The notes under the pieces were generated by a model. That model was given only the letters and a program-made list of their open reading frames with translations, was not told where the DNA came from and ran no database searches. A program made the translations under genes and the position numbers. DNA of 64,000 nucleotides from SAR92 clade bacterium H921. GTDB lineage: Bacteria; Pseudomonadota; Gammaproteobacteria; Pseudomonadales; Porticoccaceae. Shown piece by piece: positions 1 through 64,000 of the stretch (within the stretch, counting starts at the first letter, position 1; each line of letters begins with the position of its first letter). Location of the stretch: contig JAOALD010000002.1 of the NCBI GenBank assembly GCA_025153755.1, forward strand, positions 248,001-312,000, in the 5' to 3' direction.

Positions 1-203
1 TTATTCCGGCTCTAGAGAGTACCCATGGTTTTGTTGTTGCGCTAAAAGAGGCTGCTACTATGGCCAAGGATGAAATTGTACTGGTCAATATGTCCGGTCG
101 CGGCGACAAAGATATCTTTACCATTGCTGATGCGCTGGACGATGCTAAGTGGAAGTCGTTCATTGAAGGCAAGGCTGATCAGTACCGCGCGGAGAGAAAC
201 TAA
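1..203 (+). CDS. trpB: tryptophan synthase beta chain, C-terminal end (partial)
   Basis: Only the last 66 codons are in the window; the reading frame begins at base 3 and stops with TAA at 201-203. The residues IPALES near the start and [12 protein letters not shown] further on match the conserved C-terminal part of TrpB, which makes L-tryptophan from serine and channelled indole using PLP. The SGRGDKD motif is the usual end of the PLP-binding beta subunit. The stop codon shares one base with the trpA start (TAATG), so the two subunits are translationally coupled, as expected for an alpha2beta2 complex. Confidence 0.95.
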
Positions 204-970
204 TGGGTCTTGAGACTTTTATAAGCGAGCGTAAACAGCACAAAGATCTGCTGGTGATGGCTCACGTAGTCTGTGGCTACCCTTCCTTTGAAGCCAATAT
301 GCAAGAACTGGAAATTATGGAGGAGGCTGGAGTTGATCTGGTTGAATTACAGTTTCCATTCTCTGAGCCCAGCGCTGACGGCCCACTATTTGTGCGCGCC
401 AATGAGCAGTCATTGAAAGCGGGCACTACGGTTGAGCAGTGTTTTGAGTTTATGGCTCTGGCCAGCAAGCGCTTCTCGTTTAAAGTATTGATGATGGGCT
501 ACTACAATACAGTTTTTAAAATGGGCGAGGATGTGTTTGTTAAGCGCCTAAAAGCAGCCGGTGGAGTTGGTTATATTCTACCAGATCTGCCGATTGAAGA
601 ATCTGACAAGTTGCACAGACTCTCTGCTGAGGCAGGCGTTGAGCCAGTTATCCTAATGACGCCAACGAGTAGTGACAAGCGGTTAGCTCAGCTGGGTGCG
701 GCGAGTCGCGGTATGGTTTATGCGGTTGCGCGAAAGGGCGTGACTGGCTCGAAAACCAGTATGGATGATGATGTTGTTTCGCTGATTGATCGCTGTCGCG
801 AGCATACCAATGTGCCGGTTGGCGTTGGATTTGGTATCACCAGTAAAGCGGACATGGACTTTTTGCGCGGCACTGCAGATCTAGCGATTGTGGGTACTGC
901 GGCGCTTAAGACTTGGGAACAGTCTGGAGCTGAGGGTTTGAAAAAGTTCTTTGCTGAGTTGATGGGGTAG
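203..970 (+). CDS. trpA: tryptophan synthase alpha chain
   Basis: 255 residues, slightly shorter than the usual 265-270. TrpA cleaves indole-3-glycerol phosphate to indole and glyceraldehyde 3-phosphate inside a TIM barrel. The catalytic pair of the family is present: Glu48 in VDLVELQFPFSEP and Asp59 in SADGPLF. The phosphate-binding end is visible as GVTGSK (about 190) and VGVGFGIT (about 215). The motif before the active site reads LQFPFSEPSADGP where most TrpA have LGIPFSDPLADGP, and the N-terminus carries MAHVVCGYPS in place of the common ITAGDP, so this is a divergent branch. It starts at the ATG overlapping the trpB stop. No terminator with a U-run is visible in the next 230 bp. Confidence 0.93.
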   Translation: MGLETFISERKQHKDLLVMAHVVCGYPSFEANMQELEIMEEAGVDLVELQFPFSEPSADGPLFVRANEQSLKAGTTVEQCFEFMALASKRFSFKVLMMGYYNTVFKMGEDVFVKRLKAAGGVGYILPDLPIEESDKLHRLSAEAGVEPVILMTPTSSDKRLAQLGAASRGMVYAVARKGVTGSKTSMDDDVVSLIDRCREHTNVPVGVGFGITSKADMDFLRGTADLAIVGTAALKTWEQSGAEGLKKFFAELMG

Positions 971-1204
971 CATGACCGCCTTGAGTCATTGTGATAACTT
1001 GCTATAGATCGTCTCAGGAGACGTTGTAACAGAGGTTAGCTCCACCATAAAATTCACCACAGTGGGTCGAACTCAGGGTCATAGTTGGGTTCTTTTTATG
1101 GCACTGTCATGTTTCTGGTTTATCGGTAAAACTTGCAATTGCGTTAGACCTCAATTTGCATAGGTAATATTGCGAGCGCAGGCTAATCAATGCCTAGTAG
1201 GCGG
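971..1204. other. intergenic region between convergent trpA and ppiC-like gene
   Basis: No coding signal is seen. A short inverted repeat (CGTCT-CAGG-AGACG, about 1010-1023) could form a weak hairpin, but it is not followed by a T-run on either strand, so I do not call it a terminator. Confidence 0.4.
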
Positions 1205-1936
1205 CTAATCCATTTTAGAAACACTAAATCGCCAATCGTTTATCACCTGTGAGCGCACATCAGTCAGTTCGGGGACTGCACCCACAATGGCATTGTCTAT
1301 ACATACTAGATGCACACCATGATTAGAGGTAATGGGGCCAGTCCAACAGGGTAAATCACCATCTTTAACCAAGTTAAAAAGTTTTTGCCCAAAGTTGTTA
1401 CCGAATTCATTGTCGACTCTGGTAGAAGTTGCTGAAAAGTAGCGTTCGGCTAATGGGGATTGGTCGCCCTGTGGAATTACCCCCTGCTGTAAATAATGCT
1501 CCAGGGCCTGGCTGGCTTTTAATGTGGCCTGCCCACCATGTTTGGACCTAGAAAAGATGACCTGTTTAAAGCTAAACCGAGATGATTCACGATACTGGGA
1601 TTTGTGCTGCTCGTAAAAAGTAGCTAGTTCAGTCTCTGTTGGCTGTCTGGTGGTGGTGACGTGTTTGGTTAGGCCAGCCAGCTTAGCTTCCATAGACGAG
1701 GTATCCATAATGGCATCGATATCGGCGCCCATGCCTTCAGTGGCAACGCCCTCATCATTAAATAACCTGCTGTTAATACGATGTTGCAGGACGTCTATGT
1801 CGGGCAGATTTTGACGGTTAGCATCCCAGTCTTGATCATTTGGGGCGTCTACATCTAGGAGCAACCAATAGAGGCTTGAGCCAAGTACTGCTAATAGTAG
1901 TAGAACTGTGAAAAGACGCTGGGGGGGCTGGGACAT
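1205..1936 (-). CDS. membrane-anchored PpiC-type (parvulin) peptidyl-prolyl isomerase
   Basis: 243 residues. The N-terminus is an uncleaved signal anchor (residues about 8-26, hydrophobic, preceded by an Arg), placing the rest in the periplasm. The C-terminal half (about 105-235) looks like the rotamase domain: an FSFKQVIFSR strand, then DNEFGNNFGQKLFNLVKDGDLPCWTGPITSNHGVHLVCI, which matches the 'F..L..G...GPv.S.yG.HlV' signature of parvulins. It lies 13 bp after the M48 protease gene and is the last gene of the long minus-strand operon. A folding catalyst and a protease at the end suggest quality control of the exported parts encoded upstream. Similar parvulins are also found as stand-alone genes, so its link to the operon is an inference. 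Confidence 0.8.
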   Translation of the reverse strand: MSQPPQRLFTVLLLLAVLGSSLYWLLLDVDAPNDQDWDANRQNLPDIDVLQHRINSRLFNDEGVATEGMGADIDAIMDTSSMEAKLAGLTKHVTTTRQPTETELATFYEQHKSQYRESSRFSFKQVIFSRSKHGGQATLKASQALEHYLQQGVIPQGDQSPLAERYFSATSTRVDNEFGNNFGQKLFNLVKDGDLPCWTGPITSNHGVHLVCIDNAIVGAVPELTDVRSQVINDWRFSVSKMD

Positions 1937-1949
1937 ATTAATTGGCTCG

Positions 1950-3470
1950 CTACTGTTTAAATATCTTAATCCAGTCTCCGGCCTTGGGCTCGCCGCTGGG
2001 ATAGTGGCCGTTGATTATACGCAGATCTTCGCGATCGACTGCGTTGAGATTAAGGGCCTTGTTTAGCTTGTCAAAGGTGGTAGCGTTGGTGGCTTTGACA
2101 TAGTGCACCGTCTTGGGCTTTTGTCCGGCAATTTCGCGGCTAGAGATAGGACGAAAGGTTTTTATGGAGGCTACGAATTGTTTGTCGATATCAGCGAAGG
2201 TAGCTGCTGAGGTTTGGGTATCTGTGGCACCTGTTTGGTCAGAGTCTTTATTGTCAGCTAATGCTGCTGTAGTTGATGGGTCTGGTTGGGTAATTTCGCC
2301 GCTGAAGATATAGGCATTAAGCTTGTAATAGATCACGGCTATACGGCTATCAGGACCATCTTCACCACCGGGCAAAATGCCGGTAAATCCCTTAAGCCGA
2401 GCTGGGGCTATGGCTTTACCATCCTTTAATTGTGACACCTTCAAGTAGTTGTAAAGATATTCTTCTGGATTTTGAGAGGTGCGCGGCATAGCACGCATTT
2501 TTAAGACAGCAGTTTTATTCTCTGGTGTGGCGCTGGCGAGGGAAGGGCTTGGATTGGGGTTTTGTACCCAGCCTTTGGGAAAGTCGAAGCGGACTCTCAG
2601 GCTCATATTTGAGAAGCGTTCAGACTTTTTTTCTTTGGCCAGAAAGTTTTCACCCCAGATTAATCCATCGGTTAATTGACGGTAGCGACTGGCCCCGTTG
2701 TCGCGAGTTTCACTGGACTTTATGGCATTGGCTTTAGTGACAACTGTGCGCAGGCGACTGTCGTTGCGCGGGTGACTAGAAAAAATACCATGATAGGTCT
2801 GCTTGGACGCGCCCTTGGCTTTGGCGCGATCTTTTTGCAAGGTTTCATAGTCTTTCATAATCGATAGCATGCTGATCATTTCGTTGGGCGCATAACCGAG
2901 TTTGGCCATATATTCTGCGCCAGCTTCATCGGCTTCTAGTTCGTTGCGGCGGCCATGACCGCGAATAAGAGAATTAGCATAGGCCATTCCGGCCTCATAG
3001 ACCTCGTTACTGCCCGACAGCACGGCGGCTATGGTTGATAGTATCTGCGCGCCGGTAGCCTGAGCCTCTTGGCCGGTGACATGGTCGCGGGTTATATGGC
3101 CGACCTCATGAGCCAGCACCGAGACCAACTGTGCTTCATTGCTAACATAGTTTAGAAGGCCGCGGTTGACGTAGATATAATTGTCTCTGGTGGCAAATGC
3201 ATTGAGGTCGGGCGAGTCGAGTAGTGTAAAGGTAAATTCTTCGCCGGCCATTTCAGACACAGCAATAATTTCGTTACCCAGCTTTTTAATATAGGCATCT
3301 AGTTTTGGGTCATCATAGATGTCGGTGCCTTCCAGTACCTCTTTATAAATATCGGCACCGCTGACTGCGCTCCATGCCGTTGGATTACAAAGTACCAGGG
3401 TGCTGGCAAAAAGCATTGATCCTAGACTGAGACGCATAAAGGACATGGTTGTAGACCTATTGTTCAGCAT
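1950..3470 (-). CDS. periplasmic M48 metalloprotease with C-terminal LysM-like domain
   Basis: 506 residues. A signal peptide is visible at about 9-35 (ends AWSA). The M48 catalytic motif HEVGH is at 121-125, and the third zinc ligand is in NELEADEAG at about 176-184, the arrangement found in BepA/LoiP-type outer-membrane quality-control proteases. After a linker rich in Asp, Thr and Ala (about 395-420), residues about 450-506 (VHYVKATNATTFDKL..LRIINGHYPSGEPKAGDWIKIF) resemble a LysM domain for peptidoglycan binding, a known M48-LysM architecture. The longest start overlaps the upstream lipoprotein gene by 14 bp; a second ATG at 3446 would begin directly before the signal peptide and is equally likely. 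Confidence 0.88.
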   Translation of the reverse strand: MLNNRSTTMSFMRLSLGSMLFASTLVLCNPTAWSAVSGADIYKEVLEGTDIYDDPKLDAYIKKLGNEIIAVSEMAGEEFTFTLLDSPDLNAFATRDNYIYVNRGLLNYVSNEAQLVSVLAHEVGHITRDHVTGQEAQATGAQILSTIAAVLSGSNEVYEAGMAYANSLIRGHGRRNELEADEAGAEYMAKLGYAPNEMISMLSIMKDYETLQKDRAKAKGASKQTYHGIFSSHPRNDSRLRTVVTKANAIKSSETRDNGASRYRQLTDGLIWGENFLAKEKKSERFSNMSLRVRFDFPKGWVQNPNPSPSLASATPENKTAVLKMRAMPRTSQNPEEYLYNYLKVSQLKDGKAIAPARLKGFTGILPGGEDGPDSRIAVIYYKLNAYIFSGEITQPDPSTTAALADNKDSDQTGATDTQTSAATFADIDKQFVASIKTFRPISSREIAGQKPKTVHYVKATNATTFDKLNKALNLNAVDREDLRIINGHYPSGEPKAGDWIKIFKQ

Positions 3471-4131
3471 TGGACTGCACGGTGAAAAAGCCTTTTAGCT
3501 GATTGCCAAGACTTGCACAGGCATCACTCTTTACCGGCGTTAAAAATGGAATAGGTGCTACCGCGCCAATCAAATAAGAGGTGCCTTCGGAGTCAACTCT
3601 CAGACGGCCTTTTTCGGTGAGGTCCTGTAGATCCCAAACAATAGCTTCGTATACCGATAGTTTGTCCCATTGGGCAAAGCCGAAGCAACCGCCGCCTCCG
3701 GGGCCTATAGCACAGCTCATAGAGCCACCAGAATCCAGTGTCTCTGTGGAGCCGTCAAGCCACACCAGATAGCGTATAGAGAGCTTGTTAACCTCGTCTT
3801 TTATACTACCGTCTTGCATCAGTCGTTTAAGTCGCAGCAAGCCCTTGGGTGCTGTGCGCGGCTCAAACCATGGGTAGATAGCATCGATAAATTCTTGCTC
3901 GGGAAGTACTCTAATATCGCCACCCTTCATTTTCTCGCCCACGCAGCTAATAAACTCACGGTCTGTTTCATAGTGACCAGCATCTCTGCGGCCCAACAGA
4001 ACGATCCGGTCATCCTCGTTAAGAGCAATAGCCTCACCTGTGGGTCGATACTCGTCAATGGTAGTGGTCGCTGAGCAACCAGCGATAATAATCGTGGTAA
4101 GTAACAGTAAAAGTAGCCTAGAAAGTTTCAT
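3457..4131 (-). CDS. lipoprotein of unknown family
   Basis: 224 residues. A type II signal peptide ends in the lipobox TIIIAGC (Cys19), so it should be a lipid-anchored envelope protein. No catalytic motif is recognised. Visible features are four or more Cys residues in the mature part (two flank a Gly-rich stretch, SCAIGPGGGGCFG, at about 137-150) and a VWLDGS/VWDLQD pair typical of beta-rich proteins. It overlaps the preceding lipoprotein gene by ATGA and the following protease gene by 14 bp, so it is translationally coupled to both. I infer an outer-membrane or periplasmic accessory role in the operon; function unknown. Confidence 0.7.
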   Translation of the reverse strand: MKLSRLLLLLLTTIIIAGCSATTTIDEYRPTGEAIALNEDDRIVLLGRRDAGHYETDREFISCVGEKMKGGDIRVLPEQEFIDAIYPWFEPRTAPKGLLRLKRLMQDGSIKDEVNKLSIRYLVWLDGSTETLDSGGSMSCAIGPGGGGCFGFAQWDKLSVYEAIVWDLQDLTEKGRLRVDSEGTSYLIGAVAPIPFLTPVKSDACASLGNQLKGFFTVQSNAEQ

Positions 4132-4763
4132 GGTGACACCTCCCTAATATTGGCCTGCCTAGCCTTGCGCCGCTCTTCGATAGCCCAATTGTTGACCGTC
4201 GGAATACGGTAAAAGTCCAGCATTAATTTAGCGCCAGCATCGCGCAGAGCAATAATTGCAGCCTCTCCGATAGCCGCACTCTTGGATGCCATAAAGGCAT
4301 CTGGGGTTTTGCCATAGGCGGGCATAAACCAGCTGTCTATCGTATCACCATCTGTCGTTTCTAGATCGAGGTTGTATTTTATCCATACTTCAAAAACGTT
4401 GAGATAGTTGTCTGAGGGTACGGAGACCTGCACTTCTCGAATCGAGGGGATAATCACCATGGCCCTATCTAGGGTAATTTCTTCTCTACTGGCAACAAAT
4501 TCTAAGTTACTAAATAAACCGGCAAAGGCATTGCGCAATAGTCGTACCTGAGCTGAGCCAATATCTATTTCTGTTTTTTCATTGGGTCGAGCCACATAGT
4601 TAGAGAAACTGGGCTCAAAAACAATTGCCGCACTCAGCGGTTTTGGTTTTGCTAATACCTGAGGAAAGTCATTGGTCAGTTGTACCGAGGCAGAGGAACT
4701 ACAGCCCGACAATACAATAAGACTTAAAACTGTGGCGAACATTTTCATTTTTATTGTAAACAT
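4128..4763 (-). CDS. lipoprotein of unknown family
   Basis: 211 residues with a lipobox LSLIVLSGC (Cys at about 21) followed by Ser residues, as in an exported lipoprotein. The mature part is a mix of beta strands and helices (SAAIVFEPSFSNYV, VRLLRNAFAGLFSNLEFV, MVIIPSIREVQVSVP). This recalls the general pattern of small periplasmic lipoproteins that bind an envelope partner such as LptE or the transport auxiliary lipoproteins, but I cannot assign a family. Start: the first ATG has GGGTA about 9 bases upstream. It follows the second VWA gene by 13 bp and overlaps the next lipoprotein by ATGA. Confidence 0.68.
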   Translation of the reverse strand: MFTIKMKMFATVLSLIVLSGCSSSASVQLTNDFPQVLAKPKPLSAAIVFEPSFSNYVARPNEKTEIDIGSAQVRLLRNAFAGLFSNLEFVASREEITLDRAMVIIPSIREVQVSVPSDNYLNVFEVWIKYNLDLETTDGDTIDSWFMPAYGKTPDAFMASKSAAIGEAAIIALRDAGAKLMLDFYRIPTVNNWAIEERRKARQANIREVSP

Positions 4764-4776
4764 AATTTATTACCCT

Positions 4777-5766
4777 TTAATTGAGGCCGTTTAAGCCGAT
4801 AAAGGTTCCCCCGTTGTTGTAGCTAAGTTCGCGCATTAGCGCTGCAAATTTGATCGCCGATGCACTGGGAGTGCCCCCGGGTGGGAAATGAACCGGAAAG
4901 CCAATGGCGTGAATACGCACTAGGCGCTCAGTTGAACGGTTGGCTTTATTAAGTTTATCTACCGCATTAACCACATTGCGTATTGAACGCCCCTGATAGT
5001 CATCACCAAGAGTATAAATACTGATCTTGCGTCCCGGTTTATAAAACGTCTGGATTGCGGTGTTGATACCTTCTACTGGACTAGAATTACTGAACGGCGC
5101 CCAGGTCGCCAGTTTAGTGATAATGTTTTTACGCGTTTGTGGACTATCGGCAATCCACTGTTTGCGCTGATTGTTAAACATGTATTGGCCCATATCATTG
5201 AGCACCTGAATGCCTTTAACCTCTGGATAGATATCTAAAATATTGAGCATCTCTTTTTTGACTTTCTCCCAGGCGGCGACCTGCATGCTTCCGGAGGTAT
5301 CAATGACAAAAATAATATAATCACTGTCGGCAGGAATCCCGCCAACTAGCTGATTGTTCTGTTCAAATTCAGGCCCAAGTAAACGCTCCATCTCCTCTGA
5401 GAGCACCTGTAGGACAAGCTGTAACTGTTCTTTTTCCCGAGACTGTGACTGTGATAACTGGCTAGATTGTTTAGCAACACTGGCAAGTTTTGCTTTCAGT
5501 CGCGCCACACGTTCGGTTAATTCCGACAGCTGTTGTTTACGAGATTTTAAACGCTCATCCAGCACCACTGATTCGCCACGTATCTCAAATAGGCGCTCCT
5601 GATAGTCTTTTACTGAGCCCATTAATTGATTCTCGGCCTCTTCTAAAGCGGAGGGGTCGCCGACCCGCGCAATAACCAATAGCAATACAATAGCGCCAAA
5701 ACCACAGCTAATGACGTCCAAAAAGGAGATGCTCGCTTCTTGTAGTTCGCGGCGCTGCTTTCTCAT
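4777..5766 (-). CDS. membrane-anchored VWA protein 2 with ExbD/MotB-like stem
   Basis: 329 residues from the ATG at 5766, preferred over an upstream ATG at 5823 because it gives an ATGA overlap with VWA protein 1 and a normal basic N-terminus (MRKQRR). One TM helix at about 13-33 opens with FLDVISCGFGA; Asp17 sits at the start of the helix, the place of the proton-carrying Asp in ExbD/TolR (LIDV/LLDV). A periplasmic coiled coil follows at about 40-130 (heptads of Leu, Glu, Lys, Gln). A VWA domain at about 147-329 has the MIDAS motif DTSGS at 156-160 after a hydrophobic strand (YIIFVI). Topology N-in, VWA in the periplasm. It shares the FLD[VI]..CGFGA core with the neighbouring VWA protein, so the two are paralogues and may form the dimeric stem of a TolQ-type motor. 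Confidence 0.8.
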   Translation of the reverse strand: MRKQRRELQEASISFLDVISCGFGAIVLLLVIARVGDPSALEEAENQLMGSVKDYQERLFEIRGESVVLDERLKSRKQQLSELTERVARLKAKLASVAKQSSQLSQSQSREKEQLQLVLQVLSEEMERLLGPEFEQNNQLVGGIPADSDYIIFVIDTSGSMQVAAWEKVKKEMLNILDIYPEVKGIQVLNDMGQYMFNNQRKQWIADSPQTRKNIITKLATWAPFSNSSPVEGINTAIQTFYKPGRKISIYTLGDDYQGRSIRNVVNAVDKLNKANRSTERLVRIHAIGFPVHFPPGGTPSASAIKFAALMRELSYNNGGTFIGLNGLN

Positions 5767-6818
5767 GGCCAGTCTCTCGATGGTGCGATAAAGGCGCCAT
5801 TGGTATCCAATGCGGTCTGCCAAAATAACGCAGCGGCTTCGGGATCACCTTCCATGGGAAATAAAATAGTGTTGAGAGGTACACCGCGAGGGAATTCTTT
5901 GACGGCGGCTAAAAAGTGTTTGCGCCGTTGTTGACCAGTCACCATATATTTTCGCGGTGGGTTTTTACCCTGTGTCGGCAGGCCATCGGTCAGTAAAAAT
6001 ACATTGTCTGGCCGGTTTTCAAAATCTGCGATAGCGCCGAAGCCATTGGTCAAGCTAGTACCGGAGCCTGGAGAATATTCCCTAAGCCCTGCTATGGCAT
6101 CTTCCATGGCCAGAGAGTCGGCGGCATCAAGCCATTCGCCTTCAGTATCTTCGATAGCCGCCTGGGCCTTGGTATTAAAGATATAAATTTGAAAGCGGCT
6201 ACTAGCCGGCAGCTGAGCGACCAGCCATTCGACGGTACGCAGGGTCCACTGCCATTTTGGCGACTGTTGCTTCTGTTGATCATTCATATTGCGGCGACGC
6301 AATGCATTGACCACTGTATCGGCGAGCATGCTGGCGGAGCCATCGACTAAAATCAGTACCCGTTCACCTCCTAGTTTCAGGCCGGTAAGGTATTGGCGGT
6401 TACCATCACCGAGAAACTCGCGGACCTTATCGCCGAATTCAACTTCCTCCATCTGAGCGGTTTCATCTTCGAGCTGTTCGACTTGGCGGCGCAGTTTGTC
6501 TAGATCATTGGGGTCTGCTTGAATACTTTCTTCAGTTTCTTGCAGATCGGTAAGGACACGATCGGAAAGACCCTGAGCCTCGACTAATTCTGAGGTGATT
6601 TGGTCGAGGCTATTTAGCAATTGAGTTTTTTCGGCCTCGGCCTGCCGAATATCCATCTGCAGTAATTCAACTTCCGCAGACAGCCGTACATCTGGGGTTT
6701 GGATCTCGGTGGCATTGTGACGAAGAATTAAAAATAGCAGGGTAACTGCGCCAAAGCCACAGGCCATAATATCCAAAAAGGATAAGCTAAAGGCTATATT
6801 GCGGCGCTTTTTAGGCAT
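5763..6818 (-). CDS. membrane-anchored VWA protein 1 with ExbD/MotB-like stem
   Basis: 351 residues. A basic N-terminus (MPKKRR) precedes a single TM at about 13-32 beginning SFLDIMACGFGA, with Asp16 in the ExbD/TolR-like position. Residues about 43-128 form a long, acidic coiled coil. The VWA domain runs from about 152 to the end: MIDAS DGSAS at 159-163 after RVLILV, a Thr in the SGTSLTNG loop near 254, and LLTDG at 276-280 supplying the third metal-site Asp. All classic MIDAS positions are therefore present, so metal-dependent ligand binding is plausible. The gene overlaps the upstream actin-like gene by 8 bp and the downstream VWA gene by ATGA, giving a tightly coupled trio. Function unknown; the motor interpretation is inference. 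Confidence 0.82.
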   Translation of the reverse strand: MPKKRRNIAFSLSFLDIMACGFGAVTLLFLILRHNATEIQTPDVRLSAEVELLQMDIRQAEAEKTQLLNSLDQITSELVEAQGLSDRVLTDLQETEESIQADPNDLDKLRRQVEQLEDETAQMEEVEFGDKVREFLGDGNRQYLTGLKLGGERVLILVDGSASMLADTVVNALRRRNMNDQQKQQSPKWQWTLRTVEWLVAQLPASSRFQIYIFNTKAQAAIEDTEGEWLDAADSLAMEDAIAGLREYSPGSGTSLTNGFGAIADFENRPDNVFLLTDGLPTQGKNPPRKYMVTGQQRRKHFLAAVKEFPRGVPLNTILFPMEGDPEAAALFWQTALDTNGAFIAPSRDWP

Positions 6819-8079
6819 TGCTCACCTCGATCAATGTGAGGCTGTGGCCAGCAATCATAATCTCACTGCCCGGTTCGCACTGATTGGATATATTGCCATC
6901 GATGGCTGTTGACTGATGTATTACCCGCACTTCTTGGTTTTCGATCACAGTGACAACATCGGCTCTATTATTGATGCCTTTGGTGATTATTAGGCCGCTG
7001 TCCGCAATAAAAATACTCAGGGGGCGATTAAGAGGCCATGCGTAATTTTTATACAGCAAATGGGTTGCACAACGTTGTTTGGGCGGTGCTTTTTTATTTT
7101 TTTCGTTGGCGGTAGTTAAACGAGTAATTCGATGCAATGTGCTACTACTGTCGACTATTTGCTGTTCAGCTACCAGGCAATTGTCGACGGCTGCAGTCTT
7201 TGCCATTACCTTAGATCTGGAAAATCTCGGAAGCAGGGCTGGTAGTAGTCTGGCGCTGTGGGCAAAGCTAAGCTGAGCACTGGGATATTTTGCAATGATG
7301 GCATCCAGGCCAGCTAGCCGCTGTTCAAAAATTTTTCTGATGTCGTTGTTGCGCAACGTCACTGGCAGTTCCCCGCGGGGAGAGGGCAGGCTGACCGAAA
7401 TCTCAGTTTCCCAGTTTAGCTGTAGTAACCATTTCGGTAGGTTGTCATAGATAGCCTGTTCGCCCTCTGAGGTATGGAGTGGGTCATGGCGGTAGTCAGC
7501 GATTAAGCGATCACTGATATGCCGAGACACTCCGTTATACAGATGCATAGTACCTAGATCTGGTATCACTTCCTGAGCGCTAACCCTGGTCGCATCAGCG
7601 GTATTTTTAATCAGACTGACTACCGATTGCTGGAGCTGTAGGTCGACTAAAAGAGTTGGTTGTTCTACCTGCAGACCGATAGCCAAGGCACTGTCTATAA
7701 CGCCATCCACTTGTACCGGAATGGCTTGGGCCAACCCTAGTATCAATGCCAGTTGGTCATCGGTGAAACAGCCAGGTACGGCCAGAATAAGATTACTCGG
7801 TGAACCGACCTTATCGAGCATATGCTTGATTTGGCTATAGGCTATATCGCCATGATGGCGGGCCCACTGTTGTTTTTTTGGCAGTGGTAGCTGATTGAGT
7901 TGCCGCCAATATTGATTGTAGCTCGTTTGGGGTTTTAGCCAGGCTGTCGCTCGAGCGTTATCGCCGCTTTCAATTCCAGTGGCCGTTAGCTGGGCGAAGC
8001 CGGGTTCAGTGAAGGACTGACCGTCCTGAGATTGAATCACCAAGGCTTGGTCGTTTAATTCCAAGATGGCCAGAGTCAT
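6811..8079 (-). CDS. degenerate actin/Hsp70-like protein with FHA-like C-terminus
   Basis: 422 residues, no signal peptide or TM, so cytoplasmic. The first half follows the Hsp70/actin order of elements: an initial strand LAILELNDQALVIQ, a strand and helix LILAVPGCFTDDQLALILGLAQ (compare the 'VPA.F...QR.A...A' of Hsp70), VDGVIDSALAIGL in the place of the second helix, then TLLVDLQLQQSVVSLI in the place of the phosphate-2 loop. The Gly-rich GGGT of active ATPases is replaced by LQLQ, so ATP hydrolysis is doubtful. The last 75 residues (PLSIFIADSGLIITKG...PGSEIMIAGHSLTLIEV) resemble the beta-sandwich end of FHA domains, without a clear phosphothreonine site. It lies 3 bp after the TolQ-like gene and overlaps VWA 1. 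A cytoplasmic adaptor for the channel is one guess. The family assignment is by pattern only. Confidence 0.55.
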   Translation of the reverse strand: MTLAILELNDQALVIQSQDGQSFTEPGFAQLTATGIESGDNARATAWLKPQTSYNQYWRQLNQLPLPKKQQWARHHGDIAYSQIKHMLDKVGSPSNLILAVPGCFTDDQLALILGLAQAIPVQVDGVIDSALAIGLQVEQPTLLVDLQLQQSVVSLIKNTADATRVSAQEVIPDLGTMHLYNGVSRHISDRLIADYRHDPLHTSEGEQAIYDNLPKWLLQLNWETEISVSLPSPRGELPVTLRNNDIRKIFEQRLAGLDAIIAKYPSAQLSFAHSARLLPALLPRFSRSKVMAKTAAVDNCLVAEQQIVDSSSTLHRITRLTTANEKNKKAPPKQRCATHLLYKNYAWPLNRPLSIFIADSGLIITKGINNRADVVTVIENQEVRVIHQSTAIDGNISNQCEPGSEIMIAGHSLTLIEVSNA

Positions 8080-8082
8080 GGG

Positions 8083-8889
8083 TTACTTCGCTTTTAAAAA
8101 ACGCAGTAAATTATTCTCACAGTAGGACTGTGAGTCGAGCACCAGTCGCTCCTGAGAGAGCTGTAGCTGGTGCATAAAGAACATTACTACCATGCTGATT
8201 AACAGGGCGATAAAAGTAGAGTTAAAGGCAACGCCTAGGCTGCTGGTCACTCCGGCAATATTGCCAGCAATGGCTTCGTGGGCCTGACCCAAAGCAGCGC
8301 CAATACCCCGCACTGTACCTATAAAGCCTATCGATGGAATTGCCCAGGTAATGTAGCGCACCATAGATAACTCGGAATCGAGGCGATCATTTTCAGTATC
8401 ACAGACACTGCCGACCGCTTCGGTAGCAAATTGCACACTTTCGGTAACTTGAAATCTGGTAAGTGCAGTGTGTAGCGCCCTTGGCAGCAGATAGCTGCGC
8501 TGTTCTTCAGGGAGTGCTTGCAGTGGTCTGGTCAGCTGGGAGGCATCATCGGGAAGTACTCTGGAGCCTTCGGCTATGGACACTAGGGTATGGCTTAGCA
8601 TACGTTGTTCGCGGATAGTGGTGCGGCTTTTATAGCCCATAATTGCCAGCGACCAGAACATGAGGATAAAGCAGGCCTCCTGTTCAAGGTCTTTAATGAC
8701 TATAAAGAATGAGCGCGGTACCTGATATTCTTCCCCAGCGGCGACCATTTCTGCGTGCTGGCGAATAGTGCTCTCGGCATTGGGACGAACCACGGTAACA
8801 AAGATGGTGTGAACAATTATGATGGCCAGCAATAGGGCTATCAGCTGGAAAAACATCTCATTACTGGCGCGGTTGGTTGAAGTATTCAT
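8083..8889 (-). CDS. MotA/TolQ/ExbB-type proton channel protein
   Basis: 268 residues. TM segments at about 13-34 and 70-88 and a closely spaced pair at about 181-203 and 216-238. The latter two carry the family signature: AIPSIGFIGTVRGIGAAL (compare GLLGTVWGI in ExbB) and GVTSSLGVAFNSTFIALLISM, with Thr/Ser lining positions for proton passage. Members form pentamers around two copies of a single-TM partner (ExbD, TolR, MotB) and turn proton motive force into rotation. No exbD/tolR gene is present here; the two VWA proteins encoded just downstream have stems of that type and are the natural partners. A good RBS (AGGA, 8 bases before ATG) supports the start. Confidence 0.88.
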   Translation of the reverse strand: MNTSTNRASNEMFFQLIALLLAIIIVHTIFVTVVRPNAESTIRQHAEMVAAGEEYQVPRSFFIVIKDLEQEACFILMFWSLAIMGYKSRTTIREQRMLSHTLVSIAEGSRVLPDDASQLTRPLQALPEEQRSYLLPRALHTALTRFQVTESVQFATEAVGSVCDTENDRLDSELSMVRYITWAIPSIGFIGTVRGIGAALGQAHEAIAGNIAGVTSSLGVAFNSTFIALLISMVVMFFMHQLQLSQERLVLDSQSYCENNLLRFLKAK

Positions 8890-8914
8890 AGTCTGGTCCT
8901 GTTACTCAATGATT

Positions 8915-9127
8915 TTAAATATCTGCAGGTAGGGGCACGGCAAAGTCCTCAGATATTTCCTCGCTGGGTTTAAAGTCGCGGTCCTTGGTTTTGTCTTCAA
9001 TGCTATCTTGTTTTGGCTGCTCATTTTCGACTGCTGAGTCCTCATCGGTCGCAGGCTTCGGATCTATAGATTCCTGAGCTAAAAGCTGTGTGGATAAAAG
9101 CATTAGGATTATTATCAATACTCTCAT
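8915..9127 (-). CDS. small exported acidic protein
   Basis: 70 residues. A signal peptide of about 17 residues ends in LLAQ. The mature peptide of about 50 residues is rich in Asp, Glu, Lys and Pro and has no Cys, so it is probably unstructured in the periplasm. AGGAG lies 7 bases before the ATG, within the end of the PEGA-FGE gene, and the genes overlap by ATGA. It sits directly before the TolQ-like gene. No family recognised; it could be a linker or regulatory subunit of the complex. Confidence 0.6.
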   Translation of the reverse strand: MRVLIIILMLLSTQLLAQESIDPKPATDEDSAVENEQPKQDSIEDKTKDRDFKPSEEISEDFAVPLPADI

Positions 9128-11187
9128 GGTTTGGCTCCTGGGCTATCTACGTAACGGGCTATTCTAAAGCCTACATCCAGACGCCCATCGACACCAGCAT
9201 CGCGATAACTTAGCCGCAGCTCGGTACGAGAGCCCAGTGCCCAACTGGCCCCACGAATCACATATCGAGTGCCTGTTGTTGGTCCAGTTGGATCCTGTAT
9301 TGCATCACCGCGGCGAGGGCGTACGTCATAGTAATCATTTACCCACTCTGCGACGTTGCCACTCATATTATAAAGGCCCTTATTGTTGGGTTTAAAACTG
9401 CCCACAGGGGCAGAAACTGGTGATTTGTCATTGTAATTGGCGATGGTAAAGCTCAGCAATCGCGATGCGCTTTGGTCGGCGTAGTTATCGGTAATCTCCA
9501 CTGGCGGGTAGAGCCCATTAACCCAGGGAAAGGTCGTGCTTTTACTATTGGCATCGATTTTTGCTGCCCAGGCCCATTCGGCTTCTGTGGGCAGACGATA
9601 ACCATGTGAATCCCAGTTAAAGCCATTGATCATACCCGCCTCTAGCCGGTAAAACGGCGGTAGACCATCGCGCTTACTCAGCCAGTTGCAGAAGCCAGCT
9701 GCGTCCTCCCAGCTTACTTTGGCGACGGGCTGCAGGTCCATATCTAGTGACTTGCCTCTGATCGCAGAGCTGCTATGACTGGCCTTCCAGCGGCGAAATT
9801 CGGCATTGCTTATTTCTTTAGTAGCCAGATAAAAAGGCCTTTGCAAGCTTACGCTACGTTCTGCCTCATTGGCTCTGCGTCCAGGTTGGCGGCGCGGTGC
9901 ACCCATAGTAAAACTGTGGTCAGGGCGAAATAATTTAAGTGATGAGCCAACCGAGCTTTTGACCATTGGCGGACGAGAGGCCCAATAGGCCTGCTCTACG
10001 GTGAGTAAATTGACACTGAGCGCCTGCTCATGGCCTGGCCTTGGCGTAACGGTTAATATTTTTGTCTCGTAACCTTCTTTTTGAACGCTAATATTATGAG
10101 GTTTAGCGATTAGTGCCAGTATTCGGCTACCAGTTCCCTGATTGCGGTTGTCGACTAAAATTTGCGCATCGATTGGATTAATTGTTAGAGCGATTGTGCC
10201 AATATTCGGCTCTAGGCTAACTGCTAGGGTCGAGACTTTTTCTGGCTTTAACCTGACCGCTTGGATAGATTTTAAATAGCCTTCTAAAAATAACTCAATG
10301 CGATGCTTGCTAAAGGGGGCTAGGGCCACATCCAATGGTGTGGAGCCGATAAATTTATTATTGATGGTAACGCTGGCGCCGCTCGGCGAGCTACTGAGTT
10401 GCAGCGTACCGTCGGCGACAATTAATTTAATGGGTGATTGTTCGCTTCTGGTCCCGGCCTTAGTCCACACCCGCTGTTCATGAGTTTTATAGCCGACAAG
10501 TTCAATTTTAAGCTCGCTGCCGGTTTCCAGTACCTCGGTGGTGAGCGGAGTCTGCCCGACTAGGCGTTCATCGATATAGAGATTGGCACCGGCTGGCACA
10601 GTGGTAAATTGCATCTGCCCCCAGGCTGGCACGAGGGTAACATCGAGAGACTGGGTTTTACCCAGACCATCTATATTAATTTCTTGTCGCAATGGGAAAT
10701 AGCGATATTTGTTAAATTCGAGCTGATGCAGGCCTCGACTAATACCTTCAACAGTGCCCGGCACTGTGCCTGCTGGTTGGTTATCTATGCTAATTTTAAT
10801 GTCGTCTAACGTTGCAGTTACTGCCAGATTGCCCGGTAGTGGCTGGAGTTCTAGTTTTACGTCCTGGGTAGGGGCATCGCTGACGTTAATGGTTTCAAGT
10901 AATGGATAATAGCCTGGGGCGCTAGCTTTTATATCGTAGTCTCCAGCCAGAAGCAGGTAATTGTCGCCAATATTAAAAGATAGCCCGCTTATTTTAATGT
11001 CTGCCGCTGGCGGCGCTGTTTGAAAGATGACTGCACGGGCAATAAATAGGTAGGTCATGATAATAATCCCAATAGCTGTCAGAACTCCCAGGCTAATCAT
11101 ACCGGCAGATAGGGCAGTACCCCCTCTGGTATCGTTGCCGTCCATGGGGGTGAAGTCAGTTGCTAACAGTGGATTCTTATCAGACAT
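9124..11187 (-). CDS. membrane-anchored PEGA-repeat protein with Cys-less FGE-sulfatase (SUMF1-like) domain
   Basis: 687 residues. A TM helix at about 29-55 leaves a short cytoplasmic N-terminus and a large periplasmic part. Four or five beta-rich repeats of PEGA type follow, at about 62-116, 119-187, 190-257, 260-327 and 330-396; the clearest have GQTPL and GSTPL after an INNKFIG/IDERLVG strand and a GY in the last strand. Residues about 415-682 form a SUMF1/FGE-sulfatase domain: FTMGAP, YRLPTEAEWAWAA (530-542), NMSGNVAEWVNDYY (607-620), YVIRGASW (642-649) and DVGFRIAR. The catalytic Cys pair of true formylglycine-generating enzymes is absent after RGASW, so it is probably a binding or scaffold domain, as in many bacterial relatives. 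The gene heads the block coupled by ATGA to the small acidic protein and the TolQ-like gene. Confidence 0.85.
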   Translation of the reverse strand: MSDKNPLLATDFTPMDGNDTRGGTALSAGMISLGVLTAIGIIIMTYLFIARAVIFQTAPPAADIKISGLSFNIGDNYLLLAGDYDIKASAPGYYPLLETINVSDAPTQDVKLELQPLPGNLAVTATLDDIKISIDNQPAGTVPGTVEGISRGLHQLEFNKYRYFPLRQEINIDGLGKTQSLDVTLVPAWGQMQFTTVPAGANLYIDERLVGQTPLTTEVLETGSELKIELVGYKTHEQRVWTKAGTRSEQSPIKLIVADGTLQLSSSPSGASVTINNKFIGSTPLDVALAPFSKHRIELFLEGYLKSIQAVRLKPEKVSTLAVSLEPNIGTIALTINPIDAQILVDNRNQGTGSRILALIAKPHNISVQKEGYETKILTVTPRPGHEQALSVNLLTVEQAYWASRPPMVKSSVGSSLKLFRPDHSFTMGAPRRQPGRRANEAERSVSLQRPFYLATKEISNAEFRRWKASHSSSAIRGKSLDMDLQPVAKVSWEDAAGFCNWLSKRDGLPPFYRLEAGMINGFNWDSHGYRLPTEAEWAWAAKIDANSKSTTFPWVNGLYPPVEITDNYADQSASRLLSFTIANYNDKSPVSAPVGSFKPNNKGLYNMSGNVAEWVNDYYDVRPRRGDAIQDPTGPTTGTRYVIRGASWALGSRTELRLSYRDAGVDGRLDVGFRIARYVDSPGAKP

Positions 11188-11406
11188 AGTATTGTAGATA
11201 TGCTTTTATTATTGGTTATCAATCTAGTACCACCTCAATTTTAGTCTAAGCGGTGCAAAACTGTGGGTTAAATTTTTGAACTCTGTCTAGCATTGTTGGC
11301 TAGAGGCTTTTATGCATCGTTCAATTATTTCTAACAAATACAACATATTACTAGATGTACTCTGCGTCCACGGTTTCAGACCAGTCATACCATTGGGTGG
11401 CAAAGA
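11188..11406. other. 219-bp gap inside the long minus-strand operon
   Basis: This is the only gap above 60 bp between 1937 and 16111. No ORF with protein-like composition is seen and no clear terminator; it may contain an internal promoter for the PEGA-FGE to ppiC block, but I could not identify a convincing -35/-10 pair. Confidence 0.35.
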
Positions 11407-12840
11407 TTATATGGCCTGGCTACAACTCACCAATATGGGTTCTGGCCTCGTTTCTCCACTGATGATGAATTCGACTCTTACATCTCGAAAGCCAACGCGC
11501 TTACCGGCAGCAATATAGCGCCCGGGCTTCAGCAGTATCGAGGTCTGTTCAAAGACGCCTAATTTCTTCACTCGAAATACAGTGACATCGGTGACACCAT
11601 CTGATCGTAGTATCACATCAACTGGGGTTTGCGACTGGCGCAAAACTTTGTCTAGGTCAGCAATCTGTTGCCTCAGTACTGGCCCAGGATTGGCAATACC
11701 AGCTGCGTCTTTAAGTAAGTCTTGGGCTCTGTTATAGGTTGCATTTACGGCTAATTTAAGCGGATCTGAGAGCATTTCCCTAATTTGGCTATCTAATTTG
11801 GCGCGTACCTTGACGGTGATGGATCGAACCTTGGCTGTGGTTAGGGAGGGATCTGTGGAGAGTAGAGACTGATAGATATCTAAGGCTTGTTGCCACTGTT
11901 CAGATATTTCATGGTCGCCGGCTCGCTGAATCTGCCGGGTTACAGTTAACTGTGATTGACGAGTACTTACCTGAGATAGAGCCTGAATAACAGAGGGGTG
12001 ATTGGTATAGATGGCGCCAGCCCTATCAAAGGCTTCAGTGGCTGCGATAAAGTCATCATTGTCCAGGGCACGATAGCCGAGGCTCATGGCACTGCGAAAA
12101 CGCTTTTCAATAATGGCCTGTTTGGTTGAATCCAGTGCTGCCGCAACCAGGCGATGTTGACCATCTAGGCGCAATGCTCGTCGATAGGTGTCTGCAGCGG
12201 CATTGAGCTTGTTGTTGGCCAAGAGCTCGTCGGCCGCCTGTAGTAGCTTCACGACCTCGGGCAGAGTATTGGCGCGTAATTCGAGTTGCTGGGACTGGTT
12301 ATTTTCGGGTGCTATTGCCATGGCGAGGCTGGCGGCGGCGCTGGCAACTGGAATATCTGTTGAAGTGGCATTTTCAATGGCGGTTAGACCATCTGCAAGT
12401 GCCTTGGTTAGTGTGGTCTGACCAAGCTTTTCAATACTATTTAATTGGCTTAGTGATTGTTGAAAACTTGTCAGTGACTCAAGGTATTCGCCATAACCGT
12501 ACTGCTCGTCTCCCTGAGCAATTAATGCTTTGGCCTGACGAAATTCGAATTCTGCCCAGCGTTCAACAGTCTGGTTTTCTAGACGGTCTGTTACGGCAAT
12601 AATCTGTGCCAACGTAGTCTGAGAATCCTGCCGGTACTTAGTTTTTTCTGCTGCCGTTGAAGGGCTGACAATCGGTTTGGACACGGCTGTGATTGAGGCA
12701 CTGGGATCGGCTATCCAGGGTTCAGTGACCATTGCTGGCAACAGCAAGATAACAGCGGCAGCCAGGGCTAATAACAGGATGATAATAAGCTTTTGCTTAC
12801 CCCGTTGTTCTGATTGAGATGTGGGTGACTGATTATCCAT
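11407..12840 (-). CDS. membrane-anchored helical-repeat (TPR-like) protein
   Basis: 477 residues. A short Gln/Ser-rich cytoplasmic N-terminus, one TM at about 17-38 (LIIILLLALAAAVILLLP), then a long, almost fully helical periplasmic region rich in Ala, Gln and Leu. TPR-like pairs are visible, for example AADTYRRALRLDGQHRLVAAALDS (about 215-240), ALDNDDFIAATEAFDRAGAIYTNHPSVIQAL (about 256-287) and WQQALDIYQSLLSTDPSLTTA. The last 80 residues are beta-rich (VDVILRSDGVTDVTVFRVKKLG...LLKPGRYIAAGKRVGFRDVRVEF), ending like the small domains seen after TPRs in envelope assembly proteins. It lies 11 bp after the preceding exported protein gene. Probably a scaffold of the complex; family not recognised. 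Confidence 0.68.
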   Translation of the reverse strand: MDNQSPTSQSEQRGKQKLIIILLLALAAAVILLLPAMVTEPWIADPSASITAVSKPIVSPSTAAEKTKYRQDSQTTLAQIIAVTDRLENQTVERWAEFEFRQAKALIAQGDEQYGYGEYLESLTSFQQSLSQLNSIEKLGQTTLTKALADGLTAIENATSTDIPVASAAASLAMAIAPENNQSQQLELRANTLPEVVKLLQAADELLANNKLNAAADTYRRALRLDGQHRLVAAALDSTKQAIIEKRFRSAMSLGYRALDNDDFIAATEAFDRAGAIYTNHPSVIQALSQVSTRQSQLTVTRQIQRAGDHEISEQWQQALDIYQSLLSTDPSLTTAKVRSITVKVRAKLDSQIREMLSDPLKLAVNATYNRAQDLLKDAAGIANPGPVLRQQIADLDKVLRQSQTPVDVILRSDGVTDVTVFRVKKLGVFEQTSILLKPGRYIAAGKRVGFRDVRVEFIISGETRPEPILVSCSQAI

Positions 12841-12851
12841 AATGGTCGAAT

Positions 12852-14063
12852 TTATAGAGTGCCACGCTCCTGTTTATATATTTTCTGGAGTAGGGATTGC
12901 CACTGCTCATATTGTACCTCGACTGTGCCTGTGAGAGTTACTGTGCGGTCTTCAAGCTCTATGACCTGAGGGGCGATCTCGGCTTCTAAAGACGACCCCA
13001 TCTCTGCTACCGACTCGTTGTAAACGGCTGATTGCTGTTTCTTTTCGAGGCCAGATTTTACAATATAGCCACCGACCGCGGCGGTGGCGGTGCTGGCATC
13101 GCTAGCCATGCGAGTGTCAGCCTGAGAGCGACCATAGATGCCAGCTAAGATAGATCCTAGACCGGCAATAATTCGGCGATTGCCTTGGCTATTGAGTTGA
13201 CGTGCCTTTACCACTGAGTCGTGAGAGGCACGTCTAAAGTCCTGGTAGGCAAGATGCATCTGTTGCGAAAATCCATCGTAGTAATCTTGCATGGTATCTA
13301 TGTACAGGTAGTCGCGCTCGCGAATCTTGCGCACTCGCCGTAGAAGGCTGTCATTGTCTGCAGGCAGGCGCACAATAGCTAATGTGCCGTCGCGCTTTTC
13401 GGTGACGTACTCATCAAAGGCCTCGGGCGAGAAGCTTTTGGCAAAGCGCAGTTCAGATATAGTGCGCAGTTCTATAGCCTGGTTTTCGTTCAGCTTTTCA
13501 CGGTAGGCCAGGACATCATTAGCAATGCGCACAAATAAGTTCTCGAAAGGATCGCCCATGCTCTTTAAGCGGCGATCATAGGCGTATTTGCCAGTGGTAT
13601 GGCGGTACTTTTTACTGAACCATTTTTTACCACTTGTATCCGCAACCGTGATTTGCAAATTCATGGTTTCGCCATCGGACTGCAATATGATGCCGGTGAT
13701 GTAAACGTCCATAACAACATCTGTGCTTGGAATTACTCGAATGGCGCCCCAGGCGCCGCTCTTTTCCATTACTTTGGCTAATTGGTTAGAAAAGTAAATT
13801 GCCTCGGCGAAACGTACCTCGGGGAAAACAGTATCATCCTCATCGGTTAGGTATAAGCCGTCATTAAACGTAGCAATACCCACATCAACAAGAGCCGCCT
13901 CTGCCATCGGTGCAGATGGTGTATTTAAGGCTATAGCGGTCGAGGATGTTATCTTGTCTACGGCTGCCAGGGCTGGGGGCGATCCAAGTATGGTAGAGGC
14001 AAATAGCAGCGCAGCTAAAAAGGCCGCTGTACCCGAAGTTCGAATGCTCTGTGTCTTTTCCAT
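12852..14063 (-). CDS. exported protein of unknown family (operon component)
   Basis: 403 residues. A signal peptide at about 12-34 ends ALA. The first 120 mature residues (VDVGIATFNDGLYLTDEDDTVFPEVRFAEAIYFSNQLAKVMEKSGAWGAIRVIP...DVYITGIILQSDG) follow the strand-helix pattern of periplasmic lipoprotein-like domains that start with 'v.vl.f...' (CsgG/LptE-like in general shape only). The middle (about 230-285) is charged and helical, and a short Gly/Ala-rich segment (IIAGLGSILAGIYG) could insert in a membrane. It is 22 bp after the Ser/Gly-rich lipoprotein gene and 11 bp before the TM-helical repeat gene. I cannot assign a function. Confidence 0.65.
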   Translation of the reverse strand: MEKTQSIRTSGTAAFLAALLFASTILGSPPALAAVDKITSSTAIALNTPSAPMAEAALVDVGIATFNDGLYLTDEDDTVFPEVRFAEAIYFSNQLAKVMEKSGAWGAIRVIPSTDVVMDVYITGIILQSDGETMNLQITVADTSGKKWFSKKYRHTTGKYAYDRRLKSMGDPFENLFVRIANDVLAYREKLNENQAIELRTISELRFAKSFSPEAFDEYVTEKRDGTLAIVRLPADNDSLLRRVRKIRERDYLYIDTMQDYYDGFSQQMHLAYQDFRRASHDSVVKARQLNSQGNRRIIAGLGSILAGIYGRSQADTRMASDASTATAAVGGYIVKSGLEKKQQSAVYNESVAEMGSSLEAEIAPQVIELEDRTVTLTGTVEVQYEQWQSLLQKIYKQERGTL

Positions 14064-14085
14064 AATAGCTATTTTCTGGCCTGTG

Positions 14086-14850
14086 TTATTGATCTTTTAT
14101 TCGTCGATACTCATCCCAGAGTCGCTCCCTGAGGGCAGGATCTGTTTCCTTCATTGCTGCATCGCGTATTTGACGCAGAACAATATCGTCGCCCTGACCA
14201 TCCCCGATATCGTCTGGAACAGGTATCACCGCAGCATCTGCCTGTTGTTGTGCGCCGCCTCTGGAACCCGTGGTTTCTGATGCAGATGCGTTGGCGGCAC
14301 CTTCAGAGCCATCCTGTCCCTCAGGCCCATTTTGCGCGGCCTGTTCGATGGCTTCATTGCCCTGTTCTGGGGTGCCGCTATCGGCCTCCTCAAACAAAGG
14401 TTCATCACTGTTATCAGTAACTCTAGTTGACCCTCTTGGGCTGAGTATATCGATTTCATCAGAACCAGAGGATGAGCCACTTGACATGCTGTCATCAAAA
14501 CCCTCTAAAGAGGCATCCAGTTCGGCATCAAGACCCTCTACACTCTCTCCCTGCTGACCCTCACCCCCTGAGTCGCCACCACCGCTTTGCTGCTGATCTC
14601 CGTTGCTATCGCTGCTCGACGAGGCGCCGCCAGCAGGATCTGATGGAGCGCCTGGGGATGAAGGGGCCCCGCCCGTTGGGGGAGCAGGCATACCGCCACC
14701 TGACGAGCCAGATGAACCAGAGGGTACGGACTGTCCAGATGAACTCATTGGAGAGGGCATTTGGCAGGCTCCGAGCAATGATGCCAGCACAAGCACGGTG
14801 GCAAGCCTACCTAGTAAAGATTGCTCTGCAGTTGTATTTAGTGGCTCCAT
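14086..14850 (-). CDS. low-complexity Ser/Gly/Pro-rich lipoprotein
   Basis: 254 residues from the ATG at 14850; a longer start at 14883 would overlap the previous gene by 26 bp and lacks an RBS, whereas AAGGG precedes the chosen one. The lipobox LASLLGAC is at about residues 20-29. The mature protein is a long disordered tether: Ser/Gly/Pro runs, then Asp/Glu/Gln-rich stretches (about 75-215), and only the last 45 residues look folded (DDIVLRQIRDAAMKETDPALRERLWDEYRRIKDQ, helical). This fits a flexible lipoprotein carrying a C-terminal helical peptide across the periplasm. Repetitive composition makes family assignment unsafe. Confidence 0.62.
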   Translation of the reverse strand: MEPLNTTAEQSLLGRLATVLVLASLLGACQMPSPMSSSGQSVPSGSSGSSGGGMPAPPTGGAPSSPGAPSDPAGGASSSSDSNGDQQQSGGGDSGGEGQQGESVEGLDAELDASLEGFDDSMSSGSSSGSDEIDILSPRGSTRVTDNSDEPLFEEADSGTPEQGNEAIEQAAQNGPEGQDGSEGAANASASETTGSRGGAQQQADAAVIPVPDDIGDGQGDDIVLRQIRDAAMKETDPALRERLWDEYRRIKDQ

Positions 14851-14857
14851 AGCTGTT

Positions 14858-16111
14858 TTAACCCTTTGGTGTTGGTTGATCATACATCATGCTGAGAGAT
14901 GCCTCTGCGGCAAGCCCGTCGACTAACTTGGGCCGAAAACGTTTGTCGCGCAACTCTCTGCGCACATCGCGTAGCATTTTGTCAGTGAGCGCTTGAGGTG
15001 CGTTGGCAACCTCTATTTCGACCGGCACACCATAGGGCGATATAAGCATGGATAGTTCAAGTTGCGACTCTTTAGGGTCGCTCTTGTGCTGAACCTCTTT
15101 GTCCATATTAAAACTGATCATCCTGGGAGTGCTAAATAGTTCTGCTCGCGCCTGTTCTGGATTGCCTGCTGTTTCCAACACGTCAGATGCTAGTTGATAG
15201 GTCTCGGCTGCAGAGTGTCTTTGCCCAAAAATTAGATACCAGTCTCCCAGTTCGGCTATAGCTAATGCGTGATCGACTTCAGTACTGTCCGATTGCTCGA
15301 TCAAGGACTCAATAACTTTTTCTAATGCCTGTTTGCCACGTTGAAAGTGCAGATGAGAGGTGGTGGCATCGCGGCGACTTCCTGTCGAACCAGCCATAGA
15401 TATAGTCAGGCCAGATTCTGTAGGCTCTCCGTGCTGTTTAATATGGTTGGCAATAAAAAACTGTAAATAGCCTAGGCGACGATAACGATCCGGTGTCTGC
15501 GGATCATCCAACGGCATGCCTGTCGCGATAACGTCATAAATGCGAGCGGCAATACGTTCAGATATAACCAAATTGGAGTAACCTCCTTTCGGCGTTCGCT
15601 CTTTGTAACTGTCCATATACCAGTCTAGCAGCTGATCAAGGACAGGTAACATGCGCAAATCGTTTTCACCATATTCCTTGGCGTTGATGGCATAGAGATT
15701 ATCCAGCGCTTTTTGGGACTCCTCCCAATTACCTAGATCACTCTCTGTGTCGGCAATAGATACCAGATAGGGTGCTTGAGTAAGGCTATTGAGACCATAG
15801 TTCACCCGCTCAATTTGCATACCCTGCTGAAAGGCTCTTCGCGCATTTTGGTACTCTCGTTTTGTATGAAGTGATTTGCCAAGGCCTAGATACAGGTCCG
15901 CTAATTCAGTTGAGTAGGCGCTGTGCCCGGCTTCAATATCTTCTATAGCGTCCATATAGTCGGCTACTGGGTCTGAGATGAGTTCCTGTTCTGCGGCAGT
16001 TTGCGAGTAAGAAATCGGATTTACGGTTACTGCTACAAATAGTACCGAAGTTTTAATTATCCTATGTATTGAGGTTAATTCCTTTTTTAGTTGTTTGTTA
16101 TTGGCACGCAT
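14858..16111 (-). CDS. exported TPR protein with TonB-like C-terminal domain
   Basis: 417 residues, first gene of the long operon, with AGGAG 6 bases before the ATG. An N-terminal signal sequence (about 14-36) is followed by TPR-type helical pairs, for example ADLYLGLGKSLHTKREYQNARRAFQQGMQI (about 66-95), and ALAIAELGDWYLIFGQRHSAAETYQLASDVL (about 283-313). The last 90 residues (MISFNMD..., LELSMLISPYGVPVEIEVANAPQALTDKMLRDVRRELRDKRFRPKLVDG) have the strand-helix-strand pattern of the TonB C-terminal domain, including the 'G.v..v.v..s' strand and the FRP.L.DG end. TonB domains contact outer-membrane partners, so this may be the link from the TolQ-type engine to the outer membrane, or a stand-alone periplasmic TonB-like module. 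Confidence 0.72.
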   Translation of the reverse strand: MRANNKQLKKELTSIHRIIKTSVLFVAVTVNPISYSQTAAEQELISDPVADYMDAIEDIEAGHSAYSTELADLYLGLGKSLHTKREYQNARRAFQQGMQIERVNYGLNSLTQAPYLVSIADTESDLGNWEESQKALDNLYAINAKEYGENDLRMLPVLDQLLDWYMDSYKERTPKGGYSNLVISERIAARIYDVIATGMPLDDPQTPDRYRRLGYLQFFIANHIKQHGEPTESGLTISMAGSTGSRRDATTSHLHFQRGKQALEKVIESLIEQSDSTEVDHALAIAELGDWYLIFGQRHSAAETYQLASDVLETAGNPEQARAELFSTPRMISFNMDKEVQHKSDPKESQLELSMLISPYGVPVEIEVANAPQALTDKMLRDVRRELRDKRFRPKLVDGLAAEASLSMMYDQPTPKG

Positions 16112-16223
16112 AAACGGCTCCTAGTTGAACTCTAAAAAATAGAGTAGTCAGTGTGTAGCCGGTTCCGTGGCGAGTCATTTGAAACGCAATTTCTCAAGGT
16201 TTTAATCGAATGCTAACATTTTG

Positions 16224-16238
16224 ACTGCAAAATGCAGT
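16224..16238. promoter_or_regulatory. 15-bp inverted repeat in the divergent promoter region
   Basis: ACTGCA-AAA-TGCAGT is a perfect inverted repeat with 6-bp arms, midway between the divergent starts at 16111 (minus) and 16330 (plus). On the plus strand it overlaps a TTGACT hexamer, and on the minus strand a TTGCAG hexamer that lies 17 bp before GATTAA. It is thus well placed as an operator controlling the motor operon, the CoA-transferase gene, or both. No partner regulator gene adjoins it. Confidence 0.3.
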
Positions 16239-16329
16239 GTTTTACTCCGAATTATTCTAATCCTTATCCTAGTTTACACATTCGAGTGCTAAAATCTCGG
16301 TCTTTCTATAGCAAGAAGTCGGGATAAAA

Positions 16330-17541
16330 ATGAGTAAACCATTACAGGGATTAAGAGTCATTGAGTTGGGGCAGCTTTTGGCTGGCCCTTTCGCTGGGTG
16401 TATGCTTGGATACTTTGGCGCCGAGGTTATCAAGGTAGAGCCCCCAGGCGGCGACCCAATTCGAAACTGGCGTGAGGTCAAAGATGGCACATCGCTTTGG
16501 TGGCGGAGTCTTGGTCGCAATAAAAAATGTATCTCGCTCAATTTAAAGACCACGGAGGGTCGTGAACTGGTTAAAGATCTGCTCAAGAGCGCGGATATTG
16601 TAGTCGAGAATTTCCGCCCTGGTGTTCTAGAACAATGGGGTCTTGACCCCGCCAGTCTCAGAGCTGATAACCCTAACCTTATCTATGCACGCATTTCTGG
16701 CTATGGTCAAACTGGGCCCTATTCCGAGAAAGCTGGCTTTGCCTCGGCATGCGAGGCCATAAGCGGTTTTCGCTATGTGAATGGCTATCCAGATGAGGCC
16801 CCGGTGCGGCCAAACTTAAGTATTGGTGATACGGTGTCTGGATTACATGCTGTGATTGGCATACTCATGGCTCTGCGCTCACGAGATGAGGCGATTAAGC
16901 ATAATAAAGAGGGCGGTCAGGTAGTTGATGTGGCGCTCTATGAGTCAATGTTTAACCTGCTTGAAGCAGTGATTCCCGAATATGACGGCGCTGGGGTTGT
17001 GCGTCAACCTTCAGGAACGACAGTAACCGGTATAGTACCTACCAACACCTATAAATGTGGCGATGGTAAATTTTTGGTCATCGGTGGTAATGGTGACTCG
17101 ATCTTTGCTCGCTTGATGACAGCGGTGGGCAGAACAGATATGGCTACTGACGAGAAATACGCCACCAATTCCGATCGAGTGATACACGAGGCTGAGCTCG
17201 ACGAGGTTTTGGCTGCTTGGTGCGCTAGTTTACCGCTCGCCGAGGCAATGACCATATTAGAGGATAATCGAGTGCCCTGTGGCCCTGTCTACAATGCCGC
17301 TGATATGATGGAAGATACACATTTCAAATACCGAGAATTATTTGAGCAGGTTGAAATTAACGGTGAGCCTCTTAAAATCCCTGCCATTATGCCGAAGTTA
17401 CAGGGTACCCCCGGGGGTACGGAATGGCCGGGGCCAGATATGGGTTCCCACACTGATGAAGTTCTGCAAAGCATAGGTCTGGATAGGGCTCGTATTGCAC
17501 AGCTTAAACTCAGCGGCATTGTAGCTGACGCGCAATCTTAG
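16330..17541 (+). CDS. CaiB/BaiF family (class III) CoA-transferase
   Basis: 403 residues, the usual length. Signature segments are LRVIELGQLLAGPFAGCMLGYFGAEVIKVEPPGGDPIR at the N-terminus, NKKCISLNLKT, and VVENFRPGVLEQWGLD with the Asn-Phe-Arg of the family; IYARISGYGQTGPYSEKAGF follows near 130-150. These enzymes move CoA between carboxylic acids through an aspartyl-CoA intermediate on the Asp at about 169, here in NLSIGDTVSG. It is followed 25 bp downstream by a class V aminotransferase, so both probably serve one pathway. The substrate is not evident: formyl-CoA/oxalate-type and acyl-acid-type enzymes share these motifs. Confidence 0.88.
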   Translation: MSKPLQGLRVIELGQLLAGPFAGCMLGYFGAEVIKVEPPGGDPIRNWREVKDGTSLWWRSLGRNKKCISLNLKTTEGRELVKDLLKSADIVVENFRPGVLEQWGLDPASLRADNPNLIYARISGYGQTGPYSEKAGFASACEAISGFRYVNGYPDEAPVRPNLSIGDTVSGLHAVIGILMALRSRDEAIKHNKEGGQVVDVALYESMFNLLEAVIPEYDGAGVVRQPSGTTVTGIVPTNTYKCGDGKFLVIGGNGDSIFARLMTAVGRTDMATDEKYATNSDRVIHEAELDEVLAAWCASLPLAEAMTILEDNRVPCGPVYNAADMMEDTHFKYRELFEQVEINGEPLKIPAIMPKLQGTPGGTEWPGPDMGSHTDEVLQSIGLDRARIAQLKLSGIVADAQS

Positions 17542-17566
17542 AACTTCGCTATTGCAGGATTAGATT

Positions 17567-18682
17567 ATGAGCATTACCTCTTTCCAACCGCCCCGTCGAA
17601 CACTTATGGGGCCTGGGCCCTCTGATGTAAGTGAGCGAGTACTTCAGGCTATGGCACGGCCAACTCTAGGCCATTTAGACCCGGCCTTTATTGGGATGAT
17701 GGATGAGGTTAAAACACTACTGCAATATGTGTTTCAAACCAATAACGAGCTCACATTCGCAGTGTCCGCTCCTGGATCTGCTGGTATGGAATGTTGTTTT
17801 GCTAACCTAGTTGAGCCCGGCGACAAGGTCATTGTCTGTCAAAATGGCGTTTTTGGTGGCCGTATGCAGGAGAATGTTGAGCGCTGTGGTGGTATTGCAG
17901 TTATGGTCCAAGATGACTGGGGCTCTGCGATTGATCCCGCTAAGGTAGAGTCTGCACTGGAGGCTAATCCAGATGCTGTTTTGGTGGCCTTTGTCCATGC
18001 CGAGACCTCTACTGGTGCCCAATCTGATGCTAAGACGCTGGTTGATTTAGCCCATAGGCATGGCTGTTTAACGATTGTTGATGCAGTGACTAGCTTAACG
18101 GGTACGCCATTGCTGGTTGATGACTGGAATATTGACGCTATTTATTCTGGTTCCCAAAAATGTCTGTCGGCTCCTCCTGGTCTATCACCGGTGAGTTTTA
18201 ACGAACGGGCCGCGGAGAAAATCCGTCAACGCAGTAGCAAAGTTCAGAGCTGGTTTCTCGATTTGAATTTGGTCATGGGCTATTGGGGCGGTGAGGGCAA
18301 GCGCGCTTACCATCACACGGCACCAGTTAACTGCCTCTATGGTTTACATGAGTCTCTGGTAATTGTGCGGGAGGAGGGCTTGGAAAACTCTTGGGCTCGT
18401 CATCAGCGCAACCATTTGTCGTTGCGCGCTGGCTTAGAAGAAATGGGTATTGGTTTTTTAGTGCCTGAAAAGGATCGTCTACCACAGCTCAATACGGTGA
18501 CTATTCCCGAGGGTGTCGACGATGCCTCAGTGCGCAGTCGTCTGCTCAATGAATTCGATCTTGAAATTGGCGCAGGACTGGGATCGCTGGCGGGCAGAGT
18601 TTGGCGTATTGGCTTGATGGGACATGCCAGCAATCAGAAAAACGTTGATTTCTGTCTCAACTCTCTGCGCGCGGTGCTTTGA
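17567..18682 (+). CDS. class V aminotransferase (alanine-glyoxylate / serine-glyoxylate type)
   Basis: 371 residues. The start LMGPGPSDVSERVLQAMARPTLGHLDPAF is the typical opening of alanine-glyoxylate aminotransferases. A PLP-contacting Asp is in CLTIVDAVTSL (about 170) and the Schiff-base Lys in YSGSQKCLSAPPGLSP (about 200-215). HTAPVNCLYGLHE and the C-terminal WRIGLMGHAS, with the substrate-binding Arg, are also present. It would transfer the amino group of alanine or serine to glyoxylate. It is co-directional with the CoA-transferase 25 bp upstream; its last 26 bp overlap the end of the convergent FAD oxidoreductase gene. Confidence 0.9.
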   Translation: MSITSFQPPRRTLMGPGPSDVSERVLQAMARPTLGHLDPAFIGMMDEVKTLLQYVFQTNNELTFAVSAPGSAGMECCFANLVEPGDKVIVCQNGVFGGRMQENVERCGGIAVMVQDDWGSAIDPAKVESALEANPDAVLVAFVHAETSTGAQSDAKTLVDLAHRHGCLTIVDAVTSLTGTPLLVDDWNIDAIYSGSQKCLSAPPGLSPVSFNERAAEKIRQRSSKVQSWFLDLNLVMGYWGGEGKRAYHHTAPVNCLYGLHESLVIVREEGLENSWARHQRNHLSLRAGLEEMGIGFLVPEKDRLPQLNTVTIPEGVDDASVRSRLLNEFDLEIGAGLGSLAGRVWRIGLMGHASNQKNVDFCLNSLRAVL

Positions 18683-20324
18683 GAATATCTAATGCTAGGG
18701 CCTCGGCGACCTTTATACCATCGATTGCCGCCGATAGAATGCCGCCAGCGTAGCCGGCACCCTCACCAGCTGGATAGAGGCCAGTAGTGTTCACACTTTG
18801 ATAATCTCTGTCGCGCTTGATGCACACGGGTGCTGATGTGCGAGTTTCCACTCCCGTGAGAATAGCATCTGCCATGGCATAGCCTTTTATCTGCCGATCA
18901 AATTCTGGTATTGCCTCGCGGATGGCAGTCACTGCAAATTCTGGCAGTGCCTTAGACAGGTCACCCAGTGTAATGCCCGGTTTATAAGATGGCATTACCT
19001 CTCCCAACGCCGTCGATGGCCTTCCTTTTAGAAAATCACCGACTAGCTGAGCTGGTGCATTGTAATTTCTGCCGCCAAGTTCATAAGCCAGTGACTCTAG
19101 CTCACGCTGTAAATCAATACCGGCCAAGGGGTGTTCAGGAAAATCTTGTGCGGGGTCTATACCCACTACAATGGCTGCGTTGGCATTGCGCTCATTGCGA
19201 GAATACTCAGACATGCCATTAGTGACCACGCGACCCTCCTCTGACGTGGCCGCCACCACTGTGCCCCCAGGGCACATGCAGAAGCTGTAAACACTGCGAC
19301 CACTCTTACAATGGTGTACTAGTTTGTATTCTGCCGCGCCCAAAATAGGATGTCCCGCTTGAGCGCCAAACCGAGCCCGATCAATAGTCGACTGGGGGTG
19401 TTCAATGCGATAGCCAATTGAAAATGGCTTGGCTTCAATATAGACACCATGATCAAGCAGCATCTGAAAGCTATCTCGGGCACTGTGACCGATGGCCAGA
19501 ATAATATGGCGACTGTGCAGGATTTCACCGCTTGTTAATGTGATGCCGGTGATCTGGGCTCTGCTGTTTGCCTGATTGTCATCAGAGTTATTTTCTCGAT
19601 GTACAGCCTCAACCTTTTGATCAAACCGAATTTCACCACCAAGGCGAATAATCTCGGCGCGCATATTCTCGACCATGCTGACCAGTTTAAAGGTGCCAAT
19701 GTGGGGTCTACTCTCGGTGAGAATCTCCTCTGGTGCACCAGCGATCACAAACTCATTTAAAACTTTACGCCCTAAATGACGACGATCTTTAACCTGACTC
19801 CACAGTTTGCCATCGGAGAATGTGCCTGCACCACCTTCACCGAATTGCACATTTGATTCAGCGTTGAGTTTGCGTTTGCGCCAAAAACCCCAAGTGTCTT
19901 GAGTGCGCTGGCGCACCTCTTGGCCGCGTTCGACGACAATAGGTTTGAGCCCCATCTGCGCCAGTACCAGCGCGGCCAAAATACCGCAGGGTCCAAAGCC
20001 AATAATAATGGGGCGCTGCTGATTGGCCGCTGGAAAGTTAGCACATGCCTGGGCGACAAATTTATAGTTGGTATCGGGACTGGGACTAACTCTGGGCAGA
20101 CTTGGGCTGATGGCGAGAACAGTCGCTTCCGCGCCCTCGGTAAGTACCGCATCAACTTGATATATAAGCAGTATCTGACCCTTCTTACGAGCGTCATAGC
20201 TGCGTTTGAAAATACTAAAATCCACTAGTTGCTCGGCATTTATGCCAAGTATATTTATTATTGCCTCAGGCAACTGCGCCTCTGTATGGTCAAGAGGCAG
20301 TTTTACTTCACTTACTCTGAGCAT
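18657..20324 (-). CDS. FAD-dependent dehydrogenase (COG2509 type)
   Basis: 555 residues. It begins with the family-specific domain (LRVSEVKLPLDHTEAQL...FSIFKRSYDARKKGQILLIYQVD), then a Rossmann FAD motif PIIIGFGPCGILAALVLAQMGLKPIVVERGQ at about 106-136, VQFGEGGAGTFSDGKLW near 165, an ATG-like HIILAIGHSARDSF near 280 and the closing GLYPAGEGAGYAGGILSAAIDGIKVAEAL. Proteins of this family are uncharacterised flavoproteins related to glutathione-reductase-type and HI0933-type folds. It is the last gene of a minus-strand operon, 5 bp after the amidohydrolase gene. Confidence 0.88.
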   Translation of the reverse strand: MLRVSEVKLPLDHTEAQLPEAIINILGINAEQLVDFSIFKRSYDARKKGQILLIYQVDAVLTEGAEATVLAISPSLPRVSPSPDTNYKFVAQACANFPAANQQRPIIIGFGPCGILAALVLAQMGLKPIVVERGQEVRQRTQDTWGFWRKRKLNAESNVQFGEGGAGTFSDGKLWSQVKDRRHLGRKVLNEFVIAGAPEEILTESRPHIGTFKLVSMVENMRAEIIRLGGEIRFDQKVEAVHRENNSDDNQANSRAQITGITLTSGEILHSRHIILAIGHSARDSFQMLLDHGVYIEAKPFSIGYRIEHPQSTIDRARFGAQAGHPILGAAEYKLVHHCKSGRSVYSFCMCPGGTVVAATSEEGRVVTNGMSEYSRNERNANAAIVVGIDPAQDFPEHPLAGIDLQRELESLAYELGGRNYNAPAQLVGDFLKGRPSTALGEVMPSYKPGITLGDLSKALPEFAVTAIREAIPEFDRQIKGYAMADAILTGVETRTSAPVCIKRDRDYQSVNTTGLYPAGEGAGYAGGILSAAIDGIKVAEALALDILKAPRAES

Positions 20325-20329
20325 AGGAT

Positions 20330-21649
20330 TTAATTTACTGGCATTAAATCGAACAGAGCGCTGACTGTTGCATGCACACCACTGATAACAGCTGGCTGTG
20401 GTTCAATCTTAAACAGTGGGCTGTGATGGGAGGGGATTGCTGGGCCGCCCTCCTTAGCCGCACTTAGATCCTCCGCGCTGGAGCCACCTACGGAAAAGTA
20501 AACACTGGCAATCTCCGGATCTGTGGTGAAGTAGGGGAAATCTTCGGCGCCCATGCTTTGGGATGATAGTGACACTACGTTATCGCTTCCTAGGGCGGCG
20601 ACCCAAACCTTCTTTAAGCGGCGCACTAACTGATCATTGTTGACGGTGGGGGGAGTGCTTTCTGCAGAGACAATAACCTGGGGCAGCTTGTCGTCGGGTA
20701 AGCCGGCGGCCCGACCAAGGTTTAGAGCAATCCGTTCAATACCGGCTAACAATGTGTCGCGGGTTGCAATATCAGTGTTGCGGACCGTTAGCTGCAGGTG
20801 AGCTCGATCGGAAATAATATTGTGTTTTGTACCGCTGTGAAAAGAGCCTACGGTAACAACGCCGGGTTGGCGAGGCGGTAGCTCCCGCGCTACTAGTGTT
20901 TGCAGGGCAACAACAATCTGACTACCTAGTAGTACTGGGTCTTTACCTGAATGGGGCGAGGCCCCGTGAGCCCCCACACCATGAATAATGATGTCTACTG
21001 TGTCAGCGCCTGCGAAGGGAGCGCCCTCCTGAACATTGACTAGTCCTGCTGGCAATCCGGCAGAAACATGGAATGCTAAAGCGTAATCTGGTTTGCCAAA
21101 ACGTTGCCATAGGTTATCGTCCATCATGCCCCTGGCGCCCATCAATCGCTCTTCTGCTGGTTGTCCTATTAGCATTAGAGTACCCGACCATTGATCTAGG
21201 CGCTCGGCCATCTGTTTGGCGGTACCGATAAGACTAGTAATATGGACATCGTGGCCGCAGGCATGCATTACCGGTACCTGACGGCCACTTAAAGGGTCTT
21301 TTTGCATGGCATTAGAGGCGTATGCAAGTCCAGATTTTTCTTTTAGAGGTAAGCCATCCATGTCGCCGCGCATCATCACTAATGGGCCGGGACCATTTTT
21401 TAATAGTGCCACAACACCTGTGCCGCCGACATTCTCGGTAACCGTAAAACCACTGCGACGGAGGGCGTCGGCTAACTTTTTAGCAGTTTTGAACTCAACA
21501 GTGCTCAGTTCGGGGTTTCTATGAAAATCCTGGAACATCGCAGCGAGGCGATCTCGATAATCATTTTTAATGGACAGTTCCAGGTCGTCGGCGCTGCTAA
21601 GCGAAGATAGTAGTGTTGCGACTAGGGCCGCGAGAATTAGTTTAATCAT
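20330..21649 (-). CDS. exported M20-family amidohydrolase (hippurate hydrolase-like)
   Basis: 439 residues from the ATG at 21649. The longer ATG at 21727 is rejected because it adds residues unlike the family before a clear signal peptide (ILAALVATLLSSLSSA). Motifs: HRNPELSTVEFKT, RGDMDGLP (metal-site Asp near 92), HACGHDVHITSLIGTA (about 129-144, metal ligands), PAEERLMGARGMMDD, HGVGAHGASPH and the C-terminal GAEDFPYF. The family hydrolyses N-acyl amino acids, amino-acid conjugates or indole conjugates. Overlap of 8 bp with the upstream M28 gene and a second exported peptidase suggest periplasmic peptide or conjugate breakdown. Confidence 0.9.
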   Translation of the reverse strand: MIKLILAALVATLLSSLSSADDLELSIKNDYRDRLAAMFQDFHRNPELSTVEFKTAKKLADALRRSGFTVTENVGGTGVVALLKNGPGPLVMMRGDMDGLPLKEKSGLAYASNAMQKDPLSGRQVPVMHACGHDVHITSLIGTAKQMAERLDQWSGTLMLIGQPAEERLMGARGMMDDNLWQRFGKPDYALAFHVSAGLPAGLVNVQEGAPFAGADTVDIIIHGVGAHGASPHSGKDPVLLGSQIVVALQTLVARELPPRQPGVVTVGSFHSGTKHNIISDRAHLQLTVRNTDIATRDTLLAGIERIALNLGRAAGLPDDKLPQVIVSAESTPPTVNNDQLVRRLKKVWVAALGSDNVVSLSSQSMGAEDFPYFTTDPEIASVYFSVGGSSAEDLSAAKEGGPAIPSHHSPLFKIEPQPAVISGVHATVSALFDLMPVN

Positions 21650-22559
21650 AATCAAATAACTCCTTGGGATTATAGGTGGCGATGAATTGCTGCACCACAT
21701 CGCCCACCTGTTGCAAGCTATCGCCACTGCATTTGTCTACTGTATCAGCACTAGTATGCCAGTGATCTGGAAAAGGGTAATGAATTAAATCAACCACCTT
21801 GATACCTGCTCTTAAAAAAGCCAGGTGGTCATCTATGATACGGATGCCTGGGCTGTCTTTAAAAACTGTGCTGTTTTGTTGCTTGGCAATAGTCCATATT
21901 GTGTCCATTACCTCGCCTGCTAGGGATTGCGAATACACCTCTCGTGGAATGGATAAGTTGTCTGCGCACACCATGTCTAAAATAATCCCAGCACTGGGGC
22001 GGTAAGACGGATTTTTGGCAACAAACTCGCTGGCGCCGATGGAATAGGGAAGGTCATCAATATGGCCCATATCCTCTAAATCAAAAAACACAAAATCAAC
22101 TGTAACTGGTGGCGGAGCGAGGGCAAATACGCGCGCCAGTTCGAGCAGTGCGGCCACTCCTGAGCCGCCGTCATTGGCACCAGAAATCGGCTTTTTGCGC
22201 TGTTCGTGATCGCGATCTTTATCGGCTTGCGGGCGCGTGTCCCAGTGAGCTCCGAGCATTATTCGCCCACTGTCGGTAGCTGAAGTACCATTAATAGTGG
22301 CCCACAGATTGGCACCTGACAGCCCCGCATAGTTGAAACGCTGAATGGTTATTCGCTTGGTAAACCGTGCTAATTCCTGCTCAATATAACTTATGGTCTT
22401 TTGTTTTGCGTCCGGATTATCTGGCTCCCGTGGTCCAAAGGAGACCTGACTGACAATATGAGCTAGGGCGCGCTCACCATCAAAGGTGGCCTGTGCAAAA
22501 ATAGTCGTTGCCCATAGTGCACAGGCGGTTATTAGCATCCCTGTCAGTATTTTTTTCAT
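21642..22559 (-). CDS. exported M28-family protein, glutaminyl-peptide cyclotransferase-like
   Basis: 305 residues with a signal peptide ending IFAQ. M28 metal positions appear in order: GAHWDTRP (about 104), GANDGGSGVAALLELAR (about 128), FFDLEDMG (about 159), AGIILDMV and DHWHTSADT (near 272). The C-terminal half is closest in pattern to glutaminyl cyclases of the animal/bacterial zinc type: YSIGASEF, IDDHLAFLRAGIKVVDLIHYPFPDHWHT. That suggests either pyroglutamate formation on exported peptides or plain aminopeptidase activity. It overlaps the antiporter gene by ATGA and the M20 gene by 8 bp. Confidence 0.82.
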   Translation of the reverse strand: MKKILTGMLITACALWATTIFAQATFDGERALAHIVSQVSFGPREPDNPDAKQKTISYIEQELARFTKRITIQRFNYAGLSGANLWATINGTSATDSGRIMLGAHWDTRPQADKDRDHEQRKKPISGANDGGSGVAALLELARVFALAPPPVTVDFVFFDLEDMGHIDDLPYSIGASEFVAKNPSYRPSAGIILDMVCADNLSIPREVYSQSLAGEVMDTIWTIAKQQNSTVFKDSPGIRIIDDHLAFLRAGIKVVDLIHYPFPDHWHTSADTVDKCSGDSLQQVGDVVQQFIATYNPKELFDYD

Positions 22560-24031
22560 TCGTTATTAGGTGCGGTATCCTGGTCGCTTGCCTGAGCATC
22601 TATTGGAGGCAAGGCAATCTTCCAAAAGCCATAGATAATGGCAATGATCGGACATAGCAGGTTAAAGAAAGCATAGGGAGCGTAAAGCATTGTGCTTACT
22701 CCAAGGGTGGCCGACATATAGGCACCGCAGGTATTCCAAGGGATTAGTGCACCGGTTAATGTGCCTGAGTCCTCTAGTGTACGGGATAGGTTGAGTGGGC
22801 TGAGATTACGCTCCTCATAGGATTTAACAAACATCTGCCCAGGAACTGCAACTGCTAGATATTGATCTGCGGCCAGAACATTGGTGCCAATGCAGGTGCC
22901 CACTGTTGCAGTAATTAAACCGCCAGCAGATCTGACTCGGCTCAGTGCGGCTTCTACTAAACGCTCGAGCAGTCCAGTGCGAGACATTGCTCCACCAAAT
23001 GCCATAGCATTAATAATCAGGCCTACGGTATTTAGCATGCTGTTCATGCCACCCTTGGACAGCAGAGCATCAAGGTCGACATTGCCTGTCACCGAACTGT
23101 AGCCTAGGAACATGGCATGGAAGAGGCCTTTAAATATGGCGGCGATGGCAATTAGGTCAGGGCTGTCTGCCAGTGCAATAACCACATCCCACTGAAAAAC
23201 AACAGCGAACAGACAGCCTACGATAGTGCCGCAAATTAATGTTGGTAGCGCCGGCAACTTTTTCACTGCCATACCCAGTAATAAAATTAGCGGCGCGAGC
23301 ATCAGCGGGTTAATCAAAAAGGATTGCTCCAACTGACCCTGTAAGATGACTATGTCCTCTACCACCAAGTTGGCACTGCTACCAAAGCCTAGTACATAAA
23401 ATATTATTAGTGTGATAAAAAAGCTGGGCATGGTGGTCCACAGCATGTGCTGAATGTGGTCAAAAAGGTTGGTGCTGGTTACTGCAGCTGCAAGATTAGT
23501 GGTGTCGGAAAGAGGTGATAGTTTATCGCCAAAATAGGCACCGGAAATAATCGCACCTGCACTTATCGGCAGTGACAAATTCAATGTTGCAGCAATGCTT
23601 ATCAGACCAATACCCAGTGTTCCAGCCACTGTCCAAGAGCTACCGATGCTAAAACCAATCAGCGCGCAGACCAAGCAGGCTGTCATATAAAAGTAGTCCG
23701 GAGACATTAACTCAACGCCATAATAGATCATGGTAGGCACTGTACCTGACAGTATCCAGCTACCAATCAATGCGCCAACCATCAATAAAATAAGAATCGC
23801 ATGCATCGACACACTAATCGTGTCGATCATGCTGCGTTCGATTTCCTTCCAACTCCAGCCATTTTTGATCCCGATCATGGCGGCGGCCGACGCTGCTAGC
23901 ATAAGTGCGACCTGATTGGGGCCAGCAGATCCATCACCAAACACATAAACTAGGCTGCCGAGCATGGTGATCAGCAGGAAAACGGGAATCAATGCATCTA
24001 GCAGTGTTGGTTTTTTGATTAGTTTGTTCAT
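22556..24031 (-). CDS. nhaC: NhaC-family Na+/H+ (or amino acid/H+) antiporter
   Basis: 491 residues with about 11-12 hydrophobic segments. The family stretches GSWILSGTVPTMIYYGVELMSPDYFY, SSWTVAGTLGIGL, GAIISGAYFGDKLSPLSDTTNLAAAV (about 160-185) and CIGTNVLAADQYLAVAVPGQMF are present, as is LEDSGTLTGALIPWNTCGAYM. NhaC-type carriers exchange Na+ for H+, and some members carry amino acids or organic acids. Here the gene heads an operon with two exported peptidase-type enzymes and is preceded by an Lrp-type regulator, so amino-acid exchange is worth considering. The symbol denotes the family only. Confidence 0.87.
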   Translation of the reverse strand: MNKLIKKPTLLDALIPVFLLITMLGSLVYVFGDGSAGPNQVALMLAASAAAMIGIKNGWSWKEIERSMIDTISVSMHAILILLMVGALIGSWILSGTVPTMIYYGVELMSPDYFYMTACLVCALIGFSIGSSWTVAGTLGIGLISIAATLNLSLPISAGAIISGAYFGDKLSPLSDTTNLAAAVTSTNLFDHIQHMLWTTMPSFFITLIIFYVLGFGSSANLVVEDIVILQGQLEQSFLINPLMLAPLILLLGMAVKKLPALPTLICGTIVGCLFAVVFQWDVVIALADSPDLIAIAAIFKGLFHAMFLGYSSVTGNVDLDALLSKGGMNSMLNTVGLIINAMAFGGAMSRTGLLERLVEAALSRVRSAGGLITATVGTCIGTNVLAADQYLAVAVPGQMFVKSYEERNLSPLNLSRTLEDSGTLTGALIPWNTCGAYMSATLGVSTMLYAPYAFFNLLCPIIAIIYGFWKIALPPIDAQASDQDTAPNNE

Positions 24032-24086
24032 AGGATGTTTTTATTATAGGACGATTATTGAAGAAGTTAAGGTAACAGCCTTGCCC

Positions 24087-24509
24087 CTATCTAGCTACCT
24101 TTCTCGATAAGACAATGTGACTCAGAGTTTTTTCCACGCCATCGAGAGTAGCTATGGCATCAATAATAAGATCTAGGGCCTCGGTGGTGGACTCGGTCAC
24201 CTGAGCCATCAGGTCATATTGACCGCTTATGGTGCAGAGCATATCAAGCTGTGGATGTTTATTTAGCTGCCTGACAATCTCGGCGGTCTTTTTCGCCACT
24301 ACCGAGATCATGATATAAGCGCTAACTTGCTGCTGCTCGAAGTGGGGATTGACCCTGATTGTATAGCCTTGAATAACCCCTGTATGTTCAAGTCTCTCCA
24401 TACTTTGCTGCACTGTTGCTCGGCTTAACCCTAATTCACTGGCTAGGTCAGATATGGTGCGGCGGCTATTTTCTTTCAGTAAGTTAAGTAGTTGTTGTTG
24501 GTGTTTCAT
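24087..24509 (-). CDS. Lrp/AsnC-family transcriptional regulator
   Basis: 140 residues, slightly shorter than typical Lrp. An N-terminal winged helix-turn-helix (LLNLLKENSRRTISDLASELGLSRATVQQSMERLEHTGVIQGYTIRVNP, about 7-55) is followed by the RAM ligand-binding domain (AYIMISVVAKK..., LDMLCTISGQYDLMAQVTESTTEALDLIIDAI). Such regulators bind amino acids and control nearby catabolic or transport genes. It lies 55 bp upstream of nhaC on the same strand and divergent from the PLP decarboxylase, with which it shares a 128-bp AT-rich intergenic region. It probably controls one or both. Confidence 0.9.
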   Translation of the reverse strand: MKHQQQLLNLLKENSRRTISDLASELGLSRATVQQSMERLEHTGVIQGYTIRVNPHFEQQQVSAYIMISVVAKKTAEIVRQLNKHPQLDMLCTISGQYDLMAQVTESTTEALDLIIDAIATLDGVEKTLSHIVLSRKVAR

Positions 24510-24637
24510 AGCAAAATGTCATCATTAGATACAAAATGAAGTAATATAATAAGCAAATTGTGAGGAATGTAAATACAAATTGACACTTATGGGCTTTAAA
24601 ATGGATGCCTTTAGGTACTTCTGACCATAGGTGCGAA

Positions 24638-25813
24638 ATGACTGATTTAGCTGCAACTCCGTTACCCACATTAGTCCAAACCGAGCGCCGGTTAATCGCC
24701 GAGGAAGATGCTCGCGAGCAAATAGCATATACCGCGGCCTTTGCAAAAAATTATCAACAACCAATGCTAGTGATGTCCAGAGCTCGCCTTCAACGAAATG
24801 CCCAACGCTTTATGGCTGCCCTGCCTAGGGTGCGACCACACTTTGCGGTTAAAGCCAATCCTGATCTAGAGATTCTGAGTATTTTCCGCGACCAGGGCAC
24901 CTGTTTTGAAGTCGCCTCAATTGCCGAAATTGATGCGATGCTAGCTCTGGATGTAAATATGGAAACAGTTTTTTATTCCAACCCCATCAAGTCGCCAGCC
25001 TCTATTAAGCACGCTGCCGCCAATGGCATTGTCTGGTACTGCGTAGATACACCTGAGGAAGTTGAAAAGATTGCCCGCATTAAGCCAGACGCCAAGCTGT
25101 ACTTGCGAATTGCAGTTAGTAATGAGGGGTCTAGTTGGCCCTTAGCAGGCAAGTTTGGCGCCAGTCCTCAAGGAGTGGAGACGCTTATAGAAGTCTGTAA
25201 AAAACTGGGTATGCAACTTAGCGGCGTTACCTTTCATGTGGGCTCTCAGTGCACCAATATTAATAATTGGGTTGAGGGTATTCGTGCCGCTAAAGATATA
25301 TTTAATCGGCTGATCGCTCGGGGGTTTAACCCTGAGTTATTGAATCTGGGAGGTGGATACCCACTGCAGTTTACCGGGCAAGAGCCCAGTATTGAGGATA
25401 TCGCCGCCGTGATTAACCCAGAACTGGATACACTGCCAGACAGCATTCAGGTAATGGCTGAGCCCGGTCGCTATTTGGTGGGATCTGCCGGTTGTCTTAT
25501 TTCCCAGGTGGTGGGCACAGCTACGCGAGACAGCGGCCGGTGGGTTTATTTGGACTCCGGCGTCTATGGTGGTCTCATGGAGCTGTCTCAAAACTTCCCA
25601 GCGACACTGGTTAGTCAACGTACCGGCGAGGCGGGAGTCTGGACTATGGCAGGTCCAACCTGTGATTCGATTGATGTCATGGGCAAACACAGACTGCCAG
25701 CTAATACGGAGGCAGAGGACATTATTTTTATGCCCAATTTGGGCGCTTACTGTACGACCTGTGCCTGTGATTTTAATGGCTTTCCAGTACCCATAATGCG
25801 CATGGTTGATTAG
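24638..25813 (+). CDS. fold-type III PLP-dependent ornithine/lysine decarboxylase
   Basis: 391 residues from the ATG at 24638; an in-frame ATG at 24605 adds 11 atypical residues. The PLP lysine is in VRPHFAVKANPD (about 67), and the phosphate-binding Gly-rich turn in LLNLGGGYPL (about 236). HVGSQC at about 203, EPGRYLVG at about 280 and the active-site Cys in AGPTCDSIDVM (about 345) complete the set. This is the eukaryotic-type ODC/LDC family, giving putrescine or cadaverine. It lies beside an aminotransferase, glutaryl-CoA dehydrogenase and CoA-transferase operon, which favours lysine/cadaverine turnover, but residues alone do not decide between the two substrates. Confidence 0.88.
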   Translation: MTDLAATPLPTLVQTERRLIAEEDAREQIAYTAAFAKNYQQPMLVMSRARLQRNAQRFMAALPRVRPHFAVKANPDLEILSIFRDQGTCFEVASIAEIDAMLALDVNMETVFYSNPIKSPASIKHAAANGIVWYCVDTPEEVEKIARIKPDAKLYLRIAVSNEGSSWPLAGKFGASPQGVETLIEVCKKLGMQLSGVTFHVGSQCTNINNWVEGIRAAKDIFNRLIARGFNPELLNLGGGYPLQFTGQEPSIEDIAAVINPELDTLPDSIQVMAEPGRYLVGSAGCLISQVVGTATRDSGRWVYLDSGVYGGLMELSQNFPATLVSQRTGEAGVWTMAGPTCDSIDVMGKHRLPANTEAEDIIFMPNLGAYCTTCACDFNGFPVPIMRMVD

Positions 25814-25816
25814 TGT

Positions 25817-27043
25817 TCAGATAATAGATTTATTGCGTAGTTCGCTTATCTCTAGCGCCGAGTATTCCAAGTATTCCCCCAGGATTGACTCCGTGCTACT
25901 GCCTAGTTGAGGTGGTGGCACGGCATAGTCAATCATTGACCGACTATAGTTGATTGGATTGGCTACCCCTGCGACTTCTCCGGCGCGTTCATCTATTATC
26001 GAAATCTGCATCTTGCGAGCCACTATCTGTGGGTGATCAAAGACCTGGTCAATGCTGTTAATGGGTCCGCAGGGTATGTGATTGTCTTCAAACCGTTGCA
26101 ACCAGTCCCTAGTATTGTGGGTTTTTAGCAACTCGCTAATCTTCCGGCACAGAGTCTCTCGATTTTCCACCCGCATTCGATTGCTGACATAGCGGCTGTC
26201 TAAGGCAAGCTGTGGCTCCCCAATTACATCGCAAAATCGTTGAAACTGAGCATCATTGCCCACTGCGAGAATTAGGTGCCCATCTCGCGTAGCAAAGGCC
26301 TGATAGGGCACGATATTGGGGTGAGAGTTACCAATTCTTCCAGGTACCTCACCACCAATTAAATAGTTAGTCGCTTGATTAGCCAGCACGGCTGCCTGAA
26401 CATCGAGTAATGCAATGTCAATGTGCTGCCCTAAATCAGAGCTGTGCCGCTCAAGCAGAGCGCCTTGAATGGCATTGGCTGCATACATACCGCTAAATAG
26501 GTCGGTGACAGCAACTCCAGTCCTGACAGGCCCGCCATTACCATTATTGTCTGTGGCTTCGCCGGTAATACTCATTAAACCGCCCATACCCTGGATTAAA
26601 AAGTCATAACCGGGTCGGTCAGCATAGGGCCCGGTTTGGCCAAAACCGGTAATCGAGCAGTACACTAACCTTGGGTTAATGGCGCTTAAAGATTCGTAAT
26701 CGAGGTTATATTTTTTAAGGCCGCCGACCTTATAATTTTCGATTAGAACATCGGTTTGAGCAGCCAGTTGTCGAATAATTGCCTGTCCCTCAGTCTGGGT
26801 AATATCGACAGTTACCGACTTTTTCCCGCGATTAGCACAGAAATAATAGGCTGCATCCTCCGTGCTATTGCCGGCGGTGTCTTTAAGATATGGCGGCCCC
26901 CAGTGACGGGTGTCATCACCGACCACCGGTTTTTCAATTTTGATTACTTCGGCGCCCATATCGGCCAATAACTGGCCGGCCCAAGGGCCTGCCAGAATGC
27001 GGCTCATATCCAACACTTTATAGCCTGCCAATGGACCCGACAT
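25817..27043 (-). CDS. class III CoA-transferase, probably succinyl-CoA:glutarate CoA-transferase
   Basis: 408 residues. CaiB/BaiF signatures: LAGYKVLDMSRILAGPWAGQLLADMGAEVIKIEKP, RGKKSVTVDIT, VLIENYKVGGLKKYNLDYESL, YCSITGFGQTGPYADRPGYDFLIQGMGGLMSITG and an Asp in GVAVTDLFSGMYA (about 177) as the expected CoA-linked carboxylate. The gene follows the glutaryl-CoA dehydrogenase gene by 5 bp, the arrangement seen in lysine/glutarate degradation operons, where the enzyme activates glutarate with succinyl-CoA. The end is 3 bp from the convergent decarboxylase. Confidence 0.85.
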   Translation of the reverse strand: MSGPLAGYKVLDMSRILAGPWAGQLLADMGAEVIKIEKPVVGDDTRHWGPPYLKDTAGNSTEDAAYYFCANRGKKSVTVDITQTEGQAIIRQLAAQTDVLIENYKVGGLKKYNLDYESLSAINPRLVYCSITGFGQTGPYADRPGYDFLIQGMGGLMSITGEATDNNGNGGPVRTGVAVTDLFSGMYAANAIQGALLERHSSDLGQHIDIALLDVQAAVLANQATNYLIGGEVPGRIGNSHPNIVPYQAFATRDGHLILAVGNDAQFQRFCDVIGEPQLALDSRYVSNRMRVENRETLCRKISELLKTHNTRDWLQRFEDNHIPCGPINSIDQVFDHPQIVARKMQISIIDERAGEVAGVANPINYSRSMIDYAVPPPQLGSSTESILGEYLEYSALEISELRNKSII

Positions 27044-27048
27044 GCTGG

Positions 27049-28230
27049 TTACCCGAAGGCTGGAATGCCGGTTTGTGCACGGCCTAGAATTAAGGCATGA
27101 ATATCTGCCGTACCCTCATAGGTATTGACTACCTCTAGATTGAGCATATGTCGCATTATCGGGTACTCATCTGAGATACCATTGCCGCCGTGCATGTCTC
27201 TGGCCATACGGGCAATATCAAGGGCCTTACTACAGTTGTTGCGTTTTAGTAGCGAGATCAATTCTGGCGCTAGATTACCCTGCTCTTTGAGTCTGCCAGC
27301 GCGCAGGGAGCCCTGTAAACCAAGGCTGATATCAGTTTGCATGGTGGCTAGCTTCATCTGAATAAGCTGATTGGCAGCTAATGGGCGATTGAACTGAACA
27401 CGATCCATGCAGTATTGACGAGCGGCGAACCAACAGCTTTCGGCGGCGCCTAGTGCGCCCCAGCTGATTCCGTAGCGAGCGGCATTGAGGCAGCCAAATG
27501 GCCCTTTTAAGCCCTGTACATTAGGCATAAGCTGTTCTTCTGGCACGAACACCTCATTCATCACAATCTCGCCAGTAATAGAGGCGCGCAGTGCCAGTTT
27601 CCCTTCGATTTTGGGTGCCGACAGTCCTGGCATTCCTTTATCGAGAATAAAGCCGCGAATAATGCCATCATCGGTTTTTGCCCAGACCACAAAGACATCG
27701 GCGATGGGTGAATTGCTAATCCACATTTTACTACCTGACAGCAGATAGCCACCGTCGACAGTCTTGGCGCGAGTTTTCATACCGCCTGGATCTGAACCCG
27801 CATCTGGCTCAGTGAGGCCAAAACAGCCTACCCATTCACCGCTGGCCAGCTTGGCAATATATTTTTCCCGCTGTGCCTCAGTGCCATAGGTGAAGATGGG
27901 ATACATAACCAGACTCGACTGTACGCTCATCATCGAGCGATAACCAGAATCCACCCGTTCAATTTCTCGGGCTATAAGCCCGTAGCTGACATAACCAACC
28001 CCTGAACAGCCGTAGCCTTCGATGGTTGCTCCGAGCAAACCTAGTTCGCCCATCTCATTAAAGATGGCGCGGTCGGTCTGTTCATTGCGAAACGCGTCAC
28101 GCACACGGGGCGCTAGCTTTTCCTCAGCATAGGCTGCGGCAGTGTCGCGCACCATGCGCTCCTCATCACTGAGTTGATCATCGAGATTAAATGCGTCCTG
28201 CCAGTTAAATTTTCCCCAATCCATCACCAT
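27049..28230 (-). CDS. gcdH: glutaryl-CoA dehydrogenase (acyl-CoA dehydrogenase family)
   Basis: 393 residues. Characteristic segments: [24 protein letters not shown] at the N-terminus, [28 protein letters not shown], the FAD/substrate motif [18 protein letters not shown] (about 137-155), and [24 protein letters not shown]. The catalytic Glu is in the C-terminal [20 protein letters not shown]. Glutaryl-CoA dehydrogenase oxidises and decarboxylates glutaryl-CoA to crotonyl-CoA, with electrons going to ETF. It is placed between the aminotransferase (27 bp upstream) and the CoA-transferase (5 bp downstream). The start could also be the second ATG at 28224. Confidence 0.9.
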
Positions 28231-28257
28231 TTCGAAAACCTATTTAAAAAGTTGCAC

Positions 28258-29622
28258 TTATACAGAGTAATGTTGCGCGGTTTGGTCCAGAGCCTTGGTC
28301 GCGCGCTCGATCATCGTATCAATCTCTTCGTGGTTCATAATTAGCTGTGGCGAAATAATCATCGAATCGCCGACAGCACGCATAACTAAGCCATTATCGA
28401 TACAGAATTCACGGCAGACACCACCGGCTTGCTGCTCTGGCTCAAGGCGCTCTTTGGTAACCTTGTTGCGTACCAGCTCTAATGAACCAATCATACCTAT
28501 GCCGCGGGTATGGCCCACAATTGGATGATCGCCGAGTTCTGCCCAGCGCTTTTGCAGGTAAGGCCCCACGTTCTTAGCAACCCGCTCAACAATATTGTCG
28601 CGCTCTAATATGTCCAGAGTTGCCAGGGCAGCGGCACAGGCAATAGGGTGCCCTGAATAGGTGAAACCATGGCCAAATTCACCACCGCTACTGGTTATCA
28701 CGCTGGCAACCCTATCACTGACCATAACGCCACCCAAAGGCTGAAAGCCGTTGGTCACAGCCTTGGCAAAGGTCATTAGGTCGGGTTCGGTGTTGTAGGT
28801 CTCACAGCCAAACATGCTGCCAGTGCGGGCAAAGCCACAGATTACCTCGTCACTGACAAAGAGAATATCGCGTTCTTTAAGAATGCGACTTACTTCAGGC
28901 CAGTAGCTATCGGGAGGTACAATCACACCACCTGCACCCTGAATAGGCTCGGCTATAAATGCTGCGACATTTTCCTCACCCAGTTGGTCAATGCGTTTTT
29001 CCAATTCTCGAGCTGCAGCAATACCAAACTCATGAGCAGTCATATCGCCGCCGCTGTTGTACCAGTTGGGATCGGCAATATGCTGTACATAGGGTAGAGT
29101 TTCAAACTGGTCGTGCACCGAACTAAATCCGCCGAGGCTAGCTGCGGCGATGGTACTGCCATGGTAGGCATTGGTGCGAGCTAAAATAATGCGCTTATTG
29201 GGCTGATTTTTAAGGTCCCAATAGCGGCGAATTAACCGAATGTTAGTGTCGTTAGCCTCAGAGCCAGAATTAGTAAAAAACACATGGGTAAACTGTTCTG
29301 GGGTCATCTTGACCAACCGATCTGCCAGCTCGACTGCGGGCTCGTTGCTGCACTGAAAAAAATTGTTGTAGTAGGGTAGCTGCTGGAACTGGGCACTGAC
29401 GGCCGCGGCTATTTCCGGCTGGCTGTAACCTAGACTGCAACACCACAGGCCAGACATAGCATCGAGGAATTCTGTGCCATCAGTATCATAAATATAGATA
29501 TGCTCCGCACGGCTGATAATTCGACCGGGCTTTTTGGCATAATTATTAAAGTCAGTGAACGGGTGTAAATGACGTTGCACGTCAAGTGATTGCAACTGTT
29601 CAGTTGTTTTTGTAATACTCAT
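28258..29622 (-). CDS. class III aminotransferase, putrescine/cadaverine-pyruvate type
   Basis: 454 residues. The family layout is clear: RHLHPFTDFNNYAKKPGRII, DGTEFLDAMSGLWCCSLGYSQPEIAAA, FFTNSGSEANDTNIRLIRRYW (about 115-135), and YHGSTIAAASLGG. EPIQGAGGVIVPPDSYW is followed by ILFVSDEVICGFARTG with the PLP Asp, then MTFAKAVTNGFQPLGGVM with the Schiff-base Lys near 290. It is most similar in pattern to SpuC-type diamine:pyruvate and beta-alanine:pyruvate aminotransferases. AGGA lies 7 bases before the ATG. It heads the operon leading to gcdH and the CoA-transferase, consistent with deamination of cadaverine or aminovalerate on the way to glutarate. Confidence 0.88.
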   Translation of the reverse strand: MSITKTTEQLQSLDVQRHLHPFTDFNNYAKKPGRIISRAEHIYIYDTDGTEFLDAMSGLWCCSLGYSQPEIAAAVSAQFQQLPYYNNFFQCSNEPAVELADRLVKMTPEQFTHVFFTNSGSEANDTNIRLIRRYWDLKNQPNKRIILARTNAYHGSTIAAASLGGFSSVHDQFETLPYVQHIADPNWYNSGGDMTAHEFGIAAARELEKRIDQLGEENVAAFIAEPIQGAGGVIVPPDSYWPEVSRILKERDILFVSDEVICGFARTGSMFGCETYNTEPDLMTFAKAVTNGFQPLGGVMVSDRVASVITSSGGEFGHGFTYSGHPIACAAALATLDILERDNIVERVAKNVGPYLQKRWAELGDHPIVGHTRGIGMIGSLELVRNKVTKERLEPEQQAGGVCREFCIDNGLVMRAVGDSMIISPQLIMNHEEIDTMIERATKALDQTAQHYSV

Positions 29623-29923
29623 AGTGAAGTCCTAGCAAAAATTTGCCACCCCAAAAGGGTATATGTATAGAGGGGCTAAGAAGACGAGTATCTCACCATA
29701 GAATACCATGAGAAGCATGTACCCAAATGGGTTGGAGGAGCATTAAAACCCTGCCAGCAGGTATATGATTTTATTCAATGGATTTTAGATAGAAAAGAAC
29801 TACTCAATATTAGTAAAATTGCTTTTAAGGGACTAGACTCGGCAACCTAGACAGTTTTTTAGGTAATGGGCAAGAGGCCGAATTGTGGCATCGATGCCAG
29901 TAAACTAAATTCACGGGGGATTT
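29623..29923. other. divergent intergenic region, aminotransferase / TonB-dependent receptor
   Basis: 301 bp without an ORF of note. It must hold the promoters of both the minus-strand catabolic operon and the receptor gene. GGGGGA, 6 bases before the receptor ATG, is a strong RBS. I see no confident -35/-10 pair or operator. Confidence 0.4.
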
Positions 29924-32257
29924 ATGAAGTCAACTCAAATAGTACGTCGGACATTACTTTCAGCAGCGGTGGCCTCAGCTAGTTTTGGCGTAGGCCAACT
30001 CAGTGCAGCACAGATCGAAGAAATTATTGTTACCACGCAAAAGCGTGAACAGTCATTGCAGGATGTTCCAATCAGTGTCTCGGCGTTTACGGGCAGTTTT
30101 ATTGACAAGGCACAGATCTCTGATGCCAAAGCTGTAGCACTTTTAACGCCAGGCGTCTCTGGCGATACCGATGATTCGTTTTTGGATTCAATGAATGTGC
30201 GCGGTATAAGTACCAATGACTTTGGCGTTGGTGCTGAGCCTTCAATCGGCGTCTATCAGGACGGTATTTATTTAGGTCGCACCGGCGGCGCTCTATCAAG
30301 TTTCTTTGACCTGGAAATGGTCGAAGTGGTCAAAGGTCCCCAGGGTACATTGTTTGGTCGCAATGCCTCGGCGGGTGCAATTGCAGTGACCATTGCCAAG
30401 CCGAGCGATGAGCAGTCAGGCTCTATTGACCTAGGTCTAGGCGAAGATGGATATACTGAATTTACAGGCGTGATCAACATGCCGATCAGCGATAATTTAA
30501 ACAGCCGCATGGCTATATACCATCATCAAAAAGATGGCTGGGTTACCAATATTAATGATGGCAAAAAAGTCGGGGCCATTGAAAATACCGCCTGGCGTTA
30601 CTCGCTGGCCTATGACAATGACAATGTGTCTGCCACATTGATGCTTGAATATGAAGATCGTCAGGGCCCGCCAACGCTCTATCAGGTGTTTGATCCCGAT
30701 GAGACTGGCATCTCTTTTTACAGCACAGATGCAGCTCGCAATGAGATTAGCTCTGATATGAACAGTGATGAGCTGGTTGATAAAGGTGAAGTCTGGGGTG
30801 CAACACTCAATGTTGAGGTAGACCTGGGCGATGATTACAGTCTGACGTCTATCACCGGTCTTCGTGGCCACAACTATTACTATAAAGAAGACTTTGATGG
30901 CGAAGACCGATTTATCTTCAACTATAACCAGATACAGGATCAAAAGTATTTCAGTCAGGAATTTCGCTTAAACAAAGCGACAGATGCGGTCAGTTGGTTT
31001 GTTGGTGCCTCGATGTATGAAGAAGAGATCCAAACACGCTTTAATCAGACCTTTGACGAAGACGTTATGTGTCAGACAATAGCTGTTGCCTATAGTGTTG
31101 ATTACGATAGCGACCCCGACTATGTCGAGGGCGAAGTAACTGACTGTAGCTCTTATTATTACTACAATTACGATGATCCGTCTTACACAGACCCGGGTAT
31201 AGGCACCCGTAACGACAGTGTTGATATTGACGCAGAATATGATGGTTGGGGTGTCTATGGTGATGCGACCTTCCATGTTTCTGAGCAGCTTGATGTTAGT
31301 GCCGGTGCGCGTTACACCGAGGATAATCGCGACTTTGGACAGAAATTTGGCGGCGATGATCGCAATTATTTCGCCTACTCATTTCCATTCTTCTCCTCTG
31401 ACTTTTTACGCGGCAGCGATAGCTGGACCAATACGTCATTGCGTACAGCGATAAATTATCAGCTGTCTGATGAGGTTTCGACCTATATAAACTATTCCAC
31501 TGGCTACAAAGCCGGTGGTTTTAACACCTTCTTTGTACTGTTCCCAGAGAGTGTTGTCGTTGATAGCCTTGCTGGTGAGGACGCTGTCGAATTGGGCGGT
31601 TCGCCAGAAAGCTTCGAAAAAGAAGAGGTTACCAATGTTGAGTTGGGTTTAAAGGGCCAATTTTGGGATGGCCAGATGCAGGTTAATGCTAGCATCTATC
31701 AGTACCAATTTGACGGCATGCAGTCTGGTTACTATGTGGGCTCCCGTTACAGTGTGGCCAATGTGGGTGATGCTGAGGGTAATGGTGTTGAATTAGATAT
31801 GCGCCTATTGCCGGGTGACAATCTAGACATTTATCTGGGGCTGTCTTGGGCTGATACCGAATTGACCAAGCCTGCTGAAGGCTTCTGCGAACCAGCCGAT
31901 TGTCTGGGCGCCCAGATTCCAGGCACGGTTGAATTTAGTGCGGCCATGGTAGCAACCTACACAGTGCCTCTGGAAAATGGTGATTTGGCTGTTACCTGGG
32001 AAACCTTTCATCAGGACGAGAGCGTCGGCTTTGGCCAGTTTGATCTCAATCCACTGATGGCGGATGGCTTTACGACCAGCAATCTGCGTATTGGTTATGA
32101 TAGTGCAGAGGACTGGTCTGTCACCCTATGGGTTAACAATATTACTGATGAGTTCCATTATAAGGGTGTTGCGGGTTCCGATGCGAATATTGCGCCCCAT
32201 TACTTTGGGTTTTCAGAACCACGCCGTATGGGTTTAGATATTGGCTTTAAATTCTAA
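29924..32257 (+). CDS. TonB-dependent outer-membrane receptor
   Basis: 777 residues. A signal peptide ends near LSAAQ (about 28), followed by the TonB box region IEEIIVTTQKREQSLQDVPISVSAF. The plug domain has LTPGVSG, NVRGIST and VEVVKGPQGTLFGRNASAGAI (about 133-153). The remainder is a 22-strand-type barrel with repeated aromatic/Asp-rich strands, and the C-terminus RRMGLDIGFKF ends in Phe, as required for BAM recognition. It imports a large or scarce substrate with energy from TonB-ExbBD. Short Asp/Tyr-rich loops (around 400-425) are surface-exposed. The ligand is not evident; the polyamine/lysine catabolic neighbours and the downstream glutamate-polyamine ligase gene are hints only. Confidence 0.93.
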   Translation: MKSTQIVRRTLLSAAVASASFGVGQLSAAQIEEIIVTTQKREQSLQDVPISVSAFTGSFIDKAQISDAKAVALLTPGVSGDTDDSFLDSMNVRGISTNDFGVGAEPSIGVYQDGIYLGRTGGALSSFFDLEMVEVVKGPQGTLFGRNASAGAIAVTIAKPSDEQSGSIDLGLGEDGYTEFTGVINMPISDNLNSRMAIYHHQKDGWVTNINDGKKVGAIENTAWRYSLAYDNDNVSATLMLEYEDRQGPPTLYQVFDPDETGISFYSTDAARNEISSDMNSDELVDKGEVWGATLNVEVDLGDDYSLTSITGLRGHNYYYKEDFDGEDRFIFNYNQIQDQKYFSQEFRLNKATDAVSWFVGASMYEEEIQTRFNQTFDEDVMCQTIAVAYSVDYDSDPDYVEGEVTDCSSYYYYNYDDPSYTDPGIGTRNDSVDIDAEYDGWGVYGDATFHVSEQLDVSAGARYTEDNRDFGQKFGGDDRNYFAYSFPFFSSDFLRGSDSWTNTSLRTAINYQLSDEVSTYINYSTGYKAGGFNTFFVLFPESVVVDSLAGEDAVELGGSPESFEKEEVTNVELGLKGQFWDGQMQVNASIYQYQFDGMQSGYYVGSRYSVANVGDAEGNGVELDMRLLPGDNLDIYLGLSWADTELTKPAEGFCEPADCLGAQIPGTVEFSAAMVATYTVPLENGDLAVTWETFHQDESVGFGQFDLNPLMADGFTTSNLRIGYDSAEDWSVTLWVNNITDEFHYKGVAGSDANIAPHYFGFSEPRRMGLDIGFKF

Positions 32258-32293
32258 TGGTTATCAACTAAACCTTAGTCTTAAAAAGTCGTT

Positions 32294-32333
32294 AAAAGAG
32301 CCGGTTTTTGTTTCGATAGCCGGCTCTTTTTTT
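32294..32333 (+). terminator. rho-independent terminator of the TonB-dependent receptor gene
   Basis: An 11-bp perfect stem (AAAAGAGCCGG at 32294-32304 with its complement at 32320-32330) around a 15-nt loop, followed by a T-run through 32333. It lies 36 bp after the receptor stop. Confidence 0.85.
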
Positions 32334-32361
32334 GTACACTGTGAAAAAACTGACCGATTTT

Positions 32362-34338
32362 ATGGATCCTAAACAGCAATTTTATCAGGCACTCACGGCT
32401 CTGCGAGAAGGAAATCTCGGTGCTTGTGAGCAGGCCTGTGATCGCTTGTTAGCCATCAATGCTCACGACGTTAATGCCATGCGATTGCGTGCACAGATTT
32501 GGGAGCGCCGTGGCGATTTACCGAGAGCGGAGCAAGGTTTTAAAGCGGTCATTGCGATAGCTGCAGATTTTGCCCATGCCTGGGCTGACCTTGGTAGGGT
32601 GCAGTATGCACTTAAAACCTATGAAGAAGCTGAAGTCTCTCTGCGTCAAGCTTTGGTGCTAGACAGTAAATTAAAAGGCCCGAGTAAGTTACTGGTATCG
32701 GTACTGAGAGCCCTAGGCAAGACAGATCAATCCACCAAGTTAGACAGTATTAATCAGCAACGCGCCGAACTTAAAGAAAAGGTTCATGAAGCTTATCGCT
32801 TGGTGGTGGCCGGCGATGTTGGCAAAGCTGAGCGCCAGTGTCGCGAGGTTCTTAAGCGGGATCCTGACAATACCGGAGCCAAAGAGTTTCTCATTGAGCG
32901 TGCCCTAGAGACTGGCCGCGCGCGCTGGGCCGAGGAGTTGGCCCGGTCCTTAACTCGGCAGATGCCCGAGAGACCAAAATGGTGGCTTAAATTAGCCTCG
33001 GCACTATCGCGTCAAGATCAGCTCGCAGAGGCAGAAGCTGCTGTGCAGCAGGCGCTGGGTATTGATCCGGACAAAACCGAAGGGCGCATGTTGCTGGGTA
33101 GTATATTTAGTAAAGATAATCGTTTTCCCGAGGCCCTTGAACAGTACGAATTGGTGCTAAAGCAGAATCCTGATTATGTCCCCGCACTGTCTCAAAAAGC
33201 CACAGTATTAAAAACTTTCGGCCAACAGCAAGAGGCTATAGATACCTACCAGCGCTGTATGCAACTAGACCCCAAATATGGCGAGGCGGCATGGTCATTA
33301 TCTAACCTTAAAACCTATAGGTTCAGTGATGATGAGCTTCAAAAAATGTGTAACGAACTGGAATCTGGCGAGCTTACTGATCAGCAGGCGGTGCACTTTA
33401 ACTATGCCTTGGCTAAAGCCTATGAGCATCGAGAAGATTGGCACAGTGCTTTTGCTGCCTATGAGGCAGGTAATCTGGTCAAGAAAAACCTGGTCGACTG
33501 GAGCGCCGATAAGTTTAGCCAGCAGGTCGATGATATTATTCAAATATTCAATGCCGATTTTGTAAATAAAAATAAGACTGCGGGCATAGAAGACAATTCA
33601 GCTATCTTTATTCTTGGTCTGCCGCGTTCTGGATCAACGCTTCAGGAGCAGATTCTTGCCTCTCATTCACAGATCGAAGGTACCAGAGAGCTACCCTATA
33701 TTCCCTGGCTTGCCCAGCGTATCAACAGACCACCAAATGCTATGGCCAGCCAGTCTTACCCCCTCGGCCTGGGTGAGTTAAGTGCACAAAACTGGAGTCA
33801 AATCGGCGAGCAATTTATGGCCCAAGCCCAGCGTCATCGGCAGACTAAGGCGCCATTCTTTATCGATAAACTGCCCAATAATTTTCTCTATGTGGGATTG
33901 ATTTTATTGGCTATGCCCAACTCCAAAATCATCAATACAGTCCGCCATCCAATGGACAACTGCTTCGGGTGTTACAAGCAGTTGTGGGCTGAGGGACAGT
34001 ACTTTACCTATGATTTAAATGATTTGGGTCGCTATTACCGCGATTACATTCGCTTAATGAACCATTGGCAAAGAGTATTTCCAGATAAGATTCATTCAGT
34101 CATCTACGAGAATGTGGTGGACAATCTTGAGCACAGTGTTACTGAGTTGTTGGATTACTGTGGTGTGCCTATGGAGGAGGGGTGCCTGCGGTTCCATGAA
34201 ACCGAGCGGGCGGTAAATACCGCCAGCTCCGAACAGGTGCGCCAACCTATTTACAAGTCTGCCGTGGCCTATTGGCAGCATTTTGAAAAAGACCTACAGC
34301 CGCTCCGTGATGCCCTTGGCGATCTCGTAGACGGTTAA
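32362..34338 (+). CDS. TPR-sulfotransferase fusion protein
   Basis: 658 residues from the ATG at 32362. In-frame TTG 32332 and GTG 32341 lie within or against the terminator and are unlikely. TPR repeats fill about 5-320, for example FYQALTALREGNLGACEQACDRLLAINAHDVNAMRLRAQIWERRGDLPRAEQGFKAVI, AEAAVQQALGIDPDKTEGRMLLG and ALEQYELVLKQNPDYVPALSQKATVLKTFG. A sulfotransferase domain covers about 410-655: the PAPS-binding loop LGLPRSGSTLQEQILASH near 415-432, and a second conserved NTVRHPMDNCFGCYKQLW near 530. Such fusions occur often beside TonB receptors in marine gammaproteobacteria. The target (protein, glycan or lipid) is unknown. No signal peptide, so it acts in the cytoplasm. Confidence 0.88.
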   Translation: MDPKQQFYQALTALREGNLGACEQACDRLLAINAHDVNAMRLRAQIWERRGDLPRAEQGFKAVIAIAADFAHAWADLGRVQYALKTYEEAEVSLRQALVLDSKLKGPSKLLVSVLRALGKTDQSTKLDSINQQRAELKEKVHEAYRLVVAGDVGKAERQCREVLKRDPDNTGAKEFLIERALETGRARWAEELARSLTRQMPERPKWWLKLASALSRQDQLAEAEAAVQQALGIDPDKTEGRMLLGSIFSKDNRFPEALEQYELVLKQNPDYVPALSQKATVLKTFGQQQEAIDTYQRCMQLDPKYGEAAWSLSNLKTYRFSDDELQKMCNELESGELTDQQAVHFNYALAKAYEHREDWHSAFAAYEAGNLVKKNLVDWSADKFSQQVDDIIQIFNADFVNKNKTAGIEDNSAIFILGLPRSGSTLQEQILASHSQIEGTRELPYIPWLAQRINRPPNAMASQSYPLGLGELSAQNWSQIGEQFMAQAQRHRQTKAPFFIDKLPNNFLYVGLILLAMPNSKIINTVRHPMDNCFGCYKQLWAEGQYFTYDLNDLGRYYRDYIRLMNHWQRVFPDKIHSVIYENVVDNLEHSVTELLDYCGVPMEEGCLRFHETERAVNTASSEQVRQPIYKSAVAYWQHFEKDLQPLRDALGDLVDG

Positions 34339-34436
34339 ATATTTTGTACCCCTATGCGGGTATCTAGGTTGCCTAGTGCCTGCCCATTAGTGGTTAAAGT
34401 GAGATACTGTCACTGTAATTACCCAGAGACAATGCA

Positions 34437-35783
34437 ATGGCCAAAAAACAAACGCTAGAACAATTTTTGCAGGACAATCCAGATATTGAAATATTTGAGG
34501 TGATCCTGCACGACCTCAATGGCACTCACCGTGGCAAATGGTTGCCTCGTGAACAAATTGCCAAGGTGTTTGAAGGTGGGTATAAAATGCCACAGAACAC
34601 CTGCTCTTTGGATGCCTGGGGTCGCGACCTTGATGAACTTGTGCAGCAAAGTGGCGATGCAGATGGAGTGTGCACTGCTCACCCTGAAACCTTGGCCCGA
34701 GTGCCTTGGGCAGAAAAACCCACTGCCCAGGTTGTTGTGTCAATGGGCAGCTTTGGTGGTGATGAACCCTACGGGGGTGATCCGCGAATGGTGCTGCAAT
34801 CTGTATTAGATCGCTACGCTAAGCTGGGTTTGCGGCCTGTGGTTGCCAGTGAAATGGAGTTTCATCTATTTGAGTTAGATCGCGATAATTTCGGCCAGCC
34901 TCAGCATAGTCAGCGAGCCCTAAATGGTTCACCGGCTCTGGGTGGTCAGACCTATGGCATGGATATCATGCGCGAGACGGCTCCCTTAATGGATGCCATT
35001 GCTGATGCCGCAAAATTTCAAAACTTACCTGTAGACACCTTGATTACCGAATTTGGTCCTTCCCAGTTTGAGATCAATCTCAATCATCAAGACTGCGCCA
35101 TGCGCGCCTGTGATCAGGGCAGTATGTTAAAACGTGCAATACGCAACGTGGCCCGCAGCCATAACAAAGTTGCATCATTTATGGCTAAGCCATTTGCTGA
35201 ACAAGTAGGTAATGGCATGCATATTCATTTCAGTTTGATCGATGCAAAAGGCAATAATGTGTTTGATGATGGCACCGATACTGGATCTAAAATTTTGAAC
35301 CATGCAGTTGCGGGTTGCCTAGCGACCATGGCGGACAGTATGGCTATATTTGCGCCAAATATTAATTCCTATCGGCGCATGGTGCCCGGTTGCTATGCAC
35401 CTTTGGCGCCTAACTGGGGTTATGAAAACCGTACTACGGCTATTCGTATACCAGGCGGTGACCACAGAGCAATCAGAATTGAACACCGTGTCCCTGGCGC
35501 CGATGCCAATGTATATTTGACTGTGGCTGCAATGCTGGCGGGTGCCCTTTACGGTATAGAAAACACCCTAGCTGCACCACAGGCTGTTGTGGGTGACGCC
35601 GGAGATGTTGAGGCAGTATTGCCACATTTTTGGCAGGATGCACTTGAGGTGTTTGAGCAATCAGATTTTATTGGTGACTATCTTGGTGCAGAGTTACAAA
35701 AAACCTTCTCTCTTTGCAAAAGGAAAGAAAAAAGCGAGTTCGATAGTCGCGTTACTCTGCTGGAGTATGATGCCTATCTTTGA
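34437..35783 (+). CDS. glutamine synthetase-family gamma-glutamyl-polyamine ligase
   Basis: 448 residues, shorter at the N-terminus region than GlnA (about 470) and like PuuA/SpuI-type ligases. Visible motifs: DLNGTHRGKWLP near 27 in place of the usual DxxG beta-grasp signature, SEMEFHLFELD (metal Glu, about 138-148), FGPSQFEINLNHQDCAMRACDQ (about 205-226), and MAKPFAEQVGNGMHIHFSL (about 250-268, the glutamate/metal site). NRTTAIRIPGGDHRAIRIEHRVPGADANVYL (about 332-363) completes the active site. It would join glutamate to putrescine, cadaverine or another amine with ATP, the first step of gamma-glutamylated polyamine breakdown. This fits the diamine aminotransferase and decarboxylase 5-10 kb upstream. 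Confidence 0.88.
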   Translation: MAKKQTLEQFLQDNPDIEIFEVILHDLNGTHRGKWLPREQIAKVFEGGYKMPQNTCSLDAWGRDLDELVQQSGDADGVCTAHPETLARVPWAEKPTAQVVVSMGSFGGDEPYGGDPRMVLQSVLDRYAKLGLRPVVASEMEFHLFELDRDNFGQPQHSQRALNGSPALGGQTYGMDIMRETAPLMDAIADAAKFQNLPVDTLITEFGPSQFEINLNHQDCAMRACDQGSMLKRAIRNVARSHNKVASFMAKPFAEQVGNGMHIHFSLIDAKGNNVFDDGTDTGSKILNHAVAGCLATMADSMAIFAPNINSYRRMVPGCYAPLAPNWGYENRTTAIRIPGGDHRAIRIEHRVPGADANVYLTVAAMLAGALYGIENTLAAPQAVVGDAGDVEAVLPHFWQDALEVFEQSDFIGDYLGAELQKTFSLCKRKEKSEFDSRVTLLEYDAYL

Positions 35784-35807
35784 CGGCTAACTATCTTTGA
35801 CGGCTAA
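35774..35807. repeat. 17-bp perfect tandem duplication at the convergent gene ends
   Basis: CTATCTTTGACGGCTAA occurs twice, at 35774-35790 and 35791-35807. The first copy contains the TGA stop of the ligase gene, the second the reverse-strand TAG stop of the SPOR protein gene. A recent slippage duplication is the simplest reading. Confidence 0.95.
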
Positions 35808-36334
35808 AGCGTGCGTTTGAGTAGCAAGCTGTTGATTTTGTTGTCAGCCAATTTGTTGCGCGCCGAAGTCATCTTGGAGGTATCGGCGAAAGGGCCAACT
35901 AGCACTCTATGCATGGTTCCTGCATCCATGCTAAAGGTTTCAATTTCAGCGCTTAGATTGAGCAATAGCAATTGCACCTTGAGGCTCTCGGCATCTCGAG
36001 GATTTCTGAATGAACCCACCTGCAGCACATAGTTATATTTCTTTGCCGGCTGACTTTCATTATTGTCAAATTGACTGCTGTCGGGAACTAGGATCTCAGA
36101 GTCTTTGAGTAAGGTGTAAAAGTCGAATTTAAGCGCCGATAACTTAGGTTCATCCCCAGCTTTCACCGCTGTTTTGAGAGCGGCGGGTTTGGGCTCAAGC
36201 AAAAGAGGCACAGCATACATGCAGGCTGCGCCAATAACCAAGCCAGCTAAAAATGCAGGACGAGATGACTTCGGCTCAGCTGAATTTTTCTTCGAATTGC
36301 GTGTGGCAGATTTCTTAGCGTAGTCTTGCGCCAT
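35804..36334 (-). CDS. SPOR-domain cell-division/envelope protein (FtsN-like)
   Basis: 176 residues. A basic, Ser/Lys-rich cytoplasmic N-terminus (about 1-26), a TM at about 27-47 (AFLAGLVIGAACMYAVPLLL) and a C-terminal SPOR domain at about 98-175: YNYVLQVGSFRNPRDAESLKVQLLLLN, then HRVLVGPFADTSKMTSARNKLA. SPOR domains bind glycan strands lacking stem peptides at the division septum. The position directly downstream of priA matches the usual gammaproteobacterial order, except that argS, often found between the two, is absent here. The protein is short for FtsN; the function is inferred from domain and context. Confidence 0.88.
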   Translation of the reverse strand: MAQDYAKKSATRNSKKNSAEPKSSRPAFLAGLVIGAACMYAVPLLLEPKPAALKTAVKAGDEPKLSALKFDFYTLLKDSEILVPDSSQFDNNESQPAKKYNYVLQVGSFRNPRDAESLKVQLLLLNLSAEIETFSMDAGTMHRVLVGPFADTSKMTSARNKLADNKINSLLLKRTL

Positions 36335-36423
36335 AAAACATTGTCCTGATCAGAGCGGTAATTGTAGGCCAATGAATCCACTAGCTAAAGGATTTGTTTG
36401 GTTATTTTTGCCAATTCCACAAG

Positions 36424-38643
36424 TTAAAGTTCTTGTGGGTCCACATCAATGGACCAGCGTACTCGCCGCGAATCCTTGTGATTTTCAAGTTGGGTCGCCA
36501 CAGCAGAAAGCAGTGGTCCTAAAGTCGCACGCTCGTCAGCGTCTATCTGGAGAAGGTAGCGAAAACGACCCGCGCGTTTTTCCATAATGGCTGGCAACGG
36601 GCCTAAGTAACCTAGTGCCTGATTAGCTGGTAATAGGCTCTCGGCAATCTTGCGCGCCAAACGCAAAAACCCTTCAGCACTTTCAGCGCGCTCTGACTCT
36701 GCGCGAATAACCGCCATATATCGAAATGGTGGTAGCTGGGTAAGCTGTCGCTGGGGTAGTAACTGGTCGGCAAAATGGCTATAGCCATGGGCTATAAGTA
36801 GCTCCAGCAGCGGATGGTCTGGCTGATGAGTTTGCACAAACACGCGTCCAGGCACGTTGCCGCGACCGCTACGTCCCGCCACCTGAGTAAGGAGCTGCCC
36901 CATACGCTCATGACTGCGAAAGTCGGGACTAAACAAACCGCTGTCAGCATCGAGTACAGCGACTAGAGTGACATTTTCAAAATGGTGGCCCTTGGCCAGC
37001 ATCTGGGTGCCGATCAAAATACAGGGTTCGCCGCTATCGGCGATATCAAAAACTTCTTGCATAGCACCTTTTTTGCGAGTGCTATCACGATCCACTCGCA
37101 ATACCTTGGTGTTTGGAAAATGTTGTTGTAAAAATGCTTCACTGCGCTCAGTACCCTCTCCAGCTGCAACCAATTGACGACTTTGACAACTGGGGCATTG
37201 TCGGGCGATACGCTGTTGAAAGTCGCAGTGATGGCAGATAAGTCTGTCCCGGGCGCGATGAACGGTGAGCCGAGAGTCACAGCTATGACACTGGGCCGTC
37301 CAGCCGCATTGATGGCAGAGTAATGCTGGGGCAAAACCACGGCGATTGAGAAAGACTAAGACCTGCTGTTTGTGGTTAATAGTGTCACTAATGGCCGCCA
37401 TTGTAGAGGCCGCGATTCCGGCATTTGAACGCTCTGACTTCAGGTCTATTAACTGCCAGGAGGGCTGTATCGAATTGCCGGCCCTGGCGCTGAGAATTAG
37501 ATGCTGGTAGCGCCCGTTATGGCAATTATTCAATGACTCTAAAGAGGGTGTTGCCGAGCCCAAAATAATAGGCATATTTTCTTGTTGGGCACGAATTACC
37601 GCTAGGTCGCGAGCTGAATATCTAAAACCCTCCTGTTGTTTATAGGACTGGTCATGCTCCTCATCGAGGATAATCAAGCCCGGTGCCTTTAGTGGCGTAA
37701 ATATAGCCGATCTGGTACCCAATATTATTTTGGCGGTACCGTCTCGGGCCTGCATCCAAGCGCTCAAGCGCTGTTTGTCACTGAGGCCAGAGTGCAGGGT
37801 CACTATGGGTACATTGAAGCGATCGCGGAAGCGTTTTTCGGTCTGCGGTGTGAGGTTGATCTCGGGAATAAGCACCAGTGTTTGACGCTCATAACGCAAT
37901 GCTTTTTCAATGCACTGAAGATAGATCTCAGTTTTGCCACTGCCAGTAACGCCATCAAGTAACGAGCAGTTGAAACTATGGTGATCAATCCTGTCTATGG
38001 CTTGCTGCTGTGAAGAATTAAGTGCCAGATGATCCTGCTTAAGCATATTTTGTGACGCTATTTGTGGTTCGGCACGGACCAAAGATTCTATCAATGACTT
38101 TTGTTTTAACTGACTAATAATTCCTCGAGAAAACTGCTCTAACAGACGCTCATCACTAATAATTTGCTCTGTACGCAAAGCATCTATTAGGGCGCGCTGT
38201 TGGCGCGCCTGCTTTAAAGATTCTGGCCCTAGACCCTTGCCCAATGTGCTCAGCTGCCAGCATTTCTGACCTTGCGCTGTGGGCCGCTCGCCCTTACGCA
38301 GGAGAACTGGCAGGGTGCTAAACAAGGCATCGCCAATAGGATGCTGGTAATACCTAGATGCCCAGACAAATAATTTAAACAAAGACGGCGGCAATAGAGG
38401 CTCTGAATCAATTAGCTGGCCTATGGGTTTGAGCTTGCTCATTGCAAATTCACTGCTGTCACTGTGCTCAATAATTAGCCCCGTGACCTCGCGGCGACCA
38501 AAGGCAACAGTCACCCGACAGCCGGGCTGGAGGGCGCTTGCTGGGGTTTTTTCAGCCAATTCTGGGGGTACCAGATAATCGAATAGCCGGCGTAGCGGTG
38601 AAGGCACTGCAACACGAAGAATTAAAGGCGCTGGTTCAGGCAT
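36424..38643 (-). CDS. priA: primosomal protein N' (replication restart helicase PriA)
   Basis: 739 residues, full length. The N-terminal DNA 3'-end-binding domain (LRVAVPSPLRRLFDYLVP) is followed by the Walker A SLLDGVTGSGKTEIYLQCIEKAL (about 228-250), Walker B LIILDEEHDQSYKQ and GSATPSLESL. Paired zinc-binding Cys clusters CHQCGWTAQCHSCDS, CHHCDF and CPSCQSRQ lie at about 443-490, and the helicase C-terminal motifs GTQMLAKGHHFENV and QVAGRSGRGNVPG follow. PriA recognises stalled forks and reloads the replisome. It is divergent from rpmE, the usual arrangement. Confidence 0.97.
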   Translation of the reverse strand: MPEPAPLILRVAVPSPLRRLFDYLVPPELAEKTPASALQPGCRVTVAFGRREVTGLIIEHSDSSEFAMSKLKPIGQLIDSEPLLPPSLFKLFVWASRYYQHPIGDALFSTLPVLLRKGERPTAQGQKCWQLSTLGKGLGPESLKQARQQRALIDALRTEQIISDERLLEQFSRGIISQLKQKSLIESLVRAEPQIASQNMLKQDHLALNSSQQQAIDRIDHHSFNCSLLDGVTGSGKTEIYLQCIEKALRYERQTLVLIPEINLTPQTEKRFRDRFNVPIVTLHSGLSDKQRLSAWMQARDGTAKIILGTRSAIFTPLKAPGLIILDEEHDQSYKQQEGFRYSARDLAVIRAQQENMPIILGSATPSLESLNNCHNGRYQHLILSARAGNSIQPSWQLIDLKSERSNAGIAASTMAAISDTINHKQQVLVFLNRRGFAPALLCHQCGWTAQCHSCDSRLTVHRARDRLICHHCDFQQRIARQCPSCQSRQLVAAGEGTERSEAFLQQHFPNTKVLRVDRDSTRKKGAMQEVFDIADSGEPCILIGTQMLAKGHHFENVTLVAVLDADSGLFSPDFRSHERMGQLLTQVAGRSGRGNVPGRVFVQTHQPDHPLLELLIAHGYSHFADQLLPQRQLTQLPPFRYMAVIRAESERAESAEGFLRLARKIAESLLPANQALGYLGPLPAIMEKRAGRFRYLLQIDADERATLGPLLSAVATQLENHKDSRRVRWSIDVDPQEL

Positions 38644-38662
38644 AAAAATATAAGAATTCCTT

Positions 38663-38690
38663 TTGTAACCCAGTTAATTTCTGCTAGAAT
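38663..38690 (+). promoter_or_regulatory. sigma-70 promoter of rpmE with extended -10
   Basis: TTGTAA at 38663-38668 and TAGAAT at 38685-38690, 16 bp apart, with a TG immediately upstream of the -10 (TGCTAGAAT). It faces rpmE and would give a leader of about 110 nt. Confidence 0.65.
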
Positions 38691-38697
38691 CCGCGCT

Positions 38698-38809
38698 CTT
38701 TAGAAATGGCCTACCGTGCCTTGCGTGAACTGGCTTACTTGTGATTAGCTTTTGACGAGTATTGTAACAGTTCAACGACGGGGTGGCGGCTCGCGAATTG
38801 GAGTATATG
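38698..38809 (+). promoter_or_regulatory. rpmE 5' leader, possible L31 autoregulatory element
   Basis: About 110 nt separate the predicted transcription start from the rpmE start. Structured ribosomal-protein leaders have been described for L31 genes in several bacterial groups, including Gammaproteobacteria. I see GC-rich segments capable of pairing but did not fold the RNA, so this is a placement, not a structure call. Confidence 0.3.
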
Positions 38810-39019
38810 ATGAAAACTGAGATTCACCCAAAATATAACGAACTAGAAGCTACTTGCAGCTGCGGTAACGTTATCAAAGTCGGTTCAACACGCGCTGAAA
38901 GCATCTATCTAGATGTTTGCTCTGCATGTCACCCGTTTTACACAGGCAAGCAGAAAGTTGTTGATACTGGTGGTCGAATCGATCGCTTCAACAAGCGTTT
39001 TGGTGCTGCTAAAAAGTAA
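38810..39019 (+). CDS. rpmE: 50S ribosomal protein L31 (zinc-binding form)
   Basis: 69 residues from the ATG at 38810; an upstream in-frame ATG at 38783 and one at 38807 exist, but GGAG at 38800-38803 and the family N-terminus MKTEIHPKY fix the start. Zinc ligands are in TCSCGN and [11 protein letters not shown], so this is the C+ form of L31 rather than the zinc-free YkgM type. [12 protein letters not shown] is the usual C-terminal motif. L31 bridges the 30S and 50S subunits. Confidence 0.96.
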
Positions 39020-39040
39020 GCAGTCAGCCAGACAAAATCT

Positions 39041-39078
39041 AAAAATGCGCCTTGAACGATGTTCGAGGCGCATTTTTT
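39041..39078 (+). terminator. rho-independent terminator of rpmE
   Basis: A stem of about 17 bp with one G-T pair (AAAAATGCGCCTTGAAC at 39041-39057 and its partner at 39061-39077) and a 3-nt loop, followed by T's. It could also act on the convergent SIMPL gene, because the A-run at its left end becomes a U-run on the other strand. Confidence 0.85.
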
Positions 39079-39121
39079 GTACCTGCTGTTTTAACCTGAT
39101 TGTAGCTCTAATCTCAGTTAA

Positions 39122-39871
39122 TCAATCCTTCACCCGCAATTCAAAGATCACATTAATCCTGTCATTAAATTGAATCTTATCGTGGAGATATTTGCCCGGT
39201 GCGGCGTTATCGAACTGCGAGCTGCGACTCATGGCCTCCATCTTAAAGCGAGGCTCGGGGTAGTGCGTCACAGAGCCCTGGTATTCAATTTGCAAAATAG
39301 GACCCAGTGTCGCGCCATAGGCCTTGGCCAGTGCAGCTGCTTTTTGTTGTGAGTCTGCAATGGCCTGCTGCTGGGCCTGTTGTTGGTACTGCTGCTCATC
39401 GGCCACTCTAAGCTCAATGTGACCAATCTGGTCAATGCCAGATTTAAGAGCCACGTCCATTAGCTCGTTCAACTGGTCAAGCCTGTGTAGCGACAGGGTA
39501 ATATTGCGTGACGCCCGATAGCCGGTGAACTGACGTTTTTGGTTTTGATAGGTATAATTTGGGTTAAGTTTTAGGGATGAAGCCACCACATCAGTTTCGT
39601 CGATCTCCAGCGGTTGTAGCGCCGCTAAAAACCTATTTACCCGCTGATCTACGTCAACTTTAGCAGCACCTCCATCTCGATTAAGCGCCTCTATCTGCAT
39701 ATTCAGCTCTGCCATATTCGGCGACACCCTAACTAGGCCGTTACCTGAGGTAATGATCTTGCGCTGTACCTCCTGTTCTGACTCAGCATCACAGCCTGGG
39801 GCGCCGATTAAGGTCCCAGTTATGAGTAGGGTAAACAGTAGTTTAGAAATGATTCCATTGTTCACTGACAT
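39122..39871 (-). CDS. SIMPL (DUF541/YggE-like) domain protein, exported
   Basis: 249 residues. A hydrophobic signal sequence at about 9-26 ends near GAPGC; the Cys is not in a standard lipobox. The SIMPL domain follows: ITSGNGLVRVSPNMAELNMQIEALNRDGGAAKVDVDQRVNRFL, VVASSLKLNPNYTYQNQKRQFTGYRASRNITLSLHRLDQLNELMDVALKSG and AIADSQQKAAALAKAYGATLGPILQI. The family is periplasmic with poorly defined roles (oxidative-stress and interaction functions have been proposed for YggE). AGAGAG before the ATG supports the start. Flanked by rpmE (convergent) and lapA (divergent). Confidence 0.88.
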   Translation of the reverse strand: MSVNNGIISKLLFTLLITGTLIGAPGCDAESEQEVQRKIITSGNGLVRVSPNMAELNMQIEALNRDGGAAKVDVDQRVNRFLAALQPLEIDETDVVASSLKLNPNYTYQNQKRQFTGYRASRNITLSLHRLDQLNELMDVALKSGIDQIGHIELRVADEQQYQQQAQQQAIADSQQKAAALAKAYGATLGPILQIEYQGSVTHYPEPRFKMEAMSRSSQFDNAAPGKYLHDKIQFNDRINVIFELRVKD

Positions 39872-40032
39872 CGCTCTCTAGCCTCATAGTATTTTTTAAA
39901 AGTTTAGCACTCCTTGACCGCCTAGGTGAAAGTAGATAAAAAAGGCAGGATTTTTTGTCGCCGAGGAGGTCAGCGGTTACAATGTACCAAGCAAAATTGG
40001 CGGTCACGTAAACATTTAAGCTGGAGGCGAGA

Positions 40033-40281
40033 ATGCGGGCTCTGTGGTTGTTTTTAAAGTGTCTTATGGTTATTGCTATTGCGTTGGTTGGCGCTATGTT
40101 CGCCATGGAAAATAGCCAGCAACTTAGCGTAAACTTTGTGTTAGTTAATAGCCCCGAGATAAGTTTGGGACTTTGGCTGATTTTATTTTTGGCGGCAGGC
40201 ACAGTGCTAGGTATTTTCGCCAGTTCGCTAGCCATTGCCTCCTATCGTCACAAATTGGCTCGCGCCACAAAAAAGGACTAG
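40033..40281 (+). CDS. lapA: LapA-family small inner-membrane protein
   Basis: 82 residues. Two TM helices (about 6-24 and 44-68) around an [35 protein letters not shown] core, the LapA (DUF1049) pattern, and a basic cytoplasmic tail. In enterobacteria LapA works with LapB in control of LPS synthesis through FtsH/LpxC. Here lapB is not next to it; pyrF follows after 7 bp. GGAGGCGAG lies just before the ATG. Confidence 0.85.
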
Positions 40282-40288
40282 GCAACTT

Positions 40289-40984
40289 ATGCCCTCAGAC
40301 TCCCGAGTAATTGTAGCCTTAGATTTCGATAATCAGTCGCTTGCGTTGACGCTGGCTGATCAGCTTGACCCTTCCCAGTGCCGCCTTAAGGTTGGCAAAG
40401 AACTCTTTACCGCGGCTGGTCCAGCCCTTGTTAAAGCATTGGTAGAGCGGGATTTTGAGGTTTTCTTGGATCTGAAATTTCATGATATTCCCAATACAGT
40501 GGCCAAGGCGATAACAGCTGCCGCAGACCTAGGTGTATGGATGGCCAATGTCCATGCCTGTGGGGGTAGCCGCATGATGAAGGCCGCTAAACAGGCACTG
40601 GTAGAGCAGGGCAGTGATATGCAATTAATTGCCGTTACCGTACTAACCAGTATGGATGATGCCGACTTACTGGAAACTGGTGTCCAGCTAAGCCCCAAAG
40701 ACCAGGTAATGCATCTGGCCGAGCTGGCGCAAACCTGCGGCCTGGATGGGGTAGTCTGTTCTGCTCAAGAAGCCAGTGCGCTCAAATCAAGACTGGGCGC
40801 AGATTTCAAATTGATTACACCGGGAATACGTTTACCTAACAGTGCCGCCGATGATCAGCGTCGCATCGTTAGTCCAGCCGATGCGGTTGCTTTGGGAAGT
40901 GACTACTTGGTGATTGGTCGGCCCATTACTCAGTCGGCACAGCCCTTAGATACGTTGCAGCAGATCAATCACTCCCTTAAATAG
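40289..40984 (+). CDS. pyrF: orotidine 5'-phosphate decarboxylase
   Basis: 231 residues from the ATG at 40289, chosen because [10 protein letters not shown] is the normal start; an in-frame ATG at 40235 would overlap lapA. The catalytic Lys-Asp array is visible: [11 protein letters not shown], and [17 protein letters not shown] (Asp-Lys-x-x-Asp, about 58-74). The phosphate site is seen in LITPGIRL and [13 protein letters not shown] near the C-terminus. It makes UMP in pyrimidine synthesis. Confidence 0.96.
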
Positions 40985-41013
40985 GGGCGGGTGATCTGGG
41001 ACGTTTGTTAGAC

Positions 41014-42936
41014 CTAGTTTTGCTGAAATACGCGAATGTAGTCGACCAGCATACGCTGAGGAAATATGGTTGAGGCGTTGGGAGACCCAGGCCAATTGCC
41101 ACCGACGGCGACATTGAATATAAAGAAAAATTCTTCTTGGAAGGCCGCTAAGCCGGCAGGTGTAATATCGATAACATGAAATTGCACATCATCTATGTAC
41201 CAAATGATAGATTGCGCCGACCACTCTAAACTAAAAACATGAAAGCTATTGGCCAAGGTCTCGCCGGCCGCCAGGGTCAAACTACCACCGTAGTCGGCAG
41301 TTTGTCCGTTATTAGACCACCATGTATGGGCGTGGACAGTATCCTCACGGCCGCTGCCGCCAACCATTTCCATAATATCTATCTCACCGGATGCGGGCCA
41401 GCCAACACTCGAGAAATTTTGCCCCAGCATCCAAAGTGCCGGCCATAAACCTTGTCCCTGAGGGAGTCGAGCGCGAATATCAATCCGACCATAGCGAAAG
41501 AATTTCTTGTTTTGAGTCGTGATACGGGATGATGTGTAGCTTGCACCGCCGAAGTTTTCCTCTCGAGCTTCAATAATTAAAACTCCGTCACTAACGCTAG
41601 TATTATCTGGCCTATGATATTGCAGCTCATTGTTACCCCAGCCACCGGCTCCGGTTTCATAATTCCAATCGGTTTGATTTAGCGCGTTTCCAGAGAACTC
41701 ATCGGACCAGGTCAGGGAATAACCGCTGTAGCTTTCGGCAGAGTAATACCCAGTATCAGATGGAATTTCGGCTTCGCCATTGGAATCACTGTCAGTATTG
41801 GCAGAGTCTCCTGTGTTGCCGCCATCAAATTCATCAGACCATACAGGAGCATCTCCAGCCACCGCATTTTGGTCATAGATTCTAACGTAGTCTACCTCTA
41901 GCTCATCTTCAGTGAAGCCGCTATAGATATTTTGTTCAATGGCGAAGTTTAACAGCAGGTATTGTTCCGCATCGAAGGGCCAGGTCGATAGGTTTTTTTC
42001 CTCAGGGGCATAGGTGTAGTGAACAATGTCATCAACACTAAAGACCATCTGCTGGGCTGTCCATTCAAGCTTATAAACATGAAACTGTGATGTAGCAGTG
42101 GCAATAGTTTGCCCACCCTTATTCCCTGTATTACCTGAACTAGACGGCGTGTGGATGGCACTTTGGACAAAGTTCTCGTCACTGCCCCAGTGTTCCATAA
42201 TATCTATTTCGCCAGTGGCCGGCCAAGACGTTGTCCCATAGCCCTGAGTCTGCCAATAGGCGCCCGTTTCGTTAATATTTTTTCCCAGTGTCCAAATAGC
42301 GGGCCATGTACCCATGCCTGAGGGGAGTTTGGCGCGCACTTCGACAGTCCCGTACTGGAATGCATATTTTGAGTTTAGTCGCGCCGAGGTATAGCTTTTG
42401 GTGACGTTTTGATCTCGGTAAGTTTCTTTCTTGGCCACAATTTTTAAGGTGCCATTACTGACATAGGCGTTTTCTATTCGGTCAGTGTAATGCTGCTGCT
42501 CGCCGTTAAACCAACTAGAACCATTAGGTAATTTTGTTTGCTGGAACCACTTGCTACTATCAATGGCCGCAATGGCCGCAGGGTCGGCAACAACATGGAC
42601 TGTGCGCTGAACCGAGGAAGAATTACCCGCCTTATCTGTCGCACTGTAGACCAGAATATAGGTACCCACTGCGGTTCCAACAGTATCTGAGGTTGTAGCG
42701 CTAATTGAGCCATCAATGTTATCTGTGGCATTGGCGCCGGGGTCGTTGTAGATAGTGCCCTGCTGAAGGGTAACTGTTGCGTCCCCATTGAGGCTTATCA
42801 CTGGATCAGTCGAGTCTTTGGGCGCGGCAGGCTCTGGTGTACTGCCTCCGCCGCCTCCACAGGCGTTAATTGCGAATGCAACCAAAACGGTGATGGATAG
42901 TTTTTGGATGAATTTGGATGCAAAATTCAAGTTCAT
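41014..42936 (-). CDS. lipoprotein with tandem GH16 beta-glucanase (laminarinase-type) domains
   Basis: 640 residues from the ATG at 42936; upstream in-frame starts add a non-signal-like stretch. The lipobox is at about Cys26, followed by a Gly run, then an Ig-like/HYR-type domain (about 40-120, TDPVISLNGDATVTLQQG...NSSSVQRTVHV). GH16 domain 1 spans about 125-370 with catalytic GEIDIMEHWG. A Ser/Asp/Asn-rich linker leads to GH16 domain 2 (about 410-640, LTWSDEFSG start) with catalytic GEIDIMEMVG. Both domains keep the E-x-D-x-x-E triad, so both should be active beta-1,3(4)-glucanases. A surface-attached laminarin/beta-glucan degrader. No other polysaccharide genes adjoin it. Confidence 0.92.
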   Translation of the reverse strand: MNLNFASKFIQKLSITVLVAFAINACGGGGGSTPEPAAPKDSTDPVISLNGDATVTLQQGTIYNDPGANATDNIDGSISATTSDTVGTAVGTYILVYSATDKAGNSSSVQRTVHVVADPAAIAAIDSSKWFQQTKLPNGSSWFNGEQQHYTDRIENAYVSNGTLKIVAKKETYRDQNVTKSYTSARLNSKYAFQYGTVEVRAKLPSGMGTWPAIWTLGKNINETGAYWQTQGYGTTSWPATGEIDIMEHWGSDENFVQSAIHTPSSSGNTGNKGGQTIATATSQFHVYKLEWTAQQMVFSVDDIVHYTYAPEEKNLSTWPFDAEQYLLLNFAIEQNIYSGFTEDELEVDYVRIYDQNAVAGDAPVWSDEFDGGNTGDSANTDSDSNGEAEIPSDTGYYSAESYSGYSLTWSDEFSGNALNQTDWNYETGAGGWGNNELQYHRPDNTSVSDGVLIIEAREENFGGASYTSSRITTQNKKFFRYGRIDIRARLPQGQGLWPALWMLGQNFSSVGWPASGEIDIMEMVGGSGREDTVHAHTWWSNNGQTADYGGSLTLAAGETLANSFHVFSLEWSAQSIIWYIDDVQFHVIDITPAGLAAFQEEFFFIFNVAVGGNWPGSPNASTIFPQRMLVDYIRVFQQN

Positions 42937-43363
42937 ATTGAGCTCAGTATTTATTAGCGTTAAGCGAATAATTTTTAAAAGGTCTATGGTCAAAGATTTT
43001 CTACTGACCCATAGCATTTGGCAATTAAAATACGCCAAAGTGTATGGACGAGGCGGTCAACTGGCACAAACATAAAGGCTGTAGTGGACAGGTAGCGAGG
43101 ATACCATTTGGGTATCATCAATAAGCGCCCATCCGACAGCCACGCCCAACGTTGAACGAGCCGCCTCGTTGGATTCATGCCCATAAATTCCCTACTCAGC
43201 CAGCGACCTGAGGTAATGAAAGTTAATAAGTGTGTGTTGCGTCTGGGCCGAAACATCTGCAATGACAGCATTTTAGAGTCGCTCCGTCTGCGTAAAGTTT
43301 GCAGGTGCGACAGAAGGTGAAAAACGCATCTGTCAAGTAACGTAAAACCCCTTAGGTTAGGGC
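42937..43363. other. non-coding stretch upstream of the GH16 gene
   Basis: About 430 bp with no supported gene. It contains the GH16 promoter region and borders the direct repeat at 43364. ORFs through it lack protein-like composition. Confidence 0.4.
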
Positions 43364-43402
43364 TTACAGGGGCCTCAAAGTATGCTTGATACCAGTGGCC
43401 GG
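43364..43402. repeat. displaced tRNA-Leu 3'-end fragment (att-like direct repeat, distal copy)
   Basis: Aligned with 46193-46231 it differs at two positions (43374 C for T, 43389 A for G). The second change destroys the encoded CCA, as expected for a copy no longer under tRNA selection. Similarity continues weakly upstream into a CCCCT/AGGGG inverted repeat resembling the tRNA terminator. Confidence 0.9.
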
Positions 43403-43551
43403 GCGATACATGAGTTATCAAGTTATTGTGATATATCGATTAATGGTAGGGTTATGTATAAAGCGAAATATGGTGCCTCTAGGCATTACAACTCTCTGTC
43501 CCTATTCCAACTACACCAGAACTCTAGGCAACTTTTGCACTACTGTGTGTT

Positions 43552-43722
43552 TTAAAGAGACTCACGGACAGTTTGCGCTAACTCAGAAGCCTTAACAGCA
43601 ACCAGTTCATCGACTGGCACAGCAAGCCCAGATGAGGCGAGCGCAACCAGAGCCATGCAGACGCCGGTTAGCAGGATCAAAACAGCAACTATGTATGTGA
43701 GATTAAACAGTTTATCTTTCAT
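43552..43722 (-). CDS. small membrane peptide, unknown
   Basis: 56 codons then TAA. The translation starts MKDKLFNLTYIVAVLILLTG, giving a charged N-terminus followed by a helix (about 8-33) of Val, Leu, Ala and Gly, then a polar tail ending VRESL. The composition is typical of a small single-pass or secreted peptide. The RBS is weak (GAG 13 bases upstream). Lies within the putative tRNA-Leu island, divergent from the AraC regulator gene 172 bp away. No family recognised. Confidence 0.5.
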   Translation of the reverse strand: MKDKLFNLTYIVAVLILLTGVCMALVALASSGLAVPVDELVAVKASELAQTVRESL

Positions 43723-43894
43723 TGTTTGGTGACTCTACCCACCTATACAGGTCGGCTTTAAAAGCTTTATGTGAAACGGACGACTATCCTAGCCCCTGCC
43801 TGGGACTTGTCTCTGCAAATTACGACAATATATTGACATTACACGACACAAGGTTAGTATTGGACACTATTAGTTTACAAATAGGTGATTTTCT

Positions 43895-44905
43895 GTGGGT
43901 ATGGTTCGTTTTGGAGTTCTTACGGGCTTTGAGCAACAGGTACGGGATTTGCAAGGGGATCCTGGCGCTGTGTTGCGAACTTTGGGTCTCAGCGAAGATT
44001 ATTTCGCCAGTCACCATGAAGAAGATTTTATGCCCTACGACCTGGCTGAGTCTATTTTACATCAAGCCGCTATGGCTACTGCTCACCCTCATTTTGCAGC
44101 GTTACTGGGGGCAAGACATGACATAGCGGTGATGGGTGCGGTTGGCTACTTAATGCAACAGTCCAATAATGTTGGAGCTGCGCTTCAAGAGCTCAGTGAC
44201 CATCATTCATTTCAGGTAAAAGATGCTTCATCAGTAGGTGTTGGCGTGATCGGTGAGCAAGCCTTTGTCAGTTATCATAATTTTAATTCAGTTGAATTCT
44301 CTCGGTATTCGGCCGAATTAGCCATGGCCCATGCTTTAGTAATTATTCGGGCACTCTGTGGCGGTCGCTGGAAACCCATCAGAGTGAACTTCCGGCACAG
44401 GCAGCCAGACCAATTAATGCACTATCTGAAGATATTCTCCGCGCCAGTGTATTTTGGCCAGTTTAAAAATGAAATTCTATTCCCTAAAATCTGGCTCGAC
44501 AAACCGATACCGCGGGCAGACTCAGGCCTTAAACAAATTTTACACACCCATATTACTCAGCTTAATGAGCTGTCAGCTGCAAACCTGCCCGAACATGTTA
44601 TGAGCTTAATTCGAGAGATGTTGCCCTCAGGAGATTGCTCCATTGGCACAGTTGCCGATCGCCTGATAGTGCATGAACGTACGTTGCAGCGCATGTTAAA
44701 ACGGCAGGACACATCGTTTTCAATGCTACTTGATCAGGTGCGCATGGATATTGCCACTGACCGCTTGGCCAACTCAGCAGTCAGCATAATTCAGCTGTCA
44801 GACTACCTTGGGTATGCCGATAACACTGCATTTACCCGTGCATTTAAACGCTGGTACGGGATTACCCCAATGCTATGGCGAAAAAGTCCAGATAGCAGGC
44901 CCTAA
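43895..44905 (+). CDS. AraC-family transcriptional regulator with Arabinose_bd-type N-terminus
   Basis: 336 residues. The N-terminal part (about 10-195) has the pattern of the OruR/ArgR-like sensing domain: DPGAVLRTLGLSEDYF, LLGARHDIAVMGAVGYLMQQSNNVGAALQEL, VSYHNFNSVEFSRYSAELAMAHALVIIRALCG. The two AraC HTH motifs occupy about 240-330: SIGTVADRLIVHERTLQRMLKRQDTSFSMLLDQVR and IIQLSDYLGYADNTAFTRAFKRWYGITPMLWR. GTG at 43895 has AGGTGA 6 bases upstream; ATG at 43901 is the alternative. The ligand and targets are unknown, and it is the only sizeable gene in the putative island. Confidence 0.88.
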   Translation: MGMVRFGVLTGFEQQVRDLQGDPGAVLRTLGLSEDYFASHHEEDFMPYDLAESILHQAAMATAHPHFAALLGARHDIAVMGAVGYLMQQSNNVGAALQELSDHHSFQVKDASSVGVGVIGEQAFVSYHNFNSVEFSRYSAELAMAHALVIIRALCGGRWKPIRVNFRHRQPDQLMHYLKIFSAPVYFGQFKNEILFPKIWLDKPIPRADSGLKQILHTHITQLNELSAANLPEHVMSLIREMLPSGDCSIGTVADRLIVHERTLQRMLKRQDTSFSMLLDQVRMDIATDRLANSAVSIIQLSDYLGYADNTAFTRAFKRWYGITPMLWRKSPDSRP

Positions 44906-45381
44906 GCTTTTACCATAGAGGATGTTGATTGTGTTTGAGCGCGTATGGGTAAAATACAGTTACGGTATCTATAGATTATTTAAGATGCGGGTTAGACTCG
45001 TAAAGTGGCTGACGTTGTATTTCCGCAGATACAGTAATAATAAATTTAGATAGGAAAATTCACCGTTACTTTGAATCGTGGTTGCACATTTTATCGCTAG
45101 CGTAATCGGTTAAGAGAGACGGGAAAAGTCCGTGCAACAATAGAGCAAATGCCATGCTCCAAGCATGGTACAAATGTTGAAAGTATCCCATACCAATGTC
45201 TTTCAAATGATCATTCATGGGCCGGTTCTCCTAAACCTAAGTTAGTTTTTAAAAGCGGTCTAATTATTTCAGATCGCTTTAAGATAGGCAACTAACCCTC
45301 TAATGGACCCCGCTCATATGGAACAGCCCTCCAATGAATAGCAATTCCACAGTTATTGATTTCCTTGATCTTTATAAAGTT
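44906..45381. other. gene-poor stretch within the putative island
   Basis: No convincing gene. A 40-codon GTG frame at 44931-45053 (basic and aromatic) and a 10-bp hairpin near 45251-45280 without a U-run are visible; neither is called. Confidence 0.35.
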
Positions 45382-45576
45382 TTATTGTTTTAAATATTTT
45401 ACTAGGTCGGGGTAGCTGTCTGACCACAACTCAAGAGACTCCATCTTCGAGACTTCTATCCTTAATGCTTCTTCGACTTCCGCAAGAATTTCATACAACT
45501 CATCTAATCTCTCTTGTTGTTTCACGACCCTACAAATTTCATCAAGCATTGAAAGAGAATTTTCACAGTTTAACAC
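45382..45576 (-). CDS. small hypothetical protein
   Basis: 64 residues from a GTG (an internal ATG is at residue 10). The sequence is helical and acidic (LDEICRVVKQQERLDELYEILAEVEEALRIEV), ending SYPDLVKYLKQ, with coiled-coil-like spacing of Leu/Ile. No RBS of note. It lies in the island region next to another minus-strand reading frame. It could be a real small gene or the surviving end of a larger one. Confidence 0.35.
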   Translation of the reverse strand: MLNCENSLSMLDEICRVVKQQERLDELYEILAEVEEALRIEVSKMESLELWSDSYPDLVKYLKQ

Positions 45577-45654
45577 TTCGCTATAGTAGGTATTAAGCTG
45601 TTCTCATGAGCTGTCACTGGATATATTTTTCATTGATCCGAACTCTCTATTGGT

Positions 45655-45879
45655 TTAAAGGTATACCACTTTTGGCTCAAAGCCCGATTCCAACAAATCC
45701 TCTGTTAGCAATTTCAAACAGGCTGAAGATCCATGTCCTATTTGGTGAACGACTAGACACATGCTTTGGAGAGATTGATTAATTTCCCTACCCAAATCGG
45801 TTTGTTCGAGTAGGCCTAAAAAGCCATTGTTGCACCTTTGGCTCTTCGGATCAGTACTGTAGACAAGGACGGTTTTAGC
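45655..45879 (-). pseudogene. start-less 74-codon reading frame with protein-like sequence
   Basis: The open frame from 45879 to a TAA at 45655-45657 reads AKTVLVYSTDPKSQRCNN..., then LLEQTDLGREINQSLQSM and ends LLESGFEPKVVYL. Strand-helix alternation and composition look like genuine protein (a KTVLVYS beginning is typical of Rossmann-like folds), but no ATG, GTG or TTG lies near the 5' end; the first ATG is at 45762. This suggests a gene that lost its start, or a fragment. Family not recognised. Confidence 0.35.
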
Positions 45880-46166
45880 TTACTAGTTACCCGCCCAGAC
45901 GGCGAGTCACGCTAATATTAGTGGAAAATCTGGGAGATATTTCATTCAGATGATCCCAATTATTTAATTTCTAAGACTAAGTTAACACACTCTCACATTT
46001 GTGTAATAGAGAATAGATGCTTGAGGATAGTGCAGAACTCTTGAAATCAGCCTACTTTGTGTCTGGTCAGATACAGTAACAATCGCAAGTACTCAACAGG
46101 CTCCCCCGTGGGGTATAAAGAAGCCCCTGCGTGACTACAAATGTGACTACAAATGACTAGATAAGA

Positions 46167-46204
46167 ACAAAAAAGCCCCTGCAGTCTAATGATTACAGGG
46201 GCTT
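46167..46204 (-). terminator. rho-independent terminator of tRNA-Leu
   Basis: On the minus strand, an AAGCCCCTG / CAGGGGCTT stem of 9 bp (46173-46181 with 46196-46204) is followed by a U-run from the A-run at 46169-46174. It begins 12 nt after the tRNA 3' end. Confidence 0.85.
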
Positions 46205-46231
46205 CAAAGTATGCTTGGTACCAGTGGCCGG
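46193..46231. repeat. att-like direct repeat, tRNA-proximal copy
   Basis: Comprises 23 nt downstream of the tRNA and its last 16 nt (46216-46231). It pairs with 43364-43402 at 37 of 39 positions in the same orientation. Confidence 0.9.
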
Positions 46232-46302
46232 ACTCGAACCGGCACGCTTTTAAGGGCGGGGGATTTTGAATCCCCTATGTCTACCAATTCCATCACACTG
46301 GC
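46216..46302 (-). tRNA. tRNA-Leu (anticodon CAA)
   Basis: 87 nt including an encoded CCA. The acceptor stem is GCCAGTG/CACTGGT with a G-U first pair, the D-loop holds AATTGGTAGACA, and the anticodon arm GGGGA-TTCAAAA-TCCCC gives anticodon CAA. The long variable arm (CGCCCTTAAAAGCG) is typical of type II tRNAs, and the T arm is CCGGTTCGAGTCCGG. Anticodon and long arm together give leucine. Confidence 0.97.
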
Positions 46303-46363
46303 AAAGGGTCTTTCTTTAGCTTTTAGCCCTAACCATTGCTGGGCGGGGTCTAATTGGCCGGCG

Positions 46364-46391
46364 ATTATAGCAGTGACGCTCTGGGGGTCAA
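46364..46391 (-). promoter_or_regulatory. sigma-70 promoter of tRNA-Leu
   Basis: On the minus strand, TTGACC (46391-46386) and TATAAT (46369-46364) are 16 bp apart, about 60 nt before the tRNA. The bases after the -10 (CGCCGGCC) form a GC-rich discriminator, as in stringently controlled stable-RNA promoters. Confidence 0.7.
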
Positions 46392-46888
46392 CTGATTTGC
46401 ATCTATCTCAAGTCTCGGGAGCCGATCCATCAGGTGTTGGTAGCTATTTAGGGTCTCTGACTAGACGTTTTGTCCAGCGTTGCAAAACTTGGCTGAATAA
46501 AGGTAGGGACTATACTGGTGATGCATCTAAAAGAGTTGTGCCGATCCCAGGAATTGCTGGGATCCTAAAATAGGATTCTTTGTCGGCGATTTTTTTGAAA
46601 TAGACTTCTGATTGATATGGATTCTGTCTGTGACCCTAATGAGTCCAGCTTTGCGGGTGCCAGATCAAATCATGTTTAATTTATAGCCTTTGTTGCCTCT
46701 AGAGACTCTCTGCTAAATGGTATATTCAATATATAGGCCAATCTATGCCTATGACGATCAAGTACACTCGTACAAGCGAGCAGATGGAGTAGGTAGGCCT
46801 TAGAAAACATAGTAAATTGCTTATGGCTCTGCATTTGGTTTGCTCTTTGTGGGTACTAGATCTCAGGGATAAAAGGAGGAACTATGAC
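46392..46888. other. intergenic stretch between tRNA-Leu and the GntR regulator gene
   Basis: About 500 bp with no supported gene. An 8-bp perfect hairpin (GATCCCAG, 6-nt loop, CTGGGATC, 46543-46564) lacks a U-run. A short frame ending at 46573 runs through the tRNA and is not credible as a whole. Confidence 0.35.
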
Positions 46889-47587
46889 ATGGCGTCAAAC
46901 CCAGAAAATGAAAGCAGCAGTCAACAGATTTATGGTCGAGTAAAGATCGCAATAATAAATCGCGGCTTCTATCCTGGCGAACGTATCAATATTGAAAGGT
47001 GTGCCGAGAAACTTCGTGTTAGCACAACGCCGGTGCGAGAGGCGCTAAATCGCTTGGTGGCAGAAAACCTAGTCGACCTTGTCCCTCAGATGGGGTTTTT
47101 TATGAAAAGAATTTCTGAGGCGGATATGCGGGATTTACTGGAGTTTAACGCCTTACTTGTAAACTGGAGTTTGGCTGATTTTCAGCGTCAATATCCAGAT
47201 TGCTCCCTATCTCTGGTGCCGCCCCTGCCCAGCGAATTAAAGGATATTGCCAACTGTGAAGCGACTAATGTGAACCAGTGGGCGGTGCTCTCGGGGATAT
47301 TTTTTCTACATATTGCCAAGTTATCGGGTAATCAAGAGATTATTGGTCGTGTAGCTAGCTGCAATGACAGGCTGCAGTCAGCAAGAGCCTGTGAGTTTGC
47401 GCAAAACAGTATGGCTAAAGACCATGTTATTAAGTTATGCGACCTTTTTGTTGCCGGAGACTTTTCGTCCTTACAGGAATCTTTGAATCATTATTTTGAG
47501 CTGCGCCAGAATCAGGTGCGAAAATTGGTCAGGCTATTGGAATCAGTCAGCGTTCTAGATGCTCAGAGCAAAGCACTTACGTTCTAG
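46889..47587 (+). CDS. GntR-family transcriptional regulator (FadR/FCD-like)
   Basis: 232 residues from the ATG at 46889, which has a strong AAAGGAGGA about 8 bases upstream; an in-frame ATG at 46817 would add a hydrophobic tail foreign to the family. The winged helix is clear at about 14-75: IYGRVKIAIINRGFYPGERINIERCAEKLRVSTTPVREALNRLVAENLVDLVPQMGFFM. The C-terminal domain is helical and FCD-like, but its metal ligands are poorly preserved (FFLHIAKLSGNQEII keeps the His and Asn). Targets unknown; the neighbours are the tRNA and queA. Confidence 0.85.
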   Translation: MASNPENESSSQQIYGRVKIAIINRGFYPGERINIERCAEKLRVSTTPVREALNRLVAENLVDLVPQMGFFMKRISEADMRDLLEFNALLVNWSLADFQRQYPDCSLSLVPPLPSELKDIANCEATNVNQWAVLSGIFFLHIAKLSGNQEIIGRVASCNDRLQSARACEFAQNSMAKDHVIKLCDLFVAGDFSSLQESLNHYFELRQNQVRKLVRLLESVSVLDAQSKALTF

Positions 47588-47715
47588 GGGATTGCCCAAG
47601 TCCGAGTGTTTAGGAGCAGCATTTTCACCTTGCTGCTCGATTTGCAGTCTCGGGGTTAAATGGCGTCAATTTCAGCTTGATATCGGCAAGTAGCAGTTTA
47701 AATCGACTAATTTAT

Positions 47716-47743
47716 TTGGCGCTTTCGGCGTATTTTCTATACC
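47716..47743 (+). promoter_or_regulatory. possible sigma-70 promoter of the queA-tgt operon
   Basis: TTGGCG at 47716-47721 and TATACC at 47738-47743, spacing 16, ending about 50 bp before the queA start. Confidence 0.35.
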
Positions 47744-47792
47744 CTTGCGGGCTATTAGCAAACAGGCGCATAAGTCGCCAAAAAATACGTCT

Positions 47793-49948
<2,156 letters not shown>

Positions 49949-49993
49949 CCTTTAAAATTTGCGATTGCGCCCCTATTAATAGAGGAATGTCGC

Positions 49994-49999
49994 TATAAT
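49994..49999 (+). promoter_or_regulatory. -10 element (TATAAT) upstream of secD
   Basis: A perfect TATAAT 30 bp before the secD ATG. The only TTG-containing hexamer nearby (TTGCGC, 49965-49970) is 23 bp away, too far for a standard -35, so the promoter is tentative. Confidence 0.4.
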
Positions 50000-50029
50000 G
50001 CGGCGCTTGAAATAAAGGACCCCAGAGTC

Positions 50030-51877
50030 ATGCCAAACAAGTTCCCCCTGTGGAAGAATCTAATGATTCTTCTGGTTGTTACGTTCGGTTTTATCTTTGC
50101 AGCACCGAACCTATATCCGCCAGACCCGGCCATTCAGTTGTCGGGCCAAAGTGGTGCAATGGTTATTGATCAGGCTGTGCTAGATAAGGTGCAAGGCTCT
50201 CTTGACGAGGCAGGCATTGAACACTTTGCCGGGGAAGCCGACGGTGAAAGTCTGCTGGTACGTTTGCGCGATATAAAAATGCAGCTGCGCGCCAAAGAGG
50301 TGGTTCAGGCAGAGATGGGCGGCAACTATATTGTGGCGCTAAATCTGGCACCTACGACCCCCGACTGGCTAAGCAATCTAGGCGGCGTACCTATGAAACT
50401 AGGTCTAGATCTAAGCGGTGGCGTGCATTTTTTGCTCGAGGTAGACCTTGACTCAGCAATGGTTGTGCGACTTGATGGCGACCTACAAGACATCAAGGCG
50501 ACACTGCGTGAAGAGCGTGTTCGCTATCGTAGCTTTGCACTTAAAGGCAATCAGATAATTGGTCAGTTCCGTGATGCCGAGCAGGCAGAGAAGGCAACAG
50601 CCTTAATTCGAACCAATTATCGTGATCTGCAGCCGCAGTACAAACAGGGCCAAAATCCCCTTTCGCTAGTTTTAGAGCTCAGCGATGTTGCCGCTAACTT
50701 GATTGCCGATAATGCTATCAAGCAAAATCTCACCTCACTGCGCAACCGAGTAAATGAGTTGGGCGTGTCTGAACCACTGGTTTCTCGTCAGGGTAAAAAC
50801 CGAATTGTCGTAGAGCTGCCCGGTGTTCAAGACACAGCAGAAGCCAAGCGAATTATTGGTAAAACCGCCAACCTAGAATTTCGCTTGGAGTCCCTGACCA
50901 AAGCCGGAGAGACGTTCAAATTTCGCAACCCCAGCGGCCAGGGCCCAGATGCTCGGGTAGAGAACAACGCGGTTATCACAGGTGAGAATGTCACAGATGC
51001 TCGAGCCAGCTTTGATGAGAATGGCCGGCCTCAGGTTAACATCACTCTGGACGCCAAAGGCGGATGGCAGATGGGCCATGCCACCAGAGACAATATAGGC
51101 CGCCGCCTCTCGGTATTGTTTATCGAGTACAAAACCAAGCTGGAAAAATCCATTGATGAAACAGGCGCCGTGATCATCACACCAGTGCCCTTCGTTGAGA
51201 AACATATTATTAGCCTGGCCACTATTCAGTCACAGCTGGGTAAACAGTTCCGTATTACGGGCCTCGATGGCCAGCGCGAGTCATCTGAATTGGCGCTGCT
51301 TTTGCGGGCTGGCGCGCTGGCTGCACCGATGTATATCGTTGAAGAGCGCACTATTGGACCCTCTCTGGGTGCCGACAACATTCAGTTGGGGATTAAATCG
51401 GTGAGCATAGGCATGGCAATGGTGCTGTTATTTATGCTTGTGGTTTATCGGGCCTTTGGTGTGGCGGCAAATTTAGCCTTGGCCATGAACCTTGTGCTAC
51501 TAGTTGCATTTATGTCATTGCTCGGCGCCACTCTCACGCTGCCAGGGATAGCGGGTATCGTGCTGACCGTAGGTATGGCCGTTGATGCCAATGTGCTTAT
51601 TTTCTCGCGAATTCGTGAAGAACTGGCTCAGGGTGCGTCAAATCAAGGTGCGATAAGTGCCGGTTATGATCGCGCCTTTGTATCTATTCTCGATGCCAAC
51701 ATAACCACACTAATCGTGGCTTTAATTCTGTTTCTTATTGGGTCCGGCCCAGTACAGGGTTTTGCGGTGACGTTGTCGATCGGTATCCTGACCTCAATGT
51801 TCACCTCTATTGTGATGACACGAGGCCTGGTTAACATGGTCATCGGCGGTCGCAGAATCGAAAAACTTTGGATTTAA
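50030..51877 (+). CDS. secD: protein translocase subunit SecD
   Basis: 615 residues, full length. An N-terminal TM (about 9-27), the P1 periplasmic region (about 30-450) starting with LGLDLSGGVHFLLEVDLDSAM near 125-145 and including LRNRVNELGVSEPLVSRQGKNRIVVELPGVQD, then the RND-type TM bundle from about 455. The bundle includes GIAGIVLTVGMAVDANVLIFSRIREEL (about 508-534) and DANITTLIVALILFLIGSGPVQGFAVTLSIG. SecDF uses proton motive force to pull exported proteins through SecYEG. secF follows after 10 bp. The yajC gene that usually precedes secD is absent. Confidence 0.97.
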   Translation: MPNKFPLWKNLMILLVVTFGFIFAAPNLYPPDPAIQLSGQSGAMVIDQAVLDKVQGSLDEAGIEHFAGEADGESLLVRLRDIKMQLRAKEVVQAEMGGNYIVALNLAPTTPDWLSNLGGVPMKLGLDLSGGVHFLLEVDLDSAMVVRLDGDLQDIKATLREERVRYRSFALKGNQIIGQFRDAEQAEKATALIRTNYRDLQPQYKQGQNPLSLVLELSDVAANLIADNAIKQNLTSLRNRVNELGVSEPLVSRQGKNRIVVELPGVQDTAEAKRIIGKTANLEFRLESLTKAGETFKFRNPSGQGPDARVENNAVITGENVTDARASFDENGRPQVNITLDAKGGWQMGHATRDNIGRRLSVLFIEYKTKLEKSIDETGAVIITPVPFVEKHIISLATIQSQLGKQFRITGLDGQRESSELALLLRAGALAAPMYIVEERTIGPSLGADNIQLGIKSVSIGMAMVLLFMLVVYRAFGVAANLALAMNLVLLVAFMSLLGATLTLPGIAGIVLTVGMAVDANVLIFSRIREELAQGASNQGAISAGYDRAFVSILDANITTLIVALILFLIGSGPVQGFAVTLSIGILTSMFTSIVMTRGLVNMVIGGRRIEKLWI

Positions 51878-51887
51878 GGAGAATAAT

Positions 51888-52802
51888 ATGACCATGGTAA
51901 AAGTGTACAACTTTATGGGACTGCGTAAATATGCGCTGATTTTCTCCTCTGTGTTGCTGTCTGTTTCTCTGTGGTCCCTGTTCACTCAGGGTCTGGTACT
52001 GGGATTAGATTTTTCAGGTGGAACGCAGATTGAAGTCGGCTATGAACGGCCTGCCGATGTGAACCTGCTGCGTGAACAACTCGAAAGTGCTGGATTTGAC
52101 GGCCCTGTCGTTGTGCATTTTGGTGCCGAGACAGATGTGCTTATTCGCTTGCAGGGTAAGCCAGATCAAACCCTATCTGAAAAGGTACTAGATGTTTTAA
52201 AGGCCAACAATGACCAAGTCGAATTGCGTCGAGTCGACTTTGTAGGGCCGCAAATTGGCGAAGAGTTACGTGAAGACGGTGGTTTGGGAATGCTCACCGC
52301 GCTAGCTGTTGTGATGCTATATGTGGCTATTCGTTTCCAGTTGAAGTTTTCCATAGGAGCGGTATTGGCTTTGGCCCATGATGTGATCATTACCCTGGGT
52401 ATTTTCTCCCTAGCACGGTTCGAATTTGACCTTACAGTGTTGGCCGCTGTGCTGGCAGTAGTAGGTTACTCCCTCAATGATACTATTGTTGTATCTGATC
52501 GAATTCGTGAAAACTTCCGCAAGATCCGCAAGGCAACTCCTGTTGAAGTAATCAACGAATCCCTGTCCCAGACTCTGTGGCGCACTATTAATACCTCCGT
52601 AACAACCATGCTGGTGTTGCTGGCATTGTTTTTTATCGGCGGTGAGCTAATACATAATTTTGCTATAGCGCTAATGGTCGGAGTAGGCATAGGTACCTAT
52701 TCCTCTATCTATGTGGCTGCCACGGTTATGCTTGCTTTAAATGTGGATCGTGAGGACCTCTTAGAGCATGTTGAGGGCGAATTAGTAGATGACTTACCCT
52801 AG
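51888..52802 (+). CDS. secF: protein translocase subunit SecF
   Basis: 304 residues, six TM helices. The signatures are LGLDFSGGTQIEVGYE (about 38-53), VDFVGPQIGEEL, RFQLKFSIGAVLALAHDVIITLGIFSL, VVGYSLNDTIVVSDRIRENFRK (about 196-217) and SLSQTLWRTINTSVTTMLVLLALFFIGG. GGAG lies 8 bases before the ATG. Partner of SecD. Confidence 0.97.
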   Translation: MTMVKVYNFMGLRKYALIFSSVLLSVSLWSLFTQGLVLGLDFSGGTQIEVGYERPADVNLLREQLESAGFDGPVVVHFGAETDVLIRLQGKPDQTLSEKVLDVLKANNDQVELRRVDFVGPQIGEELREDGGLGMLTALAVVMLYVAIRFQLKFSIGAVLALAHDVIITLGIFSLARFEFDLTVLAAVLAVVGYSLNDTIVVSDRIRENFRKIRKATPVEVINESLSQTLWRTINTSVTTMLVLLALFFIGGELIHNFAIALMVGVGIGTYSSIYVAATVMLALNVDREDLLEHVEGELVDDLP

Positions 52803-52893
52803 AGATTCTGTGCAAGGAAGTATGTGCCTTCCGTGATACTAGGGTTTTTAAACTACATCACTGGCGTTCAAGCCAGATAAGACTGCCTGTGTG

Positions 52894-53535
52894 CTAACTG
52901 GCTAAAGCAGTATCTATGTTAGCGCTACCCTTGGGAGGGTTAGCAGCACGCCACTTAAAGGCCTCTATGGTTGTGCTAGAGAACAGCTTTGAGAGAGTCC
53001 GAGGCGATATTGTCCCTATCTTTTTACTGCAGTTTTGACGATGTAACTCAACTGTCCTAGCGCTTAAGCTAAGTTCGTCGGCAACCTGTTTGCTCGACAG
53101 GCCGTTATAGACATGGTGAAGGACCTCTATTTCTCGATAGCTGAGCACCGACTGAACGGGCAGCCAAAAGTCGCCTGACAACTGCAGATCGGCATAGCTC
53201 AAATCTGCTATCAATGTACTGAACGCCTCGAAGCTAGAAACATGCGGCGTACCTACATGCTTTACGAGTAAGTCCGCCTGATCTGCGGCTGATGGCCCAT
53301 CTGTCAGGCTACCTGGCTGGTCGTCAAAAATTAGGTTTACTTCCCTAAGCTGTCGCGACCTAGCATTAGAACCCTGAGCGCTCGTTTTAAAGCGCAACGC
53401 GTCAAAATTAAGCCTTAGAACCATTAGGCTTACCTGGCTGGAGATTTGGAAGTACGGAAGTTGCAGTTTCTCTTGCAATGCAGACGGCACATTCATCAGC
53501 TTTAATACGGTTACTACATCTTCAGCATTATGCAT
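52894..53535 (-). CDS. LuxR-type (GerE HTH) transcriptional regulator
   Basis: 213 residues. Only the C-terminal DNA-binding domain is recognised: LSYREIEVLHHVYNGLSSKQVADELSLSARTVELHRQNCSKKIG at about 131-174, with the usual SxKQVAxxLxxSxRTVExHRxxxxxKI pattern. The N-terminal 120 residues show no receiver or acyl-homoserine-lactone motif. The gene is transcribed away from the autotransporter gene with a 270-bp AT-rich region between them, so it may regulate that gene. Confidence 0.8.
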   Translation of the reverse strand: MHNAEDVVTVLKLMNVPSALQEKLQLPYFQISSQVSLMVLRLNFDALRFKTSAQGSNARSRQLREVNLIFDDQPGSLTDGPSAADQADLLVKHVGTPHVSSFEAFSTLIADLSYADLQLSGDFWLPVQSVLSYREIEVLHHVYNGLSSKQVADELSLSARTVELHRQNCSKKIGTISPRTLSKLFSSTTIEAFKWRAANPPKGSANIDTALAS

Positions 53536-53805
53536 CTATGGTTAGTCCCAGAAAATACTAATATGCAACCTTAACGTGCTTTAACCAAGTATTGAATAGA
53601 TATTTATACATAATTGTATAGGTTGTTAATATACCTACTAATTATATAAGTATTTAAACGTTAAACAAAAAGCAGTATCTATCCGTATGTGCATATACCT
53701 CCCCCCTAAGTACAGTCGCATCTGCGCTGGAACTTCCGGCGACAGTTCCAGTGATAAAACATTTACTTAATGGATAAGGCCGAGCAAGGCTTTAGGAGAA
53801 AAAAA
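53536..53805. other. AT-rich divergent promoter region (LuxR regulator / autotransporter)
   Basis: 270 bp, clearly richer in A+T than its neighbours around 53580-53660, with TATA-rich segments; individual hexamers could not be assigned. AGGAG lies about 9 bases before the autotransporter ATG at 53806. Confidence 0.4.
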
Positions 53806-56115
53806 ATGAATTTTAAAAGAAATATTCTAGGCCTCGCGGTAGTAGCAACCATATCGGGCATAAGCGCTCAGGCGCTTGCCGAACAAGTTGATGCGCCTCT
53901 TGCGTTGGCAGACGTGGAAGCAACGGCACCTGTTATTGTAGCAGGCGCTGGGTCCATTCAAAGCTTTACCATCTTCACATCCTTAGATACTCTCAATGGA
54001 AATGTTAACACCGCAAAGACCAACTCCGATCTTGCGGTTAAGGCTTTAAATGACAAGCAAGCAGCGATCTCAGAAGCGCAGGGCTTCATTACGGCTGCTA
54101 ATGCGTTGAGCGCTGGCGAGTTAATTAATGGCGCTACTAAAGCAGAAATTCTTGCCGTTAATAATCAAGCGTTAGGTTCAATCGCAGACGCAACTAGTTT
54201 GCTAGGTGCTCTGGCGGGCCTCGAGTCTACCGTGGCGAGCACTGCTAGCGCTTTAGCCGATGCTCAGGCACTCCTAGACGTGCGTGCGGCCGGCACTATT
54301 TCCGCTGACATTCTAGCCGCATTGCAACAGCAAACCCTGGAGTCTGCTCAAATCACTGATCTCGGAGCCGTAACGGACACCACTGGCGATACGCTGGGTC
54401 AAGCAGTTCTTGATGCCAAGACTGCTCTGGGTGACGTTACTGATGCCGCAGACGCCACTGGATCTCTGTACGCTAAGAAAGCCTTTGCTGATGGCGCAGT
54501 TACGACCGCAGCAACTGCTTCGACTACCAACGGAGCCGACACAGTCAACACCGCTTTAACAGTAACCGGACAAGCTGGTACTGCCTCGACAACTTCTTTT
54601 ACTGTTACTTCAGGCGATAACTTAGATATAAGAGATGTTGACAGCCAAATAACTATGACTATTGGTACGACTGCCGGGGTAGATGACGCTGACGCACTTG
54701 TTGCTGCTATCAATGCCGACGCAAACTTGGCGGTCACCGCCGAGAATGCGGCTGGTACCATCACCTTGACTTATGACGATGCGGCATCGGCCACTAAAGT
54801 GGACGCTGCAGGCAATGTGAATCGGGTTGTGGCCTTCACCGTGGATGGCAATGGTGTTCTCACTTCAGCTTCAACTGATACAGCTGGTAACGTTTTTGAA
54901 GCTGCTTCAACAACTACATACGGCGTTGCACTAGCTAACGCTCAATTAGCGGCAACTGAAGCTGCGACTGCAGTAAGCCTAGGTGCGGCACAGGTAACTT
55001 CTGCAGAGACGGCGTTTACAAATGCTGGCCTTGTTTTGGACACCTACACTCAATTGAAGAATACTGCGCTTACTTCTGCTAGCTCCAAAATGGCTACGGC
55101 AACCTCAGTGATTTCCGAGGAATTAACTGTTGAGCAGGCGACAGAAGCTGGTCTTGAGAAAATTGCAGTGGCATCTGAGACGATTTCAGCAACAGATGCC
55201 GCAGCGTCCTCAGACGCAGCGGCGGCGGTTGTCTCAGCTCAGGCTACTAAGGATGCTGCCCAGACAACCTACGACGATGCCGTTGCGCTTTACATAGCGA
55301 CCGCGGCAACTCCTGAGGGAGCTGCTAACCAGACAGCCATGACCGAGGCGCAAACTGCTCTTGCTAATGCAAATACAGCTCTGAATAGCGCGACAAGCGC
55401 GGCTGCTGCCGCCGCAAGTACAGCTGCCGGTTCTCTGGCGACCGCTAATTCGGATCGTGGTGACGTTGTTACTCAGCAAAACGTAGTCGCTGCAGTTGCT
55501 GCTTCTCTTGACTTGCAGACGCAAATTGCGGCTGATGCCAATAACCCGGCCGCTTCACTGCAAGCCGAGCTGGTGAAAGCTAACACTGACCCCTCAAAAG
55601 ATTCCGGTGGTGCAATGGTTGCCGCTGTTAACAGCAACTTCCAGTCAACTAGCACTAATGCTGCTGGTATTGCGGCTAACGTAGCTACTTTGGCGGTTCA
55701 CGAAGGTTTGGTGACTACTAACATCGCTAACATTGCGACTAACACCACCAACATCGCGACTAACACCACCAACATCGCAACTAACACCGCTGGCATCGCA
55801 ACTAACACCGCTGGCATCGCAACTAACACCGCTGGCCTCGCATCTAACGCCGCTAACCTTCAGCGTGTTGAGCTTCAAATGAACGAAAATGTTGACATGT
55901 TGAAATCTGGTATTGCCTCTGCATTGGCAATTGCTGGTATGCCAACCGCTCCTGGCGAAGGCATGGGTTTCTCAGTTGGTACAGGTTACTTTGACGGTGA
56001 GTCTGCCGTAGCAATGGGTTTAACCTTTGTTGACGGATCTCGCAGCTACAAGTTGTCTCTGGGCCATTCTGGCGGCGAAACTAGCGCCTCAGCTGGTGCA
56101 GCATTCAAGTTCTAA
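53806..56115 (+). CDS. YadA-type trimeric autotransporter adhesin
   Basis: 769 residues from the ATG at 53806. Signal peptide of about 26 residues (NILGLAVVATISGISAQALA). A very Ala/Thr/Ser-rich passenger follows, predicted as long coiled-coil and helical stalk. A beta-rich insert at about 255-360 (TSFTVTSGDNLDIRDVD..., DADALVAAINADANLAVTAENAAGTITLTYDDA) resembles the flagellin 'IN' motif fold. Then come heptad repeats NIATNTT/GIATNTA (about 642-683) and a C-terminal YadA anchor (last 75 residues, MLKSGIASALAIAGMP... ending AGAAFKF). Three chains form one outer-membrane barrel exporting the stalk. No Cys in the mature protein. Codon use is shifted by the composition. Likely surface attachment. 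Confidence 0.85.
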   Translation: MNFKRNILGLAVVATISGISAQALAEQVDAPLALADVEATAPVIVAGAGSIQSFTIFTSLDTLNGNVNTAKTNSDLAVKALNDKQAAISEAQGFITAANALSAGELINGATKAEILAVNNQALGSIADATSLLGALAGLESTVASTASALADAQALLDVRAAGTISADILAALQQQTLESAQITDLGAVTDTTGDTLGQAVLDAKTALGDVTDAADATGSLYAKKAFADGAVTTAATASTTNGADTVNTALTVTGQAGTASTTSFTVTSGDNLDIRDVDSQITMTIGTTAGVDDADALVAAINADANLAVTAENAAGTITLTYDDAASATKVDAAGNVNRVVAFTVDGNGVLTSASTDTAGNVFEAASTTTYGVALANAQLAATEAATAVSLGAAQVTSAETAFTNAGLVLDTYTQLKNTALTSASSKMATATSVISEELTVEQATEAGLEKIAVASETISATDAAASSDAAAAVVSAQATKDAAQTTYDDAVALYIATAATPEGAANQTAMTEAQTALANANTALNSATSAAAAAASTAAGSLATANSDRGDVVTQQNVVAAVAASLDLQTQIAADANNPAASLQAELVKANTDPSKDSGGAMVAAVNSNFQSTSTNAAGIAANVATLAVHEGLVTTNIANIATNTTNIATNTTNIATNTAGIATNTAGIATNTAGLASNAANLQRVELQMNENVDMLKSGIASALAIAGMPTAPGEGMGFSVGTGYFDGESAVAMGLTFVDGSRSYKLSLGHSGGETSASAGAAFKF
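55729..55854 (+). repeat. six 21-bp tandem repeats encoding heptads
   Basis: In-frame units such as AACATCGCGACTAACACCACC, one per 7 residues, at 55729, 55750, 55771, 55792, 55813 and 55834. The middle copies are nearly identical, which allows length change by slippage; each unit is one coiled-coil heptad of the stalk. Confidence 0.92.
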
Positions 56116-56135
56116 GAAAGTTGTAGTAACAAAAC

Positions 56136-56163
56136 AAAGCCCCTGCTATGCAGGGGCTTTTTT
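56136..56163 (+). terminator. rho-independent terminator of the autotransporter gene
   Basis: An 11-bp stem AAAGCCCCTGC (56136-56146), 3-nt loop, complement at 56150-56160, then T's to 56163. Confidence 0.9.
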
Positions 56164-56182
56164 GTTGGTCGATGGTATATAT

Positions 56183-56341
56183 ATGCTTGAGAAAATATTA
56201 ACGGTACTCAGCCTGATAGTGCTTTTAGTACTACTTTATGGCGCTGGGCTGATTGTCGCTGATCGCGAGAGAGCCTACGCGGAACGACAAGCGCTGCGAA
56301 AACGAAGTAAAACAACTAGCGGCCAGTCGCACAAAGAGTAG
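56183..56341 (+). CDS. small single-pass membrane protein
   Basis: 52 residues: MLEKILTVLSLIVLLVLLYGAGLIV, then a charged tail (ADRERAYAERQALRKRSKTT). The layout (hydrophobic N-terminal helix, basic cytoplasmic-type tail) fits a small inner-membrane protein. It begins 20 bp after the autotransporter terminator with no clear RBS, so expression is uncertain. No family recognised. Confidence 0.45.
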   Translation: MLEKILTVLSLIVLLVLLYGAGLIVADRERAYAERQALRKRSKTTSGQSHKE

Positions 56342-56857
56342 GTTGATGTTATTTTAATAGTGCAATACTTGGGGAAATAGCCTCCACATAGCCTAATGTG
56401 ACTTAGCCTGTCCTACCATACTGGGTCTATGCCAACCAGCCCGCCAATTAGTTGCTCCGCTCACTACCAAAGCTCAATGCTTCAGTTTATTACCTTACCC
56501 TGCGTTACCATTCATTATTAATGATGGGTCTAATTGGTATAACATTGCCCATGTTCTCTGATGAGCAATTAGTTTGCTCTTTCCCTGAGATAGTCATCAA
56601 CACAATAATTATTACCGTTGTCAGCACATCTAGCCTAGATAAAGCGGATAGAGGTTGCTCCGTCACTGTCAGTATCCCAATACAGGATTGAGCGCGATAT
56701 ACAGTCTAGAAAACAGATTAGACCAACCATGCCAGCTCGGGTAAAAATCATAATCAAGGCTCATTGCATTCCTTAACTAGAAACAACATATAGATTTTCT
56801 TAGACGATTGAGTAGTTATACTGTATTTTTGAGTGACAAAATACCTAGCTATTGTTT
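56342..56857. other. 516-bp stretch without a supported gene
   Basis: Multiple stop codons in all frames; one 79-codon frame (56452-56691) has no RBS and a composition not typical of the neighbours. It must contain the promoter of the following operon; no clear hexamers were identified. Confidence 0.4.
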
Positions 56858-57496
56858 ATGAAGTTTTCACTGAGTATTATTTTGCCTACGCTAATCCTTA
56901 TATCAGGCTGTCAGCTGATGCCCGCTGAAAATTGGAATAGCAGTGCCTGTCCAGCGCCGGAAGTCGTAGCCTTACCGGAGCCTACTCCTCAGTGTCCGGT
57001 GCCAAAAGTAGTTGAACGCATAGTCACCAAGATTGTTCCGTCTGACTTACCTCCTATGGCTGTTACAGCGGGTAAGATGCATTTACCTATTATTGGCGCT
57101 GTTGAATGGGCCAAGGTTGAACCCTCTGGGCTGCTACTTGAGTCGCGGATAGACACCGGGGCCGTTACGACCTCTATCCATGCTCAAGATATACACTTGG
57201 TAGAGAAAGACGGTAAGCGCTACGTGCGATTTATGCTGGTGGATAGGGTGAATGGGGAAGGGTTACAACAAGAACTGCGGCTGCGCCGCCGGGTGCTGAT
57301 TAAACAGAATGACGGCCCCTATGAGCGCCGCTACGTTGTGCGCATGTGGGTCACTCTAGGTAAGACTAGGTCTCGTATTGATGTTAACCTCTCTGACCGT
57401 AGCGATTTTAAATACCCAATGCTTATTGGCCGCAATTTTTTGACTGACAGCATGATTGTCGATGTCAGTCGTCACCACACCCTGTTTCTCGAATAG
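56858..57496 (+). CDS. retropepsin-like ATP-dependent zinc protease family lipoprotein
   Basis: 212 residues from the ATG at 56858 (a TTG at 56852 is in frame). A lipobox LTLILISGC-type signal gives a lipoprotein (Cys at about 18). The protease-like domain (about 75-210) starts IIGAVEWAKVEPSGLLLESRIDTGAVTTSIHAQDI; DTGA is the aspartic-protease-like motif of the COG4067/retropepsin-like family. It ends with the LIGRNFLTDSMIVDVSRHHTLFLE segment typical of the family. The 'zinc protease' name is historical, and activity is not proven. Followed by the transglutaminase-like/7TM and ATP-grasp genes, a conserved trio. Confidence 0.82.
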   Translation: MKFSLSIILPTLILISGCQLMPAENWNSSACPAPEVVALPEPTPQCPVPKVVERIVTKIVPSDLPPMAVTAGKMHLPIIGAVEWAKVEPSGLLLESRIDTGAVTTSIHAQDIHLVEKDGKRYVRFMLVDRVNGEGLQQELRLRRRVLIKQNDGPYERRYVVRMWVTLGKTRSRIDVNLSDRSDFKYPMLIGRNFLTDSMIVDVSRHHTLFLE

Positions 57497-57519
57497 GGTG
57501 GTTAAAATAGGGGAATAAT

Positions 57520-59067
57520 TTGGTTACCTCGCGCGCGCAGGTCGTTATTATCGCCGGATGTCTGATCTTTCTAGGCCTTGGGCTAACCCTCTATAAGGCG
57601 TTTAATCTGGGTTTTCCCCTATGGCCTGGGCAGTATCAAGATGTTTGGACGGTAGAGAGCAAAGCTAGTTTTCGTCCACTCACTGACAGCTCTGTTGAAG
57701 TTGAGCTTACGCTGCCAGAAATGTTGGCAGGCTGGACTAGCCTCGATGAGCATTTTGCATCATCGGGTTTTGGCTTTTCGATCCTGGATGACCGTGCTGA
57801 TACCAGTTTGACGCAAGCCACTCGTCGCGCTCGGTGGACAAGGCAGAGCCTCGATCGCCCCACCACGCTGTATTATAAGATGCAGCTCCATCGTGCATCA
57901 GATAATAGTTCCCTACCTGATTTTCCTATTTTAAATCCTGTGCAGCCCCTATTAGAGCCGGATCAGCAGGCCGCAATGCAACGACTGGTGACCAAGCTTG
58001 ATGAAAAGTCCTCGGATATAGAGAGTTTTACCAGTCTTTTGATACAGGAGTTTCTGCGCGACTCGCCAGATCAAGATACCTTGTTTCTCATGGAATCCTA
58101 TCGCGAAGAGCCCCTTACGGTGATTATGGATGCCCTTGCTTACAGGGGTATTCCCGCTCATCAGGTACGTGGAATTTTTCTTGAGGACGGTCGCCGCAGG
58201 CAGACTCTGAGTTCCCTAATAGAAATTTACGATAATAATAGCTGGTCAATCTTTAATCCCGATAACGGCAATAGAGGTCTACCGGATAACTTTTTTATTT
58301 GGCAGCGTGGTGATGGCACCATTCTCAACGTTGTTGGTGGCAGAAACTCAAGTCTGGAATTTGCCCTGGTGAGTAATAGCTTGCCGGCGAAAACAGTGGT
58401 TGGTATGGGTCACAGATCTGATGAGGTCGATTTTTTAGACTTCTCTATTTACGCCCTGCCCGTTGAACAGCAGGGTATTTTCAAAGGCTTGCTTCTCATT
58501 CCAGTGGCGGCGCTGGTGGTAGTATTTATGCGTATCCTTGTCGGTGTGCGGACCTCTGGTACCTTTATGCCGGTACTAATTGCCCTGGCCTTTATTCAAA
58601 CAACACTGGTCGTTGGGTTGCTCATCTTTTTAAGCTTGGTGGGTATAGGCCTATGGATTCGCTCTTACCTCAGTGCACTAAATTTACTGTTGGTAGCGCG
58701 GGTCGCTGCGGTGATAATTGTGGTGATTCTATTGATGGCTGTGCTGGCTATTGCAAGCTACAAACTGGGTTTGGATCAGGCTTTAACTGTGACCTTTTTC
58801 CCCACCGTGATTGTGGCCTGGACCATTGAGCGTATGTCCATTCTATGGGAGGAAGAGGGTGGTCAGGAGGTATTGATTCAAGGTGGCGGAAGTCTAGTGG
58901 TCGCGGTGATGGCCTATCTCGCTATGTCCACTCAAATAGTAGAGCACCTTACTTTTAATTTCCCGGAGCTTATGTTGAGCCTATTGGGTGTGATCCTATT
59001 GCTGGGTAAGTACACTGGCTTTAGGCTCTCTGAACTCTATCGCTTCCGCGATTTAGCGGCCAAATAA
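57520..59067 (+). CDS. inactive transglutaminase fused to 7-TM domain (UUP1-type membrane protein)
   Basis: 515 residues. It uses a TTG start at 57520 with AGGGGAA about 5 bases upstream. An N-terminal TM (about 7-25) is followed by a periplasmic domain with the UUP1 pattern. An inactive transglutaminase-like part at about 195-265 (LTVIMDALAYRGIPAHQVRGIFLEDGRR...LIEIYDNNSWSIFNPDNGNRGLPDNFF) lacks the catalytic Cys. About seven TM helices follow at about 325-505. The gene shares one base (TAATG) with the ATP-grasp gene, so the products are made together. Together the trio is suggested to modify or handle a glutamate-containing peptide at the membrane; function unknown. Confidence 0.82.
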   Translation: MVTSRAQVVIIAGCLIFLGLGLTLYKAFNLGFPLWPGQYQDVWTVESKASFRPLTDSSVEVELTLPEMLAGWTSLDEHFASSGFGFSILDDRADTSLTQATRRARWTRQSLDRPTTLYYKMQLHRASDNSSLPDFPILNPVQPLLEPDQQAAMQRLVTKLDEKSSDIESFTSLLIQEFLRDSPDQDTLFLMESYREEPLTVIMDALAYRGIPAHQVRGIFLEDGRRRQTLSSLIEIYDNNSWSIFNPDNGNRGLPDNFFIWQRGDGTILNVVGGRNSSLEFALVSNSLPAKTVVGMGHRSDEVDFLDFSIYALPVEQQGIFKGLLLIPVAALVVVFMRILVGVRTSGTFMPVLIALAFIQTTLVVGLLIFLSLVGIGLWIRSYLSALNLLLVARVAAVIIVVILLMAVLAIASYKLGLDQALTVTFFPTVIVAWTIERMSILWEEEGGQEVLIQGGGSLVVAVMAYLAMSTQIVEHLTFNFPELMLSLLGVILLLGKYTGFRLSELYRFRDLAAK

Positions 59068-60053
59068 TGATTCAATTCATTTCACCCTCACGACTTAGGC
59101 ATCTTGGGATTCTGGGTATGAACCGTCGTAATATCGGCATCATAGGTGCTCATAATAGGCGCAAAGACTATCCCATAGCGGACAATAAGCTCAAAACCAA
59201 AGGGGCCGCACTAAGCCGAGGCATCCCGGTACCTGAACTGTATGGCACCATAGAGCATCAGTTTCAGATCAAAATGATTAGCGAGCGACTAAAGATGCGG
59301 GACAGCTTTGTTATCAAGCCCGCTCAGGGCAGCGGTGGCAGGGGTATTCTGGTTGTCACTAAACGCAATGACGATCTATTTGTAAAGGCTGGTGGTCTGC
59401 AAATCGATAGTCGCGAAGTGCAGCGTCATGTCTCTAATATTTTGGCCGGCCTATACAGTTTGGGCGGGCGCAATGACAGCGCCATGATCGAAGCGCTTAT
59501 CGATTTTGATCCAGTACTCGCAGGCTATAGCGTTGACGGGGTTCCAGATATTCGGGTGATTGTGTTTCGTGGTGTTCCAGTAATGGCGATGATTCGCTGT
59601 GCGACAACCTTGTCCGATGGCAAGGCGAACCTTCATCAGGGCGCTGTGGGAGTAGGGATAGATATAGGCACAGGACAGAGCGTCTGTGCGGTTCAGCACA
59701 ATCAAGTCATTTCCCAGCATCCCGACACTGGTGTTGTGTTTGAACGCTTGCAAATACCCCAATGGCAGCAGGTTCTCGATCTAGCGGCAAGTTGTGCCAA
59801 TATGACTGGGCTCGACTATCTGGGTGCAGATGTGGTGCTTGATCGTTTGCGCGGTCCTATGTTGTTAGAACTTAATGCTAGACCTGGCTTGGCGATACAG
59901 GTTGCCAATCAAGCGGGTCTTCGTCACCGCCTTACAGTAGCGGAAACAATAGCGGACCAGACAGATGACCAAGATGAAAAAATTAAGCTCGCCCGGGAGT
60001 GTTTTAGTTCGACTAGGGTGGCTTCTGGTCAGTTAGCACTTGGACCTATGTAA
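59067..60053 (+). CDS. RimK-related alpha-L-glutamate ligase-like ATP-grasp protein
   Basis: 328 residues. N-terminal substrate-type domain (LGILGMNRRNIGIIGAHNRRKDYPIADNKLKTKGAAL), then the ATP-grasp core: FVIKPAQGSGGRGILVV (about 88-104), SAMIEALIDFD, VSGYSVDGVPDIRVIVFRGVPVMAMIRCAT-like segments near 160-180, GANLHQGAVGVGIDI-like, and LGADVVLDRLRGPMLLELNARPGLAIQVAN (about 248-278) holding the metal-binding Glu and Asn. Such enzymes add glutamate or a related amino acid to an acceptor using ATP. Third gene of the trio after the retropepsin-like and transglutaminase-like genes. Its acceptor is unknown. Confidence 0.85.
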   Translation: MIQFISPSRLRHLGILGMNRRNIGIIGAHNRRKDYPIADNKLKTKGAALSRGIPVPELYGTIEHQFQIKMISERLKMRDSFVIKPAQGSGGRGILVVTKRNDDLFVKAGGLQIDSREVQRHVSNILAGLYSLGGRNDSAMIEALIDFDPVLAGYSVDGVPDIRVIVFRGVPVMAMIRCATTLSDGKANLHQGAVGVGIDIGTGQSVCAVQHNQVISQHPDTGVVFERLQIPQWQQVLDLAASCANMTGLDYLGADVVLDRLRGPMLLELNARPGLAIQVANQAGLRHRLTVAETIADQTDDQDEKIKLARECFSSTRVASGQLALGPM

Positions 60054-60110
60054 TTGTCGGTGGGGATGCCAATAGGTGATGTTAACAGGTTGCTCAGATT
60101 TGGCGCTTAG

Positions 60111-60590
60111 CTAATTGATATGCCCCAGGGGCAATTCGGTTTTGTAGCAGATGGGTTTAAGGGAGAAACTACTTTTAATATGGTCTATCCCTTTGACCTG
60201 CGTTAGTTTCTCATCGAGGAATTCTTGGTAACTTAGCAGATCGGGACTGACTACCCGAATTAAATAGTCAAAATCTCCGGTCATTAAATAGCACTCCATC
60301 ACTTCAGGCCAATTGAGTACCTGAGTGGCAAAGTGGTCGAGATCTTTTTTTATTTGCTGATGCATAGTCACCTGCACAAACACGGTTACAGGAAGCCCGG
60401 TTTTTTTGGGATCTAGCAGGGTAACGCGACGGTTTATATAGCCTACTAGCTCGAGATTTTTAACACGTCGAGAGCAGGGTGAGGGTGACAGGCACACACG
60501 ATCTGCTAATTCTATATTGGATATTCCGGCATCAGACTGCAAAATATCCAGTATTTTCCAATCTATGTTATCTGGTTTATATTCGATCAT
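60111..60590 (-). CDS. bkdR: Lrp/AsnC-family regulator, probable activator of the bkd operon
   Basis: 159 residues from the ATG at 60590, preceded by AGAGAC; an in-frame start at 60623 gives 11 extra residues of weak support. Winged helix: DNIDWKILDILQSDAGISNIELADRVCLSPSPCSRRVKNLELVGYINRRVTLLDPKK (about 8-64). RAM domain: VFVQVTMHQQIKKDLDHFATQVLNWPEVMECYLMTGDFDYLIRVVSPDLLSYQEFLDEKL. Divergent from the branched-chain 2-oxoacid dehydrogenase operon, the layout of bkdR in pseudomonads. The symbol is by context. Confidence 0.85.
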   Translation of the reverse strand: MIEYKPDNIDWKILDILQSDAGISNIELADRVCLSPSPCSRRVKNLELVGYINRRVTLLDPKKTGLPVTVFVQVTMHQQIKKDLDHFATQVLNWPEVMECYLMTGDFDYLIRVVSPDLLSYQEFLDEKLTQVKGIDHIKSSFSLKPICYKTELPLGHIN

Positions 60591-60907
60591 ATTGTCTCTC
60601 GAGCGCTCGCCTAAATTCTCCAAAATGCCTTTTTCTGTGCTATATCCTACATTAATTGATCACTACTAATAAACTTAAATTCTAGGTTTTGCTAACCAAA
60701 TATGTATTAGCAGGCCAGTTACGCGCTATTAAAAGTCAATATAGTTACCAATGACGCAATAAATGTATCAATTAAAGCCTTAGTTTGGCTCACTTTAGTA
60801 GGATTCCCTAGGGATCATCATGGTAATTTCTGCACCATAGAAAAGAGTAAATAGAAATACAAAAAAGATTCTAAATCCTTAAAAAATGGAATTATAAGAG
60901 GTGTCCG
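60591..60907. promoter_or_regulatory. divergent regulatory region between the Lrp regulator and the bkd operon
   Basis: 317 bp, AT-rich toward the bkd side. It contains a perfect 10-bp palindrome TCCCTAGGGA (60805-60814, about 95 bp before bkdA1) and GAGCGCTC near 60600. Either could be an Lrp-type operator, but consensus sites for this family are loose. Confidence 0.35.
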
Positions 60908-62080
60908 ATGACCGTAAAAAGCTCGCAAATATGTGCCCCGATATTTATTGATGGATCGGCATTAAAAATCTCTACCTTGCGTCTTCTAAACGCCGATGGA
61001 TCATTGGTCGATGATTTACAGGCGCCAGATATCACAGAGGACATGGCAGGTAAAATCTACAGTGACATGGTTTATACCCGTATCCTCGATCAACGGATGC
61101 TAAGGGCCCAACGCCAGGGCCGACTGAGCTTTTATCTAACTTGCACTGGTGAGGAGGCCTCAGTGGTAGGTACTGCGGCCGCCTTTAGTGCAGACGATAT
61201 GATTATGGGACAGTATCGAGAGCAGGCGGCACTGCGCTGTCGCGGCTTTACAACCGAACAGTTTATGCATCAGTTGTTGAGCAATGCCAGTGACTTGGGT
61301 AAGGGCCGGCAGATGCCTATTCACTATGGCTCCCGCGAGCTTAATTTTATGACTATTAGCTCACCCCTAGCTACACAGATACCCCAGGCAGCGGGCTACG
61401 CCTATGGCCAAAAGCTGGCCGGTAATAACGCCTGTACCCTCTGCTATTTTGGCGATGGCGCCGCTTCAGAGGGTGATTTTCATGCCGGGCTAAATATGGC
61501 GGCGGTTTTAAAAAGTCCTGTGGTGTTTGTGGCTCGCAACAATGGATATGCTATTTCTACGCCCTCTGCTGAGCAGTATGCTGGCGATGGCATAGCACCG
61601 CGTGGTATAGGCTATGGTATTAAAACTATTCGTGTCGATGGCAATGATATTTTAGCGGTTTACGCTGCAGCCTCTGAGGCGCGCGCGATTGCTGTCAAGG
61701 AACAGTGTCCAGTGCTCATTGAAACCATGAGCTATCGCCTTGGCGCCCATTCAACATCCGACGATCCCAGTGGCTATCGCAGTCACGAAGAGGAAGAGGA
61801 GTGGCGTCAACGGGACCCTATTAATCGTATGAAAAACTGGCTGATTAAAAAAAATTGGTGGGACGAGAGTAGAGATGAGCAACTACAAAATAAATTTCAT
61901 GATGAGATTCTGCACGAATTAAAACTGGCAGAAAAATGCCCCAAACCGCCTCTCGCCGATATTATCGATGATGTCTATAAGGTTCCTCCCGAGCATCTGA
62001 TTGAGCAATTAAAGTCTTTGCAAACTCATGTGGCGAAATATCCCGATAATTATCGAACTCATGGAGATGGCTGCCAATGA
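60908..62080 (+). CDS. bkdA1: branched-chain 2-oxoacid dehydrogenase E1 alpha subunit
   Basis: 390 residues. The thiamine-diphosphate motif spans [40 protein letters not shown] (about 179-218, GDG...NN). The E1 alpha markers [46 protein letters not shown] and [17 protein letters not shown] are present. E1 decarboxylates 2-oxoisovalerate and related acids from Val, Leu and Ile and passes the acyl group to lipoyl-E2. GAGGTG lies 6 bases before the ATG. Overlaps the E1 beta gene by ATGA. Confidence 0.94.
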
Positions 62081-63063
62081 CGGAGGTCACACATATGAAC
62101 TTATTACAGGCGGTGAATAATGGCCTGGATACTGCAATGGCTGCCGATGAAAAAGTTATTTGCCTGGGGGAAGACATAGGTCAGTTTGGTGGGGTATTCA
62201 GAGCGACCAGTAACCTTAAGGAAAAATACGGTCACCTGCGCTGTTTTAATACACCTCTGACAGAGCAGGGCATAGCGGGTTTTGCTATTGGGCTGGCGGC
62301 ACAGGGTTGCATAGCGGTCGCTGAAATTCAGTTTGCCGATTATATATTCCCTGCGTTTGACCAAATTGTTAACGAAGCAGCTAAATTTCGCTATCGCAGT
62401 GGCGATGAATTCAACTGCGGTGGTCTGACTATCCGGGCACCCTATGGAGGTGGTATTGACGGGGGCCTCTATCACTCTCAATCACCCGAAGCATATTTCT
62501 GCCACACTCCTGGCCTCAAGGTGGTAATCCCCAGCAATGCCTATCAGGCTAAAGGCCTTTTGCTGGCTGCAATTCGCGATCCCGATCCGGTTATTTTCTT
62601 CGAACCAAAAGCTATTTATCGCGCCTCTGTGGGCGAGGTTCCCAATGAAGACTATGAGCTTGAGTTAGGTGTTGCCGAAGTCATGCAACAGGGTAGTGAT
62701 ATCACCTTACTCGGTTGGGGTGCTCAGATGATACAGATAGGTAAGGCTGCAAAGCTAGCTGCTGCAGAGGGTATTTCCTGTGAGATCATTGATCTGCGTA
62801 CTCTGCTTCCTTGGGACAGAGGTACAGTGGTTGATTCAGTGAACAAAACCGGCCGCCTTTTAATAAGTCATGAAGCACCGCTAACCGGTGGCTTTTCCGG
62901 TGAGATTGCCGCGACTATTCAAGAGCATTGCTTCCTAAATCTGGAGGCACCTATTGCACGAGTGACAGGACTAGATACCCCTTTTCCACTGATACAGGAG
63001 AAACAGTATTTACCTGATTATTCAAAAATATATGAAGCGATTAAAGCGAATCTTGCCTACTAG
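62077..63063 (+). CDS. bkdA2: branched-chain 2-oxoacid dehydrogenase E1 beta subunit
   Basis: 328 residues. Pattern: [128 protein letters not shown], and the C-terminal [12 protein letters not shown]. This subunit holds the second half of the thiamine-diphosphate site (catalytic Glu in GEDIG). The first ATG overlaps the E1 alpha stop; an ATG at 62095 is the alternative. Confidence 0.94.
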
Positions 63064-63083
63064 AAACCGGAGGGTTAAACGTT

Positions 63084-64000
63084 GTGAAAAAAGATTTTAT
63101 ATTACCGGATATTGGTGAGGGCATCGTTGAGTGCGAAGTAATTGAATGGAAGGTCAAAGAGGGTGATTTGATTGAGGAAGATCAGATTATCGTGGATGTT
63201 AGTACCGATAAAGCGATTGTTGAAATTCCCTCTATGTACAACGGAAAAGTGGATAAACTTTATTATGGTGAAGGTGATATAGCCAAGGTTCATGAGCCAT
63301 TATTTGGACTTGAAATAGATGCGCAGACAGATACACAGCAAGAGGCGGAGGTTGCATCTCTGCCTAAGTCAGTTGCCGAATCTAGCCTCCCACCTGAGTC
63401 TTCAGATATAGCGGGGCTACCTTCGAGCACTAAGGTATTAACCACGCCAGTAGTCCGTAAAATGGCCAGGGAGTATGAGCTAGATCTCACTACTATTAAA
63501 GGTACAGGTAAGCAGGGACGAATACTTAAGGAAGACATCTTGGCCTTTCTCGCTAAAGATGAAGATGCGCTGGTACCTAAATCTGAAGTTACTCTTGCCG
63601 ATGAAGATCGAGTCGAACCGATTAAAGGCGTCGGTAAGATTATGGCAGTGCGTATGAGTGCAGCCGTAGCAACTATTCCTCATTTTAGCTATGTGGACGA
63701 AATGGATGTCACCGACCTTATACAGCTTCGCCAGTCCCTTGTAGATGCCCAGACTAGCGATGAATTTAAAATTACTCTGATGCCACTATTTATTAAGGCG
63801 CTATCTCTGGCCATCAAACAGTTTCCAATCATTAACAGTCGCGCCGATGAGGATCTCACTGAGCTAACCTATATTGCCAGCCATAATATTGGTATGGCGG
63901 TAGATGGCAAAACAGGCCTGCTGGTACCAAATATCAAAAATGTTCAGCACCTGAGTTTGCTTGATATAGCGAGGGAAGTTACGCGTCTAACTGCGGCCGC
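63084..64000 (+). CDS. bkdB: branched-chain 2-oxoacid dehydrogenase E2 (dihydrolipoyl acyltransferase), partial
   Basis: 305 codons are in the window; the gene runs off the end. It starts at GTG 63084 with CGGAGGG about 9 bases upstream. Domains in order: lipoyl domain (about 1-75) with the modified Lys in DVSTDKAIVEIPS (about 42), acidic linker, E3-binding domain (about 118-153, TTPVVRKMAREYELDLTTIKGTGKQGRILKEDI), second linker, and the start of the acyltransferase core (about 180 on: IKGVGKIMAVRMSAAVATIPHFSYVDEMDVTDL, NIGMAVDGKTGLLVPNIKN). Only one lipoyl domain, as in pseudomonad bkdB. Confidence 0.94.
   Translation, partial: MKKDFILPDIGEGIVECEVIEWKVKEGDLIEEDQIIVDVSTDKAIVEIPSMYNGKVDKLYYGEGDIAKVHEPLFGLEIDAQTDTQQEAEVASLPKSVAESSLPPESSDIAGLPSSTKVLTTPVVRKMAREYELDLTTIKGTGKQGRILKEDILAFLAKDEDALVPKSEVTLADEDRVEPIKGVGKIMAVRMSAAVATIPHFSYVDEMDVTDLIQLRQSLVDAQTSDEFKITLMPLFIKALSLAIKQFPIINSRADEDLTELTYIASHNIGMAVDGKTGLLVPNIKNVQHLSLLDIAREVTRLTAA

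Follow-up and report, generated by a model that had tools for sequence, protein, structure and literature searches.

To our knowledge, the output is known for few rotary motors driven by protons, i.e., the flagellum, Tol, Ton, T9SS/gliding, Agl-Glt and Zorya. TolQR, ExbBD and MotAB combine a PF01618 channel possessing a pair of pore threonines with a single-TM partner whose Asp resides near the helix start, and these features recur in the operon described here, whereas it encodes no ExbD, TolR or MotB, its partner possesses a coiled coil and a VWA head, and sequence homology of the partner helix, a short segment, was not detectable. A further class was predicted in June 2025, in which TolQ is accompanied by paired trans-pore-helix (TPH) vWA proteins, TolR is absent and no function was assigned (PMC12204202, Mol Biol Evol, Fig. 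4c,d). This prediction, in which Idiomarina proteins were used, was presented with AF3 models, and the main text of that report describes only the motor and vWA genes of the class, with no PEGA, formylglycine or Hsp70. For the T9SS, a Cys-less FGE fold was reported to serve as docking hub in the ring that is driven by the PorLM motor (PMC12421860).

The operon under study comprises 14 genes, all on the minus strand, at positions 1205-16111 of the window (i.e., the whole analysed stretch of 64,000 nucleotides) from a SAR92/Porticoccaceae-type gammaproteobacterium. Judged by its sequence it would be a member of the TPH-vWA/TolQ class (PMC12204202), and nothing found contradicts this assignment, as the TolQ-like gene, the lack of tolR/exbD, the heterologous single-TM vWA pair, the conserved trans-pore-helix Asp, the conserved Thr ring, the lack of an SHLS motif and the mostly proteobacterial distribution are all shared. 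The first-pass annotation had stated that no characterised system with this gene set is known, which holds true insofar as none is characterised and no experiments with a TolQ/VWA operon system from any organism were found in the literature, but the class itself had already been in print. The core idea of a VWA axle is thus supported but not new; new are the full module, the Hsp70-NBD fold, the F-x-P association and the CsgG/PelC/TolB-N-like domain of the exported protein SP403. When compared to the T9SS, i.e., the GldLM/PorLM motor and the PorKN (GldKN) ring, a proton-driven 5:2-type motor (a stoichiometry which we infer for the operon), a long periplasmic stem and an adjoining Cys-less FGE-fold protein are shared. 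In contrast, GldL, GldM and GldN gave no match among the operon proteins in profile searches, and the FGE protein of the operon is anchored in the inner membrane and carries PEGA repeats. It is very probable that this closely conserved set of 13-14 genes encodes a rotary machine of the cell envelope, powered by protons and with the two VWA proteins as axle.

Organization and conservation of the operon

The dense packing of the 14 minus-strand genes described initially was upheld, as neighbouring genes overlap or are at most 25 bp apart, except for one 219-bp gap (11188-11406); promoter scans of both the operon start and this gap revealed no promoter-like site. Loss of synteny had been named beforehand as a finding that would speak against the proposal, and the operon turned out to be conserved as a block: the genes for the channel, both VWA proteins, the PEGA-FGE protein, the TM-TPR protein and the CsgG/TolB-like protein are kept in 41/41 long loci, and locus comparison identified an identical gene order in Porticoccaceae, Halieaceae, Microbulbifer, Thalassomonas and others. 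In distant lineages a minimal core is found, which reads SGlipo-SP403-TM-TPR-PEGA-FGE-TolQ-VWA1-VWA2 and from which the TonB-like, M48, lipoprotein A (lipoA), lipoprotein B (lipoB) and parvulin genes are missing. Among the named loci that were kept (n=80, with no Idiomarina record among them), many planktonic marine lineages are represented. The system is widespread in marine bacteria, possesses a fixed gene set and offers a clean test of a VWA protein as axle. With its genes listed, a minimal core defined and the F-x-P motif described, the published, function-less prediction becomes testable part by part.

The probable motor core

The channel gene (8083-8889) encodes a core protein of the TolQ/ExbB family (PF01618, E 4.6e-13; 49.5 bits at a curated cut-off of 22.9), which is expected to form a pentamer and whose pore-lining residues Thr192 and Thr225 are invariant in its relatives (119/119 and 131/131, respectively). 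VWA1 (5763-6818) and VWA2 (4777-5766), both belonging to the core, each consist of a putative trans-pore helix, a coiled-coil stem and a VWA head, with the helix Asp being invariant in both (Asp16 of VWA1 in 147/147 relatives; Asp17 of VWA2, which is Asp36 in the longer ORF numbering, in 143/143). The heads possess the MIDAS motifs DxSxS (D159/S161/S163) and DxSGS (D175/S177/S179, ORF numbering), and the MIDAS Asp follows the helix Asp at a distance of approximately 140-150 residues. The sequence FLD[VI]..CGFGA, described at the outset as opening the single TM helix, was found in both proteins. As VWA1 and VWA2 are paired in complete loci, a VWA1-VWA2 heterodimer may be assumed. The earlier proposal that the VWA pair replaces ExbD/TolR as channel partner is supported by the invariant Asp and pore Thr residues, by the pairing of VWA1 with VWA2 and by the lack of an adjoining ExbD.

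The accompanying expectation, a profile-profile kinship of the VWA N-termini with ExbD/MotB, was not borne out, as hhalign scored this short segment no better than unrelated TM segments. ExbD helix models, covering the same short stretch, likewise did not single out the VWA proteins, with HMM scores at control level. A full-length ExbD HMM ranked VWA2 proteins high, but this match was dropped because the matches inspected fell outside the helix and were not repeated by the helix-only model.

The profile searches confirmed that the operon encodes one MotA/TolQ/ExbB-type channel and neither ExbD, TolR nor MotB, and none of the latter was found beside the operon in related loci either, except for one opposite-strand ExbD gene at the far end of a single locus (L125). 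The channel might nevertheless pair with an ExbD/TolR encoded elsewhere, leaving the VWA proteins as side-bound transducers comparable to TonB/TolA or as unrelated scaffold. This reading, which we consider improbable, draws on the three ExbD genes of the genome, one of which (C1:93178) lacks an adjoining TolQ gene; it is further in line with the missing profile link between the VWA helix and ExbD and with the prediction, made elsewhere, of vWA transducers that bind at the side, possess an SHLS motif and form a family of their own. However, the other TolQ-family loci of the genome mostly possess their own ExbD or MotB, the VWA helices of the operon carry the invariant Asp and lack SHLS, and the orphan ExbD is also kept by relatives that do not possess the operon. 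Moreover, in genome G305, the only one seen with a relocated channel gene, this gene resides on another contig without an ExbD there, whereas the VWA pair was kept. A dedicated ExbD elsewhere, looked for as a result that would speak against the VWA partner, thus did not overturn it, and a motor core composed of the TolQ-like channel and a VWA axle is regarded as highly likely.

The PEGA-FGE protein and its putative cytoplasmic partner

The core PEGA-FGE protein (9124-11187) consists of a cytoplasmic tail with the F-x-P motif (LLATDFTP), one TM, PEGA repeats (E 2e-42) and an FGE fold (FGE-sulfatase, E 8.5e-38); towards the GldK model it reached 92 bits at a cut-off of 350. Its initial description as Cys-less proved correct for the active site, as none of the 103 relatives that have residues aligned with the catalytic pair carries a Cys at these sites; a conserved Cys500 is nevertheless retained.

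The protein encoded at 6811-8079 was initially described as actin/FHA-like. Its AlphaFold2 model (mean pLDDT 92.8) revealed the Hsp70 nucleotide-binding domain to be the closest fold (DnaK, Z 28.2), and its C-terminal beta domain resembles FHA weakly (FHA of Ki-67, E 0.08), which by sequence weakly favours FHA over Hsp70 SBD-beta. The phosphate motifs of this cytoplasmic protein are degenerate, with GIDLGTT being replaced by LELND and DLGGGT by DLQLHQ in an alignment of 55, and the protein is probably catalytically dead. Where the Hsp70-like gene is present, the PEGA-FGE tail carries the F-x-P motif, which reads [IL]x[PA]xxFxP, in 79/80 loci. Among loci lacking the gene, which represent about three independent lineages, the motif is found in 1/10, i.e., it is retained by one of these lineages. 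In type IV pili, the cytoplasmic ASKHA-fold protein PilM holds a short cytoplasmic-tail peptide of the single-TM protein PilN. A comparable docking of the Hsp70-like protein on the F-x-P peptide is proposed for the operon, with the odds being about balanced; different from PilM-PilN, the fold of the operon protein is closer to Hsp70 and the peptide differs from that of PilN.

Putative scaffold and outer-membrane components

The core TM-TPR protein (11407-12840; TM 13-44; TPR_14, E 2.6e-5; 41/41 loci) is anchored in the inner membrane and possesses a PEGA-like C-terminus. SP403 (12852-14063), an exported core protein, was modelled with AlphaFold2 (mean pLDDT 84.9) as a CsgG/PelC/TolB-N-like domain (47-191) followed by long helices (239-362), with fold matches to PelC (Z 10.6), CsgG (Z 9.4) and TolB-N (Z 8.9); a lipobox is present in 36/47 relatives and missing in the window copy. 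The modelled domain suggests an outer-membrane ring, though not conclusively, the fold being common to many lipoproteins. A further core component is the Ser/Gly-rich lipoprotein SGlipo (14086-14883; lipobox at Cys40; 41/41 loci and minimal loci) with the conserved C-terminal motif DDIVxRQIREAAxxExDPxLREKLWxEYR. The peripheral TPR-TonB protein (14858-16111; TPR_12, E 1.2e-7; 40/41 loci) comprises a signal peptide, TPR repeats and a TonB-CTD-like C-terminus; its annotation as TonB-like is supported by TonB_C matches in 12/30 relatives, but the window copy itself gave no match. An outer-membrane link via the TonB-like and lipoprotein parts, as suggested initially, would be plausible; the TonB-like, lipoA and lipoB genes locate outside the minimal core.

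Proposed mechanism and alternative readings

The suggested mechanism assumes a trans-envelope machine run by the proton motive force, in which five TolQ-like copies form a channel. VWA1 and VWA2, with a single copy of each or alternatively two copies of the same protein, would place their Asp helices through this channel as an axle, thereby replacing ExbD/TolR/MotB. Protons passing the Asp and the pore Thr residues would rotate the axle relative to the pentamer, and the VWA heads, carried out into the periplasm by the coiled-coil stems, would push the inner-membrane-anchored scaffold of PEGA-FGE and TM-TPR, which would pass the push to an outer-membrane lipoprotein assembly around SP403. The cytoplasmic Hsp70-like/FHA protein would bind PEGA-FGE at the F-x-P peptide in its tail and tie the scaffold to the motor. 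The analysis shows the gene content, the synteny, the invariant residues, the predicted folds and the association of the motif with the Hsp70-like gene; in the mechanism, we infer the 5:2 assembly, rotation, docking and outer-membrane coupling. That the operon products form one joint complex is considered likely, and the overall explanation, i.e., a PMF-driven trans-envelope machine with VWA axle, scaffold, outer-membrane assembly and Hsp70-like tie, is favoured with slightly less assurance; that mechanical work is performed at the outer membrane as proposed is put forward tentatively. The likeliest job would be moving or opening a lipoprotein ring as in Tol-Pal or the T9SS rather than surface motility. 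The operon may, somewhat short of an even chance, define a complete, undescribed class of trans-envelope machine of the Proteobacteria, in which the rotation of a heterodimeric VWA axle (5:2) is passed on to PEGA-FGE as a hub and to a ring of lipoproteins in the outer membrane, with a dead Hsp70-like clamp on F-x-P at the inside; if true, this would be the proteobacterial counterpart of the T9SS/gliding drive, built from other parts.

As an alternative, the motor could drive secretion or polymer export via an SP403 outer-membrane pore, with the M48 protease and the parvulin handling cargo. This is doubtful: the likeness of SP403 to CsgG and PelC, the resemblance of PEGA-FGE to the T9SS ring protein fold (PMC12421860) and the intact HExxH motif (82/82) of the peripheral periplasmic M48 metalloprotease (1950-3470; PF01435, E 9.4e-33) fit such a role, but the SP403-type fold also occurs in the non-pore proteins TolB, PqiC and LptE, and minimal loci lack both M48 and the parvulin. 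Clustering of flanking ORFs, where most groups were antisense shadows next to a small number of ordinary genes, moreover revealed no cargo, beta-barrel, polymer-synthesis or adhesin-like gene recurring beside the operon. The lack of the latter also weighs against a motor that, like Agl-Glt or GldLM, would drive gliding, as do the many planktonic marine host lineages, which are not known as gliders; even with the 5:2-type motor, the paired partner genes, which AglRQS mirrors with two MotB-like genes (PMC9389320), and an FGE fold as in GldK/GldJ, surface motility appears distinctly improbable. An anti-phage function of the Zorya type was rejected and is given a negligible probability, as the similarity of the TolQ-like protein to ZorA is weak, a defence-library search gave no match for ZorB, ZorC, ZorD or ZorE and no convincing match for the other operon parts tested, and a single fixed gene order extends over whole families.

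Accessory genes and gene starts

Next to the components of the proposed VWA-driven machine, the operon encodes a parvulin-type (PpiC) prolyl isomerase (1205-1936; Rotamase_2, E 3.4e-8), which is accessory and present in 7/41 loci. The peripheral lipoproteins lipoA (4128-4763; lipobox; 41/41 long loci) and lipoB (3457-4131; 40/41 loci) gave, like SP403, no usable match by sequence to Pfam/PDB. The start of VWA2 is more likely ATG 5766 (329 aa) than TTG 5823, because this ATG forms an ATGA overlap with the VWA1 stop. A small exported protein (8915-9127; 41/41 loci) ends in the conserved tail FKPSEEISEDFxVPxPxDI, and lipoB possesses, besides its lipid Cys, four conserved Cys residues (C63, C140, C149 and C205), which are invariant in 37 relatives.

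Organization and conservation of the operon

The operon consists of fourteen minus-strand genes running from position 16111 to 1205, which overlap or lie at most 25 bp apart with the sole exception of a 219-bp gap (11188-11406), as was essentially recognized in the first-pass annotation. VWA2 (4777-5766) probably starts at the ATG at 5766, within an ATGA shared with the end of VWA1 (5763-6818). The flanking genes are ordinary, being trpA (203-970) on the one side and genes for a CoA transferase (16330), a class-V aminotransferase (17567) and an FAD-dependent protein (18657) on the other; the genome amounts to 2.57 Mb. Porticoccaceae and SAR92-cluster genomes rank as the closest named relatives. 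A scan of named genomes revealed at least 552 related places; the 80 loci retained from these come from Porticoccaceae, Halieaceae, Microbulbifer, Cellvibrionaceae, Thalassomonas, Marinibactrum and others. Evenly drawn samples yielded the operon in 31 of 369 genomes at class level and in 15 of 398 at phylum level, 12 of the latter belonging to one family outside the class. VWA1 is present in 49 of 95 relatives, VWA2 adjoining in nearly all complete cases, and genus members without VWA1 mostly possess reduced (1.2-1.9 Mb) or incomplete genomes.

Gene content was counted in 41 loci, namely those for which 9.5 kb or more was available on each side. All of them encode the Ser/Gly-rich lipoprotein (14086-14883), SP403 (12852-14063), TM-TPR (11407-12840), PEGA-FGE (9124-11187), a small exported protein, the TolQ-family channel (8083-8889), VWA1, VWA2 and lipoprotein A (4128-4763), which documents that these nine genes are conserved together. 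Lipoprotein B (3457-4131), the M48 protease (1950-3470) and TPR-TonB (14858-16111) were each identified in 40 loci, the Hsp70-like gene (6811-8079) in 39 and the parvulin gene (1205-1936) in 7. Distant lineages possess a shorter version, Ser/Gly-rich lipoprotein-SP403-TM-TPR-PEGA-FGE-TolQ-VWA1-VWA2, which is taken as the core. One genus member carries, besides its full operon, a second, divergent and minimal copy (L045, G033:C24:1-8843) comprising SP403, TM-TPR, PEGA-FGE, TolQ, VWA1 and VWA2, with neither the Hsp70-like gene nor the F-x-P motif described below.

The channel and its VWA partners

TMH-tethered vWA homologues, encoded as heterologous pairs adjoining tolQ without tolR or exbD, were reported in June 2025; a conserved Asp was identified in their trans-pore helix and AF3 models place them in the TolQ pentamer (PMC12204202). 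Judged by its features, the system described here is a member of this class. The text of PMC12204202 mentions neither PEGA, formylglycine nor Hsp70, and a literature search found no experimental work on the operon's gene set. The initial view that no such system has been characterized hence holds for experiment, but the class itself had already been predicted; as far as could be found, further parts of the operon have not been described before.

The channel protein belongs to PF01618 and both of its pore Thr residues are invariant (119/119 and 131/131). The VWA helix likewise has an invariant Asp close to where it begins (n=147 for VWA1, n=143 for VWA2), and nearly all VWA sequences retain an intact DxSxS metal-site motif. 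The proposed absence of exbD or tolR was corroborated, as the only ExbD-type gene near the related loci examined lies on the opposite strand, at the distal end of L125. The remaining TolQ-family genes of the genome mostly adjoin ExbD or MotB genes. An orphan ExbD (G000:C1:93178-93555), located between coaD and mutM, might have served as partner; it is, however, kept throughout the genus, also where the VWA operon is missing, and is therefore not a dedicated partner of the operon's TolQ. In genome G305 the operon lacks TolQ (L152, C5), whose orthologue resides alone on another contig (L206, C39) beside a sirtuin-like gene with no adjoining ExbD, so that the TolQ-VWA pair is retained even when unlinked. 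A further paired motor may be encoded at G000:C1:152312-154371, where a MotA-like gene adjoins two MotB-plug matches.

The suggested profile-profile link between the VWA N-termini and ExbD/MotB did not emerge: hhalign scores equalled those of control TM segments, a helix-only model did not rank the VWAs high, and homology of the helices is thus not established by sequence comparison. For this reason the likeness between them, a basic start followed by FLDV in the VWA helix versus PLIDV in the ExbD consensus, is read as a pattern that is perhaps convergent. The median distance from the helix Asp to the MIDAS Asp is 149 residues in VWA1 and 140 in VWA2, which by helix geometry would suffice for a coiled-coil stem of about 10 nm or more; the GldM shaft measures 18 nm (PMC9389320). 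In the proposed mechanism, the VWA heads would touch partner proteins, and a moving part would be situated at the outer membrane.

The Hsp70-like protein and a putative docking motif

The protein encoded at 6811-8079, initially labelled actin/FHA-like, was modelled with a mean pLDDT of 92.8 and its predicted fold is that of an Hsp70 nucleotide-binding domain (DnaK, Z 28.2, 310 residues aligned), FHA similarity being restricted to a weak resemblance of the C-terminal domain. As the alignment revealed its phosphate motifs to be replaced, ATP hydrolysis is unlikely. About 15 residues ahead of its TM helix, PEGA-FGE has the motif [IL]x[PA]xxFxP in the cytoplasmic tail. Where the Hsp70-like gene is present, 79 of 80 loci encode F/Y-x-P, compared with 1 of 10 loci lacking the gene (shuffled-tail rate 0.17; Fisher p 1.4e-10). 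This p-value is too favourable, since the loci are not independent: the ones that lack the gene fall into some three lineages, of which two have no motif and one (L105) does. No F-x-P was seen in the tails of VWA1, VWA2 or TolQ, and some TM-TPR tails do carry it. Even so, the association is a sharp and testable hint that the F-x-P peptide of the PEGA-FGE tail may be held by the Hsp70-like protein.

Envelope components and comparison with the T9SS

The FGE domain of PEGA-FGE lacks the catalytic Cys pair, as anticipated, and resembles in this respect T9SS PorK, whose FGE fold serves as docking hub in a ring thought to be driven by the PorLM motor (PMC12421860). SP403 (mean pLDDT 84.9) gave weak matches by Foldseek alone; residues 47-191 of the predicted structure match PelC (Z 10.6), CsgG (Z 9.4), TolB-N (Z 8.9) and PqiC (Z 8.6), a domain type common in outer-membrane lipoproteins and also found in several rings, and are followed by long helices. 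Its lipobox is present in 36 of 47 relatives and absent from the window copy. The TonB-like label of TPR-TonB was confirmed in part, TPR repeats being accompanied by a C-terminus similar to TonB_C in 12 of 30 relatives. HExxH of the M48 protease is kept throughout (82/82). The Ser/Gly-rich lipoprotein appears disordered; its best conserved part, the C-terminal DDIVxRQIREAAxxExDPxLREKLWxEYR, is present even in the minimal core and likely represents a binding peptide. In addition to its lipidated Cys, lipoprotein B possesses four conserved Cys residues, which is unusual among outer-membrane lipoproteins, and as the T9SS couples outer-membrane proteins to its track by disulfides (PMC12635249), a possible redox link via these residues is worth a look.

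What the first reader, a model, noticed from the sequence alone, without database searches (positions are those of the whole stretch)
43364..46231. tRNA-Leu 3'-end duplication marks a 2.8-kb decayed island
37 of 39 bp match between the displaced fragment and the true tRNA end, in direct orientation, and the copy has lost its CCA. The enclosed DNA is gene-poor and has an AraC regulator and small frames. No integrase remains.
Basis: partly seen in the sequence, partly recalled or inferred. Interest (0 to 1): 0.55.

Follow-up and report, generated by a model that had tools for sequence, protein, structure and literature searches.

The report
Stripped mobile island beside leucine tRNA
A 2.8-kb stretch beside a leucine tRNA gene of a marine gammaproteobacterium looks like the stripped remnant of mobile DNA that inserts at this tRNA in sister species, and it carries a regulator gene that came from another species; this is mostly an ordinary kind of genomic island.

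Summary
The repeat is real: 43364-43402 matches 46193-46231 at 37 of 39 bases, in direct orientation, and spans the tRNA-Leu(CAA) 3' end plus the bases after it. The site is an integration hotspot in this genus (Porticoccaceae). Species G011 has the textbook case: a 7.2-kb island with a tyrosine recombinase, whose displaced tRNA end is followed by the native-type terminator. The window's 166 bp next to the tRNA are 91% identical to that island's end, including a pair of 12-bp arm-like repeats; no recombinase was found. The cargo, an AraC regulator with a small ORF, lies beside tRNA-Cys/tRNA-Leu(UAA) in six relatives. Its AraC CDS is 91% identical to G022, against 72-79% for three housekeeping genes, so it probably arrived horizontally. 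Refinement: the distal copy is followed by a decayed element-type terminator, so the island may be an element inserted beside an older remnant (tandem accretion). An ~80-bp repeat, R1, lies just inside such ends at several tRNAs and was found only in this genus among 56 genomes. New member of a known kind.

The parts
46216..46302 (-). tRNA-Leu(CAA), intact, the integration target
   Evidence: ARAGORN; Rfam tRNA
46193..46231 (.). tRNA-side copy of the direct repeat (tRNA 3' end plus downstream bases)
46170..46215 (-). element-type terminator-like hairpin straight after the tRNA
   Evidence: read by eye; shared type in 14 of 32 genus loci
46131..46154 (-). two adjacent ATTTGTAGTCAC repeats (46131-46142, 46143-46154), arm-like sites
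   Evidence: only perfect copies in the window; same pair at both ends of the G011 island
46044..46122 (-). R1 repeat, full copy, reading into the island
   Evidence: 88.4 bits; this copy was in the model's alignment
45002..45043 (-). partial R1 copy (model positions 38-79)
   Evidence: 22.1 bits, E 4.9e-4
45382..45576 (-). 64-aa frame with no relative in 49 other genus genomes; may not be a gene
43895..44905 (+). AraC-family regulator (cargo)
   Evidence: Pfam
43552..43722 (-). 56-aa frame divergent from AraC and conserved with it in relatives (cargo)
43548..44929 (.). transplanted block: small frame plus AraC; identity to relatives stops at these edges
43404..43503 (.). distal inner end, weakly like the distal inner end of the G011 island
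43364..43402 (.). displaced copy of the tRNA 3' end
43344..43386 (-). decayed element-type terminator outside the displaced copy
   Evidence: 43344-43402 matches L025 8048-7989 at 86.7% of 60 columns

Best explanation
43364-46231 is a remnant, without recombinase, of integrative element(s) that use the tRNA-Leu(CAA) 3' end as attachment site. Most likely mechanism: a tyrosine recombinase joined an incoming element to the tRNA 3' end; the tRNA was rebuilt with the element's own 3' end, terminator, paired arm-like repeats and R1, and the former 3' end was pushed 2.8 kb away. The pushed-away end already carried an element-type terminator, so an older element remnant probably held the site (tandem accretion). 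The cargo (AraC plus a small protein) came from a lineage near G022, where it lies beside tRNA-Leu(UAA). Recombinase and other mobility genes were lost later, or were never on this unit and acted in trans. Shown here: the repeat, the hotspot, the shared element end, the other location of the cargo in relatives and its unexpected closeness to G022. Inferred: the recombination reaction, the order of insertions, the loss of the recombinase, and how the cargo got from one tRNA to the other.
For: Repeat 37 of 39, largest count in 100 shuffles 0. G011: island of 7.2 kb at the same tRNA with a PF00589 recombinase, displaced end 18/18 followed by the native-type terminator, arm pair inside both ends. 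Window proximal end without the tRNA 91.1% over 168 columns to G011. Arm pairs differ between species but agree within a pair. AraC block beside tRNA-Cys/tRNA-Leu(UAA) in G022, G011, G019, G060, G041, and beside tRNA-Cys in G013. G000-G022 identity: AraC CDS 91.2%, queA 72.3%, tgt 78.6%, secD (part) 76.3%. queA+tgt reject G000+G022+G011 as a clade, p-AU 0.00365. Distal inner end resembles G011's.
Against: No relative of the G011 recombinase in G000 and no remnant in the island. The right-hand junction is not the native-type end that a single insertion should leave. The element-type terminator also occurs in G004 and G020, where I saw neither an arm pair nor a displaced end in the 7.1 and 6.5 kb read, so it may be a chromosomal variant, which weakens the accretion step. 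The distal inner match is short and weak. The species tree rests on two adjacent genes next to the hotspot, and the clade test named its group after the tree had been seen.
Confidence: 0.8

Rival explanations
1. One element only: it entered a chromosome whose own tRNA terminator was already of the 'element type', and then decayed. The two copies are its two attachment sites and there was no earlier element.
For: Element-type terminators without arm pair or displaced copy in G004 and G020; one insertion is simpler.
Against: On the queA+tgt tree G016, G017, G018 and G002, in the same part of the tree as G000, have native-type sequence next to the tRNA, so native is the likelier earlier state there; G060 shows the same double element-type pattern with an arm-like site after the distal copy.
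Confidence: 0.3
2. The unit never had a recombinase: it is a small cargo island moved in trans by a recombinase of related elements.
For: G060 has a second small island at this tRNA (1.9 kb) with the same arm pair; I saw one long cargo frame by eye and no recombinase was noted. The cargo has crossed species.
Against: No matching recombinase in G000 today; 44930-46040 is long, GC-poor (39% against 48% for the window) and holds only short frames, as decay would leave.
Confidence: 0.2
3. Old local duplication of the tRNA end, with no mobile element.
For: Short tandem units that begin with the tRNA 3' end and keep the native-type terminator exist at this tRNA in G010, with similar single cases in G065 and G063.
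Against: Contents between the copies are unrelated to the flanks and include a block that sits elsewhere in relatives; the tRNA-side DNA is shared with an island that has a recombinase.
Confidence: 0.03

Closest known systems
tRNA-gene-targeted genomic islands as mapped by Islander (PMC4383910; abstract and passages)
   Same: Intact tRNA gene at one end, displaced 3' fragment in direct orientation at the other, different contents in relatives.
   Different: No integrase gene inside, which Islander requires; the far end lacks the native-type terminator.
CIME: element that lost integration and transfer genes but kept attL and attR, often in tandem accretion (PMC5704250; passages)
   Same: No recombination genes, two tRNA-end junctions, tandem arrangement likely.
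   Different: Descent from a conjugative or mobilizable element and mobilization in cis are not shown.
Tycheposons (passages of PMC10872708; the original Prochlorococcus work only recalled)
   Same: tRNA-bordered cargo islands in marine bacteria.
   Different: Given there as 4-200 kb with a tyrosine recombinase; here 2.8 kb without one.
The G011 island at the same tRNA (L025 8005-15200)
   Same: Same tRNA, tRNA-side end 91% identical, same arm pair, weak match at the distal inner end.
   Different: Has a recombinase, other cargo, and the native-type terminator beyond its far end.

Membership tests
tRNA-targeted genomic island (Islander definition) | Displaced 3' fragment of the tRNA gene, direct orientation, on the 3' side | tested here: met
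tRNA-targeted genomic island (Islander definition) | tRNA gene left intact by island sequence | tested here: met
   ARAGORN; end shared with the G011 island
tRNA-targeted genomic island (Islander definition) | Integrase gene inside | tested here: not met
   present in the G011 island
tRNA-targeted genomic island (Islander definition) | Different content at the same site in relatives | tested here: met
CIME | Both attL and attR retained | tested here: inconclusive
   tRNA side clear; far side carries an element-type, not native-type, terminator
CIME | Integration and transfer genes lost | tested here: met
   recombinase sought; no transfer gene seen among the frames or in Pfam for the three frames scanned
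CIME | Moved in cis by a related element | not testable with these tools
   needs an excision or transfer assay
Tycheposon | 4-200 kb with a tyrosine recombinase at a tRNA | tested here: not met
   2.8 kb, no recombinase; definition from passages
rtT-like tandem tRNA-end repeats (recalled from E. coli tyrT) | Tandem units of under about 200 bp, each starting with the tRNA 3' end | tested here: not met
   one displaced copy 2.8 kb away in the window; Rfam finds only the tRNA

The most novel reading that the evidence does not exclude
The island belongs to a genus-wide family of tRNA-targeting cargo units that use different recombinases and tRNAs but share one ~80-bp end module, R1. R1 would be a common cis signal: a leader that switches on whatever cargo lands behind it, or a transfer signal that lets very small units without a recombinase (1.9-2.8 kb) spread between species in trans.
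Probability: 0.15. Interest if true: 0.7.

Novelty: new member of a known kind. Interest (0 to 1): 0.36.

Why it matters
It links, for uncultured marine Porticoccaceae, an intact element (G011), a stripped remnant (window), the cargo's other home beside tRNA-Leu(UAA) (G022 and others) and a probable cross-species transfer. If R1 proves to be a shared end module, such elements could be found by sequence even after the integrase is gone.

Tried and rejected
A further tRNA fragment near 45159, expected if the partial R1 copy marked another junction, is not supported (12 of 23 bases, p 0.425). Integrase remnants: 13 queries, lowest E 0.067. Rfam: only the tRNA in 43000-46800; in five relatives' loci only tRNAs in three and nothing in two, so no rtT match for the tandem units. 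R1 as a phage packaging site: two exact core strings are absent from IMG/VR, and of 83 phage records with a match to the island the 20 shown match only at the tRNA; this gives no support but does not exclude it. The G011 recombinase had no relative confirmed in IMG/VR and only weak ones in 4 of 55 other genomes (which counts 5 of 56 with G011 itself). Papers: searches were seen as listings; passages were read of PMC5704250, PMC10872708 and PMC4383910. None of the ten titles listed of 54 names this site; that is no proof that it is not in print.

Full report
OBSERVATION. The window is part of contig C6 of a 2.57-Mb genome, here G000. tRNA-Leu(CAA) is at 46216-46302 on the - strand. The direct repeat is 43364-43402 and 46193-46231, 37 of 39 identical, offset 2829; the largest number of matches in 100 shuffles was 0. 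The copy lies on the 3' side of the tRNA in direct orientation, as integration predicts.

HOTSPOT. One search covered 50 genomes of the genus, G000 included. I could place and read tRNA-Leu(CAA) in 32 of them, plus one outgroup, G031; 18 were not read in that call, of which G002 was read apart. Sorted by eye, the sequence straight after the tRNA is native-type (AACA... then a GGGG-stem and TTTTTT) in 15, element-type in 14, unlike both in 2 (G008, G037), and cut by a contig end in 1 (G041). G002 is native-type. Displaced tRNA ends with at least 15 of 18 bases occur in 8 of 32: G000, G011, G043, G017, G019, G010, G065, G063. G060 has a degenerate one, 13 of 16. In G010, G065 and G063 they lie 150-530 bp away; G010's keep the native-type terminator and look like short tandem repeats, a different matter. 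G043's copy is preceded by masked bases. In G017 and G019 the order is reversed: native-type next to the tRNA, element-type after the displaced end. Beyond the tRNA, GH16 and pyrF follow at varying distance where the read piece reaches them.

THE COUSIN WITH A RECOMBINASE. In G011, 7.2 kb separate the tRNA from a displaced end of 18/18 bases. Inside is a PF00589 protein, E 1.6e-7, 31.7 bits over a cut-off of 27.1. The tRNA carries the element-type terminator and the displaced end the native-type one, which is the exchange of 3' ends expected from integration. ATTTGTAGTCAC pairs lie inside both ends. In other genomes the pair has another sequence but its members agree: ATTTCCTGTCAC in G058, AATTCCTGTCAT in G040 and G043. 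Recombinase arm sites would behave so; that function is inferred.

THE WINDOW'S ISLAND. Its 166 bp next to the tRNA are 91.1% identical to G011 over 168 columns, with the arm pair at 46131-46154, the only perfect copies in the window. Its distal inner 100 bp resemble G011's distal inner end: local score 36, reached by 0.05% of 2000 shuffles (largest 37) and 0.07% of 3000 window samples (largest 54). This is one weak comparison. Outside the distal copy, 43344-43402 match the element-type junction of G011 at 86.7% of 60 columns, not the native type. I read this as a second, older junction, i.e. tandem accretion. G060 shows the same pattern with another cargo. Against it: G004 and G020 have an element-type terminator with neither arm pair nor displaced end in the piece read, so a single insertion into such a chromosome stays possible.

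CARGO. AraC is the only close copy in G000; the next G000 hit is 27% identical. AraC lies between tRNA-Cys and tRNA-Leu(UAA) in G022, G011, G019, G060 and G041; in G013 it lies beside tRNA-Cys and no tRNA-Leu was found in the piece read. In G018 and G020 the two tRNAs are 219 and 144 bp apart. In G000 they are 2350 bp apart, around a frame of 677 aa that I take, from memory, for a BCCT-type transporter. G000-G022 identity is 91.2% for the AraC CDS and 88.7% for the block, but 72.3% for queA, 78.6% for tgt, 76.3% for part of secD, and 76.1% upstream of tRNA-Cys. G000-G011 is 84.1% for the AraC CDS and 82.5% for the block, against 72.8-78.5% for queA, tgt, secD and secF. G022 and G011, sisters on queA+tgt (100/100) at 91.5%, have 85.3% in the block. 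Holding G000 with G022 and G011 on queA+tgt is rejected, p-AU 0.00365, though I named that group after seeing the trees. The AraC nucleotide tree joins G000 and G022 at 94/94, just below the tool's mark for strong support. A horizontal origin is the best reading. How the block left the other tRNA is unknown. G000 and G022 also share 902 bp at 92.9% at tRNA-Leu(UAA), including the start of a recombinase-like gene, so exchange between these lineages is not confined to this island.

R1. A repeat of about 80 bp (46044-46122) was modelled from 14 copies and found in 19 of 35 genus genomes and 0 of 21 others of the order, with the stricter filters used above 40 genomes. Of the 40 matches listed I examined 33; 7 were dropped (a contig end without upstream sequence, the partial window copy, and five of the weaker ones). 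In 9 of 33 a perfect 9-base pair lies within about 150 bp before R1, against 3 of 600 controls; in 10 of 33 a tRNA T-arm pattern lies within about 250 bp, against 22 of 600. Orthologous sites recur, so these counts are not independent; the controls came from the fetched loci, many of them near tRNAs. tRNAs near R1 are Leu(CAA), Ser(GCT), Ser(GGA) and Met; beside two Met cases the tRNA points the other way. Two copies in G000 contig C7 lie near tRNA-Leu(UAA) fragments. In 16 of 33 a frame of 80 aa or more starts within 300 bp after R1; no control was run for this. Most copies (23 of 33) show no T-arm, so R1 is not strictly tied to tRNAs. Its function is unknown.

VERDICT. Most likely a site-specific integration at the tRNA 3' end by a tyrosine recombinase, probably beside an older remnant, then loss of the recombinase (or a unit moved in trans from the start), with horizontally acquired AraC cargo. 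It works like a tRNA-targeted island. The strict Islander definition fails on the missing integrase; CIME status stays open. It is a new member of a known kind; R1 is the part that could become more.

Noticed in passing
window 46044-46122, partial 45002-45043; other copies: R1, an ~80-bp dispersed repeat with a TGTATCT-n4-AGATACA core, in 19 of 35 genus genomes and 0 of 21 others of the order; often just inside element ends at tRNAs.
   Followed up: partly
L047 2605-4982 and L046 16313-17273 (G000 contigs C7 and C8): tRNA-Leu(UAA) also looks like a hotspot: displaced tRNA-Leu(UAA)-like ends at L047 2605-2679 (85%) and 4645-4719 (100%), the latter beside a 269-bp piece 98.9% identical to the start of the recombinase-like gene after the tRNA.
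   Followed up: partly
G000-G022 and G036-G047: No XerD model match over the cut-off in 35 genus genomes (best E 6.8e-26, G011), against 13 of 21 others of the order; only 4 of 14 control genomes pass that cut-off. Possible absence of the usual XerC/XerD.
   Followed up: no
L041 (G010) around 8038-8600; L169 (G065); L176 (G063): Short units starting with the tRNA-Leu(CAA) 3' end, 150-530 bp from the tRNA; tandem in G010; recall E. coli rtT repeats, but no Rfam match for G010.
   Followed up: partly
window 41014-43364; L036 (G001): In G000 and G001 a GH16-like gene follows this tRNA region directly, while several relatives have other genes in between; in G001 an R1 copy ends 97 bp before that frame.
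   Followed up: no
L046 13962-16313: In G000 the tRNA-Cys/tRNA-Leu(UAA) gap, home of AraC in relatives, holds a 677-aa frame that looks like a BCCT transporter (by eye).
   Followed up: no
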